NCBI GenBank assembly: GCA_017506865.1
Contig: JAFCMP010000235.1
Coordinates: 558,001-622,000, forward strand
From: Tribonema minus
Lineage: Eukaryota; Sar; Xanthophyceae; Tribonematales; Tribonemataceae
DNA: 64,000 nucleotides
Reading direction: 5' to 3'
The position numbers were made by a program, and so were the translations under genes. Shown here in pieces: positions 1-64,000 of the stretch. Every line of letters starts with the position of its first letter. Positions within the stretch are counted from its first letter, which is position 1. The notes beneath the pieces are model-generated. The model was not told where the DNA came from, did not search any database, and saw only the letters and a list, made by a program, of their open reading frames with translations.

Positions 1-1767
1 GCCCGCCGCCAAGGGCCCCTCGCGCGCCGAGCAGATGGCCGCCGCCAAGGCCTCCAAGGAGAAGAAGAAGAAGATCGAGATGTCCAACGTGAGTCGCACG
101 CCTTTCTCTCATCTGTTCGCGTGTGTACGTGCGCCGCAGCTGATGGTGCGCGCTGGCCGCAGCACTGACCGCCGAATTGCGGAGCGTCCTCACATTCAGA
201 AAGCTCAAGTTGAAGCTGCACTGCGCATGTCGCACGATCGCGCGCGGCGCTGATGATGCGAGATACGCTGCACGCCCCCCCTCCCCCCCGCCCTCCATGT
301 GGTGCTGATGCCGTCATGCAAAATGCGCCACTACCTCACCACCCCCCCCCCCCCCTGCCCGGTCCCCCAGGTCGTCTACGAGGTCAAGCCGTGGGAGGCT
401 GACCAGGACCTCAAGGCGCTGTACGAGAAGATCAAGGAGAAGTGCGCCATGGACGGCCTCAGGTGGTCCGAAGGTGAGCGGCACACGGTGGTGCGCATGG
501 CTGACTTCCCTTGCGGCATGTTTGAGTGAATGAATGAATGCAAGTTAGTTGTGAAACCGCTCATGATTCACTTCCATTCATGACGAAACCGCCCATGAAT
601 CAAGAGAGTGCGCCGTGGATGGACATTTTCAAGTGGTCTGGCTGTCAGCGCCGTCCTGATGCATGACGGCCCGTGCAGGAACCACAGAACATTGAGTAGC
701 AGCGCCCAATTCAGATTTTGTAATGCGCACGCCCATACGCCTGGTGCGTGTATGAGGTTGTCCGGAGCTTATATTCCTCTACACGAGGATGATCAGAGTC
801 GCCAGGCTGGACTCGATGGAAAGTCGAAGCTGCATTCATACATGCGGGTAACAAGTTCATACGGGGTGAGGACGGCAGACGTGACTGCGCCATGAGTGGC
901 CTCTGGCGTTCTTGAAGTGAGACTGACGCGATGACGCGGCTTCCATAGTGAGCCCCTGACGCCGTCCAGCTGCCATGCGGTGCAGGGAATTGTCAATCGG
1001 CCGTGGGCACGCGCACTTTGGAGTAGATTGCCAGCGAGCCGTTCCTCATCTCTATCAAAGTGGGACTTTGATTCAGTTCGTGCACGACTGCGTGAGCACT
1101 GGCCACTGCGGCGCCAACAGCGCGTCCGTGTCGCAGCGACACGGCACCGATGGTTACGCGCATCGAGCGGCACTGCGGGACAGCCTGGGGTGAAGGGCGA
1201 GGGTTGCGGTTAGACCTACGTTCAATCTGACCCTAAACCCTGACTTCAGGGTGGTGAAGGGTACCAGTCACTGCCGAGCAGGCTCTGCGGTCATGTTTTT
1301 CCGCGCTACGTACCGAAGCCGGCCAGTCAAGCGTGGGGATGGCTGCGAAGCACGGGCGCTGCTGCACCCCTTGCCCGCGTGCGCCGCCCGCAGCTGTGCG
1401 CGTGCGGGCCACGGTGTCCGGATCAGACAGATACATTTCGCGGCATCGCACTCATCAGAACACAGACGCGCTGCTATCATCGCGCCAGCTGTCTCAAAGA
1501 ATCCTAGATGTTGCAGCGCAAATATCTGCCATTGGAACGTTTCTCCAGACAACCGCGCGGGGCCACATTCTGACTCCCCCCCCCCCCCCCCCATTCCTCT
1601 TTGCAGGCTGCACCCTCGCGCCTGTCGCGTTTGGCATCAACAAGCTCGTCATCGCGTGCACCATCGAGGACGACAAGGTTGGGCTCAACGACATCTCCGA
1701 CATGATAGAGGCGCTGGAGGACGACGTGCAGTCCGTTGACCTGGTCAACATGCAGCGGTGCAGCTAG
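1..1767 (+). CDS. EEF1B: eEF1B guanine-nucleotide exchange subunit (beta/delta type), 3' part; 5' end outside window
   Basis: This is the C-terminal exchange domain of elongation factor 1B, which reloads eEF1A with GTP during cytosolic translation. Three exons are visible: 2-88 (frame open from the left edge, ending in a Lys-rich linker), 371-473 and 1607-1767. Introns are GT-AG, and phases 0 and 1 join cleanly. The spliced protein reads VVYEVKPWEADQDLKAL, then DGLRWSEGCTLAPVAFG, then a DDKVGLNDISDMIEALEDDV stretch, matching the known family core (V-KPWDDETD, LVPVAFGIKKL, EDDKVGTD). It ends in MQRCS and a TAG, slightly longer than the usual C-terminus. Both acceptors follow C-tracts (342-355, 1576-1592). 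Intron 2 (474-1606) holds a degraded copy of the exon 2 end at 605-641. Beta and delta subunits cannot be separated without the N-terminus. Confidence 0.93.
605..641 (+). repeat. Echo of eEF1B exon 2 end inside intron 2
   Basis: The stretch reads like the last 40 bases of exon 2 (433-473) with substitutions: GAGAGTGCGCCGTGGATGG against the exon's GAGAAGTGCGCCATGGACGG, followed by AAGTGGTCTG against AGGTGGTCCG. It lies about 170 bases downstream of the real exon end, in the same orientation. I judge it roughly 70 percent identical by eye. Confidence 0.6.
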
Positions 1768-2947
1768 AGCGCGCGCACAGCATTCGCGCTAACACCAATA
1801 TAGCAACCTTTTTTGTACCTGTGAGAGCAGGACCCCGTCATCCGCGTCGCTGCTGCTCTGCCTTTGGTTGTCTGGTGGTGTCAGGGATTGTTTGTTTTGT
1901 CACAGTCTAGGGCTTACCGGGCGCGGCGCCGTCGATCGGCCCAAAACCCATAGAACTGTGCCATGGGTCGTGGATGCGGTGCGTACGCTCGCTGTTGGAA
2001 TATAAACTGTTTCAATACCCAGGGTAGGACAGGGGTCTAGCTCTACAAGTATTTTCTTTGGCACATTCTGCCAAGTTCTCAAATGCCGAGCAGCAGTTAG
2101 CTCCTGCACAGGTGCTGCAGCCACTGTGTAGTAAAGTGCGCCTGCCTTTTGACAGGCAAGTTGACGACAATGAAGGTGTGGGCGCACTCTATGCCATTCG
2201 CGTGCGGGTGTCATGTTCCATGGGACAGGGCAAACTTGCTTATGCTCTGTGCAGATTCCTTGCAACCCCGCTGACTCATTGTGACACGCATGAACATCAC
2301 GACACACCCCTGACGTAGTGCCTGATGGGTACCCGCAGTGCCAAATGCGACTTGCTAATGCGCACACATACATGCAGGCAGATTCAAATGAGATGTCGGT
2401 ATAAGGGATCTGCCGAGATCCTGCTGCCTTCCCAAGTCGCGGTATGGGCAGTCTGTGCTCCTGTATGTGTGTCAGCAGCATGCATTGCTACCACATTTCA
2501 GCTCATATGCTTTGGCATGGTGAATGCATGCTGTGAACTGGGCAGTGCTGTAACATTGAGTAGAGTCACCCGATGCACAGCAAGCGGGCATGCAGAGAGC
2601 GGGAGACTATGCGCTGTAGTCACCATCATGTCAGTAGCCTCGCATGTATGTTGACATTTGCCGTGTACACAACACATGGAAGTATTATTGTTGCAGAAGG
2701 TAGGGGCGGCCTGGCCTGCCGGCAAGGGGGGCAGAGGTTCTGCCACGTGCTCGTCACGCGCATTGCGGAGCGGGCAGACATGGACCACCGCATCAAGAAG
2801 CAGCGATGCTCACCGCGGACATGAAGTCAAAAAGGTCTGAGTACCAGACTGAGCCATAGGCAGACATTCTTTCTCCGTCAGAGAAAATACAGTCTGCAGC
2901 CCGCCGCCTCCTCCACCCCGCCACACAAACATCGACTAGCACGCACA
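1768..2947. other. Intergenic region between convergent genes
   Basis: This 1.2 kb separates the ends of eEF1B (+) and the phosphagen-kinase-like gene (-). Base composition is less GC-biased than in the genes, and open frames are short and overlapping. No recognisable gene, RNA or repeat was seen. It must contain both 3' UTRs and poly(A) signals, but no single signal stood out. Confidence 0.6.
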
Positions 2948-5900
2948 TCACGCTGCTGCGCCGTCGTGCACCGCTGCTTGCGGCGGCGGCGGCACCCCCG
3001 CGGCCGCCACGCCTTCCGCCGCCGGCAGCTTGGACCCCCTGCGGGATCCCGGTGACCCCGCAGCAGCAGCAGTTACGGATGACTTTCGCCGCTCCGGCGA
3101 AGATATCCTTGCCGCGCCGCCAGGAGAGCCCGCAGACGACTTGCGCTGTGGCGGCGGCGAAGCCGCCGCTGCCGCCGGTGCCTCCGCTGCTGTCGGTGCT
3201 GCCGCCTCTGTTGCCGCTGCCGCTGCTGCCGGCGGCGGCGGCGACATCGGCGGCACCGCTTCCGCCGTCGGCCTGCGCACGGCGGGCGTGCCGGCCTGCC
3301 CCGCGGACGACTTGCGCTGCGGCGGCGGCGACGCTGCGCCGCCCGCCGCCGCCGCCGCCGCCGCTGCCTCTGCCGGCGGCGACGCCGGCGGGACGGCGTC
3401 GGCGGTGGGCCGCCGGAACGCGGCGGTGCCGAGCGCCACGGAGGATTTGCGCCGCACCGGTGACCCATCCGATGCCGCGGCGGCGGCGGCGGTGGCGGAG
3501 GCGGCGGCGGCAGCCGCGTCGGCGCCGTTTGAGCTTGATTTGCGCGGGATGGCGGGCAGGAAGGAGCGGCGGGGGACGAGGTGCGCGTCGCCGGCGGCGG
3601 CGGCGGCGGTGGCGGCGGCAGGCGGCGAGCCTGTGGTTTGCGCAGGAGGCTGTGTGTAAGCGGCAGCATGGGATAGCACGGGAGATTGATGCACGCGTGT
3701 CCGGACGAGCTCAACGTGCCGTCAGCAGCTGGCAGACTGCGGCAGATGTCATGATGAGCACCAACACAATCTGCTAGCATGACACGTACTTCTTCGCCTG
3801 ACTTAGGAGTCCTCAGTACTTCAGTAGCATGTTGATGGTGTCCACTGCTGTGTGGGAGCGTATTGCCAGCATGCGCACGTGCGGCAGCGTGCACGTGCGG
3901 CAGCGCACTGCTTCGCTGCCGCACGATAAGGCGAGAGGAGCGGTCGAGCGGATGCAGCCTGCAGCAGCTCCCTGCCGCGTGCGTACGCACACGTCGCACG
4001 ACGTTCAGCCACGCAGCGTGCCTTTGCCCCCAGCACTCACCTGCAGATGACCGCCGCGCGGCCGGCGGTGACGACGCCGCGCTCGACGACGACTTGCGCC
4101 GCGGCGACGCTGCCGCCGCCGCCGCCGCCGCAGGCGCGGGCGCGGCGGCCATGTCGCTGCTCTCGCCGCCGCTGCGCATGCCCTCCTTCTGGTCCTCCGC
4201 CAGCGGCCGGAGCGTCGCCGCATCGCCGCCCGAAGCGCGCCGCGCCGCGCCCGCCGCCGCCGCCGCTGCCGCCGCCGAGCCCGCTGAGCTCTTACGCTTG
4301 GCGCCGTCCCCGCCGCCGCCGCCGCCGCTGCTACCGCGCATGCCGGCGGCGGCGGCAGAGGCGGCGGAGGCGCGGCGCTCGCGCGCGGCGGCGGCGGCGC
4401 CCTCCAGGTTGACGGACGACTTGCGCGCCGCGGGGCAGGGGCCGGGGAGCGAGGAGCGGCGGCGGGGGCGCGCAGCGGCGGCGGGCGTGTCGAAGGTCGC
4501 GCCGACCTCCGCGAGGGAGATGGCGCCGCTCTCGAGCTGGGGGAATGGCATGCAGGAGGGGGCATGAAGGGGGGGAGGGGTTGAGGGTGGTACGCGATAA
4601 TACTGGCTTCAGCTTGTCAGCCTGATGTTTAAATGCACTCAAGCAGTACACATGTCCGATGCTAGCCTTCAGCACATTGACGCACGCGCACGGGTACAAT
4701 CAGAGCGGCAGCATGGCGCGACCGTCCCTGCCCCGCTCACGTTGGGCGTGGCGGCAGTATTGCGTGCGCGCTCATTGTTGCGCCTGCTCTCTGCCCCCCA
4801 TGCAAAGCGTGCGGAGGCATGTCCCGCAGTGCTGCTGACGCACTACCTCGTGCTCGAGACAGCGACCACCCCCCCCCCCCCCCCCCTTCGCCGCCCTACT
4901 TCACACAGGTGCATGCCGTTGAAGTTTGGAGCAGCAGCTGCGCGTCCGTGTGTCACACGCACTCGGCAGCGGCGGCAGCGGCAGCGGCAGCTGCAGCGGG
5001 GCGCTCACCTCGCGCTCGATGGCAACGACGCGCGCGCAGCCGTCAATGACGCGCTGCACGAGCTCGCCCTCCTGCGCGCCGACCGTCTGCTTGTTGCACA
5101 GCTCAAAGAGGTCGTCGGCGCCGAGGTAGCGCTGCTGCAGGCCCACGTACGCGCACAGCTGCGTGAGCACGACGCGCGACTCGAAGCTGTGGTTGAACTT
5201 GGGCAGGCGCAGCGTGAGGCTGCGGGCGGGGGGGGGGGGGGGGAGGCGAGGGGGGGAGATGGGGGTTGAGGTGTTGAGAAGGTCTGCTTGTGTGCCAGCG
5301 TGGCGCGGCGCTGCCATCAACAGCGAGCACGCGCACAGCACAGACGTGATCCACAAAGCGTTTGGAGGCAGGGCTTTTCGTGTACGAGTGCCCGTGCGCA
5401 GCGCGCACCGCCTTGCAACGCTGTTGCGAAACGGCCAGAGCTGCGTGCTGGCTTCCCGTGTATGGCAGTGCTCAGAGTGATTGCGCACGCTCAAGATACG
5501 CGGCGCCAGAACAGGGCGGCACGCCGCAGTCAACGCTGCACCGGCGTCTGGCTGGCACGAGGAGCGCACTCACGCGCAACGCTCTGGCACGTGCAGAGGG
5601 TGCCGCCGCTGAGGCAGGCGCCTGCGCCACCCCTCACCCTAACCCTAGCCTGCGCCGTCTCAACAGACGGCCACACGGCGCGAAGGCGCAGCAAATCACA
5701 CCGAGGCTGCGCCTTCACACCGAGGCCTTCCGCGCACTCACCACGCGTGCATGGCGGTGCCGATCATGGACGGGCACGAGGTGAGGTGCCCCAGCGCGTC
5801 GGTGCGCATCAGCTCCAGCCCCTCCGCGACCACGGCGGACTCCAGCGCGAGCGTGATCTGGCGGTAGCGCGCGTGCGCCGCGCAGAGGTCGCCGCCCTCG

Positions 5901-8386
5901 TCCACGCTGCGCGCGGCAGCGGCGGCGGCAGCGGCGGCGGAAGGCAGCAGGCAGCGATAATGCATTCGCGAGTGTTAGGGTTCAGCGTCTCTATGCGTGA
6001 CGTTTTGAGGAGACCTGCCTCAAGCGGGACAGCGCACGGGAAAAGGCCATGACACCAGATGCCGATTCACCAATTCAGCAGGCGGTGGTATTTGACAGTA
6101 TGCGCCGTGGTGAATGAGCCACCACTTGTGCCAGGTGTCCTCTGGACCCGAACTGCACTCCGTGATGCCTTGCAGTGCTCTGATTGCTGCCCTCCACTGC
6201 GTTTTGCCGCTTGGCTGCGCGACTTGCAACGTGTACACACGTCCAGTCAACATCAGTAAAGACATCCTTCCGCACGCACTCTTGTCATCGCACACACGAC
6301 TGCGGCAGTGCTCGAATGGCGGCACCAGTGGTGTTGACGGTCCGGCTGCGTGGGATCGTGCTGGACGCACAGACGGAGGGAATGCTGTCGAAGTTGTTGT
6401 TTGCGCACGGTCGCACACGACTCGCTTTATTGGGGATCTGCCTGGCACTGCCGCCTGCCACGTGCGCATGGCACCCCACGCCACCCTCACATTCTGGACC
6501 GCAGCAGCTTGAACTGCGCAGCAGAGCTCAATGGAGCGCTGCCACACTGCCCCAGCACTCGCCGCATTGTGCAGCACCGCTCCTCTCACACGTGACTCCA
6601 GCCTCGCCTCATCGAAAGCGACAGGTACTGTGCTGGGGCCCTGCCATCTCCTTGGCCCTGAAGCTCGCGCCACTCCATAGGGGCGCGGCTGTCTCACCTC
6701 ATCATGCAGCAGTGGTCCTTGTAGTTGACCCACACAGCCGCGCCCGGCGCCGCGTCGTTGTTGAAGTACACGCCGCGCTCGTCCGGCCAATCACGCGCCG
6801 CTCCTGCATGCCACATCGTGCTGCCAGGTGCGGGCCGCGGCGGCAGGCACGCGGCGCGCGTCAGCGCCTCGCGCTCGCCGTCGCTCAGGTCGCGCAGCGC
6901 ACGCAGCGCGCCGCCGCGCAGCAGCGCGCAGTCACCGCCGGCGCAGCGCGCCAGAACGCGCTCCATGGCGGCGCGCACGGCCGCGCGGTCCGCTGCGGTC
7001 GCGCCTGTGCAGTCGCACAGCAGAGACAATGCGTGGGCAGTTACAGCTGTGCGAGCATCGCTGTTGAGTGTGGTCGTGAGGCGGGCTACGCAGCAGCGCT
7101 GCTCGCCACCGCTGGCGCAGCGGGCAGTGCTGCACTCCTCGGCATCGCGATGGGTGCCAGCCCATGCCTCCGCGGCCGCTGATGCACCTGCGGCCATGAG
7201 CGTATGGCCCGCGCGCTGCGGCAGGAACGGTGCTTTCAGCGATCGTACTGCCATCGCACTGATGCATCGAGCGCTGTCACACAGGGGCACATTCGTGCTG
7301 GTGCGAAGCCGGGCCGCATGGCCGCCGCCAACGCCGCTCCGCCCCAGAACCTCGCGCACAGCAGCGCGACTCAGCTGCGCGCAGCAGCTGCTCAGCAAGC
7401 CTTACGGCTCAGCAACTATTTACAACAGCTCCGTGCGCTCACCTGCAGGTAGGGGGTAGCCCCGCAGGTTGCGCGCGCCGCGCACGTGCGCCGCCGTGAC
7501 GCAGCCCGCCAGCGCCGCCGCCGCAGCGTCGCTTACCGCCGACGCTGGCGCTGCCGCCGCCGCCGTTGCCGCTTCCGCCGCCGCGCGGTGCTGCTGCGTG
7601 TCGGGGTCGAAGCCGTGCCAGGCGCGCACGACGGGCGCGTAGAGCGCGCGGAACGCGGTCCACGACTCCTCGTCGCCGGCCGTGCAGCCAATATCGAGCG
7701 CTGGCGACATGACGCCCGTCTGTATCGCGCGCGAGAGCGTGTAGCCAGCGGCAGCGGTGGCGACGCCCCGCAGCTCATCGAAGAGCTTGGGCGTGAGCGC
7801 CCTGGCCATGAGGCTCTTGTGCTTGGCGGTGAAGGCGGGGAGGACGGCGTAGGCGGCGTTGGGGACCTGGCGGCGACGCAGGGGGGAGTGCCGGGGGAAG
7901 GGGGGGGGGGGGGGGGGGCAGAGGGAGGGGGGGGGGGCATGTGTGATGTAGGAGACATAAGACGGTGTACCAGGCGGTGCTTTCTGTGTGCATGAAGCGT
8001 GACTTGAGCTGCCCATCATGCGTGTGCAGATTTTGCATCTTCGGTTCAACAAAGATTGGCATCCCGAACGCAGAGTATATGGCCACATCCAATAATCCCA
8101 CAGGCAGGCAAGTTCAGCAGATGCACTAAGCCAAGGTCGAGCTCGCGGTATGCATTGCAAACGGACCCAGTGTGACCTATTCTGAGAGTGTCGTCATGGC
8201 TTCAAGCCTCACCTGGGGGTCGTTCAAGCACGCATCGACAGCAGCGATGATCTCAGCGGTGCTGGCCCCGTCGCTCATCATGCGCTCTATTTTCTCCTGC
8301 TGCTCGCTGTAGAGTTTGCACTTGACATCAGCGTATTTTGCTTTCAGCGCCTCTGGCGACAGCTCTGCTGAAGCTCCTGCGCCCAT
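2948..8386 (-). CDS. Phosphagen-kinase-like protein (creatine/arginine kinase fold), N-myristoyl motif, RRKSS-rich tail; predicted inactive
   Basis: Seven exons on the minus strand: 8213-8386, 7443-7866, 6698-7004, 5742-5906, 5009-5219, 4041-4536, 2948-3630. All phases agree and give 819 residues. The protein starts MGAGASAE, a classic N-myristoylation motif. Residues 59-427 follow the phosphagen kinase fold: IQTGV, AGDEES, AARDWPDERGVYFNND, a CPS cysteine (C346) and ELVQRVIDG. Against rabbit creatine kinase (recalled alignment), most catalytic residues are replaced: E231/E232 by Y294/K295, R130 by H185, R236 by C299, R292 by H355, R320 by Y381, R341 by T402. R132 and R135 remain. Residues 428-819 are low-complexity Ala/Pro/Gly with about 15 basic Ser motifs such as RRKSS, QRKSS and RRRSS. 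In the family this enzyme buffers ATP, often in flagella; here a binding, scaffold or sensor role is more likely. Family call strong; loss of activity is inferred. Confidence 0.88.
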
Positions 8387-8654
8387 TGTTGCGTTGCGGC
8401 CGCTGTGTGTGGCAGATTCTCGGCGACAATGTGGCGTTTTTCACTTTTCAATGATCACGCAGACTTGCTGGCTGGCCTGCAGAAATTGTGTAACCTTATG
8501 GCCGCAGTGCGTTTGGCTCGGAAGACGCACACACACACAAGCAATGTCGGTTCTGTCTTTCACCTTTTTGCCTTGATGGCAGTTACTTCTGTTACTTTCG
8601 GTTACGAACATGAAGAGAAGCTGTGCTGTGTTTGTGAGGTGAGCCGCAACAGCA
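8387..8654. promoter_or_regulatory. Shared divergent promoter region (phosphagen-kinase-like / androglobin-like)
   Basis: Only 268 bases separate the two start codons, so promoters and both 5' UTRs must lie here. It is clearly less GC-rich than the flanking exons and has a short CA run at 8529-8539. No TATA box or other core motif could be assigned with confidence. Confidence 0.6.
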
Positions 8655-11600
8655 ATGCCGCCAAAGCCGAAGGACGGCAAGGCACTCAAGAAGGTCAAGA
8701 GCGATGCGGAGGAGGGAGCGGAGTACATCAGGGCGAAGCTGCCTCCTCTGCCTCCATGGTCAGAGGTGGATGCACCTCCACCGGAGCAGGTTGCTGTGCG
8801 AAGCCTGGGGCTTGCTTTCGCCACAGAATTTAGTAGCGATCAGATCAAATCGGAAGACTGGTTCTACACTGGTGAGAATATCTTCGCAGACCCCGACTTT
8901 GAATTGCCAGCCCCGATAGCCGGCTCGGTCTGCACGTGGGCCAGAGCCAAGGATCTGGTGCAGCAGCGCAAGCCGGATGAGGTTCCAGCAGCTGGCAAGC
9001 AGAAGGCCAAGCCCAAGGAGGCCGCCAAGGCCAAGCCAGGCAAGGCCAAGGGGCCGCCGGTCATGCAGGAGCGCAACGAGGATGACCAAGGCAATCTGCT
9101 GCCGCGCATCGTCCTGCTGCCCGGCGAGGACGCCGCCGCCGGGACCGCCTCCACCGCCGCCACCTCCCCCGCCACCGCGGCGCGCCCCCCGCGCTGCCTG
9201 CACAGCGCCCTCGCCCCCGGCAGCTCGTGCTGCCAGCCGCTTGTCTCCGTCTTCGAGGCGGTGGCACGGCTCAGCACGACGCTCGCCGACTGCGTGGACG
9301 CGCCGTTCCTCTGGGAGGCCATCCACCCGCAGGACGCAAGCGGCCGACCCGTCTACAACCCCGGCGGCAGGCACGCGGTGCGCCTGTGGGCGGCGGGCGC
9401 GTGGCGCAGCGTCGCCGTGGACGACGCCGTCCCCGTCAGCGCCGGCGGCGCGCCGCTGCTGCCGCACGCCGCCGGCGGCGGCGGCGGCGCGCGCGAGCTC
9501 TGGCCGCTGCTGCTCTCCAAGGCGCTGCTGAAGCTCGCGGCGGCGGCGGGCATGCCGCTGCCCGGCGCCGCCGCCGCCGCCGCGCCCGCGGAACCCGGCT
9601 CTGCGCCGCCGGAACCGTCCGCGGAAGACACCGCGGCAGCGCACTGCTGCGCGGCGCTGAGCGCCTTCTGCCTCAGCGCGCTCACGGGGTGGCCGACGTG
9701 GGTGGAGGCGGCGCCGGCGCTGGCGGCGGCGGCGGCGGGCGCGCCCGCGCTGCCGGCGCGCGCGTTCGCGCTGCCGGACGTGTGGCGCGAGGACGCGGCG
9801 TGCGAGCGCGAGCGCGAGAGGGAGGAGGACAGGCGCCGCAGGCAGGCGCTGTTCCTGCACAAGCAGCGGCGGCCACGGCGCGTGGAGCGGCGGTTCGCGT
9901 CCGCAGAGGAGGTGAGGGGTCGCTGCCGCGTGCGCGCGTGCACGTGGCTGGTGAGGCTTGGTCGCAGCCGCTTGTTGAGGGGTTTTCTGAGGGGATGCAA
10001 ACGAGAGACATGGTAGATCACCAGAAGGTATGTTAGTATGAGCACTCACTGGCAGCAGCGGCCAGCCAGCCGGCTGCGGAGGGTGAGGCGAAGGCGGGGA
10101 GGCGTGGCAGTGGTGAGGTGGCGCCGCCGCGGAGGGTGGCGATACAGCAGCTCTGTGGCAATGCAAGGGGCAGGTTTGCTCAGTGCTCAGTAGGATGTGA
10201 ATTAGCAAGATTAGATGCCATGCCAGCATGCGCACGCCATCTTTCATGGTGCGGAGCATCAGGCGTTCAGAAACTGCCCAGAGGGTGGAAACTGACGACA
10301 GAGAAAGCGCCGGACGTTCGTGTTGACCGCGGGGGCTGCTGGGGGGCTGTGATGCGGTTGCAGCGCGGCGCCAACGCACGCAAAACGTCACGGCGCTGCG
10401 CGCGCCGGGTGGCCACAAATCAGCCGCAGGCGCAGCTCAATGTGGGCACGCGCAACTGCAACAGTGCACATCGCCGCCGGCAAACGACCACTGTCACTAG
10501 CACCCAGCGCCAGCTGTGGCGAAGGTGGGCGAACGCGCAGCCGTGAATGCTACGCTCAGGGGATGGGCTTGAAAGAGGGCTCGGTCTGCCGTTGGGATGC
10601 ACGCTGCAGCAGCCGCCCGTGCCGGCACCCAACAACACGGCACTCACCCCCGCTGCGGCGCCGGCGAATGCGCGCAGGTGGCGGCGGTCGAGCGCGAGCG
10701 CGTGCAGACGATGGCGCGCGTCGCCGCCGCCATTGACGCGCCCGTGCGCGGCAGGGCGGCGCTCGTGTGCTGGGCCGACGGCACGGCGCTGCCGGTGCTC
10801 GCGGCGTCGACGGCAGCGGACGACGGCGCGCCGGACGCAGTGCTGCTGCGGTGGGAGCAGCCCGCTGGCGGGAGCGGCGACGGCGGCGCGGCGGCGGCGG
10901 CGGCGGCGCCGTTCGGCGACGCGGCGCCTGCAGGTGCGGCTCTCCGCGGCTCTGCAGTCGGAGTGTTGAGAGCGTCATTGCATTCAACGGGCATTGCGTC
11001 GCGTTAACATCGCGTGAGCTGCGTCATGGCCCTGAACTGTCCTTGTCAGGTGCAAAGGACCAGGCGACGGCCGCCGATCGCGGGCGCATCTCCGCGTCGC
11101 CGCTCACCCCGCTGCCGCCTCCGATGCGCGCGCAGGCGCGCCCGCAGCAGCAGCGGCGGCGGAGCCCGTGCTGTCGCAGCCGAATGCCGTCTGGGCCGAC
11201 GCTGACGCCCTCGCACGCGCCGCGGCGGTGCACGTGGTGACCACCACGCAGTCCGGCCTCGCGCACGCGGCGCGCCTGCGCTGCCACTGGCGCCCCAGCG
11301 CCGCGGCGCCGCGCGCCTCCGCTGTCGCCGCCACTGCTGCTGCCACAAGCGCCGCCGCCGCAGCGGCCGAGCCGGAGGGCGCCGCTGCGCCGGCGGCGGT
11401 GGGCGCCGCGGGGGGCGTGCTGGTGACACATCCCGGCGCCTGCGCGCCCGCGTATCTGTGCGTGTACCCACCGCCGCCACAGCCGAGCGCTGCAGCGGCG
11501 GCGCCAGCGGAGGCGGGCAGCGAGGAGGCGCCGCCGCTGCCGCCACCACCGGCGTACTGCGACCTGGTGGTCGTGCTGCACGCGGACACGCCAGTCGCGG

Positions 11601-13975
11601 CAGCGGCGGCTGACGGCGGCGCGACGGCGGCGGATGCGGCTGCGAAGATGTGCATCATCGCTCAGAACGGGCCGGCAATGACGCTCCAGGAGCTCACGCC
11701 CTGCGAGAGCGACCCCGGCGCGGGCCGCGGCGTGTACCTACGTCTGCGCCACCACCACCGCAGCGGCAGCAGCGGCGGCGGCGGCGGCGGCGGCGTGCCG
11801 TGGTCGGTGGCGCGCTGCCGCGTGCGGTTCGACGGCGGCAACGACGCGGCTGCAGCGAGCGCGCGCGTCTTCCGCCTCGTCGCCAGCAGCGGCGCGGGCT
11901 TCGCGGTGAGCGTCCACTGCTCTGCGCGCGTCGCGCTCGGCGACCCGTGCGACGTGTGGCCCGGAAGTGGCGCGGGGCGCGGCTCCGCGTGGGAGGACGG
12001 CAGCTACGATGCCGCGCCCGCCGGCGACTGGCGCGTGCTCTTCCGCCGCGTCCTGGGCATCGTGCCGGCGCCGCCTGCTGCGGCGGCGGCACCCGCGCTC
12101 GCTGCGACCATCGCCGCCAGCGCTGCTGATGCCGCGGATGACGGAGCCGCAGCTGCAGAGGCGCCGAGGCCGCCGCAGACGCTGTCGGTGCGGCTGCTGC
12201 TGCACGCGGCGGATTGGCGCGCCGCCGCCCGCACGCAGCTGCTGCTGCTCGACGAGGCCACCGGCGCCTCCACGCCGCTCGCGCCGTGCGGCGCGCAGGC
12301 GTTCCGGCTCGCCGCCGGCGAGGACCGCACGCTCGTCGCGGTGCTGCGCTGCGGCGGCGACGGCGGCAGCGGCGGCGGCGGCGGCGTGGCGCCCGGCGCG
12401 TGGCGGCTGCGCGTGCTGACCGAGGGTGCCGCGGCGCTGCGCTCGGAGGCGGGCGGGACGCGCCTGCCCGCGCAGCCGTGCGACTGGCGTGCACGCTTTG
12501 GCGGCGCGGTGTACGCGCCCAACCGCCACCTGCGCCTCTTCCGCGACGTGCTGGCGGCGGTGGCGCCGGGGCCGCTCGCACTGCGGCTCACATGCGCGCG
12601 CCGCGGCGGCGGCGGCGGCGGCAGCGGCGGCGGCGGCGCAGACGCGTGTTCGGATGGCCGCGACAGCGGAGGAGCTGACGCTGCAGATGCGGCGGAATCG
12701 GCAGCAGCGGCGGCGCCGTGGGTGAGGCTGACGGTCACGGACGAGGCCTCGGGGAAGGTCCTGGCGGCGGCGAGCGGCTGCGGCGAGGTGGCCATCCTCA
12801 GCGTCGCGCCGCAGCTTTCCGCTGCTGCAGCAGCAGCGATGGCGGCGGCGGCGGCAGCGAGCGAGGCGGCGCCGCCCACGGCAGCGGCTGCGGCGGCGCC
12901 CAGCAAGGGCGGCAAGGGCGGCAGGTCCGGGTCGGTGAGCGGCAAAGGCGCCAAGGGCGCGGCCGCGGCGGCAGCGGCGGGGCCGCCCAACAAGATCATC
13001 GTGGAGGCGGTCATCGACGAGCTGCGCATGGAGGTGCTGGCGGCGTGGCGTAGTCGGCGGCCGCACTACTTCTCGGGTAACGCGGCAGCGGCGGCGGCGG
13101 CTGCGGCGGCGGCAGCGCCTGCCGGTGCTGCGGCGGCGCTGCCATTGACGCCGCCGGCATTGAAGGAGGGTTTCACAGAGGCGGCCGTCGCTGGCGCGGG
13201 AGCTGCGCCCGCTCTGCCTGTGTGGTATATGGACGTGGCGGCGGGCGCGGAGGTCGCTGCGAGCCACGACTGCGCGCAGCTGCAGCTCAGCGCCGCGGCG
13301 GCGGCGCAGTGGGAGGCGGCGGAGGACGGGCGCGCCGCGCGCGCGGCGGCGCTGCTGGCGCAGGCGCTGCGCGGCGGCGCAGCGGTGGAGGCAGCGACTG
13401 CTCCAGACGATGCAGCATCCCCGGATGTACAGAGCAGCACGAGTGCGACAGCTGCAGTGCCGATGCTGGCGGCGCCGCCGCGGCCCGCGCCGGCAGAGGA
13501 CGCCGCTGCCTGGCTCGCAGCGCGCGCAGCAGCGCTCAAGCTGGACGTCGCGAAGGAGACCGCGCGACAAGCCCTGCGCGCCGCGCTGCCGCCGCAGTGC
13601 ACCGCCGCCGCCGCTGCGCTGTCCGCGGAGCCCGGTCCCACCGCGACGGTGCTGTCCGCGGACGAGCGCGCGGCGCGCGCCGCAGCGGCGGCGGCAGCGC
13701 TGCAGGCAGCGCTCGACGCCGCCGCTGCCTTCACAGCGGAACGCGGCGGCGCCGTTGCCGCCGCCGACGCGGAGCTGCGGCTGCAGACGGAGTTCATCGC
13801 GAAGTGGCACGAGCACGGTGCTGCGGAGGCGGCGGTGCCGCTGCAGCAGCGCGAGGCGGTGGTGCGCGGCATGGTGGAGCGGCTGGCGGCGCTGCGCGCG
13901 GAGGCGGCGGCGCGCGAGGAGGCCGCCGCCGCGGCGGCCAAGAAGGCGGCCAAGGGCGCCAAGAGCGCGGGATGA
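8655..13975 (+). CDS. ADGB: Androglobin-like / calpain-7-like protein without a recognisable globin domain
   Basis: Three exons fit: 8655-9911, 10678-10933 and about 11136-13975 (the last acceptor could instead be 11050, but 11136 keeps the long frame). This gives about 1450 residues against about 1670 for human androglobin. The N-terminus has LPPLPPWSEVDAP and an FADPDFELPAP stretch, then a calpain-like block with AVRLWAAGAWRSVAVDD and ELWPLLLSKALLKLA, as in androglobin. The protease Cys box is absent. The long third exon carries C2-like beta segments (FRLVASSGAGFAVSVHC, GAWRLRVLTEG, PWVRLTVTDEASGKVL), a Lys-Gly linker and a basic Ala-rich helical end (KKAAKGAKSAG), in the order expected for the androglobin C-terminal half. 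I see no globin helices and no IQ motif. Androglobins are linked to motile cilia and sperm. Long Ala and Gly tracts interrupt conserved parts. Confidence 0.78.
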
Positions 13976-14492
13976 GCGGACGCGCTTTGTGTGTCTTGAG
14001 CGGATTGAATATTGCACAGCTTGGGTGCAGATGTGTGCCGGCGCTTGCTTGTGTGCACACTTTTCGTGCCCCTTTGTGGGTGTTTTGTGTCTGTGAGGCT
14101 GCTGTTTGCAGTTGTACTATTCCACACAGCTGACATGATCGATTGGTATGCACTGCAGCGTTTGGCGCTTCCAAAACGTATCGGCAAAGGTTGGATTGTC
14201 AGCCTTGCGACGCATTTTGCAGTGACAACTGCAACTTTCCTCGCCATCCATGTTTGCACACAAAATGACAAACGGCCCGCAAAGGATGTTGTTGGCAGGG
14301 CAGATCAGAGAAGCTCTGGATGTGTGTTGTCAGCATAGTGTGCATTGCGATCACAACAGCAACAACAGGCAAGCCCCGCGGTATCCTACCATCATACCAC
14401 ACACACACTCCGCCCGCAGAGCTGCACGCGTGCCCCCCCTGCGCCCCGGCAGAGGGGGCCCCAGGGGCTACTGCTGCTGCACTACTGTTGCG
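13976..14492. other. Intergenic region between convergent genes
   Basis: These 517 bases separate the androglobin-like stop from the UPF0489 stop. The first half is AT-richer, as expected of 3' UTRs. No gene, RNA or repeat was recognised. Confidence 0.6.
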
Positions 14493-16680
14493 CTACTGCA
14501 GGTCATCCTGGCGTGACAGCGGCCCGTACACGTCCGCGAGCGCGCGCAGCACCGCCGCCTCGAGCCACGCCGCGTCGCCGCGCGGCGTGTAGCCGTCGTC
14601 CGCGGAGCGCGCGACCGTGATCACCGCGGGGCGCGCCGGCAGCAGCGCCGCCAGCAGCGCGCGCAGCTCGTCCACGGCGCGCGCCTGCGCGGCGCGCGGC
14701 GGCCGCGCCGCCGGCAGCGTCGCCGCGCAGCACGCCGCGTCCGCGATCAGCGCACGTGAGGGCTGCGGAAGCGAGCGCGCCAGCGCCGCGAAGGCGCGCG
14801 CCGCCGCGGCGCCGCGGCCGGGGGGGCAGAGCGCCGCCAGGTCCGCGACGGCGGCGGCGTCGCGCGCGGCCGCGACGCTGCCGTCGCAGTGAGGTGCTGC
14901 CGCGGGGGCGCCCTCGACGGCAGCTGCGGTGGCGCCTGACTCGCTCATCCCGAGGGCGGGCGGTGCACCGTCCAGAGCGACACCTTGTAAAGTGACAAGG
15001 GGGGTGGCATGCTGAGCGCTGCCATCGCCTGATTGCTGCGCAGCGCTGCCATCGTCGTCGGTTTCGCCGCTATCGTCCAGCCGCAGCAGCTGCGCGACGG
15101 CGGCGAAGAAGCGCGCCTCGTGGCGCACCTGCTCGGCGTGCGGCAGCGGCGTGCGCGCGCCGCGGAATACGGGCGCGCGGTACGTCTCCACCACGGTGCG
15201 CGCGGCCGCCTCGCCGAGGGCCCCCACCAACTGCTCCAGGAAGGGGTTGTTTGTCGCAAAGTAGTCCAGGCAGATGTCCAGACCCCACTGGCCGGGGGGC
15301 AGCAGAGACGCAGATAGAGGCGGTGGCGCTGGCGGCAGTGCCGCGGTGTCAGGCTCCGACGCACCGAGCGGCGCGTGCTGCTGACTCGCCGCGCCGTCGC
15401 CGCCGCCGCAGCAGACGTGTTCGGCGGTGCGAGGCGCTGCGGCTCCGCACTGTTGAGCGCTGAAGCAGTCACCGTCAACTCGCGCGCCGGCGTCGCTGCG
15501 GTGCTCAGAGGGGAGGAGCGCCGGCAGGGCGGCGACGTGCAGCGCGGCGTCGCGCACGGCGCTCATGAGCGCGCGCGCGCAGTGCGACCTGTCGTCCACG
15601 TAGTACGGCGCCTCCGTCGCGACGACGAGGCAGCCTGGCGCCGGAGGGAGTGCGAATGTGCGTCGCGTCAGGCTTGCGGTGGGGTGCTGGAGTGTCAGAA
15701 CAGGCACTTGGGCAACAGGCGGGTGACGTGTTGGGTCCTCGTTGACGCTTCAGCTACTTGTTGTTGAAAGCATTTGAAGGAGAGAGGGTGGAAGTGGCAT
15801 GCGACTGGAGCGAGCACGCATGGGGGGCACATGGGCACATGGGAGCTGAAGCGTCGGTGCATGTGCTGAATGCAGCGCACAGCACAGAACTCTGTGAGGA
15901 GGTGTGCTGCATAGCCATGTAGACCAATGCTGCGTGAGTCCAATCGTGTACCTGCGGCTGTCGACGAAGCTGTTGCTTGCGACTTCTACAAGCTTACTGC
16001 ATAGAGTTTGTGACAGCCCCACAGCCGTCAGTGTCTAGATTGCTTGCGTCTATATTTGTCATTGATGCGAGCAAACGCAGCAAAGCCAGCTGCTCACCAG
16101 TAGCTTGCGACTTGCCCACTCCTAAAGCATATGTTCCGTCCGTAAACTGGTCTGCCCATGGCGGTCGAAGCCACCAGATGGTGTCCAGATGGCCTTCGTA
16201 CACTAGTGGAATGATCCACTGGAACAGCAAGCATGAGGGGGGGAGCACACTTCCAGTTAGGGATTTCCCCATCTACTTTGAAATACCACGAGTAGCAGAT
16301 AGATGCATCGGATAGCTGATCATGTCAAGTTTCTGCTGTTGAACATCGCATCATGGCACCACGGGTACGTCAGATGCTGAGGATACATTCATCAACCTCA
16401 TTGCTGAGGATTCGTCGTGTACCTCGGCAATGCCCCCCACGCTGTTGTCCAGGGCATCATAGAGAGCTCTGGGCTGGAAGCAGATGTCAGCCTGCATGTC
16501 CTCCGTGACACATAGATCAGGGTGGGCATCAATATGCACCATGGTGATGCCTTGCTGAGCCAGCCTCTTGCGGCGCATGGCAAGATGCCAGAATGGGAGG
16601 GCATCGTGATGATCCTCCACGACATGGCAAGGGATTGTGGGCGCAGCTGCTGCTGCTGCAGTGGCGCAGTCTGCTTGCAT
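14493..16680 (-). CDS. UPF0489 (C5orf22-like) family protein
   Basis: Three exons: 16423-16680, 16098-16218 and 14493-15634, with consistent phases (0, then 1), giving 506 residues. Exon 1 has HVVEDHHDALPFWHLAMRRK and GITMVHIDAHPDL, the signature of the UPF0489 domain. Exon 2 has WIIPLVYEGHLDTIWWLRPP, and exon 3 has GLDICLDYFATNNPF. In animals the homologue is C5orf22. The HIDAHPDL and LDICLDYF motifs recall the metal-binding DxH and DxD motifs of the arginase/deacetylase fold, to which I believe the family is assigned, but the substrate is unknown. Exon 3 contains poorly conserved Ala/Pro-rich insertions before and after the LDICLDYF motif. The gene is divergent from the [2Fe-2S] protein gene. 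Family call is strong; biochemical role is unknown. Confidence 0.9.
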
Positions 16681-16902
16681 AACGATTACAAGGCAGCCAG
16701 TGCAACTTCAATAGAGGCGAGTCAACTTCGCATGTCTGCAGGTGAAAGTGGGCAAGTGTGGTGTGCGATCACTGAGAGCGGCCATCGGTGCAGGTGCAGT
16801 CGGCAAGCGTCAAATTACCAACTTAGTCAGAGTGTGGTATATGGACAACCTCGTGTACGTTGCAATTCGTCAGGGGCACACAAGTGCTGGAAGACGACAA
16901 AA
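16681..16902. promoter_or_regulatory. Shared divergent promoter region (UPF0489 / [2Fe-2S] protein)
   Basis: 222 bases lie between the UPF0489 start and the [2Fe-2S] protein start on the other strand. The region must hold both promoters. No clear core motif was found. Confidence 0.55.
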
Positions 16903-17367
16903 ATGCGCCAGTGCAGTGCAGCGTCTTCACTTGTCCTACTGGCGCTGACGAACTCCGATGCTTTCTCACCCCTGAGCATGAACCAGCAGCAGCCAATGCC
17001 GCCACAACAGCTACGTCTGAGAGTCTGCTCAGGCTCAAGCTGCGAGAGCCGTGCGCGCGGAGCCTTTGACCCATGGAAGTCCCTGTCTTCTCGTGCAACA
17101 GCAGCAGCTGCCCTGGCTGCAGATAGCGCTGTGCAGGTTGACCAGATAGACTGCATGAACGGCTGCAAACGTGGCCCCAATGTGGCGGTGTACCTGGAAC
17201 CTCATAAAGGGGGGCGCAGGATGGCGATCGAGGGCATGAGAGCTGGCGAGGCTGACAGGGGTATGTTTCAGGGCATGGCCACCGAGCAGGAGTGCGATCG
17301 CGTTTGGGCGCTGGTGCAGGTCGCAGCGGCGGGCGATGCGGCGATGGCAGATGCAGTCAACCAATAG
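16903..17367 (+). CDS. Plastid-targeted thioredoxin-like [2Fe-2S] ferredoxin-domain protein
   Basis: A single-exon gene of 154 residues. The core has C-x4-C (RVCSGSSCESR) and, about 45 residues on, C-x3-C in DCMNGCKRGPNVAVYL. These are the four cluster ligands of the thioredoxin-like [2Fe-2S] family (NuoE-type fold), found as short proteins in cyanobacteria and algae. The chosen start gives MRQCSAASSLVLLALTNSDAF, a hydrophobic signal peptide ending in D-A-F. This fits the bipartite plastid presequence of algae with red secondary plastids, where cleavage exposes an aromatic residue. The open frame extends upstream, but this Met places the signal peptide at the N-terminus. A soluble electron-transfer or cluster-carrier role in the plastid stroma is likely; the partner is unknown. 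Confidence 0.8.
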   Translation: MRQCSAASSLVLLALTNSDAFSPLSMNQQQPMPPQQLRLRVCSGSSCESRARGAFDPWKSLSSRATAAAALAADSAVQVDQIDCMNGCKRGPNVAVYLEPHKGGRRMAIEGMRAGEADRGMFQGMATEQECDRVWALVQVAAAGDAAMADAVNQ

Positions 17368-18583
17368 TACTGGAGAAGAGGTGATTATGCGCTGAAACCG
17401 TCATCAGTCAGGAAGCAGAAGAATTCTTGTACTTTTTATACTTCTAAGAAACACTTTAATCAATCAGTTTTATACACATCAAGTGGTGTCCATGAAATCA
17501 TGCGGTGACTGCTTGCGGCAGAGAGTTTGTGGATGCTTCATCACGCAGATGCTGCAGAAGTATCCCATTACTGTAATCTCATCGCAGCCTCTCCGGCACA
17601 CCCCGGCGGGAACTATTGCAATGCAACCGAAGCCACCATGTTCACAATGAACTTCGCACGAAGGATTCATCATTATCCAACATGCTCTGGCGTCTTCCTG
17701 TGCCGTGGTTCCGCATTTTTGAGCTGACATTTCTACATGTTGCCTTGAAGACCAGACTTTGTCTGGTGGCCTGGTCAGCTGCTGTACACCGCCTCTTGCT
17801 CCTGGAAGCCACCAGGCTGTAATGCGCCGAGATGTTTGCATCTGCCTCGCAAAGGCAGCAAGTGTACTGTTGCTGCCGACAGGAACACTATCTGGAGCTG
17901 TGCGCGATCTGCTGGTTGCGTCAATCATGCCATTACAGCAACCTGTGCAGCAGATGTGGGTAGACAGGGTGAGCACAAGGAACACCACTGCCAAGCGGGC
18001 TCACATCACGCATACATTCGTGATTATGTGGGTAAACAAGAAGATGGCCCTCACGCTCTGTGACTCACTTGGAGTGCTTCAGGGTAGCAGTGGCAGCGTG
18101 CGGCTTGCCACGGCACCATCCGCAGCACTGTCCTTGGACCAGGTGCCGTTGGGCTGGAACTACTTCTGGACGTGCATACAGGACTGAGGACTCCGCCATG
18201 CCTTAATGGCAGTATGGACGAGCCTATGTTCTGTCACCAATCTACGCAAGTAAACCCTGTTTTGCAGCAGCTACTCTGCGTCAGCAGCGTCAGCCAAGGC
18301 CGCGGTGCCGCCGTCCCCAGATCTCCGCGCGTGCTCTGCCCGCCGCCACACCGCAGCAACAACATCGACGCCGACAGGAGCGAGCGAGCAGCGGTGCCAA
18401 TTGCGGCCTCAGCCACTCCGCTCATGGAGCGAGTTCGTCAACACACATCCGCGCCGCCCCGGGCATTGGCCGCATCTAGAAAACCACGCCGCCCCTCCCG
18501 TGAGGGGGCGCGAGGCCCGCTCCGCGCACGCTCGCCCCGCGCATCAAACGCACGTGGCGTAAGGGGGGGTGGCGCCGCGCCCC
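17368..18583. other. Intergenic region between convergent genes
   Basis: 1.2 kb between the [2Fe-2S] protein stop and the TPR/2OG gene stop. Overlapping open frames on both strands (17479-17994 minus, 17759-18187 plus) have no recognisable domain, no clear splice context and, on the minus strand, no ATG start. Nothing here is supported as a gene. Confidence 0.5.
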
Positions 18584-21500
18584 CTAGCCGGCGGTGGCGG
18601 CGGTCTCCGCGGCGCGCTCCTCCGCGCAGCAGCTGCCCGCAGCGCCGTGCAGCCAGAAGACCACCGTCCACATGTCCTCCGCCTCCACCGCCGCGCGCTC
18701 GTTCCACACGCCCTCGCTGCGGAAGAGCAGCAGCCTGTCGGGGCGCGGCTCTACGACGGTAGGAGCGCTGTCGTCGCCGCCGCCGTCGCCGTCTGCAGCA
18801 GCGCTCTTTCTGGGCTCAACAACCGCCTGGTGCATGAGGCGCACTTCGCCGCCCATCCCTGGCAGCCACTCGTCCTCGCCGACAAAGTAGATGGCGGTGA
18901 TCTGCATTCAGTCAGGAGGGGGCGTTTGCGCTGAGTGACGCTGGCCGTGATGTGCGGCCGTGTACTGCCAGTTCAAGTGTGACCAGGAGGGGCATGGCGT
19001 GGTGGTGGTGCGTGCATGTAACGCTAGGGGTCGCGCATGCGGCACCAGATAGCAGTATGCGTTTAATGCAAGTACGCTGGCGACGCTCATGCCAGCAGCT
19101 TCCGGTCCATCTTCCCTAGCACGTCTGCCATCGAATTGTGTGATGTGAGCCTCAGGCGAGTTTGATTGCTGTCAAGTGGAGCCTCCTCGCGACATCAGAC
19201 AAGCGAACACGGTGCTGTCAACCCGCTGCTGCCGCCGCCGCAGCGGCCGCCCTCTCCGCCCCCTCCACGCAGCACGTGGCCGCGCCCCATTGCTCCAGCG
19301 GCACCCCCTATGCTGCTCGATCACCGCGCGCACGGGCACCGCAAGGGCTAGGGTTAGTGTTAGCGCAGCGCAGCGAAGCAGCTATCTTACAGCAGTGGCC
19401 GCGCCCCAATGCTCCAGCGATAACGTCTTATGCTGCTCGATCACTGCGCCCACGGTGCACCGCAGCTCTCTCACTGCAGCTCTCTCGCTGCAACTCTCGC
19501 ATCTTGAACCCCGTGCGCTGCCCGGAGATCACGCTGTCGAGGCGGCGCCCGGCGCTGCCTTTGATGGCACTCTGTCGCATGACCGCAGCTCTCTCACCTT
19601 GAACGCCGCGACGGCCGCACTTCCTGCCCCCTCCACGCAGCCCCTGTCCGCGCTCTCATGCTGGAGCTGCCCCTGACAGCGCGCGCGGTCGCATGACCGC
19701 AGCTCTCACCTTGAAGCCCGTGCGTTGCCCGGAGATCAAGCTGTCAAGGCGGCGGCCCACGCTCCTTTAGTGGCACTCTTTCACATGACCACAGCTCTCA
19801 CCTTGAAGCACGTGCGCTTGATGGTACTTTTTCACATGACCACAGCTCTCACCTTGAACCCCGTGCGCTGCCCGGAGATGACGCTGTCGAGGCGGCGGCC
19901 GACGTCGCCACCGCGCGGCAGGCGCGAGACCATGGTCGACCCCGGCAGCGCGCGCGCGAGGGCCAGCGCGGGCGCCTTGGCGTTGAGCTCGAAGGGCAGC
20001 GCGTGGAGCGCTATTACGAGCTCGTGCAGCGCGGGGTAGGCCTGTCGCGCGCGAAGCGTCGGAGTGCGCGTGTGTGTGTGATGTGGGCGGAGCGCGTTCC
20101 CCAGCCCACCAGAACAGGTGCGGGCTCGTCAACGTATTCTGGGATCTACAATGTGCTGATGCGCAGCGGCCTAAATGCTGAGCGCGGCTGGCCCGTGGCA
20201 GCGGTGAACATGTCGTTTTTGCTGGGACAGCATAGACAACCATGAGCTCAGGGGCGTCAGCGCTCCCTTACAGATGCACACGCGCGCTGCGGTGCATTCA
20301 CAGCGAGACGCGGCAGCCACAGCCCCCCCAATCGACACCCGCTGCGCCGCACACGAAGCCATCGCTATGCAAACGAGCACACACGCGGCGTCACCTGCGC
20401 GCAACCCGCTCATCGACGTCCGACGCGGTGCACAGCAAGCGATAGTTGTCCACACGGGCACACACGCGCCGTCACCTGCGCGAGCTCCGCCGGCTCCACC
20501 CACGCCATGGCCTCCGCGCCACCGCCCGCGCCAAGCCTGCCCGCGGCCAGCATGCGCCTGCAGTCGCCCGCCACCAGCTTGGGCCACTCGCCGCCCAGGT
20601 AGCCGTCGACGACGGCGACGCCACCGGCCTTGCCGCTCATGCGCGCGAGCCCTTCGACTGCCGGAAGTGTCAGCTGCAGGGGGGTGGGGGGGGGGGGGGG
20701 GGGGGGATCGGATGGTGAATGCCAGCGCTGGTGTCGGTGTGCTTGCAGGATGCGGGCACGGGCGGGCAGCAGCGCGCTCAACATTGTGTGCTGCATGACA
20801 GAGTCAAGTGTGCGAGGCGACACCCAGAGGTGGCTGTGCAAGCACACAATTTTCTTCTGTTGATCAAAGGTGCATAGCTCGCCAAACTGCCGCAGCCTGT
20901 GTGAGCAAGAAGAACATGGCGGCGAGGTCATGGCTCTTGCAATTGGTGCGCCTGCAATGATCTGGAACGAAAAGTTGATCTTTCTGGCATGGTCATGAAT
21001 GCCAAGCAGTGACACAGTCAGAAATGGTGAACAAACCTGTGCTGCAACAGGGCAATACCTACTTGCGACACTGCACATGGTCATGAGTGCCAGCTTCGCC
21101 ACACAGGCCTCCCCTCGTCCTGAGACAGGTCTCCGCAACATGGCAACATGGCATTCCCACAAGACATGTAGTGCGCGGTCTGGTCACTTCACCATACATC
21201 GAATGCGCTCACAAGTCCACAGCACATGCGACAGAGCGCTCTGGCTGAAGTTATCTGCCACAGAAAATTTGAAGGTACAGGCCTACCTGGTCCCAAGTGG
21301 CCTCGTCCTGGTCGGGCGATGCGTGCTGCGCGGGGTCCTCGGCGGCCGCCGCGTGCGCCCGCGCGTGCACCTCGCGAACCTGCAGCAGCGCGGGCACGTA
21401 CAGCACAGCAGCGTTCGATGATCAATGGCTGACGCCACGCTTAAATAAGCAGAGCCGGACCGCAGTGTCATAGCACTACTTTATCGGGGGCAGATATAGT

Positions 21501-24500
21501 CGAGTTTCGTTTCCTGAGCATGGGCCGCACTGCGCAGTGCATGCAGATTGTAAACACAAGGCCAAGTGAGCTGGTGATGCTGACTCACTGGCGCGCCAGC
21601 ACGTGCGCAGCGGCAAGGCCTCATCGTGCCGGGGGGCAAACTGCGAGCATTGCAGCCTGAGCACTGCCTCCCAGACAAACTTCAACTGTTGACGCTCCTA
21701 CATTGCACATTTTTCCCTGAATGTTTGAGTGCTATATCCGAAGCTTGACAGCAGCGCCCTGGCGCACGAGGAGCTCGAGGCAACGCGGCGGCGGGCCAGC
21801 ACGGACGCACCATGGCGACGACCTCGCGTGCAAACGCCTCTTGCAGGATCTGCGGCCTGAGCGCTGCATCGGTGGCCGCATCCATGTCCTCGCCGCCCTC
21901 GCGCCCGCGCTTCTTGACGCCCTCGAGCACGCTGGCGGCGCGCGCCTGGAGGGAGCGCAGCGCGAGACTCTGACTGAGACTCTGAATCACAGACTGAGTG
22001 AGAGGTGGTGCTGTCGCAAAAATGTGCGATGGTGCGCGCACCTCACGGTGTGTACGAGAGGCAGTGGTGAGAGCGGTGATCGCATACGCGCGGTGCTTGA
22101 ACGATGTGAAGGCTGTGCTCGGGGGCGCAGCGTGAGACTCTGACTGAGACTCTGAGTGAGGAGGCGCTGTCGCGGACGTGCGCGATGCGTGCGCCGCACG
22201 GTGTGTACGAGAAGCAGTGGTGAGAGCGGTGATGCGCGTACGCGGTGCTCAAGCGATGTGAAGACCGTGCGCAACAGCAAGCACCAGGACAGGCGTCTAG
22301 CGGAGGGCTGCCGTGCTGCGGCGGGCAATCGGCGGAGGGGTTGCGGGTGTGAGAAGAGGCGCTGTGCCAGGCGCAAACACACAAACAAACACATCCTCTT
22401 GTTGATGCTGCGCTGCGGTGACACTGCAGCAACAAAAGACAGAGCATCAGTGCAGTACTAAAACGTGGCCAACCGTCTGTTGGGTTCTGTCAGGATCAGG
22501 CACGCCTTGAACGTCTCAACAGGACTCTGCCGTCTCTTGTATAGCATGCAATGTCAGTCTCATACCACTGCTCACAACGCAAGCGAGCCAAGCCTTGTCT
22601 CACTCAGCTGCACACGCCGCGTGAGCTTCGCCTTCACGCGGCTACTGCGACGGCGCACGATCGTGTGGCATAAGGCACGCCGCACCTGTGCCTTGCGCGC
22701 TGCGTCCTTCAGGCCGCCCGAGTACGCGGGGTCCTGCAGCAGCGCTCGGAACGTCTGCGGCGCCCACTTGCGCTGCTCCTCGCTCAGCCCGGGGAACACG
22801 ATGCGCTGCGGCGACGAGCGCAAGTGCGTGGCAGGATGCCAAGGGGGGCGTAAGTCAGGGTGTAATCGACCCAGCGTGAAGGCAAGCATACGACTCCGTG
22901 CTTCAAAGCATTGACCTTGCAGTACTTGAGAAGTGAATGCTGTTTCGAGACTTCCCATATATTGCTATTTGAGTTATTGCGCAGGCCAGCCCCGGAGGCC
23001 GCTACTAGCCTGCCAACGTGCAGAAGCAGAGCGCTCTAGACATGATCTCAGGGGCGCTGACTGGTGACGCTCCCCAAGACCGTGCCGACTTGCGGTCGCG
23101 CTACAAAGTGACCAGCAGCAGTTGCACACGGAGGCAGCAGGGCCTGCAAAGCTCCGTGTTCAGCACACGATGAGCCAGCGACGTCATAACCGGCTGCAAG
23201 AAATTTCAGGGGGCCTGCGGTGAGCCACAGAGATCTGTTGTCCCGTCCGCCACCGCTCATCACCAAGCGGCACCACTCCGCGCGCAACACCGCACACACT
23301 ACAGCGCACCGCGCCCCGGCCGACCGCGCTCGCGCACCTGGAAGGCGTCCTTCTGCAGCAGCTGCGCGAACACGCCGTCGAGGCCATGCCCCGCGCCGTC
23401 CACGCCAGCGCACAGCATGCGCAGCAGCGCGTCGTCGCTCCTGGCCGCCGCCGGCGACGACGGCGGCCGCGGCGGCGACGGCGGCGGAGGCGGCGGCAGC
23501 GGCGGCGCAGCGTCGCGCTGCCGCGCGGCCTTCGGCGGCGAGCGCGAGGCGGCGCGCTGCGCCTGCTGCTGCTGCTGCTGGTGCTGAGCGCTGGCGCGGT
23601 CCAGCGCGCGCCGCATGAGCATGTGCAGCTCGCGGCAGAGCGGGTCGACTACGAGGCCTGCCAGGGGTGCAAGGAGGGGGGGGGGAGGGAGGGGGTGTCG
23701 CGCCGCAGTTGAGAGCTGGTGCATGCACTCGTTGCAGATTCGGGCGGCATGCATCGGTGCTGGTGCGGGCCTCGGGAGGGCGTGGCAACGCGCAGGTGTG
23801 CTTTGGAGCGATGCTGGTGCTGCTTTGGTTACGGTCAGAAAGAGCGAAGCGGCCTCGCGTGTGAGCTGCAATCTGGGGCAACAGCGGTGCTGCGAGCATG
23901 GACGACTGCACCGCGCCGCCATGAGCGCTGCCGCCGCGGTGACTCCCCGTCACACACACGCAGCACGGCTCACGCGCCGTGCAGCTGCTGCGCCCCGAGC
24001 GCACCCTGCTGATAAGCGCCAGCGGCAGCGCTTCACCCCCTTCCTTGCGGCGCTGCACACGACCAGAGCTCTACCGCTGCTGCCCTCAGCGCAGCTCGCT
24101 GAAACAGCGCCGCGGCAGCACACTCATTCCAGTCCTGCTGGCGCGCGTGCCCCCCCCCTGCGCCCGCGCGCCTATCCCCTACCCGTACCTGCGGCGGCGG
24201 CGGCGATGGCAGCGGCACTGTCCGCGTCCCCGCCCTCCTCCAGCAGCGCCTGCGCGAGTCGGTAATGGCCCTTGACATACGAGGCGTCGTGCGCGACGGC
24301 GCAGCGCGCGTCGCGCGCCGCCGCGGCCCAGTCGCCCGCCGCCGCGTGCGCGGCCGCGCGGTTGGCGCGGTAGACGGCGCCGCGCGCGCCGCCGCCGCGC
24401 AGCGCGATGGCGGCGCCGTAGGCGGCGGCGGCGGCGGCGAAGTCGCGCGCGGCGTACGCCGCGTTGCCCTGCCTGCGCGGGGTGAGAGAGCGTGCGCGAC

Positions 24501-25564
24501 CGGCATCGGAGGCGCAGTGCGGGGCAGGGTTAGGGTTGAGGTCAGTGTTGTTGTTAGGATCAGTGTTGCCCCAAGGCGTCGTCGCGCGCGGCGTACGCCG
24601 CGTTGCCCTGCCTGCGGGGCGGGAGCGCGCGCGTGTGCAGGCGGTCGGGGATGGCCGTTCTCCGTGCGTGAGATGGTGCTGTAGTGAGGGTGCGTTGAAG
24701 GCGCAGTGTGGGAGCTGAGAAGCGCGACGGCAGCGCTGCGCCGCGGTGTACCCGTGCTGTCGTGCGGGTGCTGTGAGGGAGCGTGAGCGGCGCCACGCAG
24801 TGGGCGCGCACTCCATTTCCTGATTCACGAGCCGCCCTCTGGTGCTGGCACATCGCGCACGCGTGCGCGCACCAGCGGTGCTATCGATCATGCAGGTCGT
24901 CCCCTACTTCTGCTGATGATGCAGTGTTTGAGAGCATTGAAGCGTTCGCCGGGCTGTCTCAACAGATGCTGTAGCTCCTATTTTTTCTGTTGCCCATCAG
25001 CAGCCACGATTGAGAGGCTGAAAACCTCATTGCAGGCCACAGCCTTGGCTGGATGGGCAGTGCAGCCATGCGTTTATAAACAGAGAGAAGATCCACTGCC
25101 AATCACAACTGGGTTCACTTTCACCACCTACTGAGATCCAAACGCAGCTGCAAAAACGCCAGTAACTCAGAGGATTGCCTAGTGACGAGTGCATAATCAT
25201 CGACTGCATGCGGATACAGAACTTGACCGCGTGTTGGCCATGGCAATGCTTCCAGCATTTGAAGCCTCGGTGCATCTACGAAGGGGGAGTGGCTCCAATA
25301 ATGGCTCTATGCTCTATACTTGCCAGAGGTATACTGCATGATGATTTCCGCACAACAGATGACACGGAAGTCAGAATTGAGACTGTGTCTCCACGTGCTC
25401 TCTCACCTCTTGAACTCCTCTGCTCTGACGGTCATGCTTGCCTCCTCCTTGTCTAGATCCACCTCGCTGCCATTCAGATCGCCCACCTCTATCACTTGGG
25501 TGCTGCTCCTGGGACTAATCGTCGGGCTACAAGAACCTCCTCTCGCCTTCGGGCCGGGCGGCAT
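18584..25564 (-). CDS. TPR plus prolyl-4-hydroxylase-like (2OG-Fe(II) oxygenase) protein, predicted catalytically dead
   Basis: Nine exons, all phases consistent, 604 residues: 25407-25564, 24189-24472, 23338-23657, 22686-22805, 21811-21945, 21287-21379, 20476-20673, 19853-20041, 18584-18901. The start ATG opens an acidic leader. Residues 48-147 form TPR repeats (EEFKRQGNAAYAARDFAAA, YVKGHYRLAQALLEEGG). A Gln/Pro-rich linker follows. Residues 380-585 resemble prolyl-hydroxylase-type 2OG domains: VAVVDGYLGGEWPKLV, YPALHELVIALHALPFELNA, FKITAIYFVGEDEW, EPRPDRLLLFRSEGVW and VVFWLHG. The usual H-x-D is R486-L-D488, the distal metal His (VWHE) is N566 (VWNE), and the 2OG-binding Arg is M576. The fold thus seems kept and the chemistry lost. 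TPR-2OG proteins hydroxylate proline in partner proteins; this one may only bind. Several introns carry junction echoes. Confidence 0.85.
19270..19465. repeat. Tandem direct repeat, two units, in the last intron of the TPR/2OG gene
   Basis: GTGGCCGCGCCCCATTGCTCC near 19277 recurs as GTGGCCGCGCCCCAATGCTCC near 19395. Both are followed by TATGCTGCTCGATCAC and a GCAC-rich stretch. Spacing is about 120 bases. The first unit ends in a CTAGGGTTAG telomere-like scrap. Confidence 0.7.
19503..19905 (-). repeat. Array of exon 8 junction echoes (TPR/2OG gene)
   Basis: The real exon 8 end and donor lie at 19853. The plus-strand motif CACCTTGAACCCCGTGCGCTG recurs with boundaries at 19503, 19598, 19710 and 19802. 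Units at 19503 and 19710 extend about 45 bases into exon sequence (CCCGGAGAT, CTGTCGAGGCGGCG). Linking DNA is also repeated (GCATGACCGCAGCTCTC, CACATGACCACAGCTCTC). The donor GT is kept at 19598, 19710 and 19802 and mutated to AT at 19503. Confidence 0.85.
21950..22290. repeat. Tandem intronic repeat, two units (TPR/2OG gene)
   Basis: GCAGCGCGAGACTCTGACTGAGACTCTG (from about 21957, shown only as a landmark) recurs near 22127. The downstream CACGGTGTGTACGAGAGGCAG with GTGGTGAGAGCGGTGAT near 22044 recurs near 22198. Period is about 155-170 bases, with several differences between units. The repeat begins right upstream of the exon 5 acceptor. Confidence 0.75.
24581..24619 (-). repeat. Echo of TPR exon 2 start with its acceptor
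   Basis: Plus-strand 24442-24477 (exon 2 start plus acceptor AG, minus-strand sense) is repeated exactly at 24581-24616, an offset of 139 bases. The minus-strand acceptor CAG is retained at the echo, so it is a second potential 3' splice site in the same intron. A GGGTTAGGGTT tract lies between the two copies, near 24523. Confidence 0.88.
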
Positions 25565-26536
25565 GGCTGCTGTTTATTCACTTGCGCCAGACACACAGCG
25601 GGCTGTGTTGGCACCTGCCGATCACCCCCAAATTTTCAGATCTCCGAGGTGATTGACACACTGGCTCTCTCTGCCGGTCACATTGCAATTGATTACATTT
25701 TCAGTTACGGAAATTTTGGGAAGTTCAAATGTGAAGTTCAGATTGTGATGGTGTTTGCTTGGGGATAATTTCTTATCCCCAAGGTGTTTGTGTAGGTATA
25801 ACGGTACAGTACATACTATCAGTTCTCGTGTAGGTTGTGTGTTGTCGGCCGGTTGATTCGCCCGCCCTCGTGAAAATCTGTCATCATGCGTTTTATGAAG
25901 TTTCACATTTCTGCAAAACTCTAGAGCTCTTCACCTCGTTGAGATGCGCACCTGGGGCACCCAAATCGAATTTATGCTCAACTTGAAATGGCAGAGGTGT
26001 GAAAAGCAGCCTTGAAGCGGTATCAGCAGCTAGACCCACTGTCGTTGTTTGCTGCTGCAGCTTGGACGCATCAAGATGTGTGTGAGCTGAAAGCGAATAC
26101 TTCTTACTGTCCCTGCCAGTGGGATGGAAATCGAGCAGGCTTCACAATCGGCACAAGCGTTTTTCTTTCAAGAACGCCAAAGAGGAAGCACGCATGAGAT
26201 ATGTGAAATGTGTTCGTACATTTATATAATTTCGCTTCGCACTTCAACGTTGGGCGAGTCACGTCCAACCTGGTTCAGTTAACCTGGTTCTCACAGCCGC
26301 GCGGCGGAAAGAGTGTGAGCCAGCTCAGCTCGTTGGCATATCAGCAGGTACGGCTTTCCGCTTCTTGCAGCCCAGCGCGGCTGTGCCAACATGAGCACGT
26401 ACATGTGATTGTCGCCACTTCAGAAGCGAGTGAGAGGCTCGGCAGTAGCTTGCGGACCAGCCATTCGTGTGCGTGACGCCCGCTGCTCGTCCTCGTGCCT
26501 CTCGTCTCGCAGGCATCGCACAGGCATCGAGGGCTG
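25565..26536. promoter_or_regulatory. Divergent intergenic region, AT-richer
   Basis: 972 bases lie between the starts of the TPR/2OG gene (-) and the membrane protein gene (+). It is markedly less GC-rich than the window average and contains a short palindrome-like TTATCCCC / GGGGATAA pair near 25763-25780. Promoters for both genes are expected here, but no motif could be assigned. Confidence 0.5.
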
Positions 26537-27577
26537 ATGGATCTTGCGACAATCGACCTTTGCGGCACGCCGTGGGGGATCCTTCTTCCGGCCGCCTTAG
26601 GCGGCGTGTATGTCGTCACGGTGCTTAAGGCTTGGGCGACCGGCAAGCCCGTCAGCCACCCTGTTTCCCCGCCGATACTCTTCCACATTCTTCCTGCCGC
26701 CGTGGCCTACTGGGCGACGGACGGCCTTCGCCACATCACTTCAGTGAACACCAAGATGCTTGTGAAGCACCCAGAGGTGCCAGTTGCACACGTGCTGGCA
26801 GTGCTGGGGTGCCTGCACCTCACCGAGCTCGTGTTTCTGGGAGCCAAGCACCTTCACCACATGTTTTCGGAGCTCCGCGACGGCCAGCACCGCGCGCAAC
26901 ACGGCCCCACCCTAGTGGACAACCCCCCACACGCCCCTCAGGCTGCTGCGCTCCCTGGCAACCACGTCCACGAGCCTGCCGACTGGGGCGGCGCGCCGCA
27001 CGCCCAAGCTGCAGAGCCCGCCTCCACCGCTGCTGCCGTCATCGCCCAAGGAGACGCGCGCCACGGCGGGCAAGCGCAGCACCGTCACCGTCACCGCCAC
27101 CACCAGCCGCAGACGCAGACGGGCACCAGGACTCCCGTGGCGGCGGCGCGTGGGCCGGCGCCTCAAGTCGCGGCGACGCCGCTGACGCGCGGCGCGCAGG
27201 CGGCGCGCGCCGCGCAGACGACGCCCGTCAGTGCCAACACGCGTGCGCGCGCATCCGCTATCGAGGCTGCTTCGCCCGGTTCGAGCGGCCTGGGAGCGTC
27301 ACCAGCTGCGCCGTTTGGCTTCGTCGACGAACATCAACTTGCGGTGGAGGCCGCCCAACAGGCACGGAAAGAGGGCTTCGCCAAGCATCTGCCTGCGGTG
27401 AGGGAGGTCATGTCTCGGGATCCAGTGCGGCCGCTGTTCTCCGCAGGCTTCATGGCCGGGCTGTTCGAAGGTGCGGGGTACAAACATCCGGCCAAGTCTC
27501 TCGAGACGGAGGTCGCTCGCGGCACGATCCGGACGAAGATCGTCAACAACAAAGAGGTCTTCGAGCTCGCTCCGTAG
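26537..27577 (+). CDS. Hypothetical multi-pass membrane protein, His-rich, intronless
   Basis: An uninterrupted frame of 346 residues from the ATG at 26537 (MDLATIDLCGTPWGILLP). I do not recognise the family. Three hydrophobic segments lie near residues 11-31, 47-65 and 84-104. A soluble part follows with a His-rich patch near residue 180 (RHRHRHHQPQ), Ala/Thr-rich linkers, and a more complex C-terminal block (FVDEHQLAVEAAQQARKEGF, FSAGFMAGLFEGAGYKHPAK, TIRTKIVNNKEVFELAP) that may be a small folded domain. It is the only long gene here without introns, and it sits in AT-richer surroundings, so transfer from a virus or other source or a retro-copied origin is possible. Length, real ATG and non-repetitive C-terminus support coding. 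Confidence 0.6.
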   Translation: MDLATIDLCGTPWGILLPAALGGVYVVTVLKAWATGKPVSHPVSPPILFHILPAAVAYWATDGLRHITSVNTKMLVKHPEVPVAHVLAVLGCLHLTELVFLGAKHLHHMFSELRDGQHRAQHGPTLVDNPPHAPQAAALPGNHVHEPADWGGAPHAQAAEPASTAAAVIAQGDARHGGQAQHRHRHRHHQPQTQTGTRTPVAAARGPAPQVAATPLTRGAQAARAAQTTPVSANTRARASAIEAASPGSSGLGASPAAPFGFVDEHQLAVEAAQQARKEGFAKHLPAVREVMSRDPVRPLFSAGFMAGLFEGAGYKHPAKSLETEVARGTIRTKIVNNKEVFELAP

Positions 27578-29300
27578 GCAAGGCACCCTGCTGTAGGGTC
27601 GGCTCAGGTGCTGCTCTCCCTGGCATATCCCCAAGATGCATCTGTGCTGGGCAAAGTGTCATCCATACACTTTTGTCTATGCAGCAGCTCCGATGCAGCC
27701 TGAGGTGTGCCTTGCATGTTGCCATATACTTCGAAGAATGCACTCTGCACAGCACCTTGCGGTGGCTAGTGTGCCCAACAAGGGTGATTAACTCTTGCGA
27801 CACCGCGGTTCAAGCACTTGAGAGACGCGCAGGTGCATCAGAACGTAGGCAAACAAAGGCTGCACGACGTGTATGACGAAAAGTCCATTACGAAATGGCC
27901 TGATGCACATGAGCTTCCTTGCTAGGGAGCCTCTGAGAGAGCAGCATGGGGCTAGCACTGCACATGCTACAGCATACTTCTATGGAAATGTGCATGTGTG
28001 CTCATGATTGTGCCAGCTGATGCTCTTGAGGCTAGGTAGGCTTTGCTTCAGAAGTGACTCAGTGGCGCTTTTATGTATGCTGTATGACAAAGGCATGCGT
28101 GTGTGTAGACATTGTGATGGGAAGCATGGGCAAATATAATCGCCCCGTACAACAGCAACAGCCAGCTGGCCAGAATCCCGCTCTGAGAAGTGCTTCTGAC
28201 TGAAGAGGGATTGGTTTCACATTGCCTGGCAGAGCGGCTGCATACATACTCGATTGTGTACCTACTGGTCGTCACAGGTGTTGCTCGCTCGCGCACACAC
28301 ACATATATTTATACTTCTTCTACAACGTACATTGCTTGGCTGCAATTCGCTTTCTTCATGTCCGCGGTGTCTTCTTATGCCATGATTTTAGCAGACGGCT
28401 TGAGTTTTGAGAACATCACTTCAGGCAGCGACAGTTATACCACGTTCCTTTCTCAAGCATATGCCATGATGCGCGTTGTGAGTTCTGCATGGAAATTCGG
28501 ATACAGAGGTGATGACTCTGGGAAAGTAAACAAAGGCCTGAGTACATGTTGTCACATTGTCGTGCAACAAAGTATCGACAAAAGCATAGTGATTTGTCTG
28601 ATGTCTGGATATGCAGCGAGATTTGATGCCCTTGTGATGGTGGCATTCAAGCATACATCATAAGAAGGATGCCGCCAAGGCCAGGCCAGAATAATGCACA
28701 CCATGCAGTACATAGCTAATGTGTTTCCCGTCTTCGCCCAAAGTATACATAAAGCTGAGTGTCTCCACCCGCTCTGACCACTGCCCCTGACTGCTGATGC
28801 TGTGGCAATGGCACAGCCGCAGCAGCATGTATGCGTTTATGGTTCATATGAGCATCCACTGAGTAGTTGGCATTGAGGTTTGCAGGATGCACAGCCTGCG
28901 GTGGCGCCACGTTTGCCATTCGCAGCGACGGCAGAGTTGAATGGCGAAGTCGAAATCGCGTGAGCATGTGTGGCGGCGCAGCTGCGTACGCCTGATGCAG
29001 TGATGGCGACGCAGCACTGATCGCACAAAGCGCACGCACACCTCAACTTGAACAGTGGTCGCAAGCGCGCCTCAGCAGCAGCAGAGCACAGCCAAAGCAG
29101 CAGAGACGCGGCGGCTGGCACACAGACACGACGACAAAACTGGGGGTGTGCCATGTATATCACCTCGGGCAACCACGAACGACGCTTCTCTCGGAAAGGA
29201 CGGCACGGGGCACTTACACGCGCACCGCCTCGTTCACAACACACCACGCCCCCCTGCGCTATACACACACAAGCGCGCGCGCACGCGATGCCCACGTGCG
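27578..29300. other. Intergenic region between convergent genes
   Basis: 1.7 kb between the membrane protein stop and the EHD stop. Composition is near balanced. Open frames such as 28190-28663 lack an ATG start and any recognisable motif. No gene, RNA or strong repeat was seen. Confidence 0.55.
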
Positions 29301-32300
29301 CTACATGACGAGGTGCCGCTTGTCCGGCGGCACGAGCTCCGCGGGCAGCGCGGCGGGCACGGGATCGCCGGCCTTGGCGGCGGCGCACAGGTGCATCGCG
29401 ACAGTGTACTCCGCCAGGTCCAGCGCGCCGTCCTGCGCGCGGCGACGGAGAAGGGGGGGGGGAAGGGGGGGGCACACGAGGCGTGGTGAGCGCGCGCCGG
29501 CGCAGGTCTTTCTGATATGGTCAAGATGCGCGCGACGACACACTTGAGGATCGAAGCGCCAAGATGCGCTGCGCGCGCCCCCCCCCCCGGCGCCGATCGA
29601 CTGGCGCGGCTGACTGCGTACTACCGACGCGCAAACGATGGATCGCAGCATCGACGGTGACGACCGCGTGCGCGCCTCGTCCGTGATGACAACGAGCGCA
29701 CCTTATCCATATCGCTGAGGTCCCATATGACGCGCAGCATGTCCGTCGACAGGCCCGTCTCCATCAGCGGGCCGCGCGCCGCCGTGGCAGCGAGCAGCCC
29801 GCCCTGCGGCCCCAGGCTGTTGAACTTGTCGATGTTGTAGTGCGCCTCCTCTTCGAGGGCCCATGGTAATGGCTCCTCGGCCACGGAGCCGCCAAAGGGG
29901 TTCGGCACGCCCATACCTTGTGCTTCTGCAGGCCAGCAAGGCGACAGTGGGTGAGATCGCGAGCGCGCAGAGCTCATGCTTCTGCAAGCAAGCAAGCTCA
30001 TGGTTTCTGCAAGCAAGCAAGGTGTCAGTATCGGTGAGTAACACTGAGAGCGCCTGAACCTGGTGATGTTGGAAACAAAGGTAGGCTCGAGTGGGGGTTA
30101 AAGTCACCCCAGAACATTTGAAGACAGTGTTGTCATAGCTGAGCTTGATGTTGTCCTGCTGTGATGCTGTGATTGGTCATCTGCCGCCAAGTGCACGTGC
30201 TGATGTACCAGTTTTGAAAGTGACAACTGCCATGCAAAGGCGGCACGCCAAAGGTGAGCATCGCTTGATCAGCCGCACAATGTCACAAGCGACGAGAACG
30301 CACGTGCAGCGAATCGTGAAGGGATAGCGTGGTGTGTGATGCTGCTGCCGTACGCAAACATGAGCGGAGACATAGGTGCACAGCGACGCTGCGGCACCAG
30401 CAGCATGGCCCAGCACACCAGCAGCAGCGCTCAGCACGAGGTGTTCTGCAACAGCCATCGCCTCCTACCCCTCGTGCCCACAGGGTCGACGCTCTACAGG
30501 AGCTCTGCAGGAGGCAGTGCCTCCCACCCCTTGCGCTCACAAAGCTTATGTTGTGCAACATGCCCTCCCACAGTACGTACACCCGGCGCCGCACGCACCT
30601 GACGCCGCCTTGCTACTCTGCCACTGCGGCACCGACGTGCGCGCCGCGCTCAGCGCGCTCAGCGACGTCGCGTGCGCCAGCGGCGGCGGCGGCGACCCCT
30701 GCCCCCCGCCGCCTCCCCCCCCCCCCATCGGCGGCATCACGAGCGCGCCCGGCGCGTACGACGACGCGGGCGGCGGCGGCGGCAGCTGGTCGTCGAACTG
30801 CAGGGGGCCGGGGGCGTGGAGGAGCGACGCGACCTCGCGCTCGGCGCGCGTGCGCACGTCCGACGTCGGCAGCATCTCCATGAGGCGCGGTATGTCCTGC
30901 GAGAGGACCTCGTCGAGGTCCTGGGGCGGGGGGGGGGGGGGGGGGAGGGGGGTGTTGGTGAGTGAGGGTTTGAGAAGGGGTAAAGGGTTTGAGGGGGGGG
31001 GGGGGGGGGGGGGGCGAATGGGGAGTGTGTGGGCACCGGCGACCAGTGTCCTCCTGTTGTGCTACAACACATCGTTGTGCTGTCATGTCAACAGCACAGT
31101 TCGTGATAACATGCAGCGCCGAGCTACCGCGTCTGTAGCACGGCTCACTCCACCCGCCGCAGATGTTGCCGTCATCCTTGTGAGGCAGCCTGCGATGCAC
31201 GTGACAGTTGCATTCTGGTGCGGACGTCCAACTTTTGCGCGGCGCGAGCAGTTGGCACCTGACTCCGGCGACTCCCCCTACTGACGCGCGGCGCACCTGC
31301 AGCATCTTCGGCTTGAGCTTGGGAAACTTGGCGAAGCTCAGCTCCTCGCACTTGGACCGGAACGTCTCAAGGTCCGGAAAGTCGCCCGGCGCGAGGTTGT
31401 ACTGCTTCATGACGGCGCGGAAGACGGAGCCCATGTCCTGCGCGGCAGCGCACAGCATGGCAGTGCACAGCGCAGCACAAATTGAAGATTGGAGCTCGGT
31501 GCGAGCACGTCTGCGCGGAGCTGAAAGTTTGAAACCAAGTACAGCAGCTGGTGCCACGCCGTGCTTGTGATGAGACGTTTTGATGTGTGTGGTGACGCTC
31601 AGCAACGCGCGCGTGCGTGCGCGCTCATCGCCGTGGTGGGAATGTCTGGGGGGGTACATGTGAGGAGGCTAGACGTGCCGCTTCCAATGCCGTGCGCACG
31701 GCAATGCGCACGCAACATCGTGGCGCCAGGAGCCGCGACAGCGCCGCCGCCAAGCTGCCAACGGCAGCCAAGTAACGATGTCCTGGCGCAATGCGTGTCG
31801 CCACGGCTCCTCGGCACGGAACAGAACTCCCCTGGCCGCTGCGATGAGCCTTCACTGCTGCGTAACCGCAGCTCCCGTCGCCTGACCGCACAAAGGGACG
31901 AGCGAGCGCAACCAGCAAGCATCCAAAAGCGCAGTGAACGATGATGGACAACGACGTGCGCGGCGCGCACCTGCATGAGCTTGCGCTGCGCCTTCTCCTT
32001 GCCGACCATGCCGGGCATCTGCGCGCGCAGGTGCCCGATGATGTACGCGTGGACCTTGGCGAGGCGGCACCGCTTCACCAGCTCGTTGATCTTGCGCACC
32101 GCGCTGTTGCGCGGCAGGTCCCTGCGGAGGCGGCGGCGGCGGCGCGAGGGGACGCAGGGGGAGTCGTGAAGGGCGTCACCGTGGCGTGCGGGCCGCTGCG
32201 TGACGCTAGCCCGCGTTCCGTCGCGCTCGCTCAACTGGGATCATCCCTCAGTGCGAACAGCATTTCATTCCTCCACGTCAACAAGTGCCTCGGTCGTGTT

Positions 32301-35300
32301 CATGCATCAACAATCGCAGTGCCCAAGCAATGCCCGCCCTGCACAGTGCGCAACCTTGATCGCGTAGTGGTTGCTAGCCGACAGGCACTGCAATGCCAAC
32401 AGTGAACATGCACTACCCGCAGGCACTTCAGCAAGCGCAAAAGCGCCCTCCCCCCCCTCCCCCGTTAAGAGGTCGCGCTCCTCCATGTCGAAGAGCGCGG
32501 CGTTGTCATCACACTCACTCACTCACTCAATCACTCACTCACTCACTCTCGCACGCGCGTGCGAGCGCACTCACCGCAGGTCGTTCATGAGGTCGCGCTC
32601 CTCCATGTCGAAGAGCGCGGCGTTGTCGTCGTACATGAGCGGCTCGTCCCAGAATGAGCCCACGTACACGCGCAGCACCTCCGGCGTCTTGATGATCTTG
32701 CCCATGGACCACATGAGCGCGCCGTACACGCGCATGAGCTTCTGCCGGTCGACCGCGTCCGCCTTGTTGAGGATGCAGCGGATCTTGTCGTCCTGCCCGC
32801 GCAGCTTCTCGATGACCGCGCGGAACTCGTCCGAGATGTCGAGCTTGTGCGCGTCAAAGAGCAGCAGGATGAGGTCCGCGCGCTCCGCGAACCACGTGTT
32901 CACCTGCGGTCGCGGCGGCAGCGGCGGCGGCGGCGCACAGGGAGGTGAGGGCGGCGGCGTGCAGGGGGGGTGAGCGCGGCGGCGCGCGGCGGCCGGCAGC
33001 AGCGTGCAGCAGTGCTCAACGCATGGGGAACGCGCAGTCCGTGAGTAGATGGTGCATCTGGCTGAGCCACGCGTGCGCGAACGGCGTGCGCGCGCGCGCA
33101 TGCACGGGAGATGATGTCCGCGTGAGGAAGAGCAGGACAAGGTCTGCGCCCCTCCACATGTCGGGACCTGGCGTGCGGCGCACAGGCGAACAAGTCTCCG
33201 GCCGCGGCGCCGCCTGCTGCAGCACGCGTGCACACGACAGCACCGATGCAGCGCAGCTGCGTTGCACGTCAGTACGAGAGAGGGCGTGCGCAGCGCAACG
33301 CGCGGCAGCAATTATGCGCAGTCATTTTCTGTGTCGCAAAAGCGGGGGGGGGGGTGAGCTGTACGGCGACGCAGAGGCGGAGCGGCAGCGAGGTCCAGGC
33401 ACAGCTCCACGCGCAACGCAGGGTCGCCTGCGGCTGTGCACTCGGTCGTTTGTTTGATAGGTGGTGTCAAGGCGAAAGAATGATGAGGTCTGCGCAAGGG
33501 CACGCCGCCTTCAGAGCACGTGCACACAGCAGCGCGACGCTTGTTGGGGGCTGTGGGGGGAGTGAGAGGGGGCAGGCGCGCGCGCGCCGCGCCGACTGTG
33601 CGCTTCACCTGCGCTTGCAGCGCAGCGGTCGCCGTCTGCAGGGCGCAATGCTCGGTATCCGCAGCACTCTACGCCTGAAGCCCGCAACATATGCAGCGCT
33701 CAGAATATGCAGCGCTCGATGTTCGCAGAACTGCACGCAGCATTGAGATGGTCACACAGCATGCGAGAAAAGCGTGGGCAGACCAGCGCATGCGGAGTGT
33801 GTGTGTGCAGCAATTGAACTTCAACTTGAACTATCATCGCCTTGGTGACGTCAGGAGGGTGCCGCGGCTGCCAGTCCATGAACAGTGTGCAATGTGAGGT
33901 TTGTACATTCCGCATAACGCGCGCTTCTTGCGATCTAAAGCTAGCCAAGAGCTCATCAGGAGCAGCACTGCCGAGATACTGCACCAATCACTTGCTCAGC
34001 TGAGTACGCTTAAAGCGACGGTCAAACTCCAAAGTAAACTTCCATCTACATGGTGGCTCAGCAGTTGCAGGTCCGCAGACAATGCGCACTGTGAGGTTTG
34101 TGCACTCTGCATGACGCGCACGCCCTGCAGTCTAGCGCCAGCTGAAAGCTTCTCACAAGCAGCACTGCCGAGAAATTGCACCACCAACCACATGCTCTGC
34201 TGCTTACGCTCAAAGCAGCAAGGCTGCAGCGGCGGTCGCAGCCGCACTCAGCATCAGTCAAGCCTGTGGCACAGCAGCCTGAAGACGTTCGGCATGCCAC
34301 CAGCCAGGCGTTCACCGACAAATGTTGACCTTCGTCAAACCTCAGCCTGCACAAGCTGCTTAATTGGCTGCAGCACGCGCGGGGTCCTGTACAGGCCTTG
34401 CTACAGCGGTCGTTGCCGCAGTCGCTGCTGGTCAACGCGCTGCCTGGATGTTGCCCGGTGTACCGTGCTTCCAGGGATGCCTATGCAGTTGGTGACGGTT
34501 GGCGGCCGCAGCTGAGGAATTAGTAAAGATGCTGAGCCGTGCAGTGCGACGCAGCGCTCAGCACCTTGCAGTGTCCATGCGCACAGCGATGCTGCTGCAA
34601 AGCACGGCACCCGCTGCAAGGGAAACACATGCAGGACCAGCTGCAGCGCTTGCAGAAGCGTCGCCCAGCAGCCAAGAAGCTTCAGGCCTTGCCAATGAGA
34701 GCAGATGGCAAGATTCGTTACTGCACCACCGGGCAACTGTTGCGCTCCCACGGCTGCGCATGCGCTACCAGCTGCCTTGAAGCTATTGAATGCCTGTCGA
34801 CCCGTGACTCGCGATTGCTGTTGGTATACGCACTGCGTTAACAAGAGCGCATTTCTGATGGCAACTCTCTCACCTGCACGAAATCGTACCCCCTCGCCAC
34901 CCTCTGCTTCTCCCCCGACAGCACGCCCGGCGTGTCCACGATGGTGATGTTGCGCAGCACCGGGGATGGCAGCTGGCTCCCCTCAAACTTGTTCAGGAAC
35001 GCCACTCCAAAGCGATCCAGCCCTCTGTAGGGCAGATTGGGTGACACCGTCAGGGCATTGCCAGGTATCACCCTCTCGTCCGCTCCGTCCATGACCGCCA
35101 CGAAGCGGTCGGTGGTGGGCTCCGGCCCTATGCGCTGCCCCGGGAAGTCTCTGCCCAGCAGGTAGCGTATGAAGGACGTCTTGCCAGTGGAGTACTGCCC
35201 TATCATCAGCACCTGGGGCTTGGAGTCGAACTCGGAGTCCGTGAGGAGAGGGGAATGAAAATGATCAAAAAGATAACACGATTCCAGCGGCTTGAGCTTG

Positions 35301-35368
35301 GTGTGGTACAGCTTCTTCAGGCCGTCTATGACGGCCTTGGTGGCCTCGTCCCTGTCTGCCATCGACAT
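29301..35368 (-). CDS. EHD: EHD-family dynamin-like ATPase (EH-domain-containing protein)
   Basis: Seven exons, complete: 34874-35368, 32575-32903, 31971-32121, 31297-31437, 30599-30920, 29702-29925, 29301-29432; 597 residues with consistent phases. EHD proteins are membrane-remodelling ATPases of endocytic recycling and cilium formation. The G domain shows the P-loop GQYSTGKTSF, switch residues GPEPTTDRF, DTPGVLSGEKQR and NKAD. The helical part reads VYGALMWSMGKIIKTPEVLR, RLAKVHAYIIGHL and LAPGDFPDLETF, all typical. A Pro/Gly linker carries VPNPFGG, an NPF motif that could dock on the protein's own EH domain. The C-terminal EH domain has one good EF-hand loop (DMDKDGALDLAE) and ends ELVPPDKRHLVM. 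The first intron is about 2 kb and repetitive. Fragments of the 5' end are scattered upstream at 37.7 and 39.5 kb. Confidence 0.96.
32469..32507 (-). repeat. Echo of EHD exon 2 end
   Basis: 39 bases at 32469-32507 are identical to 32589-32627, inside the end of exon 2; the offset is exactly 120. The echo lacks the last 14 exon bases and the donor, and a C-tract adjoins it instead. Between echo and exon lies a (TCAC)n microsatellite (about 32509-32550). Confidence 0.92.
33880..34250. repeat. Tandem repeat of about 198 bp, two units, in EHD intron 1
   Basis: GTGAGGTTTGTACATTC near 33894 recurs as GTGAGGTTTGTGCACTC near 34091. AGCAGCACTGCCGAGA near 33961 recurs near 34159. The units diverge by many substitutions and small gaps. 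No exon sequence is included. Confidence 0.75.
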
Positions 35369-35810
35369 GGTGAAGCTTCTTCTGTCGTCTCGAGTCTACG
35401 TCAATTCTGGCTCTCTTATGCGTGTCTTGCTGGTGTTCGGTGGTGCGGCTGCTGTGTGCAAACGCGTGCTGTCCGCCACTGGCGAGTCCGGGGCCCTGCA
35501 GGCCTTTGTTCCAGCTTTTCTCACACTGAAAGAAGAGTTGAAGTTCACCTGTGAACTTGAACTGACGATGCGGCGGCGGATCGATCGAAGGCTGCAAATG
35601 ACAGCATGCGCTTCTATTAGAGATTTGCGTCAGTGTAGTGGGCGTGTAGTGGGCTTGTAGTGGGCTTGTAGTGGGCTTGTGCAGTTGTCAACTGCACCAG
35701 AATTCAAGCAGCTTGAGGCATGCCGACCTTGTCGGCCGCTGCTCCCGCCAGGCAAGCAAAGCCTTGAAACGCTTGAGCCGACGGTGTATGCTTGCACCTT
35801 TCTTGAAAGT
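35270..35810. repeat. Segmental duplication unit 1: EHD 5' region (start of exon 1 plus upstream)
   Basis: It holds the first about 30 codons of EHD and the sequence upstream of the start. A diverged copy lies at 39475-40190 in the same orientation. Landmarks: CTTCTTCAGGCCGTCTATGAC, CCTCGTCCCTGTCTGCCATC, TGCGTGTCTTGCTGGTGTTC, and further on GCCGACCTTGTCGGCCGCTG with AGGCAAGCAAAGCCTT. Confidence 0.88.
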
Positions 35811-35850
35811 ATGATGCTGTCAATATAGGCCCCGCGCACGCGGCAGCAGC

Positions 35851-36400
35851 ATGCCCACTTGGCGGTACCTGACGGTTGAGTATGCCCATAAGCTTGGGGG
35901 TTTCCATGAGCCGCGCAGAAGGCTCACTAATGGCCAGGCTCGTGAATTGTTGGACAAGGGCGTGCCCCTGCAGGAGGTGCCCTTGACTGAGAAGGAGAAA
36001 GCGCGCAGGAAGAGGAACAACGGCAAGGTGGCCATCACCAAGAGGCTGGGGAAGAAGGATACCAGCACTATGAGGCTAGGTACAAAAAGCACAGCATCAT
36101 AGCCAGGAAAGGGGAGAAGGTTTACCAGGAGGGGCTGGCCAGCAAGAGCAAGGCGGGCGTAATGGCGCGGCTGGGGGTGGAGGTGTGGGAGAAGAAGGTG
36201 CTGGCCAAGCACGGGAAGGAGGACGTCATCAACAAAGTGGGGCAGGAGGCCTGGGAGCGGATCCTGGCCTACAACAACAACCGCTACCACACCGTGATCA
36301 AGCCAAAAAGAGAGCAGGCCAAGGAGAAGGAGGTGTTGGACTACCTTGCCTCTCTCGGCCTGGCGCTGCGCGGCCGACGCCATCGTCGTCGGCGTCGTAG
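35851..36400 (+). pseudogene. Copy 1 of an unknown gene family, frameshifted
   Basis: I do not recognise the family. This copy starts MPTWRYLTVEYAHK, then RRLTNGQARELLDKGVPLQ and LTEKEKARRKRNNGKV. Near 36048 the frame must shift by one base to continue into YEARYKKHSIIARKGEKVYQ, MARLGVEVWEKKVLAK, KVGQEAWERILAYNNN and KPKREQAKEKEVLDYLASL. After about 36375 similarity to the other copies stops and Gly-rich coding-like sequence begins on the opposite strand. The Lys/Arg-rich, helical character suggests a nucleic-acid binding protein, but this is speculation. It is inverted relative to copies 2 and 3 (tail to tail with copy 2). Confidence 0.7.
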
Positions 36401-36553
36401 CCACTGTACACGGCACCGCCGCCAAAGTGGCCGCCGCCGCCACCGATGCCAAAGCTGTGCGACGCGCCAATGCCGCCGCCGTGCGCGACGGCGCCATTGT
36501 CGGCCGCAGGCGCCGGCAGCGGCGGCGCCAGCGCGCCCTTGGCGCTGCGGTGC

Positions 36554-37235
36554 CTATTCGAAAACGACCTCGGCAGTTTGGCAGGTAGCTGGCGCCGTCA
36601 CCTCCAGGTCTGCACAACAGAGGCCACCATCTCCAGCCTGGGGGAGAGCTGGCCCGTAGATGACGCGGCCGGTCCAGTGCTTGACGTCTGCCGCTTGAAA
36701 CTCCTCCATGAGCAGCTTGTAAAAGTCGTGGAGGCAGCGCCCTCCCTTCTTGAGCTCCAGGCCGAGAGAGGCAAGGTAGTCCGAGACCTCCTTCTCGTTG
36801 GCCTGCTCTCGTTTCAGCTTGGTGACGGTGTGGTAGTGGTGGTGTGCCTTGGCCACCACCTTCCTCTCCCACGCCTCCACCCCCAGCCGCGCCGTTACGC
36901 CCGCCTTGCTCTTGCGGACCTGCCCCTCCTGGTAGGCCTTCTCCCCTTTCCTGGCTATGATGCTGTGCTTTTTGTACCTAGCCTTATATTGCTGGCATCC
37001 CTCGTCCCCCAGCCTCCTGGTGATGGCCGCCTTGCCGTAATTTCTCTTCCTGCGCGCTTTATCCTTCTCAGTGATGGGCACCTCCTGCAGGGGCACGCCC
37101 TTGTCCATCAGTTCACGAGCCTGGGGATCGGTGAGCCTTCTGCTTGGCTTGTGGGGAACCCCCAGCATCTGGGCATACTGAACCGTCAGGCACGGCCAAG
37201 TGGGATGCTGCTGCCGCGTGGGCGAGGGCCTATGG
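36554..37235 (-). pseudogene. Copy 2 of the unknown gene family, inverted, internal deletion
   Basis: Minus-strand reading gives PTWPCLTVQYAQMLG, RRLTDPQARELMDKGVPLQE, ITEKDKARRKRNYGKAAITR, YKARYKKHSIIARKGEKAYQ, TARLGVEAWERKVVAKA and LKREQANEKEVSDYLASLGL. It continues into KKGGRCLHDFYKLLMEEFQA and ADVKHWTGRVIYGP. Relative to copy 1, about 24 residues are missing after KVVAKA. The frame is open across the fragment, so it may be expressed, but no ATG-initiated full-length gene is evident. The arrangement with copy 1 forms an inverted repeat spaced by about 0.2 kb. Confidence 0.6.
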
Positions 37236-37307
37236 AAGCTATGGAAGCTAGACAGCAGCGCGCAGAGGCAGGAGAGGCAAGAGGCGGGAAACTTCTTTTG
37301 AAGTGGT

Positions 37308-37574
37308 TCAAAGTGAGTGAACTTGAAGATCTGCTGTTTTTTTGGCCGGTCCAGTGCTTGAGATCTGTTTTTTTTTTGGCCGGTCCAGTGCTTGACGTCT
37401 GCAGCCTGAACCCTCCATGAGCAGCTCGTAGTAGTCGTAGGGGCAGCGCCCTCCCCTCTTGAGCTCCAGACTGAGAGAGGCAAGGAAGTCCGACACCTCC
37501 TTCTCGCTGGCCTGCTCTCTTTTTGGCTTGATCACGGTGTGGTAGCAGTTGTTCGAGTCCCTGTATCTGACCAT
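37308..37574 (-). pseudogene. Copy 3 (C-terminal fragment) of the unknown gene family
   Basis: It reads CYHTVIKPKREQASEKEVSD, LASLSLELKRGGRCPYDYYE and LLMEG, corresponding only to the C-terminal third. TTTTTTTGGCCGGTCCAGTG is repeated twice near 37337 and 37371. The fragment abuts an EHD 5' fragment on the other strand. Confidence 0.65.
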
Positions 37575-37664
37575 CGACTATCCTGCGCGCTACGCTGCGC
37601 CCCTCACCTACTCTGCCGTGCTGGTCTCAGTTGGCGCCGGAGGACACACACCGGTGGCGTGGCC

Positions 37665-37760
37665 ATGTCGATGGCAGACAGGGATGAGGCTACCAATGCC
37701 GTCATCAACGGGCTCAAGAAGCTGTACCACACCAACTTGACACCCCTGGAGCGGCGCTGC
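37665..37760 (+). pseudogene. EHD 5' fragment (about first 28 codons), plus strand
   Basis: It reads MSMADRDEATNAVINGLKKL then YHTNLTPLE, against MSMADRDEATKAVIDGLKKL and YHTKLKPLE of the real EHD exon 1. Similarity stops abruptly at about 37750, where the frame runs into Gly/Ala-rich DNA. No P-loop follows, so it cannot encode a working EHD. Confidence 0.9.
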
Positions 37761-37769
37761 CGCTCTGGT

Positions 37770-38188
37770 CTGACTTTGGCGGCGGCGGCTTTGATGGTGG
37801 TGGCGGCGGCGGCTTTGGCGGCGGCGGCGGCGGAGGCGGCGGCGGCGGCTTCGCGTTCGCGGCGCGCATGAGCAGCAGCGGCGGTGGCAGCGGCAGCGGC
37901 AGCGCCACCGGCATGGCGTTCGCTGGCGCTGGCGGCAGCGGCCTCGGCTGCGGCGGCGGCAAAGAGAACAGTGCTGCTGCCTCCTCCGCGGGCAGCGCCC
38001 GCACCACTGTGGCCAACAAGATTGCTGCCGCCACCCAGCGCGCAGGCGGCGGCAGCAGCAGCGGCAGTGGCTTCGCATTCGCGGTGCGCACGAGCTGCGG
38101 CGGCGGCTGCGGCGGCGCGTCTTCGCGCGGCGTGGCGCAGGCCGTTAAAGGCCCACATGTCTTCGACCTGAGCATGGACAGTGAGTAG
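37770..38188 (+). other. Gly/Ser/Ala-rich open stretch (possible tail of a broken gene)
   Basis: The plus frame ending at 38188 encodes Gly tracts, then GSATGMAFAGAGGSG, KENSAAASSAGSARTTVANK, SSSGSGFAFAVRTSCGG and AVKGPHVFDLSMDSE. Only the last 15 residues look non-repetitive. It follows the EHD fragment in a different frame. It may be the low-complexity tail of a decayed protein or chance GC-rich DNA. A similar Gly-rich reading lies on the minus strand near 36370-36500. Confidence 0.3.
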
Positions 38189-38539
38189 CGCCGCCCGCCT
38201 CCGCACGCGGCGCCCCAAGCTCTCGAGCGATGCTTCAGGGGTTTCAATTTGGTGTGGTGCAGCTTAGGCTTAGCACGCGGCCTGAGAGCCCGCAGCGGCG
38301 CTGCGGTCCGCACACCGCTGAAGTAGACATAGTGGTATTGCGGAGCGGCAGCTGCTGCCGCGCGGACGTGGTGGAGGCAGCGGCGCCGGCGGCGCACACC
38401 GTCCGTGCACCAAAGCTTTGGCGGTGCCGGCGGCATCGGCGGAGGCGCTGCGCAGCTGCCGCCGATGCCTAGCAGCTGGTGCCGCGGCTGAGCTTCGCGC
38501 TTCTTGTGTGTTGGCAACAGTTGCAATGTGGAGTCTCAG

Positions 38540-38860
38540 AAACTTTTTGTGTGTTAGCAACAGTTATAATGTAAAATCTCACAACCTCTTCCGGTCTGAA
38601 TTTCTCGCTCTCCTTCAGGTCTGCTGCAGCGTTACGCGAGAAGAGCAGTCTGCAATTGGTGTGTGTTTGACCTCTTCGACCGCTGTTGACCGCACGTGAG
38701 CGCGCGCGGTGAAATCTCAGAACAGTTGCTGGATGGTGTTCGTCGCTCTCCTTCTGGTCTTCTGCAGTGCTTCACAAAACATGCGGTGTGCAATTGGCGT
38801 TTCTTTGCATACAACTACGTACGGCAGACTTTTGCCAGTGTCTTTGTAAGCCAGTGGCAG
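38540..38860. repeat. Diverged tandem repeat, two units
   Basis: CTCGCTCTCCTTCAGGTCTGCTGCAG near 38601 recurs as GTCGCTCTCCTTCTGGTCTTCTGCAG near 38742. Both are followed by GCAATTGG(T/C)GT. Period is about 140 bases; the units differ at many sites. Confidence 0.65.
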
Positions 38861-39474
38861 CGTCTTTGCACTTATGATCTTGTATTTATAGCAGCCCCAA
38901 GGTGGGCTTGATGCGTTGGATAAGATTGCAAAAAACTAAAATCGGACGGGCCCTTAGAGCCCTGCGTTGCAGGCTTGTACTAGACTCATGGGGGGTAGAC
39001 ACAGCGGCACCCAGTCTGAGCCACACCTATCGTAGCCGATGTCTCCATCTCTTGAGCGAAAACGCCGGAGGACCGCGGTTATGCCTCTAGCATACATTTG
39101 GGCCAGAGGCGCCCGGTCCTCGATTCCTTGCCTAAGCACGCCGCTGACGTGCCTGGCCGAGGTTCTCTTTCTTGCGTGTTCAAGCAAACGATCTACAGTG
39201 TGCCCTGATGCTATCCGCATCCCCATGTTCCAATATCCCCTGCTGCTGCCCAAAGCCGTATCCTCACCACACGCGACTCCGCAGCTCCTGCTCGCAGTCA
39301 GAGCCAGCATCTCCCATCCCCTAGCTGCCTGATGCACCCTCGCCACCATCAGCGCCACCGCAAGCGCTGCCGCACCTCTCGGTGCTAACGAGCAGCTGGT
39401 ATTGTACAAATGCGTCTTTGCACAGCATATCAATCCTGCAGCGAAGTTTTAACATGTTGTTGCGTGTACTCAAA

Positions 39475-40190
39475 TGGCTCCAGGGGTTCTATTTTGGTAC
39501 TACACAGCTTCTTCAGGCCGCCTATGACGGCCTGAAGTGGTGGCCTCGTCCCTGTCTGCCATCGACATGGCGAACTACTTCTTCTGTTGTTTCTACTTTG
39601 CGTTGCTCTCTGATGCGTGTCTTGCTGGTGTTCGGTGGTGCAGCTTCTGTGTGCAAATGCGCGCTGTCCGCCACTGGCGATCTGGGGCCAGGTTTTTGCT
39701 TCACCTAGATCTTCGAAGAGGTGAAGTTCACCTGTGAACTTCGAGCACGATTGCGCGGGGCGGGGGAGCTAAACAAACGAACGCCGACTCCTGTCTGTTG
39801 AGAGGCGCAAGGAGCGAGAGGCCGCTGCAAGCTCCATCGGATAATCCGAAACACTCTGCTGGCGATCAGCACTTTACCGCTCCACTTCCACCAGCCAAAA
39901 TGTAAGTACCCGTCGATCCCAAGATTTTGAACAGGATATCGGATGTTGTTGACGATGCGGCGGCTCCTCCAGGGCTGCGAATGACAGCAGGGGTTTCTTA
40001 TAGTGATTTGCGTCAGTGGAGCAGGCTGGCACCGTTGCCAACTGCAGTTGTGTGCCTGCGACGCAGCACCATTTTTGCAGAATTAAGCAAATGTTTTAGG
40101 CGTGCCAACCTTGTCGGCCGCTGCTCCGACGAGGCAAGCAAAGCCTTCGAACGCTTGCGCCGAAGGTGTATGCTTGCAATGGCAACGCCC
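39475..40190. repeat. Segmental duplication unit 2: truncated EHD 5' region
   Basis: A diverged copy of 35270-35810 in the same orientation. It keeps the first codons of EHD (minus strand) with small indels that break the frame, the upstream sequence, and the distal block CCAACCTTGTCGGCCGCTG with AGGCAAGCAAAGCCTT. It ends about 70 bases before the CCT7 start codon, so its right part probably forms the CCT7 promoter. Confidence 0.85.
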
Positions 40191-40258
40191 TGTGTTGCAT
40201 GTCTGCACCACCCGTCTTGCCTTCAGCCTTCGCGTCCTTGCCACCTTGCAGGTCGCAT

Positions 40259-43200
40259 ATGTTGCAGCCAGGTATCATCTTGCTGAGGGAAGGCACGGAT
40301 CAGAGTCAGGGAAAAGCGCAGCTTATTTCCAACATCAATGCCTGTCAGGTGCGCCACGCCCCAGTCCTGCGTTCGTGCATCCGCTGATGTGTGTTGTGCA
40401 ATGTCAAAATTGAGTTCTGTGTGCGAAAGCTTTCAGCGGTTCTGCACCCAGAAGCGTCAACACTTCTTGATGAGATGACGTGAGTTGAGTGCTTTACACA
40501 TGCATGCAACAATCTCGTTGAGCTCTTCGTTCATGCATAGGCTCACCTCCGACACTGCTGCTCAGCACCACACCTTGACAGGCAGTAGTTGCAGACCATT
40601 CACCCACTGCTTCACACAACACTTCATCAAGCACACTTAGTTGACCATGCCAACATGTGTGCAGTGACAAGATCCCCTGCGGACGCGCCTGTTGAGCGCT
40701 GTGGTGATGCCGACACCCACTCACAGCCCCCCCCCCCCACACACACACATCTCACTGAGCGCTGCAGGCAGTGGTGGACGCGGTGCGCACGACGCTGGGC
40801 CCCAGGGGCATGGACAAGCTCATCTTTGACGGGCGAAAGGCAAGTGATCCGCTTCTCTCTGGGCACCGGTCGCACGGTGCCACCGTCAGCAGCGTGCGAG
40901 GGGGCTGCTCTCTCACTTGAAATCTCTTGCCGCATCCCACAATGCATCTGCGATGTGCGCTGCTGCGCCCTTTCTCTCTGATCCCAAATGCACCGCTCCG
41001 CGCGCGTGCGGAGAGCTCTGCAAGCCAGTCGCAGCGCTGAAGTACGCCCCCCCTGACGCGTGTTCCCTCCCCGCCGCAGGTCACCATCTCCAACGACGGC
41101 GCGACGATCATGAAGCTGCTGGACATTGCGCACCCCGCGGCGAAGGTGCTGGTGGACGTGTCGGTGAGCCAGGACGCGGAGGTGGGGGACGGCACCACCA
41201 CGGTGGTGCTGCTGTCCGGCGAGGTGCTCAAGCACGTCAAGGGCTTCATTGAGGACGGCGTCAACCCGCAGGTGGGTGACTCTCCCTGCAAGAGTTGAAC
41301 TACGTCAGAGGCAATGGAAAAGTTGGGGTTGTATTGCAAACTCAGGACCAGGAGCAACGCACTCTGTGTGCCAGTCTTGCGTCGTGCGGTCGAGTGCGCG
41401 TGTGTGCCGGGCAGAAAGGCGTGAGCCCGCCGCAACACTTGAACTGCGACTAGGGCCGGTGGAGATGCCGCCAGTGCCGCGCATGCAGGCGTGCATGCGG
41501 GGGTGTGACACTCCCTCCGTCAGTTGAACTACGTGCCAGTCCTGCGGCAGTCGTGTGGCCGAGTTGCGCGCGTGCGCCGTGCAGGAAGGCGGGTATGCAC
41601 GCGGCCGCTGCTGACGCGGTTTAAGATCACCCGTGCATGACTGTTGGCGAGTGAAAGCGTCACAGCGCTTGTACCGGTGTCCAACCCCCCTCCCCCCACT
41701 AATGATGATGCCAACGATGCCAGCATCGCAGCACTCAGCAACTGTTGCAACATCACAAAGTAGCTGTCATCAACCCTCTCCCGTCCCTCCCGCCTCGCCC
41801 CCCCCCCCCAAAATCAGGATGCCGACGATGCCACCATCACAGCAATTGTTGCAACACCACGAAGCACCTGTCATTGACTCCTTCCCCCTCCCCCCCAAAT
41901 ACCCCCCCCCCCCACCCCGCGCGCGCAGGTCATCATCCGCGGCCTGCGGCGCGCGGGCGACGTCGCCATCGCGCGGCTCAACGCGCTCAGCGTCAAGGCC
42001 ACGGACGACGCGTCCGCGCGCGCGGTGCTCGAGAAGTGCGCGGGGACGGCGCTCAACTCGAAGCTCATCGCGTCGCAGCGCGGCCTCTTCGCGCCGATGA
42101 TCGTGGAGGCGGTGTCGCTGCTCGACGCACGCCTCGCGGACGTCAAGATGGTCGGCATCAAGAAGGTCCCGGGGGGGTCCGTGACGGACTCGTTCCTCGT
42201 GCGCGGCGTCGCCTTCAAGAAGACGTTCTCGTACGCGGGGTTCGAGCAGCAGCCGAAGCACTTCGAGAACCCCAAGATTCTGCTGCTGAGCGTGGAGCTC
42301 GAGCTCAAGTCGGAGAAGGAGAACGCCGAGGTGCGCATCTCGGACCCCGACGCGTACCAGGCGATCGTCGACGCCGAGTGGTCCATCATCTACGAGAAGC
42401 TCGACGCGTGCGTCGCTGCCGGCGCGCAGATCATCCTGTCCAAGCTGCCTATCGGTGAGTGCTGCCGCCGCGGCCGCCGCTGCTGCTGCCGCTGCTGCTG
42501 CCGCCGCGTCCAGGCCTGCTCTGCTGCTGACGCTGAAGGCCATGAGCGTCAGCATCAGTGCGGACCTGTGCAGCGCCAGTCGTCAAGACGGCTGCGCAAG
42601 GCTCTGATGCACGCGTGTGCGCGCTCATTGCCACCTAGCGATGCGTGCTGTGGACGCCGCGGCCGCATCGGCGGCGCAGCGCGATGATCGCTGCGACAAC
42701 CTGCTTCAGCAGCGATTGCGCACGCGCCCAGCGTCGCGGCCGTTGCCATCAGCGATCACGCCGCCCGCCGCCGCTGCTGCTTGTGTGCATTATCGCCACC
42801 ACCAACCGCGACGCCCGTCCCATCGCTGCTAAAATTATGCTCTGCGGCCGGCACGTCACGCTGCGCGCTGAATCCTGCGTATCATCCACCGCGTGACACA
42901 GGCGACCTGGCGACGCAGTACTTTGCGGACCGGCAGCTGTTCTGCGCGGGGCGCGTGGAGCCGGAGGACATGGAGCGCATCAGCCGCGCGACGGGGGGGC
43001 GCGTGCAGAGCACCACGTCCGGCATCGAGGCGAGCGTGCTCGGGACGTGCGAGAAGTTTGAGGAGGTGCAGCTGGGGGAGGAGCGCTTCAACCTGTTCAC
43101 GGGGTGCCCTAAGGTACGTATGCATGCATTGAAGTAGTGATTTCTTATTGTGTTTGATGTATTCAAGTACTCTACTTCAAGCATGGATCCATCTGGGCAC

Positions 43201-46200
43201 AAGTGACTCGTGGCGCAACTGGTATGTGTATGGGCACTATTGGCAGCGCTTGACTTTGTGGAGTTTCTTGGGAATCTCTTCATTAAGGGTTAGGGGGTCA
43301 ACCCTCACCCTAGCCTAACGCCAGTCCCTATAATGCACTACGGTAGGATTCAGGATCAGGTCAGTGTATGCAAAAAGTTACCCCAATGTACCTGGAACCT
43401 TCATTTGGGTCATCACGATAAGACTTGTTGACGGTTGTGTCTGTTGTGCATACGTGCTCAGCTAATCGTGCCTGGCTTCAGAGCTGAAACCATCTGCTAA
43501 GGTTGTTGAAGTTTACACGTCAGCCCTGCGCGGAGGCAGTCAACTTTCTCATGCTGCCTTGAGGTGGTGCACAGAAAGAAGTATCCGGATTATACGTTGC
43601 AGCACGGAGCATTTCAGCCCGCAGGAGGCCCACGGGCCAATAGCAAGGATCGCCACCTCAAGATCGCAATGCCCAACCGCTTCATCGGTCTGAACAGCTG
43701 CAGCCTTGCTTAATCAATGACACTGCTTTACAGTATGCTACTTTCGTCTTGTGTGTGTGCACACTTCAAGTTCAACTTCATCCGGGAGAGGAGCGGTTCC
43801 ATCTGTTCACGCGGAGCCCTTGTGCGCAATGTAGCAGTGTTCCTGTTGTGCCAGCAGTGCAAACCGCACACCGCGCAGCGCCTCAGCATGTCCGCACAAC
43901 GCCGCCTTCTCTTGACACAAAGCGGCCGTACTATATGCCACATGAGGGCGAAGCTGTTGACCAGATCTGAGTGCACAGTCGCTCCTATAGCACCAACGCA
44001 ATAGCTGCAAAGAATGGCGATCTGAGTGCTCAACCGCTGCAGTAGCCCCAGCACAACTGCTGCAAATATTGACGCTTCCCTGTTGCGGCAATGTGACATA
44101 GATACTCACGTCAGCCGCGAGCATTCTAAACAAGCACACACACGGTCGGTCCGCCAACAAGCCATGCGCTACGTTGTCGCTGCTGAGACTATCGTGCACC
44201 GCGCGTCAACCCTTTTCCGTGCTGCAATCTACATCGTGCCGTTTGCAGGCACGGACGGCGACCATTGTGCTGCGCGGCGGCAGCGAGCAGTTCCTGGAGG
44301 AGTCGCAGCGCTCCATGCACGACGCGCTCATGGTCGTCAAGCGCAGCCTCAAGGCGTGCGAGGTGGTCGCGGGCGGCGGCGCCATCGAGGTGCGTCAGCG
44401 CTTGCAGTTGCGCTTGCGGTTGCGGTCGCGGTTGCGGTCGCACTCGAGGTGCGGCGGCAGCGCCTGCGCGCATGCAGCCGGCCCCCATGCGCGTGGCGCG
44501 CGCGGCAACAACCTCTGTTGACACTGCAACAACCGCTGTTGACACTGCAACACATTCATGCCGCGAAGTGTAGGGTCCAGCGTGCGTCGCCGCACTGTTA
44601 CAGTTGTGTAGAGAGGGTGCGAGGCGCATGCTCATAGTGACGCGCTGAATGGCCGAAGCGCAGCACACGTTTGCGGAAGTGCCTCATTGAAACATGACGC
44701 GCTGCGCGGTTGCAGCGGTCAGCTGCTGGTTAAGCTGTCGTGCTCACGTCCCTGGCTTGTCGGTGCCGTTCATCCCAATAGTGCTGTGCATGATTGTCTT
44801 GAAGTGATCTCGGCATCGCTTTGAGGTGTTGGGGCATCTTGTTGGTAAAGGGGTTTCGGTGCAAGCACGTGGCAACCGATGGTAGCCCAGCTTAGGGTTA
44901 GGCTAAAATTAACCCTAGCCCTGGCCCTACTTGAACCCTAAGTCATTGATATTTGGTGTTTTGTAGATGGTTGTCAGTGCATATATGTAGCGGCAGACAA
45001 CATTCAGAACCTCGTTGCTGTCCATGGAGAATCCATTCATGCATTCATTTGTTCATTCACGGATTCATTCAACGAATGTGTTGTATTGCTGCCGCTTGCT
45101 TACAGGTGGGGCTCAGCAAAGCTTAGCCCTCATGGTCCACGGACCATGCATGATCCATCGATTCATCTCTTCGTTTAGTGACTTGTTGCTTCATCAACTC
45201 AATGAGTTTTGTGAGACTGCTGCACTTTTGTTTACAAACAGATGAAGCTCAGCAAAGCAAACTTATCGTGGTCCATGAATTCATCCATTCATTCATCCAC
45301 TTGATGAATGCTTTATTTTCTTGCAGATGGAGCTCAGCAAGGCATTGAGGGAGGCATCCAGGGCCATCAGCGGCAAGGAGCAGCTGGTGATGGGTGCAGT
45401 TGCCAAGGCACTGGAGATTGTGCCAAGACAGCTCAGGTGACCAACACCACACAATCCACCTTAAACATCAAAACCTCTTTGCAACAGTAAGCAACTGTTG
45501 TTTTGGCGCTGGAGGTTGTACCGGTTGTAGCGAGGCAGCTGAGGTAATACCACACCATTCGGGTTTGGCAGCATGACCTCAGTAAGTCACCGACACGAGC
45601 TGACGTTGCAACACATTGGCAGCACCGATTTGGCATTTGTGACTCAAGTGCAGTCGCTGCACAGGTGACCCTCCACAACTTGAACTTCAGCTTCTGCACT
45701 TTTGGCACAGCGGTGCATGCGTGCGCAGGACCGCAGCGGGTGCACTGCAGTGCGTGCACTGACAAGCGCAAGCGCTGGCACCTCAGGGCGCGCAGGAACT
45801 GAATGCGCAGCTTGACAGGGCGCAGGTGGATGACCGCGTACTGGAGGGCTCGCATGACCTATGCTGCAGCGCTCTCACCTAAACTACAGACAACAAGACC
45901 ATCCTGCATGGCCGTGATGGAGGCACTAAGCATTCGGCCGGCTTGCAACGCCGCGCACACGTGCAAGGGCCGCCGGCGCGGCGCGCGCGCGCGACCCTGA
46001 GGAGGGAGCGCTCGCACATCTCATGCACCGCGGGGCGCTCCAATGCGCCCGCTGCCGTCACCGCGCAGGCCACTGCAACGCTGACGTGCCTGACACGTGC
46101 TGCCGCCGGCGTCCGCTCCGCTGCTCCCCCCCACCCCCACCCCCACCCCCGCACACCGCGCAGCGAGAACGCGGGCCTGGACTCCACAGACGTGCTCAAC

Positions 46201-46973
46201 CGCCTGCGGCACGCGCACGCGCAGCCCGGCGACGGCGGGCGCTGGATCGGCGTGAGCGTGGACGAGGAAGACGTGTGCGACACCATGGCCAAGGGCGTGT
46301 GGGAGCCGACCATCAACAAGCGCAACGCGCTGCGCAGCGCGATCGAGGCGGCGTGCCTCATCCTGTCCATCGACGAGACGGTCCGGAACCCGCAGGTGCG
46401 GGGCGCCGCGTCGGATGTGTTTGCGCACGCATATGCGCATGCTGCTGCGCTGGGGGGAGTGTGGGTGTCAGAGAGGGCGGTGCAGGCGGTGGTGATGCGT
46501 GCGCTGGGCGGAACTTGAGTTTTTGATTGCGCGATTTTCTGACTTGGAGGCCTCCATATCAGCAGATTTTTTTTTTTTTTGCTCTCGTCCGTGCCCCCCC
46601 CCCCCCCCCCCCCCTCAAGCGGTCTCTATTACCTCACATCGCTGCTTGTCGCCTGCAGCGTCTACAGACTGCGCCATGGGGTGCTTGAGGCTCGTCTCAT
46701 CACGTGTTCTCACGTTGTCCGCATTGCACACCGTCCCCCCCCCCTTCTGGCCACGCATCATTTCTGACATCATCCGTACCGTGCCCCCCCCCCCCCCCTC
46801 GCGCTCTGCAGAGCGAGCAGCCGGGCGCGCCGTCGCAGGGCGTCGGCCTCGGGCGCGGCGGGCAGCCCATCTCCGCGGGCATGGGCGGCATGGGCATGGC
46901 GGGCATGATGGGGGCGGGGCGGGGGAAGCTGCCGCGCGGCGTGCGCGCCATGAAGGGGCGCGCGGGCGCATGA
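40259..46973 (+). CDS. CCT7: T-complex protein 1 subunit eta (CCT7), cytosolic chaperonin
   Basis: Nine exons, complete: 40259-40348, 40768-40839, 41080-41271, 41929-42454, 42902-43113, 44249-44389, 45327-45436, 46164-46395, 46812-46973; 578 residues, phases consistent. CCT is the eight-subunit ATP-driven ring that folds actin and tubulin. Exon 1 reads [20 protein letters not shown], as in eta subunits. Further matches: [112 protein letters not shown] and [20 protein letters not shown]. The C-terminus is Gly/Met-rich ([17 protein letters not shown]). Intron 2 has a GC donor (AAG|GCAAGT at 40839/40840). The open frame continues upstream of the chosen Met, but this start fits the family. Introns 5, 6 and 7 carry junction echoes. 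Confidence 0.97.
41690..41905. repeat. Tandem repeat, two units of about 115 bp, in CCT7 intron 3
   Basis: GATGCCAACGATGCCAGCATC near 41706 recurs as GATGCCGACGATGCCACCATC near 41818. CAACATCACAAAGTAGCTGTC is matched by CAACACCACGAAGCACCTGTC. Both units end in a C/T tract. A second diverged repeat with TTGAACTACGT landmarks lies at about 41280-41600. Confidence 0.8.
43784..43824 (+). repeat. Echo of CCT7 exon 5 end
   Basis: GAGAGGAGCGGTTCCATCTG then TTCACGCGGAGCCCTTG matches the exon 5 end GGGAGGAGCGCTTCAACCTG then TTCACGGGGTGCCCTAAG (to 43113). It lies 711 bases downstream in intron 5. The donor GTACGT has become TGCGCA-like. Confidence 0.75.
45106..45265 (+). repeat. Two echoes of CCT7 exon 7 start, acceptors kept
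   Basis: The real exon begins at 45327 (CAG|ATGGAGCTCAGCAAGGC). Copies begin at 45106 (CAG|GTGGGGCTCAGCAAAGC) and 45242 (CAG|ATGAAGCTCAGCAAAGC). Each is followed by a TGGTCCA(C/T)G and CATTCATC-rich spacer. All three keep the AG acceptor, so three candidate 3' splice sites lie within 220 bases. Confidence 0.85.
45507..45543 (+). repeat. Echo of CCT7 exon 7 end
   Basis: GCGCTGGAGGTTGTACC then GAGGCAGCTGAG|GTAATA matches GCACTGGAGATTGTGCC then AAGACAGCTCAG|GTGACC at the real exon end (45436). It lies 107 bases downstream with a GT donor still in place. The intron sides also agree (ACCACAC). Confidence 0.82.
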
Positions 46974-47917
46974 GAGCGGCGCTTTTTTGTGTTTGGGGGG
47001 GGTGTTTGGGGCGGGGGCTATGCTGCGTGCAGCGGTGATTCGGGGTAGCGGCGGCAGGCGCTGCCGCGCGGCCGCGTTTTGTTCGGCAGGGGAGGGGGGG
47101 CTGTTGCGGTCGCCACGCGGGGCACGCGCGCAGTTTCAGTTGTCTGTGTGAGAGCGAGCTTCCGAAGAGTCTGTGATGCTGAGCTTGCGCAGCAGCAATG
47201 AATACACGAAGCCGCCTCTGCCGCGCGCCTCTTACGGTAAAGTTGTAGGTGTTTATTGTTGCTGCATCGCTGTCGTGACATGTCGCATGGCTGTCATGAG
47301 CATTGATCATGGAAATGCTCTTTCATTGCCACATACAGCAGAGTGTTGTTGTGACATGTTCGGTGGGTGCTGTGCCTTGTGGTGACATGCGGCATTTCCC
47401 TGTACACATGCAAAGAATCAGGCTGCGACGCTGGACCAGCAGCATGACGTACACTCCGCTGCTCCCCACCCTCCTATGTATGCATTTGCAGTGGCAGTAC
47501 TGCTGCTTCCAGCGCGACCTCGCGCTTTCACAGCGGCAACGCTGCTTCTTCAAGCGCGAATTGAGGCAACAGCGGCGACGCTGCTTCTTCAAGCGCGAAT
47601 TGAGGCATCTGCTAGCTACCTATTGTGGCATGGCCAGGTGAACAGCAGGAACAAGGCATGACCCAAAACGCAGGCACTTGGGACGCATGCAAAAAAAAAA
47701 CATTTAGACTCCGATTGACCTGTACAAAGCGCCACAGGGTCGTGCAACACAGCACGTCTACACCCGGTGGACACACCCACACCAGCACCAACAAACACGG
47801 ACAAACACAGTGCGACCGCCGCTGCCGCTGCCGCGCGCGCTGCTCTGCGCCGCACGCGGCCGTGCTGCAGCCGCGGCGGCAGCGGCGGCGGCAGCGGCAG
47901 AGGCGCGGGGGGCTCCC
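46974..47917. other. Intergenic region between convergent genes
   Basis: 944 bases between the CCT7 stop and the DENN gene stop. It contains a short coding-like tandem repeat at 47530-47613 and nothing else recognisable. Confidence 0.6.
47530..47613. repeat. 42-bp tandem repeat, two units
   Basis: GCGGCAACGCTGCTTCTTCAAG then CGCGAATTGAGGCAACA is repeated immediately as GCGGCGACGCTGCTTCTTCAAG then CGCGAATTGAGGCATCT. The units differ at about four positions. A third, more diverged half-unit (CTGCTTCCAGCGCGACCTCGCG) precedes it. The length is a multiple of three, but no gene covers it. Confidence 0.88.
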
Positions 47918-50900
47918 TCACTCGTTGCGCATGTACGTCATGGCCAGCAGGTCGTTCATGGCGTAGATGGCGGGCCGCGTGGACTCGAACGCGTTGAGGC
48001 GGCGGTGCAGCGACAGCGCGTGCGCGCGCACCTCGGCGCTGCCGTGCATGAGGCCGCACCTGCGGCGGCAGCGGCAGCAGCGGCGGCGGCGGCGGCGCGT
48101 GGTCTATTGAGCAGGGAAAGAGGCATGTCAGCAGCAGCAGCAGCAGCGGCGGCGGCGCGTTGTGTAGGAGATTCGAGTGGGGACAGAGGCATGTCAGCAG
48201 CAGCAGCAGCAGCAGCGGCGGCGGCGGCGGCGGCGTGTGGTGCATGAGAGTCGAGTGGGGACAGCGGCATGCATGTGGGCATGAGCGGCGGGGAAAGCGC
48301 GCCTGCGCTGCCAGCGCACTGCGGCGCCACTGGCGCGCGACGCAGGCAGTGGACAACTGATGCCATCGTCCAGGACAACGACATGGTGGTGCTTCTGCAG
48401 TGACTGCAGTGAGGCCTGCATGGTGGCGGAGGAGGCTGAACGCATCACGCACAACTTGCACAGAGAGCATGGCTACCGATCGCATCACAAACGAGGGCCA
48501 ACGGCACTTGCGTGCACTGCACTGCGGCTGCCAGCAAGCCAGCAGGCAGGGCATCTTTGGTTCTGCGCAGCAACTGGCTTCATGATGCACAACGAAGGGG
48601 GACCAGGCGTAGAATGCGTGCTTTATGCAAGCGCCCGGGGGACGCCGGCAGCGTATCTCGTGCTGACCGGCAGCCAACGAGGGTTAGGCACAGCTGCAGT
48701 GGAAGCTATAGCTGGCAGGCAATGTTGAAAGCTGCCTTCTAATACGGACCGCAGCAGCGTGCTGGAACAGGCGTTGGAAGCTCGTGACCGTCACTCACCC
48801 CAGAACGAAGATGCCGCCTTTGCTCTCGGGCATGAGGCCAAGCAGCACCTGCAGTGACGCCTCCGACTGCAGCGCCGTGTCCAGGTCTCTGAAGATCTCC
48901 TTCACCTGCAAGCGCACACGCGCAGCACAGCACCGAATCCATCGTGAGCATATCATGTGTAACATATGCGTTTGACAATGTTGATGACAGTCCAGAAAAA
49001 CGAACGTGAACGTCAAGTTCAAGTACACGTCCTCTCTATCTTCTGAATCCAAAAGACCACCCAGCAGCACGCAAGTTTTGGAGCCCCCCCCCCCCCCGCC
49101 CCTGTCATAATCGTACCTCCACTGTCAATACGGCAGAAGGATTTTCTGAGGCACATGTGGAATCGCGCCACATCATTACAATGCAACGCCACATCCAGCT
49201 TGAGACCAGGCCACTTGTCACCACCACGAATAACAGCAAAAGCAACTTTTCATCTCACGAAAGCGGATTCAGTCAAGCTGCGCCACAGCGGCTGGCAGCG
49301 GCGCGTCAGCCAATGAGACGCGACAGTAGCGCTGCGGCAGCGCTCGCTAGCGACGCAAGCATCAGCTGCCGCGTGCGTGTGAGGCGCGCCCGTTGAGGCC
49401 GCCCACCCTTTCTGAGCCGCTGCACACACCTACATAGCCCTAACCCTAACACTGAAGCGCGGGCGATCGCAGCGCCTCGACTCGAGTGGATCCAGGACGG
49501 CGACACGAAGACATGAGGCCAAAGCGCAGACTACACCGTGCCCATTGAGGACAGCGAATGCGTGCGCACATACAATGGCAGTGCAGGAGGGCCAGAACGC
49601 AACTAGTTACCGTCCTGATCCTCCAGCCCTCCGCGAACGGCGAGAGCGTCAGGCGCCGCAAAACCATGCCCCCGCCGAAAGGAATAACCAGTGCATGCGC
49701 GCGCACTCTTTGACAGAGCAGCAGCAGGCCAGATTGCTACAACAGCAGAGCCAGAGCGCAACAACGTGCATCGCGATAAAAAATCCCCCCACCTCCTGAT
49801 CGTCGAGCCCGCCGCCGTCGGCGAGCGTCAGGCGCCGTACGTGCCGCCTGAGCTGCGCGCCGCTGATGCCGCCGGCCAGCTCCATGTAGCGCCACGGGTC
49901 GGTCGTCTGCGGGCCCGGGAAGTCCGGCAGCTGCGCGCGCGGAGCGGGGCGGCACGCGCGGCGGTGCGGGACGTAGTCAATGGGGAGTGTGTGGGGCGCG
50001 AGAGTTCGGCAGCGATTGCGCAGAGCGGGAGTGCCGGATGCGGACGGCGGTGACGCGTGGTTCTGGGTTCAAATTGAGAAGCAGGTGCGTCAGAAAGGTG
50101 ATGTCCGCACAATGGTGGGCACGCGGCGGCGACGGCCGAGGCGCTGGGGCGGCGCGCGTCCTTGCAAGCAGTCGCACTCGCCGGCGGTCTCGTACAAGCA
50201 GTCGGCACCGGACACACGAAAATATGCCACCGTGGAGTACGGCCTGGGCACTGCCGACCGCGGCAGGCCTGTGGAGAATGCGAGCACTGGCACGCATCTG
50301 CTGCAGAACAAGCAGCGCCACAGGATTGTCATTGGGTGGGTGGGACATGGCGCTTGCGGCGTCACGTGCAGCGTCTGCCTGGCCCGCCTTGTTGATCGAC
50401 ACATCCCCGAGCAGCATGCGCGGCTTGGCAGGGGATAGGCATTCTTGCTTCTAGCGTCTGCATATAGCAAGCACAAAGTGTGCCGCGTAATCACGCGAGC
50501 CGCGCTGCATTACACAACGCCATCAGCCGGCGGTGGCGCTGCCGCCGCCGCGCAGGCACGCACGCAGTGTCAAGGCACACGCGCGGCGCACCTGCTTGAG
50601 CTCCCGCAGGCGCCACTTGTTGGAGGGGTGGGACTTGGTGGCGGACTGCGGCAGCGTGTTGGGCGACATGGGCGCAAGGCCCACGTCCAGCGGGCCGTCC
50701 GCCGCCGCCGCCGCCCCCGCCACCGCCGCCGCCGCGAGCGAGACCTGCGGCGCCAGCAGCCCCGTGTCCTGCGCAGGCGTGGGAGAGGTTGAAGTGAGGA
50801 CAGATGACGTGAGTGGTTGAAGTACGGACGGGCGAGGTGGGTGGCGGTGAGCAACATGAGTGCAGCTTCTTGGTTGCACGAGTAAGGACAGCAAGAGCGG

Positions 50901-53900
50901 AACAAATGCCACCCCGAACGTGGCCGCAAGCGAGACTTGCGGCGCCAGCAGCACCGTGTCCTGCGCAGGCACATAGGAGATTGAAGTACGGACGGGTGAG
51001 GTGAGTGATTGAAGTACGGATGGGTGAGGTGGGTGAGAGCACGGTGGCGGTGGGCAGGAGGAGTGGAGCCAGTTGCACGAGTGGGGACGGCGAAGACAGA
51101 CGCGTCAGTAAGGACAGTAGGGAGAGCGTGGCGAGGCAGCACGAACCCAACCCTAACCCCAACCCTACACCCCTGCCCCTTACCCTAACCCCAACGCAAA
51201 AGTGGTCGCCGTCGAGGCCGGCGGCCCCAGCAGCCCCGCGCCCTGTGCGGAGCGGGAGTGAGCCAGTCAAGAGAAGTCGGATGAGTGAGCGCAGAAAGTA
51301 CGATGGCGATGGGTGAGACGGCCAAGACGGGTGACGCGAGTAGAAACGGCGGGCGCAGTCAGATCGGCAAGAAGAGTGGGACGAGCAAGGGGGGGGAGGG
51401 GGCGCAGCGCATGCCGCGTGAGGTACGCCCGTTGCCATGTGAACCTGCGCGACCGAGCCCCCGCTCTGTCAGAGGGCGCACGTGTGAAGCAGGCATCTGC
51501 CCTAAACCCTAACCCCAGCCCCTGAACCAAATTCTTACCTGCCCCTGACCGTAGCAGGCGTGAGTGTGTTACCAGACAGCATCGGCGGCGGCGGCGCCAG
51601 AGCGGCGTCATACGGGGGTGCCGCGTGCGCAGTCATGGGCTGTCGCCCTGCACAGCCAAGAGGGTCGGCACCGCTTGCAGGCGCGTGATCGTTGAACACG
51701 GGGGTACTGCTTGCGAACGTGACGCGCGACGCCAGTAAGCGCTCGCTGCGGGCGAGCGGAAGCCTGCAGCTCGCGGCCTGCGGCGCGGCGCGGCGCTCAC
51801 AGGGACATACCCTGACCCCATTTAGCCCCCGATCCCGAGCGCAAATGGTGTGGCACCATGCACGCCATGGCAACACCGCAGCGCACCGTGAACGGGGGAC
51901 AACTAACCTGGCCCCCTGCGACGTCCGCGAGGCCCTGCGGGCGGTCAAACCCTGACCTTAGCCCTAGCCCTAATCCTTCCAACTAATCCTGAGCGCCACG
52001 GCAACTCCAGACAGACCAACTGACCTGGTCCATGGCGAGGTCGACGAGGCCCTACGTGTGATTCCACGCCCTAACCCTCACCCCAATCCTAACCCTAACC
52101 CTAGCCCTAGCCCCAACCCCAACCCCCTAACCCTACCCCTGAGCACCACTGCACCTCTAGATGAAAGCACCCAACTGACCTGGTCCACGGCGCGGTCGAC
52201 GAGGCCCTGCGTGTGGGGTCTCGCACCCTAACCCTGACTGTGACCGTAACGCTAACCCTAGCCCTAGCTCCACCCCCAACCGTAAACGTACCCCTGAGCG
52301 CCGCTGCAGCTCCAGACAGACCAACTGCAGACACACCCACCGACCTGCTCCACGGCGTGGTCGACGAGGCCCTGCATGTGGTCCGCGCACCCTGACGCCA
52401 ACCCCTACCCCTAACCCCCTAACCTCAACTTCAACCCAAACCCTGCTTACCCTAGCCCCAACCCCAACTTCAACCCCAGCCTGGAACACCGATGCAACTG
52501 CAGACGAAACCAACTGACCTGGTCCACGGCGAGGTCGACGAGGCCCTGCGTGTGGTCGCGCAGCGTCGCGCGCACCCACTGCTCGCTCATGCCCGCGGAG
52601 ATGCCCGCGAGGAGGCGCGCCGCGAACGCCGCGTCGTCCTCGCACGTCAGCTGCTCCGCGCTCACCCTGCGCGCGGGCGGTGGCAGAAGGCCTCGTGAGC
52701 GCTTGCCGAAATAGTTGTGGCGTCGGGCGTTGGATGGCGGGGGAGGCGTGCTGAGCGCGCGCGCGGCAGCGGAGGTGGCGTGCGCAGCGCCGTGCATGCG
52801 GTCGCGCCCTCAGGAGCCTCTGGGAAACTGCCTCAGGAGTCTCAGGGAAATCGCACCGTGGGAAGTCTACTGCGGCAGAGATGCGCGTTGCTGCATGCGA
52901 GGGACTCAGATATCTCCTGCCACCACGCGATGAACGTCATCATTGTGTCGGACTTGTGTGCGGAGGGGACGCGCCAGCCAGGTCGGCTTAGCGCATAGCA
53001 CAGCAGCTGGTCTGGCACACGCCATATGCGAGCACACGCGATCATCCCACACCCTGACGCTGATGTGAATTCGCTGTTGGACATGTTTCACACGACTTCA
53101 GTTCTTCGCAGGCTAGGGGCAGGACTGGGGCAGCAGATCTGGGTTGAGTTAAAGGGCTGCCGCTCTTGCGCCCATGCAGGCGCTGCTGACCTTGACACGT
53201 TTGCAAACAATGGGCTCCCGTTGCATGACAGAGCATAGGGCGCGCCGCCGCACAAGCACCTGACTCATGACTGCAAGTGACTCGCTCTCCGCGATGGCGC
53301 CCCAAATACATACATACATACACGCAAATTGCGCAAGTACACACACATACTATCGTAAAATACACTCATGATGCCACAATCTGCACAATGCCTCAGTCTT
53401 GGCAATGACACTCATGTTATCAACAGTACACATGTCACACATATACACACAATCATGAATGCTTTCTTCAAACTCTACACAACAGGGGTGACCTCACCTA
53501 GCCGGCGGGCGCGGCGGGCTCCTCTTGCCCTTCTGATCGTCGAGCGCTGCCTTCTCGTCCGCCGTCAGCATACATATTTCACACAAATATGAATATATAC
53601 TTCTCCAAGTTCATACTTCTACATCAAGAGTGACTGGCCTCACCGAGCGGGCGGGCGCGGCGGGCTCTTCTTGCCCTTCTGGTCGTCGAGCGGCGCGCGC
53701 TGCCTTCTCATCATCCCGAATATTCAAATACATCGTGCCATTCGCGCAAATGCACACAAACAATTTGAGGTATGGAAACATGATCCAAATCTCATAAATC
53801 AGGATGACTGGTCTCACCTAGCGGGCGGGCGCGGCGGGCTCTTCTTGCCCTTCTGATCGTCGAGCACTGCCTTCTCGTCAGCCCGAATATTCAAATACAT

Positions 53901-56900
53901 CATGCCATTCGCACAAATACACACAAACAATTTAAAGTGTGAAAACATGATCCAAATTTTACAAGTCAGGGTGACTGGTCTCACCTTGCCGGCGGGCGCG
54001 GCGGGCTCTTCTTGCCCTTCTGATCGTCGAGCACTGCCTTCTCGTCAGCCCGAATATTCAAATACATCATGCCATTCGCACAAATACACACAAACAATTT
54101 AAAGTGTGAAAACATGATCCAAATTTTACAAGTCAGGGTGACTGGTCTCACCTTGCCGGCGGGCGCGGCGGGCTCTTCTTGCCCTTCTGGTCGTCGAGCG
54201 CCGCCTTCTCATCGGCCGTCAGCGCGGTGCCGGTGCCGTTGGGCAGGTCCAGCTGGCACAGCAGGTCCCACCAGCTCGTATGGGATTCGAACATGGGGTT
54301 CGTGACCTGCGCACAGCCAATGCAGCCAAGGGGGTGGTCAGGGTGTGTGTGTGTGTTAACTGGTGTGGTGTGTGGGGAGGAGGCAGGGGCATGTGTTTAA
54401 ACTCGTGTGGAACTCGAACATAGGTTTTGTGACCAGCGCGCAGCCGATGTGGCGGAGGAGGCAGTGGTCGGGGGGGGGGGGGGGGTGGTTGCAGGGAGGG
54501 GAGCTGGGGGGAAAAGGGGGGGGCATGTCTCATATTCTCGTGTTGGATCTGAAATGGGGTTCATGACCTGTGCAGCCAACGCGAAGCAGGGGGTGATTGG
54601 GGTGTATGTGCTGCAGAGAGGGGGCGGGGGGTTACGACACTGCTCAGCAGCCCCTGCTGTGCGTGATGTTGAAATGTTTATTACAGCTCCGACCGTGCAG
54701 CCAACGCATCGCCACAGCATACTCGCGGCCCACGGTCACACCAGTCAGGCGACGTCGAACAAAGGTCAAAAACGGATCAGCCTGCGCCGCTCACCGGGGT
54801 GGTGTATGAAATGAGAAATTTTGAAGACGTTGCCTGATGCACGTTGCGCGCATAGGCGATTTGGCGACAAAACGACGCCTGCCGTGGCCGCGCACAGCTC
54901 CGGCGCACATGTTCCTGTGTGGTCCGCACGTGAAGCCCAGAAAGCGTGATTGACTGAACAAGGCAGTGCTGAGAGTTTTGGGTGGGTCTCACCCTAACCC
55001 TGACCCTAAGTCACCGCGCACGCGGCCCGCGGCGCCGCGGTGCGCCCTCGGCGAGCGGCCTCCGCAGCGCTCAGACGCGGCTGCGCGCGCTCTGCTGTTG
55101 TGCGCTGTCGCGCGTGTCTCACACGCAAGCACGCAAATCGCGATCCGACCATACCTTGGCTACATATGCGACACCTGTCTTAAGTACTTCTTGAAGTACA
55201 GAAGTTCATGAAGTACTTCGAAGTACTTCGTTTTGGAGTAGTTCCCGGAATACACGCGGTGCTCACCCCCGCAATGTAGGCCGGCGTCTCCAGGAAGGCC
55301 AGGTCGCTGAGGTTGGCGTAGGGGAACGTGCGGCGCACGATGCCGCGCAGCGGCGGCGCGACCATGGCGCACGCCGCCAGGACCAGCTTGCCGACGTCGC
55401 CTGCCGCGTTGAAAGCAGGGGGAGGGGTGGGGTAGGCAGAGAGAGGGTGTCAAAAGTTTGGCAATGAGATGGTGCCGGGGCAGGGAAAAGTGGGGCGTGC
55501 AGGAGCGCGCCCTAACCCTAACCTAACCCTTAAACCCTGACTCTAGCCCAAGGTGATGCGCTGCGGCACGCCGACTTTGCCTGCGCCCTGAAGGGGGGGG
55601 GGGGGGGGCGTGCATGAACCCAGGGAGCACCAGTGGCACCATGGCGCCTACACGTGTACGGTCCCGCAAACAAGACTCCGAGAGGGACTGGTTGCGGCGG
55701 ATTTGGGTGGTCCGCCGCAGTCATCTACGCAGGCGCGTGTCGAGCATGAAGCCATCGCAGCGCCGTGCGCGTGCATCAACAGATGTGCGTGCGACACCAG
55801 CAGCGCGTGAAAGTACGCCAAATGTCAGGGTCCCCCAACACCTCAGCGATGCGCACAAATGCAGGCAGCGGCGGCGCGGCGCGCGCACCTGCGGCGTGGT
55901 TGCACCCCACAAAGAGCACGCGCTGGCCGGTGATGCAAAATCACAAGTGCACGTTCGTGTCGCTGCATCAGCATGCTGGAGTGCCCGATCCTGGCCTCAC
56001 CCTGACCCAAACCCTAGGTACACATATCTGCGGCGCAGCTGTGCTGGCCACAAAGCATATAAATGTTTGACTCGTGGCCAATGACTGCAGCAGCGGCGAC
56101 CACGGTTATTGGTGGAAGGCACTTGCTGCTAGCCACTCCTTGTCACCTAGAGCTCTACAACCTTTTGAATCATTTTCATATAACGAGACACGAGCATACG
56201 ATCGGCAATCGGCGGCGCGGCGCGCGCACCTGCGGCGTGGTTGTAGCCCACAAACAGGACGCGCTGGCCGGTGATGACGGCATTGTAGATGCGCATTGCG
56301 GCGGCGCCAAAGACGGTGAAGAGGAGCGTCACCGAGGGCGTCAGCGTCTCGTCGGGGGTGGAGTGCAGGGGTATCGCCGTGTGCACCTGTGCATGAAAGG
56401 GGGACGGGGGGGGGGAGCGTACAAGGTTGTGGAGCTTTCTGGGATGTGCTGCGGTGTTCGCTGTGGTGCTTGAGACCAGTCCACGCTGGTATCGACGCCT
56501 CATTCATGGTGAGATATGGGTGTAAGATCGCGTTGGACTCAGGGATAGCGTCACGTTGGACCTGAGCGGGAGACGCAACAGCGCGTTTGCACCATGTTAC
56601 AGACGATCGACGTAGCACTGCCATGCAGCGTTGCGCAAGAACCATCCGAAAACAAATAGCATACGCAGGACATGCAATGCTCCGGTCGGCAGCAGCGCGC
56701 GCGCGCTCGCAGCTTCTGCGTCCCGTACTCGAACGTCGCGGTGTGCGTCCACTTGTGCGGCAGGTGCTGCTGCACGACGCCGCCGCCGAGCGCTCACATC
56801 AGTCAATGCACAATGAACGAGGTGCTACGAATGCTTTGGTCGGCAGCAGCGCGCGCGCGCTCGCACCTTCTGCGTCCCGTACTCGAACGTCATGGTGTGC

Positions 56901-58047
56901 GTCCACTTCTGCGGCAGGTGCTGCTGCGCGACGCCGCCGAGCGCGCGCCCCGCGACGCCGCGGCGCATGACGCGCCGCTCCCACGCGAGCGGGCGCGGCA
57001 GCGCGGCGGCGTCCGCGGCGTTGATCGCCGCGTACAGGCCCGCGAGCACCGCGGGGTCCGTGCTCTGGTAGTACGCGTCGAGCGCGATGATGAGCAGCGG
57101 GCGGAACATCTCGATGAAGTGGTGGCGCGAGCACACGGCCATCGCCTTAACGACGGCGCCGCGCCGCACCGTGGGGTCGTCCTTCTTGCGCACGAGGTTG
57201 ATGCAGTAGAGGAAGGGCTCGGGCTCGGCGGCGGCGGCGGCGGCGCTGCCGTCGGCGCCTGCGACAACGGTGGGAAAGGCTGCAGTTGTCAGACATCGGG
57301 CTGCGGTGCGCTGCGTACTGCTACGTGAGCCCGCGGGCGCTGATTCTGAGACAGTGCAGAAACTGACAACGTACAAAACCGCCGGCGCAGGGCGCAAGGT
57401 CGAGCGCTGATGCGACTTCCGAGGCACTCCGCGCGCCCTGCCGCCGCCGCCTCCTCGCCGCCACACCATTCGTGCGTCAGCCCCATGCGCTTGGACAGCA
57501 TTGCTCAGCGACATGACCTCAACCGCCTCCTCATCAGGGGCGTCCCGCATGGCATCCAGCGATGCCGCGACGCCGGCGCGCGCCTCCAACAGACCGAAGA
57601 AGAAGGAGATTGCCCCCCTTCAAGAGGTGACGCACCTGCCGACACGCCTACACCTCACACAGAGATGGCAGAAGGGGGACCTTCTACTTCAAAGGAGATG
57701 TTCTTCGACGCCTCAAACAAGGCGGCGAGATGAAGGAGACCTTCTACGAGGAGATCATCTTCAAGAGTTGACGCACCTGCCGCAGGCGGCGCCGGGTCCG
57801 CGCCGCCCGCCTCGCCGTCGCCCTCGTCCGCGAGCGCGGCGCGGCGCGACGCCTTGTTGAGGAACATAACGGTCCAGTCGAGCGAGTGGTTGTGCGCGCC
57901 CTCCGGCAGCATGTACTCCGCGAACCAGTCGTCGCGGTAGCCGGGGACGGGGCCGGGGTACTTGTGGCGAAGCGTGGAGCCTGTGTCGATGTCGAACTCC
58001 GCGAGCAGGATGTAGTCGACGAGGCGCGGGCAGTCGCCGCTGGCGCC
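47918..58047 (-). CDS. DENN-type protein with Afi1 N-terminal and SPA domains; first exon not located
   Basis: Ten exons with matching phases: 57777-58047, 56867-57258, 56230-56386, 55267-55400, 54152-54306, 52519-52666, 50592-50768, 49793-49930, 48799-48905, 47918-48059; 606 residues without the 5' end. Exon 1 shown here has LVDYILLAEFDIDTGSTLRH, YPGPVPG, AEYMLPEGAHNHSLDWT and VMFLN, the Afi1 (Arf3-interacting) signature. Then YCINLVRKKDDPTVRRGAVV and KAMAVCSRHHFIEMFRPLLI. The SPA part has TGQRVLFVGYNHAAG, VAPPLRGIVRRTFPYANL, YIAGVTNPMFESHTSWWDLL, RLTLADGGGLDDQE and ESKGGIFVLGCGLMHGSAEV. In fungi Afi1 links Arf3 to polarised membrane traffic, and DENN folds often act on Rab GTPases. Upstream of 58047 a C-tract marks an acceptor, but no convincing ATG exon was found. 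A coding-like stretch at 57470-57590 does not fit by phase. Confidence 0.9.
48062..48270. repeat. Tandem repeat of about 60 bp, three units, in the last DENN intron
   Basis: Each unit is a GCAGCAGCAGCAGCGGCGGCGGCG run followed by a TGT/GGT stretch and GA(G)TGGGGACAGAGGCATGTCA or a variant. Units start near 48062, 48126 and 48192, and the CAG/CGG run lengthens from unit to unit. It directly adjoins the acceptor of the final exon (48060). Confidence 0.85.
49618..49665 (-). repeat. Degraded echo of DENN exon (49793-49930) end
   Basis: GGCGAGAGCGTCAGGCGCCG near 49639 matches GGCGAGCGTCAGGCGCCG near 49819 in the exon, with similar CC(A/G)CCGAA-type flanks. The boundary and donor are not clearly preserved. 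Confidence 0.5.
50959..51255 (-). repeat. Two echoes of the DENN exon 50592-50768 start, acceptors kept
   Basis: The plus-strand real boundary at 50768 reads GCCAGCAGCCCCGTGTC|CTGCG. Copies have boundaries near 50959 (GCCAGCAGCACCGTGTC|CTGCG) and 51242 (CCCAGCAGCCCCGCGCC|CTGTG). On the minus strand each retains CAG before the exon-like part. Flanks also recur (GAGATTGAAGTACGGACGGG, GAGTGATTGAAGTACGGATG). Confidence 0.8.
51140..52470. repeat. Telomere-like CCCTAA tracts in a DENN intron
   Basis: Degenerate CCCTAA/CCCCAA/CCCTAG runs occur at about 51150-51195, 51500-51520, 51945-51985, 52066-52140, 52226-52285 and 52385-52480. The longest, near 52085-52138, is almost pure repeat. The unit matches the TTAGGG telomere type. 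Several tracts start a few bases from the inner end of an exon echo. Confidence 0.85.
51908..52562 (-). repeat. Five-unit array of a DENN exon end (real exon plus four echoes)
   Basis: The real exon ends at 52519 (plus-strand GACCTGGTCCACGGC, GTCGACGAGGCCCTGCGTG). Echo boundaries lie at 52345, 52180, 52025 and 51908, spaced 174, 165, 155 and 117 bases. Each keeps about 40 exon bases and a minus-strand GT donor (GTCAGTTGG, GTCGGTG, GTCAGTTGG, GTTAGTTG). In three echoes homology ends after the same exon position (...GTGTGG-TC-CGCA or a variant), and CCCTAA-like DNA follows. Confidence 0.92.
53498..54222 (-). repeat. Five-unit array of a DENN exon end, 167-bp period (real exon plus four echoes)
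   Basis: The real exon ends at 54152. Echo boundaries lie at 53985, 53818, 53644 and 53498; the two closest are exactly 167 bases apart each. Every unit has CTCACC on the plus strand (GT donor on minus), GCGGGCGCGGCGGGCTC, TTGCCCTTCTG(A/G)TCGTCGAGC and about 70 exon bases. Then an AT-rich spacer follows (AATATTCAAATACATCATGC, CACAAACAATTTAAAGTGTG). The units at 53985 and 53818 are nearly identical, so the array is young. Confidence 0.95.
55889..55938 (-). repeat. Echo of DENN exon 56230-56386 end, donor kept
   Basis: About 50 bases match the exon end on the plus strand: GCACCTGCGGCGTGGTTG, CCCACAAAGAGCACGCGCTG and GCCGGTGATG, with about five differences. The GT donor context is identical, and 15 bases of intron-side sequence (GCGGCGCGGCGCGC) also match. 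Offset is 341 bases. Confidence 0.9.
56679..56791 (-). repeat. Echo of DENN exon 56867-57258 end, donor destroyed
   Basis: About 110 bases match 56833-56942, offset 154. Landmarks: GGTCGGCAGCAGCGCGCGCG, CTTCTGCGTCCCGTACTCGA, GCGTCCACTT and CGGCAGGTGCTGCTG. At the splice boundary (56713) the plus strand has CAGCTT where the real junction has CACCTT, so the minus-strand donor GT is CT. Confidence 0.93.
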
Positions 58048-59613
58048 CTGGGGGGTGGGGGGGGGGGGGGGGGGAGGTGAGCGGGGAGCGCGTCGTTCGG
58101 CGCCGCGATGTGATTGCGAGGCGTTGTGACGGGGTAGGTGGGTACAGTGGCGTGTTGGCGTGCCGGCGTCGGTGTTGTGCGAGTCGCGCAGGCGTGCGCA
58201 CGCGCCGCACGGTGCTCGGCGACCCGCGGACAGCCGGCCGCTGCGCAATGTGGCAGCGACGGAGAAATGCGATGGTCGGCGCTGCTGGGCGGTGCCGCAA
58301 CCGCTGCGCTGCGGCGCGTCTGAAGCTGTGCGGTGGGTGCGCAGGCGTCACGAAGCGACCAAGGCGTGCATGCGTGCAGCGTACTGCCCAATGTAAATGT
58401 TGAAGTTCACTACAGCAGCACACAAACATAATTGGGAGCTGGACAGTTCCCATTGGCCTGCTCATAGTGCAAAGGCTGTCACTACTCCATTTGCTTCGAT
58501 GCGCAGCGTGTCAGTCGCTGAGAAATGTGGACGCAAACCGCAGTCGATGAGTGGTCTACACGCAGAGGGACGCAACCACCTTGATGTCCCGCCTTTTGCA
58601 TGCGGGGATGCGGTCGTGGAGCTTCTCACAGCGACTGATCAATACGGTGTAAGATATGAAACTGCAGACTGTGCTGGGGGAAGTACAGCTGTGACACCAT
58701 GGGTGTGGCTGCACATCGTCATACCCGTAGTCAACATTGAAAGGCACGGCTTTGTAAATCCTGGCGCGAGCATCAACACGCCTCGCTACCAGCTTGCAAA
58801 GAAATGGCTGACTGTTGAACAGTAGTTGGGGTTGGCCGGGGGTGGCATTTCCGATGAAAAACTTCTGACATGGAGAGTGAAGCACAGTCGCCTTCAGCAG
58901 CTGAAGTGAAGCACTGTTGCCTGCAACAGCTGATCTAGATACAAAAAATGGATTGTCTTTACCTGAGACTTCAACAATGGCAAAAAGCGATAACACCTGA
59001 CTCGCCTAGCATATAAGGATGGCGTGCAGGAACACGTGCGTCTGCTGAAACACGAAACGTGCTCTTGGCTGAAGTCTTTTGCGAAGCTGCTCACGGCAGT
59101 CGCCAAAAGAAGAACTCCCCGAGTTACACCCAAGTTGAACTAGCAAGGCGGTTTTTTGAGCTTTGCAGCACGTGCATTCCAGCATTGTTGTGAGATTTTC
59201 AAAGCCTTACCGTCCTGGCCAGCTTGAACTGCTGGAACCGCTGGTCAAGCGGCTTCGCCCTTGCTGTGCTCATCCTCTTTGACGACTCCATGCCACTTCC
59301 GGGGGCCCGCAGGGCCCGCTGCCAATAGTGCTCCTCCCCAGCCCCAACAGCTGCCCTGCTCCTGTATAAGAAGTGAACCTTCTGGTCAGCCTCTCTCTCC
59401 CTTCTTGACTTAGCTCGGGTGCAAGGTGGTCCTTCGTCTGTGTGTTCAAGGCCAAAATGAAACCGTCATTTCAGGGAGAAGTGAACAGAATTGAAGTGAC
59501 ATGCAGCAGGCGAGGACGCAGCTGCGCCAACAGCAAGCACCTGCGAGCGAATAAGTTTGCAACCTGAGCTGCACTACAGACGTGCTTTGAGTTGCTGCTG
59601 ATTGGAGGCGGCC
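58048..59613. other. Divergent region: unplaced DENN 5' end, promoters, weak ORF
   Basis: 1.57 kb between the first resolved DENN exon (-) and the coiled-coil gene start (+). A G-run at 58050-58074 (C-tract on the minus strand) sits at the DENN acceptor. The missing DENN exon probably lies at 58100-58500. A 142-residue ATG-started plus-strand frame at 58397-58825 shows no recognisable motif and is overlapped by an open minus frame. I do not call it a gene. Confidence 0.5.
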
Positions 59614-62600
59614 ATGGCGACGATGATGTCGCCTGATCTCATGCCAACGATGGCGGAAAGCCTGGGAGGCGGCGGCAGGACCCTGAATGACTTGAAGGCT
59701 GCCAGGGAGACGAGGGCCAGCGAGGCGCTGAAAATGAAGGACGAGCAGCTGCGCATATTGCAGGAGCAGAACTCGCAGCTGCTGCAGGGGCTGGACAAAG
59801 TGGAGGTCTCTGCTGCTGCCGCGATTTGCTGAATGGGTTGCCATACGTGATTTTGTCTGAGCAATTCGCCACACGTGATTGCACGTTGAGGAAGCCAGCC
59901 ATACCACGCAGCTTCTTGCCCTGGCAGCACTCAGTATAGTGGCAGCAACGCAGAATTCGCGGTGATTTGAGGGGAACGACGCTGCCCCGGCTCCGAAGTT
60001 GCATTTTCCTTCGTTGTGCTCTTGTGATTGCGTTCTCACTGCAAGCTGTGCTCCGCTTTGGAGTGTCCATTTGCAGGAGGAGGCTACACACATACAGCAG
60101 CAGCGCCTGGCCGCTGAGGAGGAGAACAGGACCCTCCGGGAGACGGTGTTTGAGGCTCAGGGGAGGGCTCGCGCGGCGGAGGCTGCCCTCAAAAAGGTAC
60201 GCCAGCCAGTCATCGCAAGCCACCACCAATACGAGTTCGGTGGCAAAGCAGCACTTCATCACGGGCCACTTTACACTCATGGCAAGCAGACACGCGCCTG
60301 GTGGGCACGATGCTGACCCTGCCGATGCGTGGGCATTCCGTCCCGCCCCCTGCAACAGTCGCTGCTCCGCGTGTCGAGCCGCACACGACCGTCCGCGTGC
60401 GCTGCGCAATGGCTGGACTGGAAGGCGACACACATGCCTCTGTCGCAGTGTCAATGCAACGCCCACTGCGCAACCGAGCCCTTCGATCTACGTCAGCAGA
60501 TGCCCATGCACGCAGCCGGCGCCGCCGCCTACAAGAGCGGTCGCGTGCCCCTGGCACCAAAGCACCACTGCATCTGCTTCGGCAGTAGTCTTGGCAATCC
60601 TAGGCCTGGCGCTATGTCATATGCGGGATGCGTGCGCTGTAAGGTGCAGCCTCTCCCACACCCACGTGTCACTAGCTTCAGACATGGGCCTTTGTCTGGC
60701 GCGGCGCGTAACCACACTGACCACCGCATCGCCCACTGTAGTCACTGCTGTACGCTGTGTGCCGAGCTTGCAGATCCAGGCGGAGGCCAGCGACAGGGAC
60801 AAGCAGCTGCGCATCATGACGGACCAGAACGCGGAGCTGCTGCGGCTGCTGGAGGCGGAGGAGGCGCAGGTGAACACCGTCGCTCACGCCCTGTGCTCCA
60901 TCATCATGCGTGCATGTTGTGTCGGGCGAGCCCAGCGCCTCTATGCGGTGATTCAAGCATCACGTCGCGTGCATGCAGTTCGAATTGTCACGGCTGTTCC
61001 GAGCGTCGCTGGCACCGTTGGCGTGCCGCAGCGGCACAGTCGGTGGGGCACGACAGAGCTGCCAGATCAGCCGTAATATCCTTGCCAACTCCTGTGCGTT
61101 TGCCGCATGGAGGCGGCGGCGGCGGCGTGCCGCAGCTGCTGCGTGCGTGCGGACTCGCAGGCGGGCTCGCAGGCGGCACGCGCATGGCTGCGACGGAGGC
61201 GGCAGTGCACCTGTACGCAGCAGCCACTCGCTCTGAGCTCTGCTTTCTCGCCAGCTGCCATGTGCCCCACAAACCAATCAATGCTTCTGCCCCTGCGGCA
61301 CATCGGCGGCGGCGGCGCTGCGTGCAGGCGGCACGCGCGGCGGCGGACGCGGCGGCAGCGCACACACATGCACCAGTCACTTCCTCAGTCGTCCTCTCAA
61401 GCTCTACGTTCTTGCCAGCTGCGATGTGCTCCTTGAGCTGATCGATGTTTCTGCCACTGCGACGCATCGGCGGCGGCGGCGCTGCGTGCAGGCGGCGCGC
61501 GCGGCGGCGGACGCGGCGGCGGCGGTGCGCGACCTGGAGGCGCTGCGCGGCAAGTACGGCACGCTGCTCACGACGGCCAAGCAGCACGAGGAGATGGCGG
61601 GGCGCGCCGCGCGCGAGGGGCAGCTGCGCGCGGAGGAGGTGCGTGCGCGCGTGCGTGCGTGCGTGTGTCAGCGCTCAGACATGCAGTCAGCGCTGCACAC
61701 TCTCAGCGGTGGCAGCGCTCCACAGCGGCGGTGTGTCAGTGCTCCTCACTGTGAGCGGCGGCAGCCGTGCTCCTCAGAGGCGGTGTGTCAGCGCTCTGCA
61801 CTCTGCGCGGCGTCAGCAGTGCTCCGCAGTCGTGTGTGTCTGCGCCCCGCACCGCGTGCTGCTGTAACCCTCTGCAGGGGCGCGTGATTCAGTGCGCCGC
61901 ACTTTGCGGAGCGGCAGCGCTCCTCGGTGGTTTGTGTTCGGCGCTCTGCGCTCTGTGCTGCGGCAGCGCGCGCCCCAGTGACGTGGCTCACTCACTCCAT
62001 GCTGCAGCAGCGCCCAACGCCCTGTGCTGCGGCAGAGCTCCGCATATGTGGTGTGGCGGCGCCATGCCGCGGCAGCGCTTTTGATGGCGTGTGAGTGTGA
62101 ATGTTACGCGCCCTGCTTTACTACGGTCTCCGACGCCGCATGCGCACTTGCACCTCCCCGTCACTCGTCATTTCATGCTGGCGGCGCCTGGATTCATGAT
62201 GCACGGCAGGTGCGGCTGCTGCGCGCGGAGGTGCAGCAGCTACGCTCAGGCGGCGCGGATCTGCGCATGAAGGCGCAGGTGGGTGCGCCTGTTCGGACTT
62301 GATGTATGCGCGCCTGTGTGCATTCGGGATGTTCAAAGCACTGCAGACGCATGCGAATCTGCACGATCTGCAATGACAGCAAATGAGCCCCACCCACCAC
62401 GTGTGTAGTAGGTGGTTGTTGTACACTTCGGAAGCATGCATATTTGTTTGAGTATGAAATGGTATGTGGTATGTCAGTGAATGCGACTACGGACGTGAAT
62501 ATTGTACACTTAGGGAGGACTGTGCAAAGTATGTGTTTGTGAGCACGAAATTGCATGTAGTTCTTTCGAAGTATGGCAGTGAACACTGACCACGTGCGTG

Positions 62601-64000
62601 CCGAACCGGCGCTGCCCCCGCAGGTGGAGCTGGAGTCCCTGCAGGAGCAGCTGCGCGTGCGCAAGGAGAAGCAGTACCAGCTGCTGGAGAAGCTGCAGGG
62701 GCAGGAGGAAGCCAAGCGGCAGGCGGAGGACCAGGTACTGATCAGCCATTGTGTAGAGCGCTGCTGCTGTTGTATGTGCTGAGCGCTGCCTTGAGGATGT
62801 GCTGTAGTTGAGCGCTGCTGTTGTCTATACTGAGCGCTGCCTTGAGGATGCCGACAGCTGCTGGAGGAGCTGCAGGGCCAGGAGGAGGCCAGGCGGCAGG
62901 CGGAGGACCAGGTACCGCTGGAGCGGTGATCAGTTGTCGTGTTGACCGCTGCTGCTGTTGTATATACTGAGCGCTGCCTTGAGAATGCGGACAGCTGCTG
63001 GAGAAGCTGCAGGGCCAGAAGATGGCCAAGCGGCAGGCGGAGGACCAGGCATGGACCAGTGGCGGGGGCGCTGACTAGATGTCGTGTCGAGCGCTGCTGT
63101 TGAATGTGGTCGATGCTGACGATGGGGCTGAGCACTGATCAGTTTTCATGGCGAGCGCTGCTGACAATGGGGCTGAGCGCTGACTCAGTTGTCGTACTGT
63201 TGTGACGTTGAGCGCTGCTGACCCCGAACCCAGGTGCCGTGTCTGAGCACTGCTGGTGTAAACTTGAAGTATGCTGAGCGCTGTCATGAGGATGTGGACA
63301 GCTGCTAATGAAGTTGGAGAGGTCCGGCAGAGCTCAGGCGCAGGTGGAGCACCAGACTAACCCTAACCCTAAACTAACCCTTATCCTGCTGATCGGGGAT
63401 GAACCTCAGTAACGCAACTGAGTGCCTATGTTGCGACTGGCGCTCACCCTCCTTTAGTGCGGGCTTGAGGTTGACTCAGTGTCAGCTGTTGGAGAACGCG
63501 CTTGACCAGGAGGAGGCAATGCGGCAGGCAGAAGGTCAGGTGGTGGCCAGTGATGACTGATGGAACGTAGCTGAAAGGTGGTGGTGTGTTGAGTTCTGGT
63601 GTGATGCTGAGCACTGCTCGACAGCTTCAGCAACGCCAGCCACAGGGGGGGGGGGCAGGGGAACAGAGGTCATCGCGCGGCACGCAGAGGGTCTGCAGCA
63701 GCGCTCTGACCATTAGTATTGACACGTTGGCAGCATCGGCAGTGCCGAGCGGTGCTGACATCACATTGAGCGCGGACGTCATCATCCTGAGCACTGCACC
63801 GCCGCGCATTCAATCGGAGTGCCGGCCGCCGCGACAGTCGTGGGCCAAGCAGCTGCACTGTGTGTGCTGCCGCTGCAGGCGCAGTCGCAGCTGCACACTG
63901 TTGTTGGTGGCACAGCACCACAAAAGCTCTTCGCTTCATGACTGCATGTCACCGCAGGGTCAGGGTCGAAGCCTGTTCAGCGTCGGAGAGAAGGAGTTGA
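59614..64000 (+). CDS. Coiled-coil protein of unknown function; 3' end open or uncertain
   Basis: Well-supported exons: 59614-59805, 60077-60196, 60774-60869, 61492-61638, 62210-62278 and 62624-62734, all phase 0, together 245 residues. Possible further exons are 54-nt units at 62858-62911, 62995-63048, 63302-63355 and 63486-63539, then 63879 or 63958 onward. The start MATMMSPDLMPTMAESLGGG precedes an almost continuous heptad coiled coil (EALKMKDEQLRILQEQNSQL, RLAAEEENRTLRETVFEAQG, LRIMTDQNAELLRLLEAEEA, LESLQEQLRVRKEKQYQLLE). Regular helix-only composition suggests a structural, cytoskeletal or axonemal protein, but I do not recognise the family. GCGGGCGCAG-type Ala stretches (AARAAADAAAAVRDLEALRG) fall in exon 4. 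The far end, near 63958, has GQGRSLFSVGEKEL in frame up to the window edge, so the gene may continue. Confidence 0.8.
61173..61360 (+). repeat. Two echoes of coiled-coil exon 4 start, acceptors kept
   Basis: The real exon starts at 61492 (TGCAG|GCGGCGCGCGCGGCGG). Echo starts are 61328 (TGCAG|GCGGCACGCGCGGCGG) and 61173 (CGCAG|GCGGCACGCGCATGGC), about 155-164 bases apart. Upstream flanks also repeat (GCTTTCTCGCCAGCTGCCATGTGC, ACGTTCTTGCCAGCTGCGATG; CATCGGCGGCGGCGGCGC). Three 3' splice sites are thus available. Confidence 0.88.
62681..63539 (+). repeat. Tandem 54-nt mini-exon array (one parent segment plus four copies)
   Basis: The last 54 bases of exon 6 (62681-62734) encode LLEKLQGQEEAKRQAEDQ. 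Copies, each exactly 54 bases in phase 0 after an AG: 62858-62911 LLEELQGQEEARRQAEDQ (donor GTACCG); 62995-63048 LLEKLQGQKMAKRQAEDQ (GCATGG); 63302-63355 LLMKLERSGRAQAQVEHQ (no donor; telomere-like tract follows); 63486-63539 LLENALDQEEAMRQAEGQ (GTGGTG). Spacers share GAGCGCTGCCTTGAGGATG. The first copy is almost surely splice-competent. Confidence 0.93.
63355..63385. repeat. Telomere-like tract abutting a dead mini-exon copy
   Basis: ACTAACCCTAACCCTAAACT begins directly after the last base of the 54-nt copy ending at 63355, replacing the donor. Further ACCCTTATCC follows. Confidence 0.85.

Follow-up and report, generated by a model that had tools for sequence, protein, structure and literature searches.

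Introns of Tribonema minus carry degraded copies of their own neighbouring exon-intron boundaries, as found in gene after gene of a 64,000-nucleotide stretch of the genome (hereafter the window), and the question that this locus raises is whether such echoes are made by a process that acts on splice junctions. We propose that they are very probably the product of a genome-wide local duplication that is blind to junctions. They look like decaying intron leftovers that confuse annotation rather than the outcome of a special splice-site process.

Echoes had been predicted for six genes of the window, and they are clear junction echoes in four of these, eEF1B, TPR/2OG, DENN/Afi1 and a gene for a coiled-coil protein, while the copy in EHD lies off the junction and those in CCT7 are weak. 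In eEF1B (plus strand) the exon end and donor at 431-480 recur in degraded form at 599-650, with a Smith-Waterman score of 45 that was reached by 0 of 1000 Markov shuffles. In TPR/2OG (minus strand) the exon end with donor 19853 is copied at 19496-19554, 19561-19608, 19689-19761 and 19781-19816, segments that are 83-92% identical to 19818-19904 or among themselves, and 24575-24631 is an acceptor-side copy of 24436-24492 (88% identity, AG retained). At the level of junctions, three matches belong to a single donor and one to a single acceptor. In the coiled-coil gene (plus strand) the exon end with its donor (62678-62736) has copies within 62855-63050, at 62855 and 62992. The EHD copy (32469-32510, minus strand) is 98% identical over 42 bp to the exon segment 32589-32630 and has sharp ends and unrelated flanks, and because it ends 14 bp before the donor predicted by the model it is not a copy of the junction itself. 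The two weak CCT7 copies of acceptor 45326 (plus strand) are at 45096-45122 (P 0.004) and 45239-45259, the latter a 21-bp match of 30.1 bits against maxima of 0-27.4 across eight controls, and an echo of the CCT7 donor was not significant when tested (P 0.149).

The largest set is that of DENN/Afi1 (minus strand), where there are echoes of the donors at 52518 (52519), 54147 (54148), 56229 and 56866 and of the acceptors at 50768 and 54306. The exon end and donor near 52519 are copied four times within 51900-52403, with CCCTAA-like repeats in between, and those near 54148 four times within 53493-54056. On the acceptor side, 50923-51096 copies 50731-50896 (76% identity, AG retained) and 54402-54610 holds two copies of 54275-54351 (75-77% identity), one with AG and one with TG. 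Two further donor-side copies are each 94% identical to their sources: 55869-55935 retains the GT of 56210-56276, from which it is separated by 274 bp of unrelated DNA, and 56676-56785, a copy of 56830-56939, has CT in place of GT.

Same-orientation repeats of this kind are frequent well beyond these genes. The window contains 35 near direct pairs less than 1.5 kb apart (E ≤ 1e-4), and 224 kb, made up of the window, 40 kb of flank and 12 other contigs, contain 124 direct and 8 inverted pairs, against none of either orientation in one order-2 Markov control of 2-kb blocks, which bears out the existence of same-orientation intronic copies of adjacent exon edges. In the 66 arrays of these 224 kb the best pairs are spaced by 57 to 1319 bases, with a median of 146.5, in agreement with the 85-340 bases originally thought usual, and no nucleosome-sized period is seen in spacings that are broad over 75-200 bp and beyond. 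Every compartment contains near-repeat pairs, exons as well as introns and intergenic DNA. Pairs that lie wholly within introns account for 6.2% of intron sequence, and pairs that lie wholly between genes for 4.6% of intergenic sequence, with total repeat coverage at 12.7% and 5.7%, respectively. The five exon-internal pairs less than 500 bp apart all have a period that is a multiple of three, in models from a predictor that demands open frames. Among pairs of at least 85% identity some are contiguous or have a gap that matches a flank, and others have an unrelated gap. The copies of several young pairs are not arranged head-to-tail.

Counts that refer to junctions are based on gene models predicted from sequence, with a predictor retrained for four rounds (six rounds drifted to tiny exons). 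From the first models, covering 304 kb, 23 predicted exons were dropped as echoes and genes of less than 300 coding bp were excluded. This echo filter was imperfect, as two 27-bp echo mini-exons stayed in DENN, and donors 54148 (DENN) and 79008 (argininosuccinate synthase, ASS) are missing because the models are broken at the adjacent arrays, which affects the first-model counts of spans, echoed fragments, dinucleotides, divergence and exonic length. In the corrected models DENN and ASS were joined and 13 exons of less than 60 bp in repeat DNA were dropped, a removal that may have lost true short exons.

We envisage frequent local duplication in direct orientation that would leave most copies at distances of 75-400 bp, irrespective of whether the site is intronic, intergenic or exonic. 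Duplications that break coding sequence would be purged, and intronic copies that cross a junction would remain visible because they should do no harm while splicing still uses the original site. Slippage during replication or template switching on the same strand may underlie the duplications. Many arrays appear to behave as head-to-tail tandem duplications, and several of the youngest copies, which are sharp-ended patches with unrelated DNA between them, suggest either insertion by template switching or tandem duplication followed by a trimming deletion. Against this account stand the young pairs that are not head-to-tail, the higher total repeat coverage of introns than of intergenic DNA, and the short exonic part of the echoes, which has a mean of 43 bp and a maximum of 79 bp (17 junctions, exons of less than 100 bp excluded), where 74-81 bp is predicted for random units. 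A possible but rather doubtful reading is that an unusually active same-strand template switching pastes nearby patches of about 40-110 bp into introns and that copies with long exonic parts are removed later; the 79-bp ceiling would then arise because long copies would become cryptic exons through the alga's permissive GCAG acceptors and GT/GC donors. If this reading were true, introns would grow and exon fragments would be seeded by the same events.

A second alternative, that the echoes are functional repeated or alternative exons included in some mRNAs, we consider unlikely. Many echoes were called exons by the gene predictor, the 54-bp copies of the coiled-coil gene at 62855 and 62992 maintain an open frame and may be true repeated exons, and in the DENN protein deposited for T. 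minus (P0121) echoes appear as repeated peptides. However, these peptides are absent from all three relatives (P0122 to P0124), so that echoes probably corrupt gene models, and P0121 seems to translate one echo in a different frame. The transcript-derived argininosuccinate synthase P0182 also lacks three echoes, two of them with GT, and splices the original donor to the acceptor beyond all three copies. Since the copies are skipped in this transcript, no new exon or intron arose there, and the proposal that echoes are a route to new introns and exons fails in the one gene with a transcript. The exonic parts of echoes are 91.4 and 90.2% identical and the intronic parts 85.1 and 85.4% (exons of less than 60 bp excluded), values that, judged by sequence divergence, show an exon that stays constrained and an intronic copy that drifts as apparently neutral DNA. 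Pooled over 40 echoes, after exclusion of copies of more than 400 bp and of exons that are shorter than 60 bp or lack an open frame, the synonymous share is 0.42, where 0.30 is expected for two free copies and about 0.45 is calculated for one constrained and one free copy; two constrained copies would give a far higher value.

Local duplication with copies of many ages is supported as a genome-wide process, but the link to junctions that the original prediction made does not. A junction-specific mechanism, in which the splice junction or its transcript (an R-loop or spliceosome-bound RNA) seeds the duplication, might be argued from the limited length of the exonic part and from the fact that roughly a tenth of the junctions have echoes (23 of 213 fragments) and exon interiors almost never do, the comparison that had been called for (1 of 116 fragments in the first models and 1 of 119 in the corrected models). 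The exon-interior control is biased, because a copy of an exon interior within an intron requires a unit that also crosses the junction, and intron interiors are therefore the fair control. These are echoed as often as junctions, in 35 of 378 fragments against 20 of 210 in the first models and in 39 of 374 against the 23 of 213 in the corrected models (odds ratio 1.04), with low-complexity fragments, exons of less than 45 bp (junction) or 120 bp (interior) and introns of less than 150 or more than 3000 bp excluded. In the junction-span test over the 304 kb, 27 donors and 23 acceptors of 254 were spanned in the first models against 24.3 and 25.3 by random shift, and the corrected models gave 18 donors and 13 acceptors of 242, where random shift yields 22.1 and 22.6, a total of 31 that is somewhat below the random 44.7. 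With the same repeat type also present in intergenic DNA, a junction-specific origin is very unlikely. A bias of donors over acceptors, suspected from DENN, is absent in the first models (12 of 109 donors and 8 of 101 acceptors in the fragment test), although the raw counts of the corrected models at z ≥ 5 (16 of 113 and 7 of 100) suggest such a lean.

Both donor-side and acceptor-side junctions are copied, as claimed from the outset: 28 donors and 23 acceptors are spanned in a first-model list that still includes some mini-exons that are themselves echoes, and at least one copy has its dinucleotide intact in 26 and 21 of them. That many copies keep GT or AG and some have it mutated also proved correct: 20 of the 23 copies on the donor side retain GT/GC, and 10 of the 12 on the acceptor side retain AG (exons of less than 60 bp excluded). 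High retention might point to decoy splice sites under selection, but neutral decay would retain a fraction of about 0.86, as calculated from echo divergence, and the divergence of the intronic parts is that expected for unconstrained pairs, such that selected decoys are highly improbable and this part of the original prediction falls. Although the assembly is a draft of 554 contigs, an artefact or false duplication is scarcely credible for most copies because the best pairs are clearly diverged, at 70-94% identity in the middle 90% of arrays (224 kb), with indels and differing flanks.

If about one junction in ten bears a decaying copy, exon-like intron debris would be a systematic source of false exons, and the deposited DENN/Afi1 model of T. 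minus appears to be affected already. The echoes also offer a natural test of the choice between duplicated splice sites, in which the original won in one transcript-supported gene, and local duplication may be a major source of intron length in this lineage.

The nearest known process is the origin of short insertions as tandem duplications (Messer and Arndt 2007, cited through PMC2654908), which resemble the T. minus copies in being local, direct and junction-blind. The T. minus units differ in size, most having tens to hundreds of bases, and in a density high enough that roughly a tenth of junctions are touched; in addition, spaced patches occur among the young copies. When introns are gained by tandem genomic duplication (PMC3443670; see also PMC4974935), two competing splice sites are likewise left. 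In the AGGT model the intron would stretch between the GT of a first copy and the AG of the following one, but in ASS, one gene, it starts at the original donor and extends beyond the copies, which therefore lie inside the intron and do not define it. Introners (PMC9860276) likewise tie repeated sequence to the introns of many genes. Each T. minus copy, in contrast, derives from its own neighbour, and a dispersed introner was rejected for the one array searched (53400-54300 of the window), which matches only itself in the assembly in a search that skips simple repeats.

In tandem exon duplication, including mutually exclusive exons, exon-like copies adjoin their parent exon and are called exons by gene finders. 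The coding constraint expected of such exons is not seen in the pooled synonymous share, and the ASS copies are absent from the mRNA-derived protein of that one gene. Unlike duplicated exons, the T. minus copies are mostly of one exon edge only and drift neutrally.

Same-orientation copying of exon edges into adjoining introns, as the original prediction had it, is real, with 124 near direct repeats vs. 8 inverted ones in a 224 kb sample (the window, 40 kb of flank and 12 other contigs), and a Markov control of this sample gave no near repeats, direct or inverted. The best pair in each array is 70–94% identical (5th–95th percentile, 66 arrays) and therefore few arrays can be assembly duplicates. 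All repeat kinds together occupy 12.7% of intron DNA and 5.7% of intergenic DNA, and pairs confined to a single compartment occupy 6.2 and 4.6%, respectively. Outside the named genes, a segment of 170 bp (36667–36836) recurs 711 bp away at 37378–37545 with 88% identity. Two young head-to-tail duplications, one of 375 bp at 98% (L011:2515-3265) and one of 587 bp at 99% (L022 and L023 joined, C30 sample 10898–12073), could each be real or an assembly artefact.

The assembly holding the window (G000:C235:558001-622000, on a contig of 1,106,895 bases) comprises 158 Mb in 554 contigs and comes from Tribonema minus, by its lineage record a xanthophyte. Gene models were built by a small gene-finding HMM trained on the sequence itself and retrained on 304 kb. 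Over the whole sample its predicted donors are about three-quarters GT and one-quarter GC, and its predicted acceptors are strongly GCAG. Single exons gave Pfam matches to eEF1B, EHD and chaperonin, with that of the 2OG oxygenase falling below the cut-off, and a DENN protein, a desaturase and argininosuccinate synthase were identified as well. The DENN/Afi1 gene in the window is matched by the deposited T. minus protein P0121, and predicted proteins are also matched by two EukProt entries named as Trinity transcripts, P0001 (100% identity when rounded, one residue different) and P0182 (97%), which from this identity we infer to belong to T. minus. The predictor is prone to calling echoes exons; 23 echo exons were taken out of the first models by dropping the shorter of two mutually copied exons if it was 130 bp or less. 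Two echo mini-exons in DENN escaped this rule and two gene models were split at their own arrays, so the main tests were rerun on corrected models (DENN and argininosuccinate synthase rejoined, 13 exons of <60 bp in repeat DNA dropped).

Splice junctions are not special for local copying, and the proposed link to them is not supported by either set of models. In the first (50 genes, 254 introns), near repeats span 27 donors and 23 acceptors, with 24.3 (sd 3.9) and 25.3 (sd 4.0) expected from 500 random within-gene shifts. In the corrected models (242 introns) they span 18 and 13, with 22.1 (sd 3.7) and 22.6 (sd 3.5) expected from 1000 shifts, so that coverage is if anything below random. A more sensitive test, in which 50-base fragments were compared with their own intron and an echo was called at z ≥ 5, found echoes at 12/109 donors, 8/101 acceptors, 35/378 intron interiors and 1/116 exon interiors in the first models (negative controls 0, 0, 2, and 0), and at 16/113, 7/100, 39/374, and 1/119 in the corrected ones (controls 0 in all four classes). 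Junctions and intron interiors did not differ in either set (odds ratio 1.03, P = 1.0; odds ratio 1.04, P = 0.89). An earlier, stricter version gave 9/132, 7/118, 6/149, and 1/141. The deficit in exon interiors is partly built in, since an exon-interior copy reaches the intron only if its unit also crosses the junction, and intron interiors are as high as junctions.

Of the six named genes said to carry echoes, DENN/Afi1, TPR/2OG and the coiled-coil gene have clear exon-edge copies and eEF1B a degraded one, but the EHD copy lies off the junction and those of CCT7 are weak. In the EHD intron a CACT microsatellite (32512–32548) directly adjoins the 98% exon copy, and CCCTAA-like, telomere-like repeats lie at 51946–52577 between echo copies in a DENN intron.

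Selection for decoy sites finds no footing, as splice dinucleotides are intact in 20/23 donor and 10/12 acceptor copies, about the neutral expectation. The echo copies drift. In repeats spanning junctions of exons of at least 60 bp, exon parts are less diverged than intron parts, as expected for a constrained exon and a free copy (91.4% over 1030 bp vs. 85.1% over 1717 bp at donors; 90.2% over 387 bp vs. 85.4% over 569 bp at acceptors). Forty echoes hold 74 synonymous differences, 101 nonsynonymous and one stop-making, a synonymous share of 0.42, which exceeds the 0.30 expected of a pair of free copies (P = 0.0007, too small a value as echoes of the same exon are not independent) and lies near 0.45, our calculated value for a free copy paired with a constrained one.

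Where a test was possible, the copies are unused. Downstream of argininosuccinate synthase exon 79008–79259, in the right flank, lie three donor-side copies (two found by tblastn, a shorter third by eye), two with GT, and the transcript-derived P0182 joins this exon straight to the next with none included. Two of the gene's echoes share a flank absent from the exon (by eye), and therefore one seems to have been duplicated again. The deposited DENN/Afi1 model P0121 (970 residues; 47704–59273) appears to be inflated by false exons, as it has doubled or repeated peptides at the echo clusters, including one that seems to be an echo copy translated in another frame; the three relatives compared, of 563, 634, and 640 residues, have no such peptides. 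The search that matched P0121 to the gene yielded no transcript of it.

We favor slippage or same-strand template switching as the process by which the copies would arise, with later deletion perhaps blurring the traces of the copying mode. Some pairs of at least 85% identity are contiguous or have flank-matching gaps, as in tandem duplication, and in several of the youngest pairs (55869, 56676, 32469) the copies end sharply and are separated by unrelated DNA. The period of exon-internal pairs <500 bp apart is divisible by three in 5/5 cases, and that of two pairs spaced ∼1320 bp, within coding DNA of low complexity, is not. At 17 junctions of exons of at least 100 bp (first models) the exonic part averages 43 bp (maximum 79 bp), shorter than the 74–81 bp expected for random units (P 0.0004 or less); this reflects either a short copied patch or selection against long exon copies, since these would be spliced in.

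Such echoes are absent from the titles of the Tribonema literature matches listed, and Tribonema does not appear in the main text of a paper on introners (PMC9860276). Related routes to new sequence are treated in work on introners (PMC9860276), on the mechanisms of intron gain (PMC3443670) and on the tandem origin of short insertions (PMC2654908).
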